Origin: Spirogloea muscicola
Lineage: Eukaryota > Streptophyta > Zygnematophyceae > Spirogloeales > Spirogloeaceae
NCBI GenBank assembly: GCA_009602725.1
Contig: WELB01000003.1
Span: 1,277,500 to 1,325,303, forward strand
Direction: 5' to 3'
DNA: 47,804 nt
The notes under the pieces were generated by a model that was not told the DNA's origin, ran no database searches, and saw only the letters and a list, made by a program, of their open reading frames with translations. The translations under genes and the position numbers were made by a program. Shown here piece by piece: positions 1 to 47,804 of the stretch. Within the stretch, counting starts at the first letter, position 1; every line of letters starts with the position of its first letter.

Positions 1-3000
1 GGTGGCCGCCGGGGCCGGCCAGGCCGGCCAGTCCCACCCGCGCCGTCCCCACCCACGCCTCAGCACTGGCAGTGGCTGGCCGGCCTCGACCTGGCAGCCG
101 TCCACCGCCAGGCGGCCCTCCCGCTCGTCCGCCACGTTCCCCGCTGGGTGCGTCCACACATTCGCCGCGCGCTTCGCCCGGCGATGCAGCGGATTGTCCG
201 AGACCATCGGGACGAGGCGGCCTGGAAGCAGTTCCTCCTCTTCCCCCGGCTACTGCTCGGGCGCGTCCCCAACGACGGCCGCCGGCAGGGCCAGCAGCCC
301 CTCCTGGAGCGCGTCCAGATGTTCGAGGGCGGCCAGTGGGAGGAGCTTCTGGTGCGCCACGATGCAGCGGTGGCCGCCTCGGCGGCAGACCATGGGGCCA
401 CGCGGGCCGCGCCAGCCGGGGCCGCCATTGTCCGCTGGGCGCTACGCTTCGACCATGCGGGCGAGTTGTCCAGGGCGGTCCAGGCCCTGGACGACTCGGT
501 GCTGGCGCCCACCAACGCCGCCACGCGGGCGGCCCTGGACTCCCTGCACCCTCCGGCGCGCAACCCCCTGCCCCCTGGGCTGGACACCTTCACCCCGCTG
601 GAGGAGGTGGTCCTCGACGCCGACGCCCTGCGGCAGGCCCTGCAGAGCAGCCGCCACGCAGCCGCTGGAGGTCCTTCCCACATGCTCACCGAGCACCACC
701 GGGAAAGCTTCTTGGAGGGGGACGCTGCCGACTTCGCGGCGCTCCACCAGGTGTGCCAGCTCCTAGCTCGCGACCAGGTCCCAGCCAGCGTTCGGGACGT
801 CCTGTGCGCCAGTACACTGCTGGCGCTCAGCAAGGCCGGCGGAGGGGTCCGGCCCATCGCCATCGGGGAGGTACTCTACCGTCTGGTGGGGCGCGCACTC
901 TGGCAACAGCACGCGGGGCAGGCCCAAGCACACCTGGCGCCCCAGCAGTTCGGCGCGGGGCTGCGGAGCGGCGGCGAGACGGTCGTGCACGGCGTACGGG
1001 CCACCCTGGACCTGCACCCCGAGTGGGTGGCTATGGCAGTCGATGTCCGCAATGCTTTCAATAGCGTTGATCGGGACTCATTGCGGAGGAGCTGAGAAAG
1101 ACCTTCCCCAGCCTTCTTCCCTTCTTCAGGCTGGGGTACGGTCGGCCAAGTGACCTGCTGTGGCGGACGGAGGGGGGAGCGGTGGAGACCCTCCACTCCA
1201 CCAGGGGTGCACGTCAAGGGGATCCACTCGCTGGATTCTACTACGCGCTGGCACACCATCGCGCGCTCCAGGCAACGGTCGCGGCTCACCCTGGCGTGCT
1301 GGTGCCGACTTACGCAGATGATACCACTCTGGTGGGACCGCCTGCAGACGTCGTGGCAGCCTTTGCTACCCTCCAGGTGCAGCTGGGCGCGATCGGCCTG
1401 GACATCAGGGCGGACAAGTGCTGTGCCTGGTCCCCGGCAGGTCCCCTGCCAGCCCACCTGGGCCTGCCCGTGGGCTGCCAGACACCGGCCGAGGGTCTCA
1501 CTCTCCTCTACGTCCCCCTGGGCGCACCTGCCTTCGTGGCGGAGCAGCTGCAGGGGCGGCTGCAGGACCACCTCCGGCCGGCGGCCCGCCTGCACACGCT
1601 GAACGACATGCAGCTGGCAACCGCCATGCTGACCCGGTGCATCACGCAGCGGCCCCACTACCTGGCCCGCACCGTCCTTCCCTCACCGGCGGTGACGGCA
1701 GCGTATGAGGCCTTCGACACTGGCATTATGGCGGCCGCAGCCTCCCTCGTGCAGCACCCGGCGTTCCTCACCACCCAAGCTGCGCAGCTGCAGGCCAGCC
1801 TGCCGATCAGTCGTGGCGGCTTGGGATGCCGCTCAGTTGCCCGCGTCTGTGAGGCGGCCTTCCTGGGAAGCTGGGCGCAGGTGGCCGCCCCCATGTGTCA
1901 GCGGTTCCTCGTGCACGGACAACGCGCCCTGGAGCGGGCGGCAGCCGATGTGGAGACAGGCCACCTCCCCTTCCAAGTCGCCCTCCGCACTGCCCGCGAC
2001 AGGCTCCTGCAGGTCCACCCCAACATGTCCGAGCAGACTGTTCCTTTCCGGCACCTCGCCCACACTCCAGACCTGCGGGCTCAGGCACGCTTCACGGCAT
2101 TGGTCGAGAAGGCGGCCTCCGACCAGGCGGTGGAGCTTCTCCCTCCGTCTGACGTTCGCGGGCGTGCTCGGCTTCTCTCCGCCTCTTCCCCTGGGGCGGC
2201 GGCGTGGCTCCAAGCGCTCCCACTCTATGCCGCACTTACCATGCCCGACGAGGTCTACCGGACGGCGGTGCATCGGCTCTTGGGGCTCCTCCCTCCCTGC
2301 CTTACAGGTGTCACACAGTGCGAGTGCGGCGCCCGGCACGCCGACCCTGCGGAGCTGGCCGCGCACATGCTCCGTTGCGCCCACGGAGGCGAGCGGACCG
2401 CTTCCCATGATCTTTCGCGCGATGGTATGCAGGGGGTGTTCATAGAGGCGGGCTTCAAGGTGGCGGTGGAGTGCTCCTCAGTCATGCCCATCCTGCCGGG
2501 CGAGGACGGCCGGTCGCACACCCGACGCGTCGACCTGGTCGCTATCCCGCCCGGCGGCGGTCCCCGCATCATCGCTGATGTGGTGACAACGGACAGCTAC
2601 GACTCCGGCAACCCCACCAGGTCGGCGTCGTTTGCAGGGCATGCAGTAGGCCTGGCAGCCCGGGCAAAAGAGAGAAAATATGCCGATCACCCGGTCGGTG
2701 ATGAGTTCGCGGCCCTGGCGATAGATGTTCACGGGGCCTTCGGCAGCCGCTGGCTGGATCTCCTCCAGCGGCTTGCTCGTCACGCTATTGATCGGCGGTC
2801 GGGTCCGCCCGGGGCGCTGCCCGGCTTCAACGCCGCCGGGTCGCTCGCCCAGGTCTTTCGCATGCGCTTGGCGGTATCGTTCCAGCGATCCCTTGCCCAC
2901 GCTGTCCACACGCGCGCAGGACGCGCTCTGGCCGCGGCCTCCGGGTCTCGGCGGAGTGCCTCCTTCCCTGCCTCGAGCTACTCGGACCTGATGTTGCTCA

Positions 3001-3014
3001 CTCGCGGGTACTGA
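1..3014 (+). pseudogene. Non-LTR retrotransposon ORF (reverse transcriptase with C-terminal nuclease-like region), frameshifted, 5' end outside window
   Basis: The reading frame is open from base 1 to 1095 (frame 1) and continues in another frame from about 1100 to the stop at 3012-3014. The two parts together read as one reverse transcriptase. Motif A (AVDVRNAFNSVDR) ends near 1072, motif B (GARQGDPLAG) lies near 1210-1240 and the catalytic motif C (YADDT) near 1311. The break is a one- or two-base slip near 1075-1100, just after motif A. Further on are a CxC...H...C cluster (2319-2378) and a region with VDLV, IADVV and a later Lys-Tyr pair (2525-2690). I read this as a decayed or variant restriction-like nuclease, as in LINEs that carry a C-terminal endonuclease; the canonical E/DxK is not visible. 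The ORF ends in SDLMLLTRGY-stop, the same ending seen in many fragments elsewhere in the window. As it stands it should not give a full-length protein. Confidence 0.88.
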
Positions 3015-3078
3015 GCTTCCCTAGTATGTTGTCGTGATTGGTAGAGTAGAGGAGTCCTTCCTCGGCATCTCATTCTTC

Positions 3079-3207
3079 GGCTTTGGACATTGTCCATTCT
3101 TTTTGGGCTGGCTTTGCCAGCCCCTCTTTCTCTATGGGCGAGCCTTCTTCTTAGAGAAAGAGGCGTCGGCAAAGCCAGCCCAAAAAGAATGGACAATGTC
3201 CAAAGCC
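3079..3207. repeat. Long hairpin 3' of the LINE stop
   Basis: Arms 3079-3133 and 3153-3207 are inverted copies (about 55 bp with few mismatches) separated by 19 bases. Each arm contains the sequence TTGTCCATTC followed by the short hairpin GGGCTGGC-TTT-GCCAGCCC (3105-3123). It lies about 65 bp after the LINE stop codon. Confidence 0.85.
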
Positions 3208-3224
3208 AAAGAAAGAGAAGCCAG

Positions 3225-3580
3225 AGAAGGACTAGATGCAGAACACAAGACGATGCAGAGGGAAGCTCAGTACCCGCGAGTTAGTCAGAGTAGCTCGCTG
3301 CAGGGAAAGAGGCACTGAAAGGTTGTGAAAGGCCAGCCCTTGTCCATTCCTTTTGGGCTGGCTTCTCCCAGCCACCAGTCAATCTGCGCGCTTGCTGCTG
3401 TGAAAGGCCAGCCCAAGAAGAGTTGACAAGGTCCAAAGAGCCGAAAGGCGCCTAAACCACACAGCTATGCACGAGACTACCGCGGATGAGAGCTTAAGAA
3501 CCACGAGGTAGCGGCAGCAAGTCGGAGTAACTCGCGGCTGGGAAAGAAGCACCTCGCCGAGACCCAGAAGCAGCAGCACC
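3225..3580 (-). mobile_element. Inverted copies of the LINE 3' tail
   Basis: Around 3255-3300 the complement of the LINE terminus (TCAGTACCCGCGAGT...) reappears in reverse orientation, so the 3' end of the element at 2980-3020 is mirrored within 300 bp. A second, more diverged reversed tail sits at 3490-3550. Between them are further GGCCAGCCC hairpin copies (3331-3373, 3400-3412). No intact coding is left. Confidence 0.65.
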
Positions 3581-3845
3581 GGACCTTGTCAGCGCTTTTC
3601 GGGCTGGCTTCTCACTCCTGGCTGATGAGTCAGATGACTACCTGGTTCACCATAATAACGAGTTTAACAGCACGACTCCCCAGCCCAAAGTCTTCACCAA
3701 ATATATCTACTGAAAGAAAAGAAGGCGTAGCATTTCGCAAGAATTGGGAGAAGCCAAGCCGAGCCAGTAAGCTGTTTAGGCGGCTTGTTTGCCCAAAGAA
3801 GGGGTGTCCTAGCAAGATGGACTTATTTCATTCTGATGTTATCTT

Positions 3846-3967
3846 AGGTACCTTAGATTAGGTCTCCGTATTATGTAGCATTGTTTAGTCTGCACTCGAC
3901 TCTGCCTGAACAATGTATTGGCTTGAATTGGCCTCCCTTTCAATTCATGCGCCCCGCGCGCCTTCTC
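3846..3967 (+). repeat. Dispersed repeat B, full-length copy
   Basis: This block starts at ACCTTAGATTAGGTCTCCGT and ends at GCGCGCCTTCTCTC. It recurs almost unchanged at 26298-26422 (one difference seen by eye) and more diverged at 11812-11938. Shorter inverted copies lie at 8805-8872, 10729-10802, 12037-12108 and 26483-26546. No coding capacity is visible. It may be a MITE or a 3'-UTR-derived repeat. Confidence 0.8.
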
Positions 3968-5002
3968 TCTGAGATGAGACCGCTGTGCTCCTTTGGTGAC
4001 TCTACCTACGATTGCCACCTACCCTGGATGTGGGCGGAGCCTGTGCTAGTCTGATCTGTGTCTGCCATTATGAGCGGATCTGCGTCTGCACCTCCGCTCC
4101 GAGGCGGGTCTAGTGAGTCTGTAAAGATGGGCAAACGCCCCAGCTGAGAATCTTCAGAAGATTGGGAAGAGGAGGCCGTCAACAACCAGTTAACCACCAT
4201 CAAGAGGTGCGACATTAGGAGTCGCCAGATCGCCAGATCTGAATCTCCAACACCTTGAAGGTGCACCATATTTCTCACACAATCACTTCCATTACATCAG
4301 GTGAAGGCCATCATTAATTAGACATGCGGCCCTCCAAGTGTCATGAATCCATAGTCATGGGCAAGGCCCTGCACTGTCTTTGGCAGATCGTCTATGGCAG
4401 CTTGCATACTGCTAATTCTAAGGATATTGTTGGCAGTGAGGCTACACCAGATCGCAGCCTCACTGTATCAGCACGCAAAGTCACTTGATCAGGCCAGATT
4501 GTTTTGCGAGGAGTCTTGCAGTCTTCTTGTGATATTTTGTCAAGACAGCCACCTCGCTGCAATTCACATCTGCAAGACCTACTCTGACATGTTTGTACTG
4601 GTCAGGGGAGCATAGGCGTAGGAACCAGTTTTGTATAAACAAAAGAGGACCAAGTCTAGGTCCAAAGTAAGAGATGGCTTCTGCAGGATGCCAATAAGAC
4701 AAGCCACTCATTTGCTTCTGAATAAGTGAGCTGTGCCTTCGGCCAGCCCAACGAAGTGCTACTTCTAAGGCGACTGCTAACCTTTGCCAAAAACTGTTTG
4801 CTAGAATTTGAGGAGTATATGCCCTGCCAAGAAAGAATGAATTAATGTTGATGCTATGGGGAGTAAGGGTGAAGCCTGAATCCTCTTGAGCACTATCAAA
4901 ATTGACTGATGTCTAGGCGAGCAGGTTGACCAAGAACATTGGGTTCCTGCCGCTCTGGTGTGCCGTGATATCCTGGTGCTGCGGCCAGCCTCCATTCCGT
5001 GG
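3968..5002. other. Intergenic / probable NDRG 3' UTR, no recognised gene
   Basis: Short reading frames on both strands (for example 4394-4615 + and 4481-4711 -) resemble no family I know and show no exon-like continuation. The segment next to 5003 is probably 3' UTR of the minus-strand NDRG gene. Confidence 0.5.
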
Positions 5003-7575
5003 CTACAAAACGTCTGCCAGCTGCCTATTTACACTGTCCCGTTCCACCTTTGTCTTTATAGGCTTCAACTTGACACCCATGCCCTGGGGTGAGAGTGCCT
5101 CTGAGGAGCACAAAGGAGAGGTTGGTGATCTTGGAGCCCTCCTTAGCTCAAAGAACAAAGCCCGCTGAAAGCCAAGTCGACTCAAAAACCGCTCCATGGC
5201 TCTTTGCATCATATTTGGCCGCTCCTCGGTGACCAATGCACCGCATGTTGGAACCTGGAAGTTAACGAGTCAACATTTCCATGACACTTTAGCGGCATCA
5301 TAATTACTATAACCAACTTTAGCGGCGTCAGTGCAGTGGCAACTTACTACGCAGAAGCAATGACATTCCATACCTGCACAATAGCTACTACATACACACT
5401 GCACACACTGAAAACGGACACAATGAATACAATGAGTCCGATGGAACAATGTAGGTGGCTTGACATTTGCAAGTTAGGTACCTCAATGTATGTCACAGAG
5501 TCCTTGCTCAATTGGGTGATCATGTGCAAGCTTTCTCCAAGAAAGCTGGAATTTTGGCCACTTATGACAAGGGATGGACATTGCAATGTACGCAGATTCT
5601 CTGATATATCTCGTCGCCTGCACATTATGTAGCAATGTCCTGGTCAGCTGCTTCTCAATGAGCAGCAGGAGCAAGGAGGAGAACAAAGAAGCAGCAAATT
5701 GTTGCAATACTTACTGGGCCAAGGCTCGGACGTAGCGTGCGACGTTGTGTGGGTTTCGTCGCTCCAGATCCTGCAAGCAAACAGGTGACTATCAGAGACA
5801 AGCCATGAGATGATTCATTCATATGCATTTGCTGACATGCGTAAAATGCAGTCGCAAGGTGCACAGCGTTGTAGGTGCATACTCACCCTTCTGAATGTGC
5901 GCACTGCTTCAGGAGTGGGACCAGAATTACCATTTTCCTGTATGCAGTGAGTGAGGTCAAAAGTGAGTTTCACCATCGTGAAAGAGTTCTGCCCTTGGAT
6001 GATGTACTTGTCCAGCTTGCAGTTGTAGACTGCTTAAACTGAGGGCAGACAGCAGAGACTCATACGATCAGCACATGACGTATACCTGGCAGAAATAACG
6101 CTGCAGGAGTGTGTCTTTTGCAAATGTTGTCCATCCATAGTAATGAAGAACACTTGCAAGCGCCTGCATGGTGCAAAATTGACAAAGTCAAACACGTGTA
6201 TACTTCAAAAGCAAAGCTACCTCTAGCGAAATGTAAGAACAGTATAATAGGACAGTGAAAAGCAAGGGTAGACTGACAGGCTTCCACTGAAGGCGACATG
6301 CTGATTTGGATTCTATGAGTACCTTTGAGTAGGCCCACTCAGTCCACGTAGGTGCTTGACAGATTGGTGATACAAGAATGAGGCCCAGCACTTTCTCTGG
6401 ATATTGAATCTGTTACCACCAATACCATTTGAACGTTGCATTAGTCTCACAACTTTGGTAATGTCATCCTGTATGCTATCTGCGACTTTCCACGATAATC
6501 TGTAGTGCTCTGAGCTATATGTATTTTTGCAAATGTCCTCCCTGGACATGATAAGTATGACCTGAATTGCTTCAGGAGTGTGAAGCAAAGCACAGCAGTA
6601 AAAGCAAATGGACAGCTTCATCCATAGAAGAGTCAATAAACTCGCATCTTATAGCAATAGGGTCAGCTGCGATTCCATTACCGCATATTGAGTCAGGATG
6701 TAAGCTCCACCAGTCACGCCGAGGCTGACCATTACTTGAATCCTGTTTTAGGCAACATAGACTCAGCATCCAAGAACAAACTAGCTGCCAAGCAGCAGTT
6801 GACTGGCATTCTTCAACTCGATCTCATGGTAATTCTCAGCATCGTACCTGAAGAAGCCGACAATGTCCTTCACTTGACTTACAAGATCGTCCACACTCCA
6901 ATCTGGCCCAGACATGTCTGCAGCATTCGTCTGCAAGGTGCACAAGATCAAGTGTCCTTCAGATGGAGAGCCAAGCATAGCAAGGATAGCACTAGCCTTG
7001 TGACTTTGAGTCAGCCTGCTTGGCAAGATACTGCTGAATCATCCAGAATAAAGCTCTCCATCTGATGTACCTCATGGCCAGGCGAGTCGATATGATAGAT
7101 GCAGAAGTTGTGAAGGAGTAAAGTGGCAATATCAGCACAAAGGAATAGCCCTTGGAAACAGTTCGTATCTGCAGACAGAGTTTCAACAGGTGATCAACAC
7201 TTGATACTGGCAAAGCATGATGATATTAGTCATCGTCATCTGGGAAGGCAATGGAGGGTTTGAAAGCTTACGGTCGAGCCCTATGTCATGGTAAGTGACG
7301 AGTCCTGGCTTCCTGCGATTCCCAACAACCGTCACATTCACGTTTCCAAGCCTGGTCGGTACTACCTCAACTTGAGGCTCCTCCTCTCCACTGCTAGTGT
7401 CATCATAGGAGGAAGCTGAGCTCCAGCTTTCGCTTCGTCCAGAGAGCATGGACAACGGGTACGCCGTGGACGTTGTGATGAGGCCCGGAGGCACAGGGAG
7501 TCGCCTGAGGTCTGGAGGTGACTCCCAAGGGGGCAAGGCCTCGTCTGGACCATCTTCCATAGCCGTCAGCAGCAC
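5003..7575 (-). CDS. NDRG (N-myc downstream-regulated) family protein
   Basis: Ten exons, with the ATG taken at 7560 (an in-frame ATG at 7575 is also possible): 7560-7272, 7168-7032, 6930-6848, 6742-6682, 6409-6323, 6163-6086, 5937-5887, 5770-5715, 5617-5482, 5254-5003. All boundaries are GT-AG, phases close, and the product is about 409 residues (usual 340-390). Family marks in order are [74 protein letters not shown] and [14 protein letters not shown] proteins have an alpha/beta-hydrolase fold thought to be non-enzymatic. The nucleophile-elbow position here reads GVTGGAY with no serine, which agrees. In plants the related NDL proteins bind G-protein beta subunits; that role here is inference. 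The N-terminal ~60 residues, rich in Pro, Ser and acidic residues, are an extension of unknown use. The C-terminal tail after LGFQRALFF is basic and unconserved. Confidence 0.93.
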
Positions 7576-7599
7576 GGCCCTCCAACTCTGGTCAGCTCA

Positions 7600-8590
7600 T
7601 AGTGCTTCAACCCGGCGGCTGTTGAGCATGTGGAGCACGCGAGGCAGGTCGGCAACTCCGCAGCGGCACCCCGGCAAGCGCTCCCTCGACGGCCTTCCGG
7701 TGACGGCCTTCCGCTGACCACCGCGGCGGCACAAGCTTCGCGTGCCGTGGGACGGCACAGCGGTCTGCCGGCCGGAGGTAGAAGCGGAGGCGGCCAGGCG
7801 GCGCGGCCGGGCGCCGCGGCGGAGCTTGGGGACGGGGAGCCGGGGGGCGGAGTTGGTCGCAGCGGAGGACGACTGCGGGCCGCGGGGCGGGGGGGCTCGG
7901 CAGGCTGGCCGGCTGGCTACGCCGCCGCGCGGGGTTCGGAGGGGTAGCGGGGGAGTGGCGCTGGGAAGGACCAGACCTGCCGTTCGGAGAGAGCCGATAG
8001 GAGCGGTGGTCGTTGGTGTCTGCGGAACGTGGGGAAGGGCACCGTCAAACCCCACTACAGCCGTCCCACGCATGCGGGGGCCGTCCCGCCCCCCGGCCGA
8101 CGGCCCGGCCACGTGTCGGGGAGGTCAAGGCCCCGCCCAGTCGCCCGAGGCAAGGGCGCGCCTTGGTCGGGCTGACGACGATGGGCAGGGGGGTGGCCTT
8201 GGCGATCTTGGCCCCCGGTCGCCACGTGGCGGCCGACTGCCGGGCCGATGGGCCGCATCCGGCGGCGGCCGCGGGCGCAACGGTCGCGCGGCGCCGTCGG
8301 GGCGGGCCGGCCGACAGTCGGGCGACTCCGCCGGACGATCGCCGGGTCCCCGCGGACAGTGGCCATTGGAAAAAGAATTTGGGAAAAGCTTCACTTTCTC
8401 CCCATTCGTTACTTTCGCCGACGAGGCCGCCCCCGTCGGGAGCGGCGCCGGATGGTTCCGGGCGCTTTCCGGCGGCGACCAGCCGGCCGGCCCGGCGTGC
8501 GACGGCCCGTCCCTACGGGCTCCCCGTCCAGGACAACCTCCAGGACCGGAAATCCGAACGACCCGAAGGCGGAAGTTGGGCGTCGCGGAA
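7600..8590. other. GC-rich segment upstream of NDRG, no recognised gene
   Basis: The base composition jumps well above the neighbouring AT-richer gene. Long open frames exist on both strands (e.g. 7742-8650 + and 7597-8112 -), but their translations are Arg/Gly/Pro/Ala strings expected from high GC. No splice pattern or family motif is visible. It may hold the promoter and 5' UTR of NDRG at its left edge; the rest is unexplained. Confidence 0.5.
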
Positions 8591-8594
8591 GAAG

Positions 8595-8875
8595 AAGTGG
8601 CATTCCCAATGGGGGCAAGGGCTGCGAAAAGCCAGCCCAAAAAGAATTGACAAGGGTTTTGGAGGGGCCTACAAGCGATTAGCAGCTACAAAGGGGCCGG
8701 AAGATGCTATGTCAGAACAGGGGGAAGGATGGTTCACTCAGTAGGTACGAGTGAGTAGCCTCAGATCCGACAGACTAGTTGCCGGGAAACTATCGGGAAG
8801 AAGAGAGAAGGCGCGCGGGGCGCATGAATTGAAAGGGAGGCCAATTCAAGCCAATACATTGTTCAGGGGAAGAAG
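8595..8875 (-). mobile_element. LINE 3' tail with hairpin and repeat B copy, reversed
   Basis: Read on the minus strand, 8800-8738 gives the LINE ending SDLRLLTRTY-like before a stop, followed by flank that matches 39105-39300 closely. The flank includes the hairpin at 8619-8638 (reverse complement of GGGCTGGC...GCAGCCC). A repeat B copy in reverse orientation occupies 8805-8872. Another reversed hairpin sits at 8909-8928. Confidence 0.7.
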
Positions 8876-8991
8876 AGAAGAAGAGAAGGGGCTCGACCAT
8901 TGAGGATAGGGGCTGGACAAGCCAGCCCAAAAAAAATTTAACAAAGAGCCGCGGATCTCGTCCTCGCTGCCGGTCGCCCGACCTCCACGGC

Positions 8992-9113
8992 CAGGCCTAG
9001 CAGTCGGCCGCCCGGATGTTTCCTGTCAAGTCCTGATCGTCCTATGTTTGGGCAGGCCTAGCAGTCAGCCGCCCGGATGTTTCCTGTCAACTCCTGATCG
9101 TCCTATGTTTGGG
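8992..9113. repeat. 61-bp tandem duplication
   Basis: Units 8992-9052 and 9053-9113 begin CAGGCCTAGCAGTC and differ at only two or three positions. No coding sense is visible. Confidence 0.9.
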
Positions 9114-9504
9114 CAGGCTCTTCACAGCCCACGCTTCACAACCACTTTCTTTCACTTCTATCCATGCGCTATGGATATAGCGGATCGGGCTAAGCAATGA
9201 TCAGTAGTCAACGATCAGCGGCGATGTAACTGTCGATGACCATTAATACCGGGCGGGTGTCACAGCCTGCGGGGTACCTAATCCGGCCTGGACCTCTTGC
9301 CCGTTACAATGTTTGCGGTGGCTACGGTATGAAATCTTCCTGACTCATCCACTCACATCTGACTGGACTGGTGGACGCGTTGACGTGATTGCATTCGGGG
9401 GGCAGCTTGGGGTACACTAGCATTCCGTAGGCATTAGTTGCAGGTTGCAGCACACGGCTCTTGCTTAGCTTACAGCGCTCCTAAGCTCTGCCTATTCATC
9501 AGCG
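9114..9504. other. No recognised feature
   Basis: Single-copy-looking sequence without an ORF, RNA gene or repeat that I can identify. Confidence 0.4.
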
Positions 9505-9603
9505 TGCTGGGCGCGCTCTAAGTAGGCCACTGGCTTCACCGGCTGCGCTCCAGTCCACCAGGTTAGCCTGTCGGATCTGTCTGTGCTCGCCCGTGGGTAC
9601 CAA
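9505..9603 (+). mobile_element. LINE 3' tail remnant
   Basis: In shifted frames the terminus reads RAGRAL...LSDLSVLARGY, matching the end of the LINE ORF at 2900-3014. Stops and indels show decay. Confidence 0.6.
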
Positions 9604-9678
9604 TGTCCCGCTGTTAGCTAAGCTACCTTAGATATCCACCACCTTCGATATCCAGCCACCTTCGATATATGAAGCCCC

Positions 9679-9900
9679 AATTTGGCACTAGCTTTTGCTT
9701 AAACATGTATAGGCTTAAGAAGGCCACCCTTTCAATTTATGCGCACTTCGCACCTTCTCTCACAGCCCTCGCCCCGTTGCAAGAGCTGAACTGCATTAAG
9801 AGCCATCGCCCTCCTTGTGGAAGCATTTCCCTCCTTCTTTTCAAACAATTGGCTTAGATGGCCTCCCTTTCGTTTCATGAGCAATGCGCGCCTTCTCTCC
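9679..9900 (+). repeat. Two diverged repeat B copies
   Basis: The motif (TATAGGCTTAAGAAGGCCACCCTTTC..., ending in a CGCACCTTCTCTC-like string) occurs near 9695-9765 and again near 9845-9900. Both match the 3' half of repeat B with many substitutions. Confidence 0.55.
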
Positions 9901-9987
9901 ACCCCTCGGCCACTCTACTTGGCCTTTTACAGCCATCGCCGCCATATGGGAGCACTTTTACCTGAAGGATCTTCTATTCTCTCGTTA

Positions 9988-10217
9988 GGGGGCGTTGAAG
10001 TGGCTTTCTGCACTTCCCATATACGAGTCCCTTCGGCTCCCCGGGGACCGATTTTGGACTGCAGTCAACCACCACCTCGGCTTCCCCCCCTTTGCTTGGC
10101 TGGCATCCAACAGTGCAAATGTGGGCATACTTGTGATGACGACATTTTGTCAGCTGCCCACATATTTGGATGTGTTAAGGGAGGTGAGCGCATCACCTCC
10201 TACAGCCGTTATCCCTA
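9988..10217 (+). mobile_element. LINE internal fragment (Cys/His region)
   Basis: The first part reads ALPIYESLRLPGD, the equivalent of ALPLYAALTMPDE at 2215-2250. After a frameshift near 10085 it reads CKCGHTCDDDILSAAHIFGC and GGERITS, aligning with the CxC...H...C cluster of the LINE. The cluster is kept although the fragment is broken. Confidence 0.7.
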
Positions 10218-10287
10218 TCTGCACTGACCAGAGGTTAGTGAGCGTCCCTTGGCAGAAGACACGGAGAGGGGATCCCGTTCTTCTTAC

Positions 10288-10535
10288 GAACAGTGTACTG
10301 GCTTGCTTTGGCCTCCCTCTTATTCCATCAGCCAACCTTTCTGCTTCACAGCCTTGCCCTCCTTTTATACCGGGCTGAACTTTCACAGCCATCACCCCCA
10401 TTTTTATTCTCCTTCCTCCAGCATCTTGCGCAGCAGGACGATGCCCGCCGCCAATCGGTAGGGTGCTCACTCGTGGCTACGAAGGAAGAAATGGCTCGCC
10501 CATAGGAAAAGAGGGGCTAGCAAAGCCAGCCCAGA
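10288..10535 (+). mobile_element. LINE tail end and hairpin pieces
   Basis: A weak repeat B core lies at 10288-10330. A terminal LTRGYE-like end lies near 10462-10490 and a reversed hairpin (GGGGCTAGCAAAGCCAGCCC) at 10513-10532. All are decayed. Confidence 0.45.
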
Positions 10536-10728
10536 AACGAAAGCCTACTTTAGCATTGCCCTGCTTTCTTAGCCCAATCTTAGCACAAGGCTTTTGCTTT
10601 ATGTAGTGTCTTTCTTTCTCTGCACTCCCTTTCCTTTGCCATAAGCAGTGTACTGACTCAGCTGACCTCCTCCGCACTTCAAGCGCACAACACGCCTTCT
10701 GCTTGTGGCGAAATCTCCTCCTTTAAAA

Positions 10729-10802
10729 GAAGAAGGCGCGCAGTGCGCATGAAATTGAAAGGGAGGCCAATCCGAGCCTTACAAATGTCCTGTTAACTGG
10801 GT
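10729..10802 (-). repeat. Repeat B copy, reversed
   Basis: Contains GAAGGCGCGCAGTGCGCATG and then AAATTGAAAGGGAGGCCAAT, the reverse of the repeat B 3' half. Confidence 0.75.
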
Positions 10803-11285
10803 AAAAGAGTATCCTCTTCTGCTCTTTCCCCTCGAGAGCATTGTCACTTACAGAAGCTTCGTCTCTTCTGTTGGGCAGGACGGTCTAGCAAAGGGGGGGG
10901 AATCTGGCAAGCGTCGAGGGTCGTGGAGAAGAGTTCTCCCAAAGATCTAGTGGCTGCAAGAACAACAAACAGCTGCAAGAGGTCAGCCCAACAGAGCGAA
11001 CGTGAAAATCTTGCTGCTCAAGTCGTCCAGGAGCTTGATTGCTTGTAGAGTAAGCATTGGTGCATCTGTGAGTACGAAACCTTCGACAGTTGGAATAATT
11101 ACTGGGCTGGCCGCCATGCTTAGCCATCTAAGCAAAGCCGCTACCTGTAGGGAGCTCTCGTTCTCTCCGTATATATGCAAAGAAGTAAGCGGACCACTGC
11201 AAAGTAAGCGAGCTCCAGCAAGACCGCAACGAGTCATGCTTCCGCACATGACTCGTTGCACTAAGAATGTACAAGTGGATTACTA
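10803..11285. other. Unassigned sequence with minus-strand open frame
   Basis: A minus-strand frame at 11261-10983 encodes a plausible hydrophobic/helical stretch (around ASPVIIPTVEGFVLTDAP). I recognise no family and see no flanking exons, so no gene is called. Confidence 0.3.
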
Positions 11286-11381
11286 GTAAAGCAGTAGGTG
11301 TTGGAGCCAGCGTGAAGAGAGAAAGCATTACTGGTAAAGCAGTAGGTATTGGAGCCAGCGTGAAGAGAGAAAGCATTTCCA
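11286..11381. repeat. 48-bp tandem duplication
   Basis: Units 11286-11333 and 11334-11381 start with GTAAAGCAGTAGGT and differ at about two or three positions near the centre and end. The unit length is a multiple of three and stays open on both strands. Confidence 0.9.
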
Positions 11382-11599
11382 AAGGCTCGTGGTGGAAAGA
11401 GGGGCCAGCCAGGTCACGAGAGAATTGTCCGGGGGTTGCAATACAGCGTAATGGCGACAGATCAGGAACCACAGTCGTCCAAGGTGTAAAGAGAAAGTGT
11501 CCTCTCCGGACAACAGCCGCACGAGGTGGCCAACACCGATGAATAAATGTGTCATCTATAAAAGGGCGTAGCGCCCGGGCGCTTTCTCGAGCCCCTTCG

Positions 11600-12160
11600 A
11601 AACTTCGTTCACTCTATTTTTGGGCTGGCCACTCACAGCCATCGCCCACAACTGGAAGCGTCTCTCTCTTCAGCGTTTGTTCGGGCTGGCTTATCACAGC
11701 CCTTGCCCCCAATGGGAGAGCCACTTCTATCTCTGGTCTCTTCTTTTCCTGGTCCCTTTGCCAGCCCCTCTTCTCTCTTCTCTATGGGCGAGCCCTTTCT
11801 TTTTGTCACCTTAGGCACCTTAGTTTTGGTCTCCGTATCATGTAGCCTTGTTTAGTTTGCACTCGACTCTGCCTGTACAAAGTATTGGCTTAAATTGGCC
11901 TCCCTTTCATTCCTTGCGCCCCGCGCGCCTTCTCTCTTTTCCTGATCCCTTCGGACTTTGTCAATTCTTCTTGCTGGGCTGGCCACTCACAGCCATCGCC
12001 CACTACTGGAAGCGACTTCTCTTACATCTTTGGCAGAGAGAAGGCGCGCGGTGCGCATGAAATTGAAAGGGAGGCCAATTCTAGCCTTAACAAATGTCCT
12101 GTAAACTGGGTAATGAGCTGGCTAAGGGGGACTAGAGGCAATGACTATGAGAGGCCAGCC
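11600..12160. repeat. Cluster of hairpin repeats and palindromic repeat B pair
   Basis: Forward hairpins GGGCTGG...CAGCC occur at 11622-11640, 11683-11702 and 11976-11994. Repeat B occurs forward at 11812-11938 and reversed at 12037-12108, forming an imperfect palindrome of about 60-bp arms around a ~100-bp centre that itself contains a hairpin. A reversed hairpin half follows at 12148-12160. Confidence 0.75.
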
Positions 12161-12240
12161 CAATGGCGCACACCCTGGGAACGCCCAAACTAACCGAGAG
12201 CCGCATTTTGTGATGAGCAAGCAATGCTTGCGGGACGCTA
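12150..12240 (-). mobile_element. LINE tail fragment, reversed
   Basis: The complement reads SVPQALLAHHKMRLSVSL, matching SVPQAIVACYRMRLSLSL at 27180-27262 and the RMRLAVSLQRS segment of the main LINE. It breaks off into a hairpin repeat. Confidence 0.6.
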
Positions 12241-12485
12241 AGGAGAGTTGTGCCTGGGCGAGCCCACACCCACGCCGCTGGAGCCGCTTGGGGGCTCAAT
12301 GGCGTCGATCGACTGGGAATCGTTCCGATTGCCCCCAAGCGCAGTGCCACTGCCGCACAATTGCGCGGCAGTCCAGCCCGCTTCTGCCGTTCGCTCGCGA
12401 CGGTGGGTTCAGTGGGCGGTCGGTGGGCGTTGGAGCGCAGCCCCCCACGGCAGGGCCCCCGAGCCTCGCGCCGTCGACGCCATCG

Positions 12486-12546
12486 CCACAGCGGCGGCGG
12501 CGGCGGCCGCGGCGGCGGCGCGGCGNCGGCGGCGGCGGCGGCGGCA

Positions 12547-12578
<32 letters not shown>

Positions 12579-12580
12579 CA
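12486..12580. repeat. (GGC)n microsatellite interrupted by one N
   Basis: Near-pure GGC/GCG triplets with a single undetermined base at 12525, so the true length is uncertain. It sits where the first exon of the downstream SNARE gene should be. Confidence 0.85.
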
Positions 12581-12653
12581 CGCCTGTTCTTCAGGGAAGG
12601 GCCTCCGGCAGGTGGGCTGACTGGGCGTGCTGCGGCTCGGCTCCCGCATTCAG

Positions 12654-14337
12654 GTGAAGAAGGTGCAGGCGCAGTATGCCAGGTACGAGGCCAGCGGCGG
12701 CGGCGGCGGCGGCGGCGCCTCCGCGGCGCGGGAGCTTGCGAGCGCCTGCGACAGCGCCGAGTGGCAGGTCGGGCCTCTCGCTCACTCCGCGGCCATCGCC
12801 GGCGAATTGCGGCGCTGCTCCGGACAGGCCGACGCCGCCGCCGCCGCCATTGCGTAGATGGAGACTCATAGCCAACTGGGCTATGCCACTCTCGGGCGTA
12901 CAGTCTGAGCCGTGAAGATCAGGCTCTGGGTGCTGATGCTCGCACCCCATTGCCACCGCCGCCGCTGTTTCGTCGCTGGCGGCTCTCGTTGCCACCGCCA
13001 CGAGCAGCTGGAGGAGCTGGAGAAGGCCGTCGCCGTCGCCGAGCGCGACCCCAAGCGCTTCTGCGTGGACCCCCCCGAGATCGCGGCGCGCCGGCAATGG
13101 ATCAGCGACACCCACAACCAGGTCGATGCCGGCCCAGGGTTCGTCGGCGAGGCTGGCCGCAACCCATGAGCAGGGAGGCTCCGTGGCTGCCGCAAACTGA
13201 CAGCATTGCCCAGACACCAGGTGCCAAGTCTGTGTCCGCTTGCTGAGAATGTACCCAAGGTGCCTGCGCTTAATTTTCCTGGCCGCCAGATCCTAGGCAT
13301 CCAGAGGCGGCTGGCTGCCGCCACAGCGGAGAAGCCTGTGAGAGATGGCGTTGCCGGAGCGGCAGGCGGGACCAGGCGGGAGCTCGTGCGGCCCGCACCC
13401 GGGAAGTCGACAGCGTACCCATCCTCGGCCGCCGCCGACCTGGATGAAGACGGCTTCTCGTCGGGGGCCGCAGACCGCCAGGCACTCCTTCTGCGGTGCG
13501 AGCTTTGTCCTTGTTGGTACTGCAGCTGTGGTGTTAGCTCGTCAAGTGTTTACGTTTCCCAATGGTGCTCTTCTGCTGACCAGCTGATGTTCGAGTCTCT
13601 CCGCAGAGAGCAAGACCAAGACCTGGACGACCTGAGCGCGACGGTGGAGCGGCTCGGGGACGTGGGCTTGACCATCCACGACGAGCTTGGCAAGCAGGTG
13701 AGGCGCTCAGTCAACAGGCTCGAAGCTCTCCGCCTCCCCCCCCACCACTTCCAAGATTGCACAGCACACATCAGATACTGCGAGTTGCGCTTGTTGTCAA
13801 GGCTTGCAGGTAGGGGATTTAAGCGCGGACACCGTGGGTGGTGCATGTTTCAGGACAGAATTCTGGACGAGCTCGTCTCCGAGATGGATGTGACCAGCAG
13901 CCGCTTGGACTACGTCCAGGTGACGTTCTGCTTGCGTCATGCCCCGCTTTCTGAATGGCAACAAGAAGCATGTCACAACCTGAGCACTGATGGCATCGTG
14001 CCCCTCAGTCTATGCTGGGGTTGAGCATTAGCAGGCCGTCAGTAGGCGTGGCCCACTGCCACCCATTTCAAGGGCGTGCTACAATGCTTGTGACTTGTAT
14101 AAAAGCTAACCTGCTGGCTCTTCTGGTGCTATCCTGGGGCTCTGGCTGATCTGTGAGCTGGCATAGAGGAAGTGGTTGGCTGAGAGAAGCCATTTGTCTC
14201 AATCTCCGGCTGCTCGATGCGCGCAGAAGAAGATGGCGGCGGTGATCAAGAAGGCTGGCGTGAAGGGTCAGCTGCTCATGATTGTCTTCCTGGTCATGCT
14301 ACTCGTGTCCCTCATCGTCCTGGTGTTCTATGGGTGA
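12654..14337 (+). CDS. Qc-SNARE, syntaxin-6/SYP61-type (5' exon missing)
   Basis: Exons 12654-12767, 13008-13121, 13290-13495, 13607-13697, 13854-13919 and 14227-14337 join in phase. The N-terminal part holds the syntaxin-6-type helical domain (ELASACDSAEWQ, then LEELEKAVAVAERDP). The SNARE helix follows (EQDQDLDDLSATVERLG, VGLTIHDELGKQ, DELVSEMD). A single C-terminal membrane anchor (LLMIVFLVMLLVSLIVLVFY) ends just before the stop. Such Qc-SNAREs act in trans-Golgi/endosome fusion as one helix of a four-helix bundle. A glycine run of seven lies in the first visible exon. The conserved start (a DPF-type motif in relatives) was not found. The region upstream is a GGC repeat with an N, so the first exon is either divergent or damaged in the assembly. 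Confidence 0.9.
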
Positions 14338-15211
14338 TATATGCTGGCCAGGCGCTCGTCCTGCTCCTTGTCGTTGCGTATCTCGTCATATTCTACCACC
14401 AGGGCAATTTCTGAAACTTGCTCGCGCAGCTTTGGCCGGCAATGAGAGGCACAGCCTGAAGCTCCCCCCGTCATACAGCATTGGCTGTTGATGGCTGTGC
14501 TTAAGCTGGTGTCGCCGCCACGCCACTCTCAGACTTCTTCTGCACTAGGCCCTCTGCAATGCCATGCTGGAATGGGCTTGGAAGAATGTCCCTGTGCTTG
14601 TTGCGAAACCATCAGTAGCCCTTCTGTGACACCCGTGGTCATGTACTTTAATCTGAAGTGCATATGGATCAAGACAATTGCTTCATTCATGTCAGAAAAT
14701 CCACAGCTTTGGCACATGCTCAGAGTCAGACTTCCTACTTTGCTTCCTCATGGCAAGTGAATAATGGGATGATTTGCTTGTGAGCCATCCACACTCTGGG
14801 TTTCTTGTGAGGAGCCAATGTAAGGCCGCATCGACCCCTGTCCGCTAAGTCAACGAGTGGCTACCTACAGAGTACTGCACGCACATTGTTAATGGCAGCA
14901 TACACTTGTTTAGTGATGCGTGTTGCGAGTGCTCCTCTGGTCTTTACTTCTCATATGTGGCAGCAGTTCATTCAAGTAGACGAGCTTGCAAGAGATTCTC
15001 GGTGGTAAGTATGCCTTCTTGGAGGGCAAGGCAATAGAATGCAACCGTAACAAAAGAATCAGTATAATAGCTGCAAGAAGAGTGGCAAGAAGAGACAGCC
15101 ATCACGTTGCAGCAGAGATTGCTGCAGCGCAGGCTTCGAGGTGGCTCAGCCATATTAGTCCAAGAGGTCGGCGAAGCGGCCGAGTGTGAAATGCACCATC
15201 AGGGAGCGCTG
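14338..15211. other. Intergenic between convergent SNARE and mannosidase genes
   Basis: Probably the 3' UTR of the SNARE gene followed by that of the opposing GH47 gene. I see no further ORF, repeat or RNA gene. Confidence 0.5.
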
Positions 15212-20699
<5,488 letters not shown>

Positions 20700-21034
20700 C
20701 GTCTACAGTGCGATGGTGGCAGCCCGCTCGTTTGCGGGAAGGTGCCACCCACGCGGCAAGCTGGCGGAGGGCTCCGACGGGGGAGGCCGGTGTCGGGGGC
20801 TCGAGATGAGCATGCCCCCCCACCACCACCACCCCCGGCCTCTACCAGCCTCTCAGGCGCACCTCCGCGGCGCCGCCGCCGTCGCGGCCGGCCGCAGCCA
20901 GGCGCAGGCAGGGGCCTGGGCAGTGCCGCGCCGGCCCTTCTCCACCATCGCTGGGTGGCCGGCTCGCTGCCCGCCGCGGCCGCGTCCAATGGGACACGCA
21001 CACATCCGGAGGAGCCCTGCCGGGGGTGTCTGCG

Positions 21035-21068
<34 letters not shown>

Positions 21069-21357
21069 TCTGCGGGGAGGTGCAGCTCGGGCGGCTGCTG
21101 CAGCAAGCTGGGGAGTTGGAAAAGGTCTTGTCCATTCTTCTCAAATTTGTGATTGTTTGGTCTCTACATGTTATGGTTATTCGCGTATTCTAGTGGGGCT
21201 GGCTGTTCACAGCCTCTGCCCGCTTTGGGAGAGCCACTTTCGTGGACGACGCTGGACAAATATGACCGTACAGCAGATTTGTCGGAAAACCACGCTCTGT
21301 GGAAGCCCCCGCCGCGGCACGCGGCGCGGTTGCCGGCGCGCGCGGCGGCGGCGGCGG
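20700..21357. other. GC-rich upstream region of GH47 gene with triplet repeats
   Basis: Long open frames on both strands here are compositional. A (GGC)n tract lies at about 21036-21070, and another begins at 21340 and runs into the gap. A diverged hairpin-family copy (GGGGCTGGCTGTTCACAGCC) is at about 21196-21215. Confidence 0.55.
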
Positions 21358-21838
21358 NNNNNNNNNNNNNNNNNNNNNNNNNNNNNNNNNNNNNNNNNNN
21401 NNNNNNNNNNNNNNNNNNNNNNNNNNNNNNNNNNNNNNNNNNNNNNNNNNNNNNNNNNNNNNNNNNNNNNNNNNNNNNNNNNNNNNNNNNNNNNNNNNNN
21501 NNNNNNNNNNNNNNNNNNNNNNNNNNNNNNNNNNNNNNNNNNNNNNNNNNNNNNNNNNNNNNNNNNNNNNNNNNNNNNNNNNNNNNNNNNNNNNNNNNNN
21601 NNNNNNNNNNNNNNNNNNNNNNNNNNNNNNNNNNNNNNNNNNNNNNNNNNNNNNNNNNNNNNNNNNNNNNNNNNNNNNNNNNNNNNNNNNNNNNNNNNNN
21701 NNNNNNNNNNNNNNNNNNNNNNNNNNNNNNNNNNNNNNNNNNNNNNNNNNNNNNNNNNNNNNNNNNNNNNNNNNNNNNNNNNNNNNNNNNNNNNNNNNNN
21801 NNNNNNNNNNNNNNNNNNNNNNNNNNNNNNNNNNNNNN
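21358..21838. other. Assembly gap (481 N)
   Basis: A run of undetermined bases. The left edge is a GGC repeat and the right edge is inside a LINE ORF, so the gap probably hides the 5' part of that LINE copy. Confidence 0.95.
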
Positions 21839-22217
21839 CGCGACGCTCGTCGGGCACGCGGTCGCTCTGGCGGCTCGGAGTAAGGAGCGCAAGTACTCTG
21901 ACCACCCTCCAGGCGATGCCTTCGCGGCACTGGCCATTGACGTACACGGGGCATTTGGCAGTGGCTGGTTGAATCTCCTCCAGCGGCTTGCCCGGGAGGC
22001 CATCGAGCGGCGGCAGGGTTCGCCAGGCTTCAATGCTGCCGGCTCCCTCTCGCAGGTCTTTCGGATGTGGCTGGCGGTCTCGCTGCAGCGCTCTTTGGCT
22101 CATGCGGTCCACGCGCGGGCTGGCCGTGCTATGGCTGCTGCTTCCGGGTCTCGGCAAAGTGCCGCTTCTCCTGCTCCGAGTTACTCTGATCTGCTGTTGC
22201 TCACACGTGGATACTGA
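21839..22217 (+). mobile_element. LINE 3' ORF end, second copy
   Basis: An open frame from the gap to a stop at 22215-22217 reads VGHAVALAARSKERKYSDHP, LAIDVHGAFGSGWL and SDLLLLTRGY, close to 2636-3014 of the first element. The frame is intact over all 126 visible codons. The 3' flank repeats that of the first element (TTTGGCTTTGAACATTGTCC). Confidence 0.9.
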
Positions 22218-22315
22218 GCAGCCATCTGCATCTCCCTCTGCACCATCTTGCACTTTGTAGTGTAGTCCTTTTTCAGCACCTCTTTCTTTGGCTTTGAACA
22301 TTGTCCATTCTTTTT

Positions 22316-22588
22316 GGGTTGGCTTTGCCAGCCCCTCTTCTCAATGGGCGAGCACCTTCTTCTTTCTTCGCCCGTCGCTTCCATGGTGAACCGGTAGACT
22401 TTCCTGCAGCCGGGTCGCTGGCGCAAGTGTATCGCATGCGCTTGGCCGTCTCGCTGCAGAGGTCCATGGCCCGTGCGCTGCACCTTCGTGCTGGACGAGC
22501 CCTTGCTGCTGCCTCTGGCTCTATCCAGGGGACCCACTTCCAGGACCCTAGCCTCTCTGATTTGCGGCTGCTTAGCAGGGGTTACTGA
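22316..22588 (+). mobile_element. LINE 3' tail, SRGY subfamily, preceded by hairpin
   Basis: A hairpin (GGGTTGGCTTTGCCAGCCC) at 22316-22334 is followed directly by the last ~70 codons of a LINE ORF. These read FHGEPVDFPAAGSLAQVYR, ASGSIQGTHFQ and SDLRLLSRGY, with the stop at 22586-22588. It is nearly identical to 26770-26987, so both belong to one recent subfamily distinct from the TRGY copies. Confidence 0.85.
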
Positions 22589-22659
22589 GTGATCTGTAGC
22601 TGCTTTCTTTCTTTGTGTGCTTTGGTTTCTTAGCGCTTCCTCTGGCTTCCTCTGGCCCC

Positions 22660-23210
22660 CTTCTGGCTGGCTTTGCCAGCCCCTCTTTCTCTATGGGCGA
22701 GCCTTCTATCTTCTCGTTCTTTGTACATTCTTTTTTGGGCTGGCTTGTCCAGCCCCTATCCTCAATGGGCGAGCCCTTTCTTTTCTTAGTGCTTCGCCTT
22801 AGTGCTTCGCCTGGCCCTTCTTCTTGGGCTTCTTGTACTCTGCTCATTCTTTTTTGGGCTGGCTGTTCCAGCCCCTATCCTCAATGGGCGAGCTCTTTCT
22901 TAAAAAGCGCACCCAGTGGCCGCTTGAGTCCCTGTGTGCTTAAGCGCTTTTTCTGGCTCCTTACCTCTGTTGATCACCTGTTTCTGGGCTGGCCAATCAC
23001 AGCCATCGCCCTCTACTGAGGCTTTCAACCGGCCCTTTCAGACCTTGTACAGTCCTTTGGGCTGGCCTTCCACAGCCACTGCCTTATGTTGGAAGAGCTG
23101 TCTCTTTTCCATAGTAAGAAATAGCTCTGTCAAGGTAAGGCAAAGGCTGTGAGAAGATGAAAATGTAAGCTCATTCAAAGGTGGCGAGGGCTGTGAGAGG
23201 CCAGCCCAAA
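22660..23210. repeat. Array of six GGGCTG...CAGCCC hairpin units
   Basis: Forward copies lie at 22665-22683, 22737-22755, 22856-22874, 22986-23004 and 23059-23077, with a reversed one at 23188-23207. The first three are each followed by CCCCT(N)TCTCNATGGGCGAGC. The loop changes (CTTTG, CTTGT, CTGTT, CCAATCA, CCTTCCA) while the outer stem pairs stay complementary. Confidence 0.8.
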
Positions 23211-23708
23211 GTACTGAACAAGGCCCAGAAGACTGCCGTCGCCGCCTCGCCAGTCGTGCCCCTGCATGGTTCGACCCCTGCCGTGGTCTGAAGAGCCCAA
23301 ATTCTTCTGTTGGCAAGACCAGCAGCAGATTCCCGCCTGTCTTCGCCTGCGCGCCGGCTCTTGCAGAGTGCAACTCTGAGAGGCCCAGCCAGGTCACTCT
23401 TTCTGCAACTGAGAGGCGAGCACCCAGTTCCTCCTGTGTCCCGACACAATGTCTCAGTCCTATGGACTGTCACACAGAGAGATCCAAGGGGTTTGCCTTG
23501 AGCCGCGGGCCAGCCAGCGGATGGATTGTCAAAGTCAGTCTAGTCAGAGTCCGACACAGTCTCTGCTGCATTGTGCATCAGTGTGATCAAAGTATCACAA
23601 GCAGACGCAGTGCCTGGTACCACAGGGGCAGGCATGCATGGATGTACAACCATATTTGGTTGCTGAGGAAGAGAGGGCCCTGGTTGTGGCACGTTGAGGA
23701 CAGGCGTC
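23211..23708. other. Intergenic; no recognised gene
   Basis: Probably includes the 3' UTR of the minus-strand GGCT-like gene. Frames at 23310-23758 on the plus strand look like shadows or chance ORFs. Confidence 0.4.
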
Positions 23709-26161
23709 TTAACCACCATAGCGCTCTTGCAGTGCAGGAGGTGGTAGCTCTGTCATGATGGAGGGGTTGCTGTCCAAGTACTGGCGAATGGTAGTGGTGC
23801 GATCAGCCAGGAACGTGGCATCCAAGAATGAGTCGCAGGCCTCCTTACCAAGGGTTTCAGCTGCAAGGACGCTGCACAAACACAGCCCCCTTCTGCGGCA
23901 ATGAGGAGTACAATCCAGGCATTCACTCTGATATGTCAGGACTCCTCTACCATGTCAGGGAACAACTAACGTATGAGTCAAATATAGGAAAAGGAAGGCT
24001 CCCTGGTAACAATGTACCCTGCTCACCAGTGGCGGAGGTAAACACGGCATGGAAGTATATCGTCGATCCAGATTTTGTCAATGCCATACCGACCATATCG
24101 CCTATGGTATTCGTCCTCGCTGCCTGCAGCCGCTCCTATAGCCTTTACTTGCTGGGTTTGTGGTTTGAAAGCATGCATGCCACCATATCATCACTCCTTT
24201 TCAATGTCTACACAAAGCAACCTGTGTACGCTGTGCCTTCGTCAATCAAGGATTCTCAAGCAATGGCCAGATACGATCAGCACACCTTGGCAGCGTACTG
24301 AACGGTACTCTTCATTGCTGTAACGGCTGCACAACACCTTACAAGCATATACAGTTGTTGTCAATAATGTTGTCAGCATAAATTGTCAGAAGTTGAAGTG
24401 GAAGCCTTTAAGGCAGCGTGTGGTCACATCTGTACTACTGTTCATGTTCTTTAGTTTGGTGGAACATAAGAAGCCCTGCAGGCCGTGCAATGCATGTCCA
24501 AGTTTCTCAAGATGCCCTGGGAGCTATTAGCAGATAATAGTTGGTTAGAGGACATATTTTATGACTTACTGCCCGTCTCCCCAAGGCTTGGCCATCAAGA
24601 GATTCCGACACAACCTGAGATGTCATCGTCCAGAGTTCCCAATGTTGAAATGGAGAAAGCACTTCACAAAGCACAGAGGATTCTCCAGGTTTCTGGTACT
24701 ACGTTTGTACCAGCAATCTGATAGATGCAAATGAGCCCATGGAATTCTACTTGCAAAGGGAGGAATGAGTGACCAGATAAGAAGACTACGTTGAGGACTT
24801 GCGCTAGGAATAAGCTGATGGCGGTAAAGGCAGCCTTACAGCAAGAAAGCGGAATTCATGCTCCCTCTCAATGAATGCGGGTACCTGTGGTAACCCACGG
24901 TGTATAAGCGTGCCTCCTGAATGGAGCTCTGACATTGCTATTCAAATCCATGCAAGCTGCTAATCTACTGCGACTACTATGGTGATGCTCTGCTCAAACG
25001 AGCCCGTAAAGCCTGAAAGTAGGGATTGCAAAGTGAAAGCTGACACTTTGCAGTGGGCTGATTTTGGGGAAAGATAGAATCGTAACATCTGATTCATGAT
25101 TCAAGTGTTAGTACCTCCGACGCCTTGATCTCAAAGACCGTCACAGTTATGTTGCTATGATCTGCTGCTTCTGCACTCAGACTTGACATCTCCTGATTGT
25201 CAACCACCATCGAAGGCAGAGACAGCCACGTGAGCAAGAAGACAAGAAGCAATATCAGAAGAGCAACATCCTTACTGCTTACATGCCTTTTGACCTGCTT
25301 GCAATCTCCAATGCCTGTAAAGAGGCAAGATAAGTAAGACTTACCCTAGTGTTCATATCTGCGATGCCTCGCTGTAAGAAGACCGGTGCCACATGTGCAA
25401 ACACACGGCGAAAGCCCCTGACACGAGCAGTGCGGAAATGCTTCAGCTCCGGGAATGTGTATCTTGCACTTCTCTCTGTCAAGCAACGAGGAGCTCATCT
25501 CTCAGCAAGTTAAGCTGAAGCAAGTGAGCTTCGACGACAGGCAGGCAAATCTTGCCATGCAGCAGACCAGTTGGCGGCAAGACTAGAGCAGCTACAGTGA
25601 AGCTGACTTGACTTTCACCAACATACCTGACAGCAACGACCCAAAGCCAGCAATGGACAGGTACCCGTCCTCGTCAACGATAGTACTGAAGGCGCGAGCA
25701 TCCTCCATCTCAAAGGGAGCAGCATTGGGAGAAGTTGTTCGATCGTCGGACAGGACACCTCCAGCTCGTGGCCGCCTACCAATTGCTCCGATGGTCCGTT
25801 CAGGATGATTGCTATCCATCTCTTGAGAATCTGTCGCGGATGCGTTGTTGGCGGCTACTCCTTGCTACAGACCGGAAGGCAAAGCCAGAACAGAAAATTG
25901 GATTGAGCCTCCAAAGCAGAGGCTCCATCCAACTTGCTTGCATAACGAGAGATAAGCCAAAGTCACCTCATCATCGGCCTTCTTCGTGTACCTAGAGGCG
26001 TAGGCCCCACAGCCAAGCACGCCCTCGACAGGACGGCACTCCTCCCCACTGCCGCCGCAGCGGGCGTCGCAAGCACGCGGATGGTCTGCTGGGGGCAGCG
26101 CTGCAGACCGCCAGTGCAAGGGCAAGTGCGGGCGAGAGTGCGCCCGCTCATATCTCCTCAA
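23709..26161 (-). CDS. Conserved plant/algal protein with GGCT-like (gamma-glutamylcyclotransferase-like) signature
   Basis: Nine exons: 26161-25967, 25864-25627, 25475-25345, 25192-25115, 24884-24840, 24614-24570, 24337-24286, 24123-24027, 23871-23709. Lengths sum to 1044 nt with all phases closing, giving 347 residues. The glycine loop AGFGSLLSERSARYTFPEL resembles the substrate loop of the GGCT/BtrG-like fold. It is followed by RGFRRVFAHVAPVF, ITVTVFEIKASE, PAFIEREHEFRFLA, VLCSRYSNEEYRSVRCQG, YGRYGIDKIWIDDILPCR and DATFLADRTTTIRQYL, ending RYGG. I recall this arrangement from a land-plant and algal family without a firm biochemical assignment. I saw no proven catalytic role, so gamma-glutamyl chemistry is only a guess. 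The first exon (Arg/Ala/Cys-rich, few conserved features) could be an organelle-targeting sequence; an alternative ATG at 26151 in another frame would look more transit-like but breaks phase. Confidence 0.88.
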
Positions 26162-26297
26162 AGAGCCAGTAGTATCCTCTCAACGGCAGCTTCGACGCCC
26201 CTGAGCCACGGCAAAGGGCGCGCCGCGCGCCTGCCGGCACAGGGCGCGCGCGGCAGCCGCGGCGGAGGCGGCGTCGGGCGCCCGCTCCCCTTCTTCA

Positions 26298-26546
26298 GAT
26301 ACCTTAGATTAGGTCTCCGTATTATGTAGCATTGTTTAGTCTGCACTCGACTCTGCCTGAACAATGTATTGGCTTGAATTGGCCTCCCTTTCAATTCATG
26401 CGCCCCGCGCGCCTTCTCTCTTCTTCAATGACTCGCAGATGTGCTTTCCGGCTGAGATGCGCTTGCCAGCTGCACATGAGAGAGAAGGCGCGCGGTGCGC
26501 ATGAAATTGAAAGGGAGGCCAATACTAGCCTTCCAAATGTCCTGTT
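26298..26546. repeat. Repeat B palindrome
   Basis: A full forward copy of repeat B (26298-26422, almost identical to 3846-3967) is followed after about 60 bases by a reversed copy of its 3' half (26483-26546). The two could form a hairpin with ~60-bp arms. The right flank (GTAATGAGCTGGC) matches the flank of the similar pair at 12108-12122. Confidence 0.85.
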
Positions 26547-26577
26547 AACTTGGTAATGAGCTGGCCAGGGGGGACAC

Positions 26578-26650
26578 TAGTATCCCCGGGTGAGCACATG
26601 CATATCTGACAAGCTATACTGAGGAGCCCAAAACCTGCTCGGGCCAAAGA
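26578..26650 (-). mobile_element. LINE terminal fragment, reversed
   Basis: The complement ends in SLSDMHVLTRGY followed by the edge of the repeat. It abuts the forward LINE fragment that starts near 26640. Confidence 0.65.
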
Positions 26651-26987
26651 GCTGAAGTACGCGGATCATCCGCGGGAAGACGAGTTCTTCCCGTTGGCCA
26701 TCGACACACATGGGGCGCTGGGAGCTCGGTGGCTCGAGCTGCTCACCCAGCTCGCCCGCCACACCATCGCCCGGCGCTTCCATGGGGAGCCGGTTGACTT
26801 CCCTGCAGCCGGGTCGCTGGCGCAAGTGTATCGAATGCGCCTGGCCGTCTCGCTGCAGAGGTCCATGGCCCGGGCGCTGCACCTTCGTGCCGGCAGAGCC
26901 CTCGCTGCTGCCTCTGGCTCTGGCCAGGGGACCCACTTCCAGGAGCCCAGCATCTCTGATCTGCGGCTGCTTAGCAGGGGTTACTGA
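26640..26987 (+). mobile_element. LINE 3' ORF end, SRGY subfamily
   Basis: The frame is open from about 26640 (RAKELKYADHPREDEFFPLA, IDTHGALGARWLELL) to SDLRLLSRGY and a stop at 26985-26987. It extends about 45 codons further 5' than the copy at 22366-22588 and is nearly identical in the shared part. A hairpin follows at 27064-27082 (GGGCTGGTTGTTCCAGCCC). Confidence 0.88.
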
Positions 26988-27104
26988 GTGTCTCGTAGCA
27001 GCTTTGTTTCTGTTACTTAGCGCTTCCCCTGGCCCCCTTCTCGTACTCTGTTCATTCTTTTTCGGGCTGGTTGTTCCAGCCCCTATTCTCAATGGGCGAG
27101 CACT

Positions 27105-27350
27105 TTCTTCAAAACCACCACCACGGAAGCCACTAGCCTGGGCTAAAGCACGACCAGCACGCTCGGGAATAGCGAGTGCTTGGGAGCGCTGCAGACTCAA
27201 TGATAGCCGCATTCTATAGCATGCCACGATGGCTTGCGGGACGCTAGAATGGCCTAAGCTACCGGCCCGAGTACGTCGGCGGGCATCAACATGCAGTGCC
27301 AGGCGATGGAGGAGGGAAGACCACTTCGTTCTGTAGCCGCCGTACATGTC
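27105..27350 (-). mobile_element. LINE tail, third subfamily, reversed
   Basis: The complement reads AMDMYGGYRTKWSSLLHRLA, SVPQAIVACYRMRLSLSLQR and RAGRALAQASGFRGGG. It aligns with the AIDVHGAFGSRWLDLL to RAGRALAAASG part of the main LINE. The same segment recurs at 30430-30515. Confidence 0.8.
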
Positions 27351-27354
27351 CATG

Positions 27355-27680
27355 GCGCATATCAGTCGTTCTAGCGCTGTCGAGTGTCGGCCTGTTTGCA
27401 GCGTGCTCAGGCTCATGCCTTGCACCAGAAAGCTGAGCTGGGCGAGCTCTAGTTGGTGGCAGAAGGCCTTGGAATTTGCCATTCGGTATTCAGGCATCCA
27501 TTAGCGACCTTTATGTGTTGACCCGTGGTTACTCAGCGGGTCAAATATGCAGTGCGTAATGTACGTCAATGTACGTCATCAGATGCTTGCCTTTGTACTT
27601 GGCCAATTCTGCCTTCGATTGAACACGAAAATATTCCTACTTCAAGTTCGTGCTATTGAAGTAAAACGAATCTTAGGCTT
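27355..27680 (+). mobile_element. LINE tail, fourth subfamily, with 3' flank
   Basis: Coding remnants read GRALVGGRR and then SIQASISDLYVLTRGY-like just before 27537. The following flank (GTACTTGGCCAATTCTGCCTTCG) matches 31795-31820. It is arranged head-to-head with the reversed fragment at 27105-27350. Confidence 0.7.
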
Positions 27681-28016
27681 GGTTGTGGGAGAGCAACAAG
27701 CTCCAAGGGGCTCCTAGACAAAGCGGCTCTTTGGAGCCCTTATCATACATCTCTGGCTGCATGGGTCCTCGTTTAGATACCCTACTTGAGACATCGCAAG
27801 TCTAGGATATGCACGACGTAAGGATGCGCATCAGCCGAGATGGGCATGCCGGCAGAGTATCTTCTCCTTGCATTTACAGTGTACTTGCTCAGCTTGGCCT
27901 CCCTTCTATCATGCGCACGCGTGCCTATTCATCAGAGAAGCAGCTCCCAAAAGGGGTGCAAGTGCTGTGATAGACTGAGTAGCTCCAAAGTGCTGTGAAA
28001 GGCCAGCCCAAAAAGA
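27681..28016. other. Repeat margin, no recognised gene
   Basis: Contains a weak repeat B relic (27885-27935) and a reversed hairpin copy at 27992-28009 followed by AAAAAGAATGGACATGGTCC, the usual outer flank of the hairpin family. Confidence 0.5.
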
Positions 28017-28906
28017 ATGGACATGGTCCGAAGTGGGCTGGAAAGCGCAGCCACTTGGCAAAGTAAGTGGCCACTACAAATGGCTGTTCGATATTCCCGA
28101 GTCAGCAGCCTTCATTCGCCTGCTATCCAGGTGCAAGTTGCACTGAAGGTGGTTACGAAGAAGCTGCATCAAGTGTCTGCTAGACGCACAGATAGAGCAA
28201 TTGTCAGCTTACCAGCAGATACACAGAGTATTCTGAGGTGCTGTCCAGCTGCTTCTTATGCTTCCTCCTAAGCAGGTGACAGACAGAGAGGGCCAAAGTA
28301 TGACGACGCATGTGAAGCTTCATGGATCTCAGAGATGCTCAAGTACCTGTGCTTCTGCAACAATGATGTCCACAATCTGTGAACAAGTCGAGCCCCACAC
28401 AAGGCAACATCCGCATCCTAAAGTTGCTGAGCTTGCAGGCTGTCTGGTGGGTCCTCAAGGAATGCGAAAAGTGGAGGGCATGGTGGCGGATTCTTTCTTT
28501 AGGCCGTCAAGAAATGTCCGAAATGTATCCTCGTGGACAGCAGGCAGGCAATACTGGGTCGATCTCGATGATAGAGGACAGAGTAAAGATGCTAGATGTG
28601 AAATCAAAGATTGACCGTCATTGGAAAACACCCTACTGAGGTAAGCTTGCAGCTTGCAGGTACTGCACGGGTCTTTTGTCGTTTTGGTGTGCTCATGCTA
28701 GATCAATATCCGAAGCTGCTAAACTGATACGCAGCCATTAAAGCGTTTGCAGTACTAGGTGAGAGGTGCAGCATAGATACCTGCAGCTTTCCTTTACTTA
28801 CTAAGCACAACTAGCAAACCCGAATGCGATGCACAACTAATGCATCCAGCAGGGTGGCAGCCCAGTGCAGGTGGCTCGTAGTGAAGAGACAATGGTTGTG
28901 ACCACT
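28017..28906. other. Unassigned open frames downstream of PLMT
   Basis: Plus-strand frames at 28258-28614 and 28379-28639 are open. One reads AVWWVLKECEKWRAWWRI after an AG that could be a splice acceptor, and ends in KIDRHWKTPY-stop. I recognise no family, and no upstream exons are certain, so this may be chance, a decayed gene or the 3' UTR of PLMT read backwards. Confidence 0.3.
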
Positions 28907-29852
28907 TCAGCTGTACACCTGGGGTGGTTGAGGCTGTGGCTTTGCTCGAGTTTTGACGTCCTCGTGTCGCTCAAGAACAATCATGAAGAGATAGCCTGCC
29001 GCCCAAACGGTGATGAGGGGCCAAGGAGCCCAGCACAGGCAGCCCAGGAGGGTGAGGATGGAGCCGATGTACTGCGGATCTTGAATATAGGTGAAAGGAA
29101 AGTCCACCACCCATGGCACATATTTGCCAAAGCGCACACCGTAGTATACTCCAGATTCCCCTAGCAGCTGATAGACTCTGGCAGACCACCCAAGCAATGA
29201 CAGCGTCAGTGGAATGAATGCACCCATGGCCCGCGTGTGTACAATGCAACTAAAATTTTTCGGTGTTTGTCGAGTCAAAGAGGTCATCCATGATAGGTAC
29301 ATTGCGCAGACGCTTTGAAAGTGCTCTTGGCAGCAACTATTGAGATGGCAGTAGACCGCTTGACTGAGCAAAACGTCACTGCTAAAACCCTGTCCAGGCA
29401 ACTGATGACATGTCTTCAGCCCCCTCTGCTAAGCGAGGGAGTAGCACAATGACCTCAGAGCAGAGGTGGACAGTAGTACACAACTTGTCAGCAAGTTGCA
29501 GCAGCCTGGTCAAAGTGCACCTCGCAGGGGCCCTGAGCCCGTGTTACCTGATATTAAGGGCTTGACCGGCGGCAATAGCGAGGACGCAATACCAAGGGGG
29601 CCACCGCAGCGTCGACTGGCTCAGTACTGCGGCAGCCTGCACGAGCTTGAGGACGTGCGCAGTGCGGGCCATGGTCCGGCAGGGGTCCGCCCCGCGACAC
29701 CAGGCAACCCACCGGCGGGGGTGCGTCCACAGGTACCAGTAGAAGCAGAAGGGCAGAGCGACCGCCAGGCAGAGCAGCGCCTGGGTGACAGCCGCGAGCT
29801 CCATCTCCAGGACATTGTACGCGCGCCACAGGAGCTCCGTCGCCTCCACCAT
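28907..29852 (-). CDS. PLMT: Phosphatidyl-N-methylethanolamine N-methyltransferase (PLMT/PEMT type)
   Basis: Two exons, 29852-29548 and 29177-28907, joined through a split Arg codon, give 191 residues. The enzyme completes methylation of phosphatidylethanolamine derivatives to phosphatidylcholine in the ER membrane using S-adenosylmethionine. The C-terminal half is diagnostic: YQLLGESGVYYGVRFGKYVP, then IQDPQYIGSILTLLGCLCW, then YLFMIVLERHED. DPQY and the E/H-E-D end are the family's SAM- and lipid-site motifs. Hydrophobic segments fit a small polytopic membrane protein: AVTQALLCLAVALPFCFYWY, a stretch near WYCVLAIAAG, SILTLLGCLCW and LITVWAAGYLFMIV. The ATG at 29852 is preceded by GC-rich sequence. 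The product is slightly longer than plant relatives (~165). Confidence 0.93.
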
Positions 29853-30430
29853 GTTAGCTACTGGTATGCAGCGCCAGTGGCGGCAGGAGTGGCGGTAGCG
29901 GCAGTCGACTTGCAGCTCAGCCGAAGCTCTGTCACGGGAACCTCGCTGAACTGTCGACCAGAGAGCTCAGGACCGCACCACAGCAGCGTCACGAGCGCAG
30001 CCTTGCAGGGCTCGGCGGACCATTGCGGCGTGGCGCGCGACGAGGGATGGCGGCTGAGAGCCGCTCAAGCTGTCGCCGGCAGCTGAGGTGCCATGACCAG
30101 GCCGCCCCAGCCAACGCGCCGGTAGCCGTCGTGCAGAGGGATGACACTGCGGCCCCAATTCCAGGGGCCGCTTTCCGCCAGGCCCGCCTTGGCGTTCCCC
30201 GCTGGCCTTTCCGCCCTCCCGCCTGGCGCCGCGACGGCGGCGGCGGCGGCGAAGGCGGCGGCGGCAGCGGCGGCGGCGGCGTCGGGCCTCCTTGCCACGC
30301 GGCGGAGTGCAGAATTGGGCTAACCTACGCAGCCCCTGTTGCGTAGGCTAAACCCTAAACCCTAAACTCCTAAACTCAAAACCCGAAACCCTAAGAGCGA
30401 GCAATCCTCTGTTGCGCCCTGGCCCTGCGC
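29853..30430. repeat. GC-rich PLMT upstream region, (GGC)n tract and telomere-like repeats
   Basis: A (GGC)n-rich tract spans about 30236-30285. At 30349-30395 there are degenerate CCCTAAA units (TAAACCCTAAACCCTAAACT followed by variants), the plant/algal TTTAGGG telomere type in an interstitial position. No gene is seen here besides the promoter region expected for PLMT. Confidence 0.7.
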
Positions 30431-30515
30431 CTGGGAGCGCTATAGACTCAATGATAGCCGCATTCTGTAGCAGGCAACGATGGCTTGCGGGACGCTAGAA
30501 TGGCCTAAGCTACCA
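30430..30515 (-). mobile_element. LINE tail fragment, third subfamily
   Basis: It matches 27181-27262 closely on the same strand; the complement reads SVPQAIVACYRMRLSLSL and then meets a stop. It lies immediately beside the telomere-like repeats. Confidence 0.75.
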
Positions 30516-31084
30516 TATAAAAACTGTTAGGTATAGAAATGGGCGTTCTGTTCAGGTCGGCCATCGGGCTTGGCCGTTCTCGCTTTATGGAGAGCTCACT
30601 GCCATCGAAGCCATCGCCCCTTTACGGGAAGGGTCATTCTCTCCCACATTCACTGCACTAGCTTTTGGCCTGGCCTATATTGGCTGGCTTTTGCCCTCCC
30701 TTTCAGTCAGGAAGGAAACAAGAAGAAACGGCTCTTCCAAAATTGACAGCAAGGAAACAGCTCTTCCAATGCAACTGCTGCTCAGGGACACTAAGCTCCC
30801 CTTTGCAGTAGTCTCTTGCATAGCTGTCTGGTTATGGGGCCTTTCGGCCCTTTGGACCTTGTCCATTCTTCTGGGCTGGCCAATCACAGCCCCCCCCAGA
30901 GGTCAGCCCAAACAGCTCTTCCAATGAAGGCAATGGCTGTGAGAGGCCAGCCCAAAGCAATGTACAAGGCCTGAAAGGGCCGGACGGCGCAATACAACAC
31001 GATAAGCCATGCGCGCCCCGCACATTATCCCATATTTGAGCTTGGGCTTCCCCATAGCCGTCCAGTCTTCTGGGTTAGGCCTGG
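30516..31084. repeat. Hairpin repeats (forward and reversed)
   Basis: A forward hairpin at 30873-30892 (GGGCTGGCCAATCACAGCCC) and a reversed one at 30935-30953 form a close inverted pair. Flanks carry TTGTCCATTCT and its complement. Nothing else is recognised. Confidence 0.65.
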
Positions 31085-31330
31085 CCACCGGCCACCTGTT
31101 GGAAGTGCATGGCCCCTTCAGGCCACTGGCTTCCGTGGCAGCGCTCCGGCTCCTCAAATCAGCCAGTCGGATTTGTATATGCTCACCCGTGGGTACCAAC
31201 GTCAACTTTCCTTCAGCCACCTGAGCATAGGGCTTCGTTTTGTGTTGCCCCACTCTTTTGCACTAGCTTTTGCCTGAACAATGTAATGGCTTGAATTTGC
31301 CACTTTCATATATGAGCACCGCGCGCCTTC
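31085..31330 (+). mobile_element. LINE tail remnant and diverged repeat B
   Basis: 31085-31200 ends in a decayed QSDLYMLTRGY-like terminus. 31262-31330 holds the repeat B core (CCTGAACAATGTAATGGCTTG, ending CGCGCGCCTTCTTG). Confidence 0.6.
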
Positions 31331-31344
31331 TTGTTAGCATCCAT

Positions 31345-31738
31345 TGGTCCAGCATCGACGCACATCGCTGGCCACGCAGTGGGCAGTGCAGAACAAAGAA
31401 AGCTGCAGCACTATTCCGATTACCCCCAATGCGATCAGCCAGCGGCAGTCGACATCTTTGGCTGTTTAGGTCATCGTCTCCACCCTCTCCTTCAGAATAT
31501 TGCATATCTAGGCTACACACGACATGCAGATGTGTTCCCGGCTGAGATGGGCTTGCCAGCTGCATATCTGTCGTTCTTGCGACGGCGAATTTCGGCCTGT
31601 TTGCAGCGTGCTCAGGCTAATGCTTTGCACAAGAAAGCTGGGCAAGCTCTAGTTGGTGGCAGAAGGGCCTCATATCTGCCATCTAGTATTCAGGCATCAA
31701 TTAGCAACCTTTATGTTTTTGACCCGTGGTTTCTGAGC
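31345..31738 (+). mobile_element. LINE C-terminal fragment, fourth subfamily
   Basis: An open frame reads AGHAVGSAEQRKLQHYSDYP, FLRRRISACLQRAQANALHK and ASISNLYVFDPWF. It is equivalent to AGHAVGLAARAKERKYADHP through the terminus of the main LINE. The TRGY end is altered. The flank to about 31860 is shared with 27540-27680 and, reversed, with 38830-38925. Confidence 0.8.
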
Positions 31739-31935
31739 TGGTCAATCTGCTGTAATTTATGTAGGTCTTCAGATGTGCTTGCCTTTTGGCCTTGTGGTAC
31801 TTGGCCATTTGGCCTTCGTTTGTTTCAAATACACGAAACATTTTCATTGGCCACTTGAGTCGCTGTGTGCTTGGGCGCGTTTTCTGGCCCCTTCCAACTA
31901 TATTCATTCTTTTTCCAGGGCGGCCAATCACAGCT

Positions 31936-32259
31936 ATCAGGTAATAGAGTTTGAACTAAGTGATAGAGGGCCTGAGTGGCCAAGTACGAAGGCAAGCACA
32001 TTAACAGATGTACATCACCTGCTGCTAAGCTGACCTCTTCTGAGGTAAATGGCAATATTTCTTCTCTTCACAAGTACATTTTCTCCAAACCCGAGCCATC
32101 AGGTAACAGAGTTTCTACTAAGTGATGGAGGGCCTGAGTGGCCAAGTACGAAGGTAAGCACATTGACAGATGTACATCACCTGCTGCTAAGCTGACCTCT
32201 ACTGAGCTAAATGGCAAGATTTCTCCTCTTTTCGAAGTGCATTTTCTCGAAACCCCACA
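31936..32259. repeat. 162-bp tandem duplication
   Basis: Units 31936-32097 and 32098-32259 begin ATCAGGTAA and share GGCCTGAGTGGCCAAGTACG and the following sequence with about 10% differences. The unit contains reversed LINE 3'-flank sequence (compare 38865-38920). It ends about 125 bp before the quinone oxidoreductase start codon and may overlap its promoter. Confidence 0.85.
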
Positions 32260-32384
32260 GACTCCTCCCTGGCCGCACTCAACCGNCGCCGCCGCCGCCG
32301 CCGCCGCTGCTGCCGCTGCCGCCGACCCTTCGCGTCGCAGGCTCGCCGTTGGAAGGCTCCATAGCCCGTGCAGCTCCGCCTTCG

Positions 32385-34317
32385 ATGAAGGCCATTGTGA
32401 TCACGCAGCCCGGCGGACCGGAGGTCCTGCAGCTGCAGGACGTGCCGGACGTGGCGCCGGCGCATGGCGAGGTCCTCATACGGGTGGCTGCCACGGCTCT
32501 CAACGGCGCGGACAAGATGCAGGTCGGGGCTGCCCCTTCCGATGAGCGCGGACGCCAAGGAATGCACAATAGTTCCGAGGTCTTGCGTCGCTGCAGAAGC
32601 AGAAATTCAGATTCTCAGAGGCTCTCTCACTCAGCACAGTGCTCTATAGCAACAGTTCTCAAGCAGATCAAGTGTCCTGTGCACGTACTCATGCTGAGCA
32701 ACTTGGCAAGGTCAATCTTGAACAGCGGCAAGGCAAGTACGCGCCTCCGCCGGGGGCGTCGGCAATACTGGGCCTGGAGTGCTCCGGAACGATCGAGCAG
32801 CTCGGTGAAGGCGTGGAAGGCTTGAACGTGGGAGACGAGGCAAGCCCCGACTGCATGCGCTGAACCTCACGCCCACTTACACTAAGCTGCTCGTATCGAG
32901 CTCGCTCCAGAAAGCTCCTTAGCAAGCAATCTGCAACTTGGCAGCCAGCTTGCTTACTGCTGGCATGGCTTGACAAAGGGGCGGCTCCTCATGGATGCTC
33001 TCTTCCATGAGTGCATAGGTGTGTGCGCTCCTTGCTGGTGGCGGTTATGCCGAGAAAGTGAACGTTCCGGCCGGGCAGGTCCTGCCAAGGCCAAAGAATG
33101 TGCCTCTGGTCGAGGCAGCGGGACTACCTGAGGTTGCCTGCACTGTGTGGTCCACAATCTTCGAGATGTCCAAACTCAAGCGTGGAGAGACCCTTCTGGT
33201 ACGCGGTTAGCCATCCTCATTAAGTACCTTCTTGACTGTTCTGCGGGACCTCAAGGTATTCCTCTCGACTTGCAGCCTTAGCCTGCAGTGAGCAATCTGC
33301 AGTTGTAAGTACGTCAACATCACATTCTCTATGCAGATACACGGGGGTTCTAGTGGAGTTGGTACTTTTGCAACCCAACTTGCGGTGGCACTTGGTTGCC
33401 GAGTGCTCATCACCGCTGGTAAGAATGCTCGTCTACCTGCTACCCTGTCAGTGCCCCGATACTTGATCAGCTCTTAATCCATCTTGTTTATGTGAAGTGC
33501 TTTGGAGCAAAATCCTGAGAAGTTCCTGCTGCTACCCTTGATCACTTTACTTTGAGTGCGGCAGGTAGCAAGGAGAAAATAGAGGCAGTGAAGAAGCTGG
33601 GAGCAGAAGTTGGCATTAATTACAAGGAGGAAGACTTTGTCCAGGTTTGCAAGGAGGTTACAAATGGCCAAGGTAAAGTGCAGCTGACTCTCCTTACAAA
33701 ATGTTTAACCACCATTTGCACTCCAGAGATGAGTGAGATTGCTATTAATAAAAGCCCTTCTGTGAACACTGAGCACAGACTGCATGATGCAGGGGTGGAT
33801 GTTGTCCTGGATCACATTGGCGGCCCTTATCTGGCAAACAATCTGGATGTGTTAGCGAAGGATGGTAGACTATTCTGCCTGTACTTTGCGGGGGGCTCAA
33901 AGGCCGAGCTGGACTTGACACCAGTATTCAAGAAGCGCTTGACCATCCAATGTTAGCAAGCTTCTATCTTCTCCCATCCGTGGTTTCAGAAAGACTAGCG
34001 CTGAGCTCATTGCAATTTTTTGACGTCTGTCATTCCAATGGTACCCAGTATGGCAAAGCATGCTCACAAATACTTGCTGTGGGCAATCTTGTCCTCCAGC
34101 TGCAGGGCTCCGAGCACGGCCACTTGACCAGAAGGCGCGGATATTGTTGGAGGTGCGCAAGAATGTGTGGCCATTGATTGAGAGTGGACAAATTAAGCCA
34201 GTCATTGACTGCATTCTTCCTCTCGCGGAGGCTGCGAAAGCACATGAGCACCTTGAGTCAAGTGCTCATATAGGCAAAATTGTCCTACAAGTGGACCGTT
34301 CGGATGGACATGCTTGA
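32385..34317 (+). CDS. PIG3/TP53I3-type NAD(P)H:quinone oxidoreductase (zinc-less MDR family)
   Basis: Seven exons (32385-32522, 32726-32839, 33019-33198, 33337-33418, 33565-33672, 33793-33951, 34100-34317) sum to 999 nt and 332 residues, the usual family length. The enzyme reduces quinones with NADPH. Marks in order: MKAIVITQPGGPEVLQLQDV, GEVLIRVAATALNGADKMQ, GKYAPPPGASAILGLECSG, ALLAGGGYAEKVNVPAGQVL, PEVACTVWS, the Rossmann loop HGGSSGVGTFATQLAVALG, LGAEVGINYKEEDF, VVLDHIGGPYLANNL, RARPLDQ and SAHIGKIVL. The second exon ends GAG|GCAAGC, a GC-AG intron; no GT donor nearby keeps the conserved NVGDEV junction. An upstream in-frame extension from 32211 passes a triplet repeat with an N (32285) and could encode a targeting peptide, but I take 32385 as the start because family similarity begins there. 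Confidence 0.95.
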
Positions 34318-35268
34318 GGACAGTCTGTTAGGCACTCACTTGCTGTGTGTTGGCTGCATAGACCGTGCTATGATGGAAGTGCATTGCTCACCATGCCCAA
34401 TAATTTGGCTATAGCTGGCTAGCTGCCAGGATAGCCAATCCTACATATTTATTTGGGCAATCTGTGTTTGTGCAGGTTGATCTAAGAATGACAAAGCACA
34501 TTAAATCGCAGTAGACATAGTTTGTCTGCGGCTGTAGATAATTGGTAAGCATGCAATTGCAGCACTGAAACTCTCGAATGTGGAGCTCATGTCATTGCTG
34601 GGAATGCCCCATGCTGAGGCAAGTGGGTTCCTGGCACAGCAATCACAAGCGTGTGCCACCATGCAATGCAAGGGCCACTTGATCACTGCCAACCTATGTA
34701 GCTTATAACGGAAGTTGTACTTACGAATCAAACACGTAGATGTATATTCAATGCAAGGGTCAGACAGACTGTGCAAGGGAGCAATCCGCGAATGGCTCCC
34801 TTGCTACGTGATGGTTTGCAAGTGCAAGGAAGGCCCATCGAGCCCTGCCAGGACACAGACGAATTTATGCCAATGGTTTGAGCAAACGAGCCTGCCTGCT
34901 CGTTGGCAAGGGTCTGCCACCTGCGAGGAGACTCAGTTCCTTTCGCAAGAGAATTTCCACATCGCCCTGGCTGTGGATTGCCAAGGGGGAAAGGTAGTTG
35001 CTCTGTTGCTTATCTGTGTAGACTGCAAGGCCAACACCTCCACCGAGGGTCCTGAGCAAGTGGTCAGGAAGAAGACTGCAAGGACAAAGGCTGCAACTTA
35101 TAAGCCAGATAAGGCGATCGTCCGATGAAGTGCGCGAGCTAGCCACTCTTGTGGGAGAGCCCCTCACCTTCTGTCCTTGTTCCTTGTCCGGTACCTTGTG
35201 TCAAAATCCCTTTCCGGCTGGCTGTTTGGCACAGCCCTTATTAAAGAAGGAAAGCAGCTGCAAATCAC
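34318..35268. other. Intergenic; unassigned open frames
   Basis: Frames at 34715-35128 (+) and 34776-34501 (-) are open but match nothing I recognise. A diverged hairpin copy (CGGCTGGCTGTTTGGCACAGCCC) lies at 35216-35238. Confidence 0.4.
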
Positions 35269-35397
35269 TCAGTAGCCCCTGCTAAGCAGCCGCAAATCAG
35301 AGAGGCTAGGGTCCTGAAAGTGGGTCCCCTGGCCAGAGCCAGAGGCAGCAGCAAGTGCCCGGCCCGGCACGAAGGTGCAGCGCAAGGACCATGGACC
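35269..35397 (-). mobile_element. LINE 3' tail, SRGY subfamily, reversed
   Basis: The complement reads from RSMVLALHLRAG-like through LLSRGY and its stop. It matches 22459-22588 and 26858-26987 in reverse and is truncated to about 40 codons. Confidence 0.8.
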
Positions 35398-35785
35398 GCT
35401 TATTTCCTTCATTGGGAGAGACACTTCTGTTGTCGCTTTTTTGGTTGCCTAGGCTGGGCAAGGGCCAAGCAGCTGGGCGCCACTTGTGACGGCTCCACCC
35501 GACGTGTGGGCCCCGCCTTCCGGCGCCCCCGGGAACCCCGTCGGCGCGTCACGCCCAGAGACGAGCTGCAGCCCCCGCCTTCCGCGCTCCCGCCGCCGCC
35601 GCCGCCACCGCCGCCGCGCCTCCCGCCGCGTGCCGCTGCGGATCACGCGCCTTGGGGCTCGCGCGACGGCGCCTCTACTTTAGCGAGAGCGGCAGCGCAA
35701 CCCCTCGCCCGTCGCCCAGCACCATCTCCGTGCAGCCGTTGGCGCCTCCTACGGCAGCAGCGCAGGAGCTCCCGGCGCGGCCGCC

Positions 35786-36565
35786 ATGGGCAAGGGGGCC
35801 GACAGGTCAGCGCAGCGACGAGCACAGTAGCTCGGAGGCTCCCCAACGAACGCACCGTGTTGGTCGTTAGAGATTCGCGTCCATGCCGCAGCTAGTGATG
35901 ACCGTTACTGCGATCTGATCGTGGAACTCAACTAGGCGTTGAGCGCTGTGGGAGGCTCCAGCGCAACGGCACCAAGCAGCGGCTGCCGTGTCGTGGCAGG
36001 GACGGCGCCGTGACCGTGTGCGGAGTGCTCCTCGCCATCCTCCTGCCGCCGCTGGGAGTCTTCGTGAAGGTCAGCGCACTCTGCTCTGGTCCTGCTGCAG
36101 TAGGCTCCCGATGGTTGGGCTCACAATCGAGAGGCAGCAGGGTGCTCATAGATGGCATGCAGCGGGTGCCTGCCAGCTGATCGTGCGTGAGCGAATGGCA
36201 AACAGGCTTAACGCCGTGCTGCTAGAGCAGTCTGAGGGCCGGCATGCATGCGCTCTTGTATCTGAGAAGCCAGCCTCTGAGCATGCCGGCGACTCCTTCA
36301 AGGTGGCGCGCGCGTTGCTGTGTCAGGAAAATTGTACGCGCGTCTTCGTCGCGCGTCTTATTAGGCGTCTTATCATGTCCGTCGCTTTTAATGCTTGTGT
36401 GCATGCAAGCCTCTGTTGACCTGATGGTCAACAGTTTGTATGTGCATGTCCCGCTTCTGGAGGTAGCGTGAGTGCCACATCGAGTTCTGGATATGCGTGC
36501 TGCTGACCATCCTAGGATACATTCCTGGAATCATATATGCCCTTTACGTGTTGATGAAATACTAA
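35786..36565 (+). CDS. PMP3/RCI2 (UPF0057) small plasma-membrane proteolipid
   Basis: Three exons, 35786-35805, 36000-36069 and 36473-36565, give 60 residues; the first exon is only 20 nt. The family is two membrane helices joined by a short loop. The first helix is GVLLAILLPPLGVFVK with the conserved LLPPLGVF, and the second is FWICVLLTILGYIPGIIYAL with CHIEFWICVLLT before it. Yeast Pmp3 and plant RCI2 proteins influence plasma-membrane potential and salt/cold tolerance; that role here is inferred from family. The start MGKGADR is followed by a charged residue before helix 1. The 5' region is GC-rich with GCC triplets (35587-35640). Confidence 0.93.
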
Positions 36566-36589
36566 GGGTTCTTTGCTTCCCAAGACACT

Positions 36590-37200
36590 GTAGCGAGGGA
36601 GTCAGCAATACTACCTGCAGCAGACAATATGAGGGCTTCTGTAGCCTCTGTTGGCACATACACACTGTGATCAGCCTCAGATCCCTTACTTGGCTCAGTA
36701 GAAAAGTATCAAGCTGTGCATACCAAGCCCTGGGAGCCTGTTTAATACCATGTAGTGCTTTCTTGAGCTTGCCCACCTTCATTTTCTTTGCCTGTCACTT
36801 CAAAATCTGCAGGTTGCTGCATGTAGATGTCCTCCTCTGAGTCTCCAATCAGAAAAGCTGTAGTTGACCTTTAACTGTACACAGTGCTCGGGAGCAGTGT
36901 CGCAGACAGCTCTTAGGGAGTACTCCGTAATACGCTTTTGTGTTGCACATTGTGACAGAAATAGTGATACTAGACACACTAGCTTGAAAACCTTGTGAGT
37001 ATGATAGTGCTGCATAAGCTAGAATTGCCTGCGATATGGAAGGGCATGGAATCAGCTAAAGTTCTGTTGGGGCTGCGTACTAAGAAGGCAGCATACCATA
37101 AGAATAAATCGGCAACTCGCAGATGATGCAGCTTGCATATTCCAAGCATGGATCTCACTGCATAGCTCGATACATGATTTGTAGCGTCTAACTTGGTAAC
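36590..37200 (-). mobile_element. Decayed Ty1/copia retrotransposon fragment (integrase end to reverse transcriptase)
   Basis: The complement reads an integrase-end segment near 37160-37040 (RSMLG..KLHH, AAFLVRSPNRTLADSMPF). Later come EEDIYMQQPADFEV in a shifted frame (36845-36805) and KLKKALHGIKQAPRAWYAQL (36773-36714), the hallmark of copia-type RT. Stops and frameshifts separate the pieces, and no LTR is visible. It begins within ~25 bp of the PMP3 stop codon, on the opposite strand. Confidence 0.82.
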
Positions 37201-37750
37201 ATGCAACTGTGATTTACGGCTGGCCTGTTTGGATAAGCAGCTGCATGGTAGAGCAGACAACTTGCAAGCCACCCTGCTGTGCTACAGATGCGGCAGTCGC
37301 AGATGCAGCAATGGGATGGGCACATATGACCAGCCAGTGAGACAAATGTCGAGACTTAAGCTGGGCTCCTTGGCGAGCTCCAATACGAACAGACCACCTT
37401 ATTTTTAGCCTGTGGCCCTCTGGCAGCTGCTCCCTCTGTTCAATTGTGTAAGCTCGACTGGCATTCGTGGCCGCTCCTTCAATCAGCAGTCATACTCCTC
37501 ACAGATACAACTCACTACAACATAAATTGGGGATTGCTATTCCACTTTAGCTGTCCCTGTGACTTCAGCTTCACAAGTCGACCGTGGGTCAAGGCCTCCG
37601 TGCTCCTTAGTCTTTGTGTGGTTCTTCTTCAGACTACCTACACAAAAATGTGTTGGCCCAAAAAAATGTTGGCTTTTTACAGCCACCAGAATTGTCATGA
37701 AGCTGCTATGCTCCTGTGATCTAAAATATTTGTCATTTTCTAAGTCTATG
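37201..37750. other. No recognised gene
   Basis: Possibly further decayed copia sequence. A hairpin-like relic (GTTGGCTTTTTACAGCCACCAG) lies at 37669-37690. Confidence 0.35.
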
Positions 37751-37975
37751 CTCCCAGGCGCTCGCGATACCAGCGTGCTGGGTGTGCATTAGGCCAGGCT
37801 AATGGCTTCCGTGGTGGTGGTCTGGCTCCTCAGCTTAGCTTGTCAGATATATATGTGCTCACTCGAGGAATTTAGTGCCCCCCTTAGCCAACTCATTTCC
37901 CCGTTACCAGGACATGTGCAAGGCAAGAATCGGCCTCTCTCTCAATTTCATGCGCACCGCACGCCTTCTCTCTAA
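37751..37975 (+). mobile_element. LINE tail remnant and diverged repeat B
   Basis: 37755-37876 decodes to GQANGFRGGG and LSLSDIYVLTRG before a stop, the third-subfamily ending. 37915-37975 contains the repeat B 3' half (CTCTCAATTTCATGCGCACC, then CGCACGCCTTCTCTC). Confidence 0.7.
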
Positions 37976-38540
37976 GAAAAAATATTTCTCACCAGTGATT
38001 TATGCAATTTATTCAGCAGGGGAAGTGGCATCGAAAAGTGCCAGTGGGCCAATAGCCCCTTTGATCTCTGTACTACCAGACTGCTTAGTACTGCTGGTTC
38101 CATTAGTTGGCCATATCAAGAAAGGGCTGGAACCAAAGAGACGGATATCTGGCAAGAAAGGACCAGAGAGATTGCAACTGATAGAGTGTTAGAGGCAAGC
38201 AAGCAAGTGAGAAGAACAAACCAGGAAAACGCTAGACAGGTTCATAGAGCAAGCAGCACGTGAGAAATTAGTTGGGAATCTCACACAGTATGACTTTGTC
38301 ACCCTATATGTCCAGTTTGGAGCACAAGTCGGTATTGGAGAAAAGCAGCACAGCGACATCGCGTCTAGTGGAATAAAGCAGACTGTTACCGGACCTGCCC
38401 CCTCAGCTACCTCTGCCATCTCCTCCGACCTTGCAGAGCACTAAATATGACATTATTCAGGTTTTCCAAGCCTGAGTTGGTGGGTCTCCTTCATGTCCTC
38501 ACCAAAGGCCGGTGCCTGGCTAGCGATCCAACTCCCACAA
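37976..38540. other. Unassigned sequence
   Basis: A plus-strand stretch near 38270-38443 decodes to NLTQYDFVTLYVQFGAQVGI and on to a stop after SDLAEH. I do not recognise it and saw no partner exons. Confidence 0.3.
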
Positions 38541-38544
38541 TATC

Positions 38545-38790
38545 AATAAGGACGTGGTAACAACTGCCACTATCAACCCAACCAACCTAAGTACGTTGGC
38601 AGGGTACGCAGTGCACGCGGTCAACAAGCGGCCCGCGTCAACGAACAGAAATTGCTTACCACACCGCCAAAGATGGGTTTGTTGCGCTGGCCATTGACGT
38701 ACACGGGCCGTCTGAGACATGATCAGACATTCTACAAGGGCTTGCCTTGCATGCGATCACCCGATGCCAAGGAGTGAAGCTTCTTCAACC
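38545..38790 (+). mobile_element. LINE C-terminal fragment, frameshifted
   Basis: Reads KDVVTTATINPTN, LAGYAVHAVNKR, then in another frame DGFVALAIDVHG and LQGLALHAITR. This matches ADVVTTDS...AGHAVGLAARAKERKY...ALAIDVHGAF...LLQRLARHAI of the main LINE. Confidence 0.75.
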
Positions 38791-38829
38791 GAAGGAAGTG
38801 AGCTCGTCCAGAAAGAAAGAAAGGACGCT

Positions 38830-39105
38830 AAGAAAAGACTTTCGTGTATTTGAAACAAACGAAGCCAAGTGGCCAAGTACAAAGGCAAGCACATCTAGAG
38901 ACGCACATCACCTACAGCAGATTGACCCGCTCAGTAACCACGCGTCAAACCATAAAGGTCGCTAATCGATGCCTGAACACTAGATGGCAGATACGAAGCC
39001 CTTCTACCATCAACCATTCTTTTTGGGCTGGCTTTTCGCAGCCCTTGCCCCCATTGGGAGTGCCCCTTCTTCTCTTAACTAGAGCTTGCCCAGCTTTCTG
39101 GTGCA
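38830..39105 (-). mobile_element. LINE tail, fourth subfamily, reversed, split by a hairpin unit
   Basis: 38830-39012 is the reverse of the 31660-31855 region (3' flank and SDLYGLTRGY-like end). 39074-39105 continues the same LINE (complement of CACCAGAAAGCTGGGCAAGC). A hairpin unit lies between the two parts. Confidence 0.75.
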
Positions 39106-39164
39106 AAGAAGAAGTGGCACTCCCAATGGGGGCAAGGGCTGCGAAAAGCCAGGCCAAAAAGACT
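39016..39164. repeat. Inverted pair of hairpin units
   Basis: Arms 39016-39073 and 39107-39164 are near-perfect inverted copies, each with GGGCTGGCTTTTCGCAGCCC and CTTGCCCCCATTGGGAGTGC. The 33-base centre is LINE sequence. The right arm and its flank match 8600-8800. Confidence 0.88.
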
Positions 39165-39540
39165 TCACAAAGGTTCAAAGGGGCCTAAGAGCGGTGAGCA
39201 GCTACAAAGGGGCCTGAGGATGCAATGGTAAAACAGGGGGAGGATGGATCACTCAATAAGTACGAGTGAGGAGCCTCAGATCCGACAGACTAGCTGCCGG
39301 GAAGCTATCACCCTGACGAAAGCCAGAGCCCGCAGCGAGAGCACGGCCAGCTCGCAGATGCAGAGCGTGGGCCATGGACCGCTGCAGGGATACAGAGAGG
39401 CGCATCCGATATACCTGAGCCCACGAGCCCGCGGCGTTGAAGTCGGCTGGCTCGCCGCGTCTGCGGGACACAGCCCGCCGCGCAAGCCTAGCCNCTGCTA
39501 AGCAGCCGCATAAGCTGTGTGGTTCGGGCCCTTCACTCTT
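39165..39540 (-). mobile_element. LINE 3' tail with flank, reversed
   Basis: The complement of 39495-39253 reads GEPADFNAAGSWAQVYRMRL, LHLRAGRALAAGSGFRQG and SDLRLLTRTY before its stop. The flank to 39165 matches 8640-8740. A lone N at 39494 marks the junction with a second short tail (GCTAAGCAGCCGCA). Confidence 0.82.
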
Positions 39541-40180
39541 CCAATGTAAGAAAGAAAGAGAAGTGGCTCTTCCCTCTCTGGCCGCGCTTCTCTTCACTAT
39601 GGGCGAGCACTTGCTCTCTGCCAAGAAGAAGGGCTCGCCCATTGAGAATATGGGCTGGAACAGCCAGCCCAAAAAAGAATGAACACAGTACAAGAAGAGG
39701 GGGGGGGAAGGGCTGCCTCTGCCAAGGGCTGTGAAAAGAAGAAAGTGCTCGTGTGTGAAAACTGTGAAAAGCCAGACCTAAGAACATGAACAAGGTCATT
39801 GTGCGGAAGAGGGGGCTGTGAAAATGAAAGAGATACGCCGAACAAGAAGGGCAGGCGATTGCAGTGCAACTAGTATCTTGCTTTTTGCGCCATCGGGCCC
39901 CTTCAGACCTTGTGAGCCCTCTCACAGCCACCAGTAAAATGTTGGAAGCGGCTGTTTCTAGTGCAAGCGGGAAGCGAATTTGTGAGACCTTCGGGTCCCC
40001 CATCCGCCCGCCCCGGCCTGATCCGCAATTCTGCCCGCCAATCGCGTGCCGCCAGGTGCAGCCTGGGGCCCCCTTCTGTGCTGCCAAGTGTAGCCGCCCG
40101 GACGCCCACTTATCCCGACACCCCCCGGACTGCCAAAAACCTTCCACCTCTCCTCCTGCCGCCGCCGCCGACGCCCCGCC
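39541..40180. repeat. Hairpin copies and upstream region of the lumen-protein gene
   Basis: A reversed hairpin at 39652-39670 (GGGCTGGAACAGCCAGCCC) is followed by AAAAAAGAATGAACA, the usual outer flank. From 39950 the sequence is GC-rich and probably holds the promoter and 5' UTR of the next gene. Confidence 0.6.
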
Positions 40181-41826
40181 ATGGCCGCCGCCACCGCCGC
40201 CGCCGCCGTGGTCGCCCCCGCCGCCGCGCCCGCCGCCTCCTTCGACGGCCTCCGCCGCAGCAGGTCGTCAATCTCTTTCGCGTTTTTCAACGAGCCTGTC
40301 GGTGCCCGGTTTCGCTCACCGCAGCGCAAGCATTAGCCAGCGTGGAGCGCCGTGGAGGACTCGTCAGGGGCCTAGACTTGCCGACCGGACCACTGCTAGA
40401 GTCCACCTCCGCTACGAATAGCCCTGGAAGCCGGTCCTAAGTACCATAAGTCATTTAGCTGAAGCACACACATAAGCCAAGTAGCCATCTGCACCTTGTG
40501 ACATTGTAATGTCAGAGACACGAAGGTGATCAGCGACATCTATCTTGTGTCGAGGAAGTGGAAATTCCACGCCAAGTCAGCTGTAGCTCACAGAAGCCCT
40601 CACATTACTGGCTGTGCAGCGCTGTGGCGGCCCCGCGCCTGGCTGCCAAGACTACTCGCTTCAGCACCTTGAAGGTGATAATAGCTCACTACTGACGTTA
40701 TGCGTGATGTTGCGATAGTAGAAATCTTCTATTAGCACTTGCTTGAGGTAGCACACGAATCAGAAGCTCCTGGATGAGGCCATCCAGCACGGTCTCTCAA
40801 TCAAGCAATGCTGTTGTGCAGGTCTCCTGCAGCGCTCAGGAGGAGCCAGCTTCCAGCAGGCGGGCCGTCCTCCTGACAGCGCTGGCCACCAGCGCCCTGC
40901 TTACCCGGGGCTCGCAGGCCAACGCGGCCTCTGGCCCGGGCACGCCTGGTGCCAAGCGCACTGCTGAGAAGGCCGATGATCTCAACAAGGCCGCCGATGA
41001 GCTCATCAACCAGGATTCTCCTCCCCGTTTCGGTGGGGCCAGGGAGAATGCCCCTGATGAGTCCTTCGGTTCTCTCACACAGAAGTAAGTGCTCTGTCTG
41101 GTTGGTGGCAAGTTGGCACCCCTTGAGCACTCTTCTTTCTTCCAACATCATGCATGGCTTGATCGCATTGATTGGCAATGTTGTTTTATGAGTTCCAATG
41201 CCAGCAGGACGGCGTTGGTAATGTGGCTACTTTGCAGCTTCCAATATGAGCTTTTTGAGGGCTGCAGCATTTTAGTTTATCACAAAGGTTTTCCAAGTAT
41301 GATATCCCTAGCTCAAGGCAATTGTTTGTGCTTGTTTATGTTGATCAGGGCTGGAAGCGGCCCAAAGGACGTCCAGAAGAAGATCGAGGGCTCCGGCTCT
41401 CTCTCAACTGCAGTAAGTTGGCAGATTGGTAGACCACGTGGGTTTGCTTGTCTTACATGGTCACCATCATGGAGTAGTGATCCTTGCGCCATGAAGACTG
41501 AGGTCCAGGCTTTCTGTAAGAATGGGATACTAAAGTGTACTTCATTGCTCAACCTTTTGAGCAGGGTGATATTGGCGGCGCCGCGAACATCACTGACATT
41601 GGCGAGAAGGCCCGGCAATTGTATGCCAATGCATCTGCAACCATGAAGGTAAGAAGTCTTCGCCAGGCACTCTCAAGATACCTAGATATATCTAGGTGAG
41701 TATGCATGGACAATGTGGACATGGACGTGTCAGCCAAAGCGTCTTCATCTCTTATGTCATGATTCTAAGCGTGTGTTACTTCCATGTTGTTTGCAGAGTG
41801 TGAAGGCCACCGTGAATGGCAAGTAA
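40181..41826 (+). CDS. Small thylakoid-lumen protein with twin-arginine signal, function unknown
   Basis: Five exons (40181-40263, 40779-41084, 41349-41412, 41565-41648, 41797-41826) sum to 567 nt, 188 residues. The N-terminus is an Ala-rich, acid-free stretch (AAATAAAAVVAPAAAPAASF) followed by Ser/Arg/Val-rich sequence, as in plastid transit peptides. Then SSRRAVLLTALATSALLTRG ends near an AxA-type site (ASQANA-like), a twin-arginine thylakoid signal. The mature ~110 residues are hydrophilic and probably helical (EKADDLNKAADELI, AGSGPKDVQKKIEG, ANITDIGEKARQLY, KSVKATVNGK). I do not recognise a named family; a photosystem-associated lumen protein is a guess. The ATG context GCCATGGCC supports the start. 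Confidence 0.82.
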
Positions 41827-43127
41827 ATTGAGTTGTACTTAAGGGGGAGCAAAACAGTAACTCTTGCTACTGTGAGATAATCCTTTGGAATACCTCTGCA
41901 CATGCTATATGTGCAGCCTCAAGATGGCTGCAATCAGCCAGCTCTTGTACATCTGCGTGATTGCTTAATGTGAAACCTTTTTGCTTGATTGGCCAGCTGA
42001 TTCTCACGCAATGGTCATTAGCTGCTATGAAAAGATAGGCTCTACAGCATAAATTGTTCAGACTGTGCCCAGTTCAACAAAGAGGACATCATGAACATGC
42101 TGCACACTTTGTCCAGCGAAAGCAATGGCATCCTTAACTCACGAACTAGTGCTACACGGTCTGGAACGCTTTGCAGATAGGTTGGTAAATATATGAAACA
42201 CTAAGGGCAAGCTTAGGGCTATGCTAGTGGAGATGTGTAAGTAGTGTTCTTGACCTCACAAGCGTGCAGCACATATCTCATTTGTGGTTAGCAGATAATG
42301 TGGAAGATTGGCACAGAGGTGGATGGTACTGAGTTTTCTAAAGCAATGAGAGAGACCCAAGGCCGATGTCAATAAATTACGATACCTGAATGACAGTGGC
42401 CTGCAGGTCTTTGGCACATCCTTTTGCTAGGCTTTGCTACTATATGCCTGTGCACAGGCCTGTACACAGCTTCGCTTTGGTCCTAACCGTAGGTTCAGTG
42501 CTAATGGCTCTTTGGACTTGCCTGCATCTTGCTCTGCAGCTTCCTGCCGGTTTGTCACTGCTAACCTGCTTTCAGTCTCGCTGTATCTAGCAACTGTTCA
42601 CCGCACCACTCTTCTGCCGCCTCCTCAGGCCAGCCGCCCACACCCAATGCGCGCTTCTGTGCAGCTCGCAGCTTGCATGTTGGTGTAATGTGCTAAGTAG
42701 TTCAGGGGTCCAGGGCAGGACATGGTGTCGCAACCAATGCAACATTCCACGAACTCTTGAGTCTTTATTACTATCATCATTCATTGCATTTACCGCTACC
42801 CGCCGCTACCCGTACTAAGTACTAGTTAGCAGGGCCCTCGACTGTGCGTCACCCCTCGAGTACAAGGCTGCTGCCAGCGTCAGTCTTAGTCGTCAGCCAG
42901 GCTCGCGTCAGGCGTGGGTTTACGGAAGGGGTTTCCATAAACCCAAACCCACAACCCCGTCCGTCCCTCCCTACATCCTCATATATTTATATTATCCTCA
43001 GCGCTGGGGCCTCTCCTCTCTCCCCCTGGCCGGTAACACCACAGATGTGACCCCCTCGCCTCTCACCCCCACCCCTCCCTCATCCTCAGCCCCACACCCT
43101 CGCCGCCGCGAGCTCCGCGCCGACGCC
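41827..43127. other. Intergenic; no recognised gene
   Basis: 42390-42690 has open frames without family features. A short inverted repeat (GGGTTTACGGAA / TTTCCATAAACCC) is at 42916-42945, and an AT-rich TATA-like stretch (TATATTTATATTAT) lies about 150 bp upstream of the ATG at 43128. Confidence 0.4.
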
Positions 43128-43521
43128 ATGGCGGCGGCGGCGCCGGCGGCGGCGGCGGCGTGGACGGCGGGCGGCGGCGAGAGGAGTGTAGTCTCAAGGG
43201 TGGCTCCGAGGGTTTCATGGACCTCCTCGGAACATCCTCTCTCCCCAAAACACACATCAATGAGTTACCAGACCCCTTCCTTATTACGACAAGGGTCGTC
43301 CGAGAAACCTCCCTCCCCGCTTTTAGATCTATAACCTTACCAGCCCCTTCCCTCGGGCACCGAGGCCCCTCTGGANGCCGCCGCCGCCGCCGCCGCCGCC
43401 GCCGGGACGCCGCGAGCGAGCTTCTCAGACGAAGGCCCACAAGGGTCCGCCATTGAGCTCGAGCGCAGGCTCTCGTTAGCTAATCCTGACGTCGCCGCCG
43501 TCTCCGACGTCGTTTGCTGGT

Positions 43522-44328
43522 GTGGCCGCAGTCGTGGGCATCGTGAAGCTGGCGCTGGAGGCCGGCAAGGCGACGCCGGCGCCGCCAGTGGGGCCGGCGC
43601 TGGGCGCCAAGGGCGTCAACATCATGGGCTTCTGCAAGGAGTACAACGCCAAGACCGCCGACAAGGCCGGCTACGTCATCCCCGTCGAGATTACCGTCTT
43701 CGACGTGAGAGAGGCCGCCATGGCCGCCGCCCCTGCAGCTGCTGCTGCCTCTTGCGCTCTATGGCTGCGCTCACCCACTTGCTGTTAGCCCAAAAGCAAG
43801 AAAAGAGGACTGGCAGCTCTGGACTCGAGGAGGCCCGAATTGCATCTACAGTGCCACAAGTAATGCACACAACTTGGCGAGCCTCGTGCTCTGCAAGCGC
43901 ACACTGACATGGACTGCCGAGTCGCCTGCGGTGGGTGGGCGGCGCCCCTCCTCACCTGCCAGGACAAGAGCTTCACTTTCATCCTGAAAACCCCGCCGGC
44001 GTCCGTCCTCCTCAAGAAGGCTGCAGGTGCGATGCCGGTTACGCTACAGTGGCCTTGGCGTCAGCTTGGATGCCGTCGTTGCGCCCCGCCTGATGGCTGC
44101 GTGCACATGCTGCATGCAGGCATCGAGCGAGGGTCGACAAACCCGCAGACGGAGAAGGTGGGCAAGGTGACGGTGGACCAAGTACGCGCGATCGCGACCG
44201 AGAAGTTGCCCGACCTCAACTGCACGAGCATTGAGAGCGCGATGCGCATCGTCGCGGGCACCGCCGCCAACATGGGCATTGATGTCGACCCGCCGATTCT
44301 CGAGAAGAAGGCCAAGGTCGTGTACTGA
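43522..44328 (+). CDS. Plastid-type 50S ribosomal protein L11 (nuclear gene, 5' end unresolved)
   Basis: Exons 43522-43704, 43963-44026 and 44120-44328 join in phase and end at TGA 44326-44328. L11 binds 23S rRNA at the GTPase-associated centre. The N-domain reads [40 protein letters not shown] and [11 protein letters not shown], followed by [20 protein letters not shown]. The C-domain has [16 protein letters not shown] and [17 protein letters not shown]. The [20 protein letters not shown] wording is of bacterial/plastid rather than cytosolic type. A transit-peptide exon is expected; ATG at 43128 ([20 protein letters not shown]) is a candidate, but no clean splice to the L11 core was found. 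A GCC repeat with a lone N (43376) lies between, so the first exon may be damaged or the core exon may start at an acceptor within 43484-43531. Confidence 0.9.
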
Positions 44329-45021
44329 CCACCGCTGCCTCCACCGCTGCCGCCGCCACGAGGACCGGCGAGAGGCTGCGCCGCCAAGCCCCATCTTCCA
44401 TGTCTGCACTTTACCCATTATTTGTGGTAGCTTGTAGAGTTTGTCACTTAACCTATTGATGTGCTCTGGCAACTAGCAAGTCCAGGAATGTCATGGGGTT
44501 TGCCGCAAGCGCGCTGCGCTGAGCAACCCCCTGCATGGCACTCCGGTACGGTTGCCACTATCCAGGGGGATTCCTAGTGCACGGCACTCCTGGCCATGCA
44601 GAAGTTGCTGGCACGGGGTTTTCCAAGGAGAAGCATGATAGATTGAAGCATGCAGAAGCATTGAAGGCCTCCTTACAGAACTCCACAGATGAGCATTCAA
44701 GAAGCACGAGACCTAGGCTTTGGATTCTGGCAAGGCGTATATCGACAGTTGGGGTTCAGCAATCACCAGATTGAGGAGTTGTGCTCGAACAAGGTGTCAA
44801 GTCATCAAACAAGTCATGCTGATGCGTTGATGTTCTGTAGAGCTCACTTGGTGGAGTGAAGTGCTTGTCAGTGATTGACAGGCTTGAGACTTGCTTAGTA
44901 AGTGGCAGTTGAGCCTAGGGTCTGTGGTTCAGGGGCTAAGGCTCAGGGCTGGTGCCCCAACTTGGACTGGTGCTCGTACACACGAGCGTCCGCCTGGTGC
45001 GCAGCCGCCGAGCCGCAGGCG
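44329..45021. other. Intergenic between convergent L11 and aldo/keto reductase genes
   Basis: A frame near 44700-44770 decodes to DLGFGFWQGVYRQLGFSNHQ, which looks protein-like. I recognise no family and see no upstream support, so no gene is called. Confidence 0.4.
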
Positions 45022-47611
45022 TCATGGCGTGGGGTTGGGGAAGCGAGCATGCACAGCATCAATCTCAGCGAGCGCGGCGGTTGGCACCGCAGTGCTGGCT
45101 GCTGATAGGGCCTCGGCGAGCTGCGTGGAGTTGGAGGCTCCAACGATGGCGCTGCCGACCAGCGGGTTTGCCAGCACGAAAGCGAGCGCCAGCTGCGCGG
45201 GCGTCAGGCCGTGGCGCTCCGCAATGCTGGCATAAGCCTGCACCATCAGCCGCCACACTTTCGGCAATGTCACATCTCGCCATGGCGGTTTAGGACTTGG
45301 GTTTAAGGTCTGGGATCAAGGGCCCAAGCAGGCCAAGCGGACGAGGCAGCCCTGAGGGCAGCCATGAGGGCGGCCCCGCATGCGGCTCACCAGCACAGCC
45401 TCGCGGACGTTGGGCTTGGCGAGGCCGTAGCGGCACTCCGCCTCGGCATACCGCCCGCGGTACTTGATCAGACGCGCCTCTGGCGGCGCAGCACCGCCAC
45501 GGAAGTACTTGCCGGTCAGCAGGCCCATTGCTAGCGGGCTGCACCAAGGGTCAGGAAGGAGGTGAGGAGAGGAGTGAGGAGGGCAGTACGAGCAGGGCAA
45601 TATGGGAGGGTCCAAATAAGGAGGGAGGGTGGGAGGGAGGGACGCCGCCGAGGGAGAGAGGGGGAGTTGGGAGGAGGGGGGTGAGAGGCCAGATTATGAG
45701 CAGCTAAGCTTTCAAGGTCTGGTGGTCTAGGATAATAATTTGTTCCTTTGTTGTTAAATGTCAAGCATCAGAGCAGTGCCCATGCGAAGTGCACCTGTAG
45801 GCGAGGAGGGAGACGCATTCGAGGTGGCAGACCTCCGCGAGGCCAGCGTCGAACGTGCGGCAGAGAAGGCTGTAGGCGTTCTGCACGGTCACGACGCGCG
45901 GGAAGCTGTGCGGTTGCGCCTGCGCGAGGTGCAGGCAGCTGAGCAGCCCGTATGGGGTCTCATTGCTGACGCCCACGTGCCGCACCTGCAGAGGAGGCCC
46001 GCCCGCACTAATCAGCCGGTATTGGAAGCAAATCAATATCTTTCTGTGAAAATCAACCAATAACTTGTCTTGAAGAATAAGCAAAGCCTGAAGCTTTTGT
46101 TCTACTTGTTGAGAGGGGCAGGGTCGGCGGTGCCGACTCTGGCAGCAGCCGCTCAACCAAGGGCGTGTAGCAGAGAGAAGGAGGATTCAAGACTCAGCAT
46201 CATTAGCTTCAGAAGTAACTTGATGTGGGTTGTGAGCTGATTGATATTTCATATGTCAGATTAAGTTGACTCCATGTCCTGCTTCGATCCAGGGCAAGAA
46301 GAGGGAGGGGGGGACCTTGCCTGCGGCAACGGCCTCCCCGAGCGCGCCGAGCTGCTCCTCAAGGCCAGCGGCCGCGGCGTAGCTCTGCTCTGGCCGGTAG
46401 TCGACCTCCCCAAACATGGGCACGTACCTGCAGCCCCACCTCGGCAGCTCTTGAGCCGCAGCAAGACAGTGCAGCGGCGGAAGCTACTGCAGCTTGCGAG
46501 ATGGCGAGCTTATGCTGCTGTGGCTTGCGCTAAGATTAGGCTGCGGCTGAGGCGGCGATTCAGAAGGGGCCGGAGAAAGGTGGGAGGGAGGTTGAGTTGG
46601 TTGATAAAGGATGGAGAAGCTGGAGGGAGGTAGAAGGCAGGACGAGGAGGTGGATGCGGAGGTAATGGGGATCTGAGGAGGGAGGTTGGGGTGAGACAGT
46701 GGGTTTAGCGTCACCTGTCAGGCCAATGCGTCTGATAGAGGTCGACGTAGTCGGTGCGCAGGCGCGCGAGGCTGCCGTCGAGCGCCGCCCGGATGCCGGC
46801 GCCGCTCAGCGCCGGCGGCCCGCCGCGGATCCAAGGCATCTGGCCCGATGGGCCCGTCACCTGGGCACAGCGCCAGTCCGCAAGCTTGAGATCAGAGCCA
46901 CTGCACTCATAAGAGAAAGACTTAATTAGTGGATCTTTCTTCATCTATACTAAATCCTTAAAAGTGTTCCAGTAGGCAAAGCTGACCCTCTTCCATTAGA
47001 GGGCGATGGCTGTGATTGGCCAGCCATAAAGCACCAATTGTAATGGGAGCTGCAGTTGTGGTCGCCCCAACGGCCATTTTACTGTAGAATGTGAGTAGCT
47101 CCCTCAGATTTCGAACCAGGTGTGCATTTCTCGTATCATTTTATTCATGTACCTGTGGCTCAGATGAGCTTACTCATTTCAATAATTTCTATAATAAGCA
47201 AGTGCTCCACTATCTTGCTAATTGAACACCCTAAATTCTTCTGGCGGCACCTTGGTAGCAATTATGATGCGGTCACGGCTGACACCGGCGGCGCGCATCC
47301 AGCGGCCGACGTACTCCTCGGAGCGGCCCTGCCAATGGCGCTCACACTCTCTGTCAGCAAATCCGGCAGAAAACACATTCAGGGCTTAGGGGTATGGTTT
47401 CAGGGTTTAGGGTTTCGGGTATAGGGTTGCAGAAAATTGTGAGATGCGTGGAAAGAAGACAGGTGCCTTCATGGGCGCACCTGAGTGCTGGCCCGCTGCG
47501 GCACGGGGTACATCTCGGCGGTGTCCACGAAGTTGACGCCGGCGTCGTGCGCGAGCGAGAGCTGCGCGGCTGCATCGGCGTAGCTGATGCCCTCCCCGAA
47601 CAGCATGGTGC
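45022..47611 (-). CDS. Aldo/keto reductase (Tas-like), 5' end not in window
   Basis: Seven exons: 47611-47481, 47328-47251, 46860-46715, 46427-46316, 45985-45795, 45538-45391, 45237-45022. Phases close, giving about 340 visible residues. The family reduces carbonyls with NADPH in a TIM barrel. The catalytic tetrad is visible: Asp and Tyr in FVDTAEMYP, Lys in IIIATK, His in YQTHWPDR. Other marks are GTMLFGEGISYADA, VRHVGVSNETPYGLLSCLHL, TVQNAYSLLCRTFDAGLAEV, SPLAMGLLTGKYFRG and AYASIAERHGLTPAQLALAF. The WPDRYVPMFGE segment and AEMYPVP are typical of the bacterial/plant Tas-like branch. The first visible exon begins in mid-protein at a CAG acceptor, so one or more 5' exons lie right of 47611 or past the 90-base A run. 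A telomere-like patch lies in the first visible intron. Confidence 0.92.
46985..47030 (-). repeat. Hairpin-family copy inside an aldo/keto reductase intron
   Basis: GAGGGCGATGGCTGTGATTG followed by GCCAGCC is the reverse of the hairpin class seen at 11622 and 22986. Confidence 0.65.
47384..47430. repeat. Telomere-like (TTTAGGG-type) patch in an intron
   Basis: GCTTAGGGGTATGGTTTCAG followed by GGTTTAGGGTTTCGGGTATA is a string of degenerate TTTAGGG units in the intron between the first two visible aldo/keto reductase exons. Confidence 0.6.
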
Positions 47612-47702
47612 CTGGACATGTTTGGAGCTGCTCCTTGGCTCATGTATGTGTGCACGGGGTTGCTGGGAAGTGAGCAGGGCAGGAGAGAGCAGAGGCGTGA
47701 GG

Positions 47703-47706
<4 letters not shown>

Positions 47707-47796
<90 letters not shown>
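47707..47796. repeat. Homopolymer A(90)
   Basis: Ninety consecutive A bases, followed only by eight bases to the window end. On the aldo/keto reductase strand it is a T tract upstream of the visible exons. It may be a retroelement tail or an assembly artefact. Confidence 0.9.
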
Positions 47797-47797
<1 letters not shown>

Positions 47798-47804
47798 GTC
47801 GCCG

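Follow-up and report, generated by a model that had tools for sequence, protein, structure and literature searches.

The window analysed here, a 47,804-nt stretch of the Spirogloea muscicola genome, opens inside a LINE (LINE A, group I) whose 5′ part is cut by the window start. Its coding region, delimited from ORFs, occupies positions 1–3014 of the + strand as two overlapping frames (1–1095 and 1071–3014) and ends ...LLTRGY-stop. The domain order is a reverse transcriptase followed by a C-terminal region with C-x-C...H-x3-C and R-V-D-x14-D motifs, which were read by eye, including in alignment A3; RVT_1 in the LINE A frames fell under the Pfam cut-off both times (E 6.5e-4 and 2.5e-5). As delineated by sequence matches, the 3′ UTR (3015–3152, +) consists of a subfamily-specific stretch and then a conserved tail of ~75 nt that ends at about GGGCGAGCCTTCTTC(TT). 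Pattern search placed a hairpin in this tail at 3105–3123 (+), with an 8-bp stem, GGGCTGGC/GCCAGCCC, and a 3-nt loop. An older subfamily A tail (3152–3233, −; tail match at 3169–3202), detected as an inverted repeat, points its 3′ end towards LINE A, and the two tails form an inverted pair with 82-nt arms and 17 nt between them.

Further tails were located with a tail profile, and subfamilies were assigned from subfamily patterns except where noted as by eye. A truncated subfamily F tail (3336–3375, +; by eye) is opposed by a tail at 3397–3436 (−). Subfamily C and B tails lie on the − strand at 8594–8657 and 8885–8948, and a subfamily A-like tail, absent from an earlier list of copies, at 10488–10542 (−; by eye). 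A subfamily D tail (11599–11664, +) has a subfamily C tail 11 nt past it (11676–11727, +); another D tail (11951–12018, +) and a tail likewise absent from that list (21176–21239, +) follow. The 3′ part of another group I LINE, delimited by ORFs and the tail profile, spans 21840–22359 (+), with its coding end at 22217 and its tail at 22294–22359. Downstream are a subfamily A tail cut short at the hairpin (22665–22705, +; by eye), two subfamily B tails (22715–22780 and 22835–22899, both +), tails of subfamilies D (22971–23021, +) and E (23038–23104, +), and a subfamily E-like tail (23169–23225, −; by eye). A subfamily B tail with a LINE coding end upstream (27041–27107, +) precedes two tails without their 3′ part (27992–28031, −, and 30852–30893, +), the second of which is opposed by a subfamily E tail (30911–30974, −). 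Finally, a subfamily C tail (39004–39069, +) is opposed by another (39111–39177, −; LINE coding end at ~39256), and a subfamily B tail lies at 39629–39691 (−). An Rfam search of the window at gathering thresholds returned nothing, and ARAGORN detected no tRNA genes in it.

A recurrent hairpin with a nearly constant stem

An earlier note on this DNA had listed 21 copies of a GGGCTG/CAGCCC hairpin, and this recurrence is confirmed: all 21 match one ~75-nt element. The stem is exact at 11 of the 21 coordinates (copy 8909 really begins at 8910). The other 10 carry one stem mismatch, namely a CAGCCA arm at 3355, 11622, 11976, 22986 and 23059, a GGGTTG arm at 22316, and other single mismatches in copies 22665, 27992, 30935 and 39136. 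Seven copies are antisense (8619, 8909, 23188, 27992, 30935, 39136 and 39652). All 21 coordinates are contained in tail-profile matches, an agreement with some circularity, since 18 copies from the window went into the profile; of eight further, unlisted matches in the window, three are weak (E 3.5e-4 to 0.006). Exact GGGCTG-loop-CAGCCC with loops of 3–30 nt occurs 11 times in the window. Under stricter counting with loops of 3–12 nt, 10 exact hairpins are counted where 60 dinucleotide-preserving shuffles average 0.15 and never exceed 2, and when at most one stem mismatch is allowed, the count over both strands is 67 versus 8.2 ± 3.6 (maximum 18), a figure in which the palindromic stem is scored on both strands. 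In the 153-Mb genome, one exact hairpin variant gives 2,636 matches versus 0 for the reversed control, and a rough extrapolation yields ~67,000 tail copies. Copies are spread across the contigs that were sampled. Seven subfamilies, named by eye, have the same stem and different loops; 94 of 208 copies fall outside all subfamily patterns.

In agreement with the earlier description of a kept stem and a changing loop, stems are ~5 times less variable than loops and linkers (mismatches in 67 copies: 22/893 versus 108/840). The relation is reversed in subfamily A, with 8/143 mismatches in the stem versus 2/88 in the loop. Between subfamilies (9 representatives, 27 pairs), identity is 0.52 in the 3′ UTR (shuffled 0.49), 0.74 at −30 to −1 relative to the hairpin (0.60), 0.81 in the hairpin (0.60) and 0.64 at +20 to +45 (0.57). 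The 3′ UTR is thus close to random, but the hairpin is kept. The LINE 3′ end carries a conserved sequence with a stem-loop, as do LINEs of the "stringent" type.

Of 12 tails that were folded, 11 contain the hairpin in their minimum-energy structure, and the fold energy is unremarkable (z above −2) in 5 of the 12. The covariation for which the earlier note had proposed a search did not appear: when 85 sequences were compared with 60 null alignments that preserve phylogeny, no pair rose above the null. Since the nearly invariant stem leaves this test little power, the missing covariation is weak evidence against a fold. RNAalifold likewise found the inner stem free of double changes in alignments A1 and A2. 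As a separate observation, it predicted from both alignments the inner stem and a further 3-bp stem within the linker; one pair of the latter is doubly changed in A2 (6 sequences) and not in A1. An outer stem (GTCCAT/ATGGGC type) is not taken as a general feature because only 5 of the 12 minimum-energy folds contain it.

It could be the sequence of the stem, instead of its structure, that is read. In such a case, the tail would be kept as a motif, in RNA or DNA, to which a protein binds, or as a signal for 3′-end processing, and the hairpin would be incidental to a short palindromic site. A stem sequence that is almost invariant and lacks covariation is what this explanation predicts; however, both arms are kept though the intervening loop differs in length and sequence, and wobble-compatible GGGTTGG is present in three LINEs picked by protein alone (L054, L055 and L057). 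We consider it improbable.

Position, 3′ boundary and insertions

LINE A has homologues across the genome, and many of them contain an open frame of 1,000–1,520 aa. When the distance of the hairpin from LINE stop codons was checked, as the earlier note had suggested, it was 64–100 nt past the stop in 20 of 20 LINEs picked by protein alone (66–98% protein identity to LINE A, from the 73 matches listed). The statement that many copies come after a LINE stop codon holds for a minority: a LINE coding sequence ends ≤160 nt upstream of 7 of 25 window tails, two of which have one coding end in common, and of 23 of 92 tails in the window and sample together, one of which (L036) adjoins internal coding sequence that the tail has entered.

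The 3′ boundary is sharp in many copies. Of the best 42 matches listed, 30 cover the window from 3040 to ~3150–3154 at 99–100% and then end. Among 3,141 aligned pairs of copies (identity ≥85%), similarity ends 44–51 nt past the hairpin start in 1,518, is lost before +44 in 1,440 and continues beyond the boundary in 183. The 5′ ends of copies are scattered from 0 to −600 relative to the hairpin start. A piled-up 3′ end with scattered 5′ ends is the expectation when target-primed reverse transcription starts at a fixed 3′ end. A constant 3′ terminus combined with 5′ truncations of differing length, as in the stringent type, is seen both in copy pairs and in nested cases. Copies end in CTTCTTC, CTTTCTTC or GCGCTT and diverge thereafter, so that the end is independent of poly(A), again as in the stringent type; the pyrimidine-rich end (CTTCTTC or CTTTCTTC) is found in subfamilies A, B and C. 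The 3′ flanks have no target consensus except a leading T (21/28, subfamily A), which may belong to the element.

LINE A-like matches are interrupted at seven distinct places, three of which have 6–10-bp overlaps that are apparent target-site duplications: an 81-nt subfamily C tail inside a LINE A frame, a 96-nt subfamily F tail inside another LINE frame and a 206-nt subfamily B copy inside a LINE A 3′ UTR. Tail-only insertions thus account for two of the three with apparent duplications. At the remaining four places, the overlaps are only −3 to 4 bp.

Insertion units as small as 81 and 96 nt, together with the 69 of 92 sampled tails that have no LINE coding end within 160 nt, would suit a separate non-autonomous, SINE-like family with a borrowed LINE tail. 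The 5′ ends, however, are scattered rather than fixed, and the window has no tRNA gene. A SINE head in the one recurrent upstream sequence examined (7 places) is unsupported, as this sequence reads as LINE 3′ UTR. Such a family is very unlikely. A DNA element (MITE or palindromic repeat) spreading independently of LINEs, which the palindromic arms and inverted pairs (I6 and I17) might recall, can practically be dismissed given the set place of the hairpin in all 20 protein-picked LINEs and the combination of one sharp and one scattered end.

A second LINE group (group II), with 40% protein identity, was considered as a further carrier of the GGGCTG hairpin and rejected: its examined 3′ ends, on reading by eye, carry another common tail whose hairpin is GGCC-ATTT-GGCC-like, and a typed composite of this tail folds with z −2.54. 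The GGGCTG tail does lie downstream of some group II ends (L046, 50.3 bits, 108–177 nt past the end; L007, 41.5 bits, 239–305), and because the distance varies, these tails are read as separate insertions.

Proposed role of the tail

The role in LINE 3′ ends suggested by the earlier note receives strong support as regards the link itself, from position and the preferred 3′ boundary; its RNA fold gains none from covariation, and "selection on an RNA fold" is the weaker part of that reading. We hold it very probable that the hairpin is the core of a 3′-terminal recognition tail of one LINE (non-LTR) group, bound by the group's own reverse transcriptase. The position, the preferred 3′ end, the 5′ truncation, some apparent target-site duplications and the localised conservation are observed. 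From anatomy and the precedent of the ZfL2 and UnaL2 3′ stem-loops (PMC4176376), recognition by the reverse transcriptase is the most likely function, and the tail, with a constant stem and a subfamily-specific loop, is in keeping with LINE 3′ tails of the known stringent type. We infer that the RNA folds in the cell, that the protein binds it and that the loop confers specificity. The tail RNA, from about −30 to +46 around the hairpin, would fold into a stem-loop, with an outer closing stem in some subfamilies, and the element's own reverse transcriptase would bind it before first-strand synthesis. Synthesis would begin at the fixed pyrimidine-rich 3′ end on a nicked target, and its frequent early stop would leave very many tail-only copies, which is the proposed reason that hairpins are found far from LINE genes. 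The protein's need to recognise the stem would hold it constant, and loop and flanks would drift between subfamilies. Several subfamilies with one stem and differing loops, next to LINE groups that have other tails, constitute a natural experiment on RNA choice by a LINE protein, and matching protein to loop changes across them would test a stem-general, loop-specific model.

Older tails may also attract new insertions. Neighbouring tails <100 nt apart number 30 versus 11.6 when positions are shuffled locally (±2 kb; highest value in 500 shuffles, 21), and close pairs are tail-to-tail in 11 cases versus head-to-head in 1. Insertion flanks match the tail profile in 5/18 and 4/20 cases versus 101/3,000 random places, and relative to other places in the same loci the 5/18 set is only suggestive (p = 0.056). 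Genome-wide, 42 head-to-head and 348 tandem places were counted; these counts are no test of landing preference. A dual role, in which the tail would be a priming signal as RNA and a preferred landing site as DNA, and LINEs would accumulate on their own 3′ ends in self-nesting clusters, is a tentative and rather doubtful idea; the arrangement of such clusters would possibly be tandem or 3′ end to 3′ end. If the preference is real, the LINE uses its own dead copies as targets.

Comparison with known LINEs

The C-terminal C-x-C...H-x3-C and R-V-D-x14-D region of the group I LINE, as read by eye, may correspond to the CCHC and PD-(D/E)XK-like, restriction-like endonuclease region of R2-type LINEs, which its motifs resemble. 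Searches did not confirm such an endonuclease: the region has no match in PDB or Pfam, and the LINE protein has none among solved R2 proteins. The 3′ flanks differ from those of R2 in having no target consensus beyond the leading T. UnaL2 and ZfL2 are L2-clade LINEs, with an apurinic-type endonuclease domain before the reverse transcriptase. In contrast, a genome search for Exo_endo_phos (PF03372), which might miss a very diverged domain and left the LINE N-terminal part unread, gave 27 candidates and 10 matches, with 0 at the LINE A-homologue places listed; the N-terminal domain of APE-type LINEs (L1, L2 and RTE) was therefore not found in this search.

The 3′ UTR is required in R2Bm and R2Dm (PMC4176376). 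As here, the LINE RNAs of UnaL2 (eel) and ZfL2-1/ZfL2-2 (zebrafish) have a 3′-terminal stem-loop, whose stem is reported to be recognised in a general and whose loop in a specific manner (PMC4176376); the same split into a constant stem and a variable loop is seen in this tail. UnaL2 ends in TGTAA repeats (PMC3747384), whereas the 3′ end here is CTTC-like. By description, this group also resembles RandI/Dualen, green-algal LINEs with non-poly(A) 3′ repeats, whose tail is common to SINEX partners, among which SINEX-2 ends in (CTTT)n (PMC3747384). With SINEX, the LINE tail is shared with short elements, whereas the short copies in this genome have the look of LINEs that lost their 5′ part, not of SINEs with a head of their own. 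A land-plant L1 lineage similarly has a conserved 3′-end stem-loop, taken as a sign of reverse transcriptase recognition, but there it is the stem that varies, with certain positions of loop and flanks conserved (PMC3747384), in contrast to the kept stem and varying loop seen here. Zepp (Chlorella/Coccomyxa) and ZeppL (Chlamydomonas) are algal LINEs that nest in one another, as here; Zepp, however, forms one cluster per chromosome, probably at the centromere, and has a poly(A) end, (PMC3446292, PMC8226300), whereas these copies are spread over the sampled contigs and end in a CTTC-like sequence. Among the open-access papers searched, none describes this tail in its title or opening lines.

The hairpin and its tail in the window and the genome

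The window holds 11 hairpins with the exact outer stem GGGCTG/CAGCCC and a loop of 3–30 nt. With the loop restricted to 3–12 nt, the count is 10 versus a shuffle mean of 0.15, which bears out the recurrent hairpin with a changing loop described in the earlier note. Alignment of the copies reveals a longer conserved and clearly directional element (the tail) with the stem at its centre, laid out approximately as GGCCCCTTCGGACCTTGTCCATTCTTTTT-GGGCTGG-loop-CAGCC-linker-CTTC; seven of the 21 copies first listed are antisense. Two inverted tail pairs, both with facing 3′ ends, are found at 3053–3233 (82-nt arms, 17-nt gap) and 39018–39162 (66-nt arms, 13-nt gap).

The tail is genomic and not local to the window, which spans C3:1277500–1325303 of a eukaryotic genome of 153 Mb in 471 contigs. 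Twenty 10-kb stretches at fixed positions, of whose 200 kb 47.7 kb (about 24%) is N, gave 86 matches to the tail profile (E of 0.01 or better) versus 29 in the window. At an E-value of at most 1e-4, 67 tails covering the hairpin were counted over 152.3 kb, which scales to a rough figure of ~67,000 for the whole genome. The variant CTTTTTGGGCTGGN{3,8}CAGCC by itself has 2,636 exact genome matches, and its reversed control 0.

Several other features were noted in the window. A plastid-type ribosomal protein uL11 exon lies at 44161–44325 (E of 4.3e-25 to its best match, the chloroplastic L11 of spinach), which makes a plastid-bearing host probable, perhaps a green alga. A match to the Phospholipid methyltransferase family (PF04191) lies at 28907–29428 on the minus strand (E of 1.4e-7, over its cut-off). 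Interstitial repeats of CTAAACC, the plant-type telomere sequence, occupy 30348–30394 (82% matches), and two tandem copies of a 162-bp unit occupy 31932–32255 (90% matches). A 90-A run at 47707–47796 could be either a poly(A) tail or an artefact of the assembly.

The 3′ end of one LINE group

The tail is the 3′ end of one LINE group (group I). A protein search gave 73 match rows, with 68 scored out of 17,719 candidates, and from these rows 20 LINEs were picked that reach the C-terminus, cover identity classes of 66–98% and had 3′ sequence previously unfetched. In agreement with the proposed link to LINE 3′ ends, the hairpin lies 64–100 nt past the stop codon in all 20. This distance differs little inside a tail subfamily: 90 nt in the pair of copies most similar to LINE A (window 1–3014, plus strand), 97–100 nt in six other A-like copies, 81 nt in locus L069, 97 nt in subfamily C, 76 nt in B and 64–78 nt in F. 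The suggested adjacency to LINE stop codons holds for a minority of the tails in the window and sample: coding sequence ends at most 160 nt upstream in 23 of 92 (one being an internal coding piece), and the remaining 69 are short or decayed at their 5′ side. When 208 copies, a set that takes in loci fetched by LINE A tail similarity, were all compared with one another, 1,518 of 3,141 pairs with at least 85% identity share a 3′ boundary 44–51 nt past the hairpin start; 183 extend beyond it and 1,440 end before, and the 5′ ends of the matches spread across 600 nt.

Reverse transcriptase matches in the group I LINE are present under the Pfam cut-off, and no Exo_endo_phos was found at the protein-search LINE places (10 genome matches from 27 candidates). 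By eye, the C-terminus carries C-x-C...H-x3-C and R-V-D-x14-D, a pattern resembling that of restriction-like endonuclease LINEs; sequence searches of PDB and Pfam gave no restriction-like endonuclease support for this motif.

Another, very abundant LINE group (14,936 first-look candidates, 139 scored) shares about 40% identity with group I in the C-terminal protein. It has several open frames of 1,267–1,350 aa and many rows of equal score, and is seen at window 31316–31858 and at L007:2284–3120 (a fetched locus). The copies examined share, by eye, another 3′ end, a GGCC...GGCC hairpin (GGCCATTTGGCC-like) with ACACG(AAA); some have a GGGCTG tail farther downstream at a variable distance. A third recurrent repeat, TGCCTGAACAATGTATTGGCTTGAATTGGCCTCCC...GCGCGCC, at 3846–3970, 11813–11937 and 26297–26421 (90–99% identical), seems to form the tail of a further LINE type. 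Because the second group, in the copies examined, and apparently the third type end in other tails, the GGGCTG hairpin looks like the mark of one LINE group. Such a group-specific hairpin would be expected if a LINE protein recognized the tail of its own element.

Nesting and a possible landing preference

The insertion unit can be read from eight rows of nested copies, corresponding to seven different places, since L006 and L022 represent a single one. At three of the seven, overlaps of 6–10 bp resemble target-site duplications, although BLAST overlaps may exceed the true duplication lengths: a C tail of 81 nt inside a LINE A frame, an F tail of 96 nt inside the frame of another LINE, and a B copy of 206 nt in a LINE A 3′ UTR. 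The other four have units of 162–429 nt, several of them compound, and overlaps of −3 to 4 bp.

Neighboring tails are separated by less than 100 nt in 30 cases among 103 tails; local shuffling gives a mean of 11.6 and a maximum of 21 in 500 shuffles within ±2 kb, and a mean of 15.3 and a maximum of 27 within ±1 kb. The 30 close pairs comprise 14 ++, 4 −−, 11 with 3′ ends facing and 1 with 5′ ends facing. Tail-profile matches are found in the insertion flanks of 5 of 18 loci chosen through the LINE A tail (p = 0.0003), a set that omits 12 of 30 loci for possible bias from the query's inverted half, and of 4 of 20 loci picked by protein (p = 0.004), with 101 of 3,000 random 60-mers matching as a control. 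Because the 5/18 set does not differ at 0.05 from a same-locus control (42/365, p = 0.056), a landing preference for tails is not distinguished here from a broader bias toward LINE-rich regions.

Conservation of the hairpin and known 3′ stem-loops

The idea that the RNA fold is under selection stands in part. Between subfamilies (27 between-group pairs drawn from 9 of the 20 LINEs picked by protein), identity is near-random in the part of the 3′ UTR that precedes the tail (0.52 versus 0.49 shuffled), and reaches 0.74 versus 0.60 in the 30 nt before the hairpin, 0.81 versus 0.60 in the hairpin and 0.64 versus 0.57 in the 26 nt after it. Relative to subfamily consensus, 67 copies deviate at 22 of 893 stem sites and 108 of 840 loop and linker sites, in a count that used hairpin-independent anchors, kept copies with at least 70% match over the upstream 22 nt and includes loci L002–L030, themselves fetched by tail match. 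Since post-insertion decay should strike stem and loop alike, the loop excess should be older and have arisen while the source elements evolved. However, subfamily A (9 copies) is reversed, with 8/143 in the stem and 2/88 in the loop and linker, and the covariation check proposed earlier did not support selection on the fold. In an R-scape-like test of our own design (G-statistic with average product correction; Fitch-parsimony changes re-scattered on a FastTree tree in 60 null alignments), the best pair among 85 sequences and 89 columns had E = 2.65, with nothing above the phylogeny-preserving null; 56 of 141 non-redundant copies had been removed beforehand as truncated or diverged. RNAalifold likewise found no double changes in the inner stem. 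Of 12 tails folded, 11 contain the hairpin in their minimum-energy structure and 7 have an energy z of −2 or below; in a separate folding of six window tails, z ranges from −0.18 to −3.86.

A land-plant L1 lineage is described as having variable stem bases with loop and flank bases kept (PMC3747384), the opposite of the pattern in this tail. The same source catalogs LINE/SINE pairs of green algae, several of which end in tails other than poly(A). Zepp and ZeppL are described as forming clusters (PMC3446292, PMC8226300), which parallel the nesting of tails observed here. In stringent LINEs, the 3′ stem-loop is reported to be essential, with the stem recognized generally and the loop specifically (PMC4176376), a model that predicts the constant stem and variable loop seen here. 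By this analogy, the tail is probably a stringent-type LINE 3′ stem-loop.
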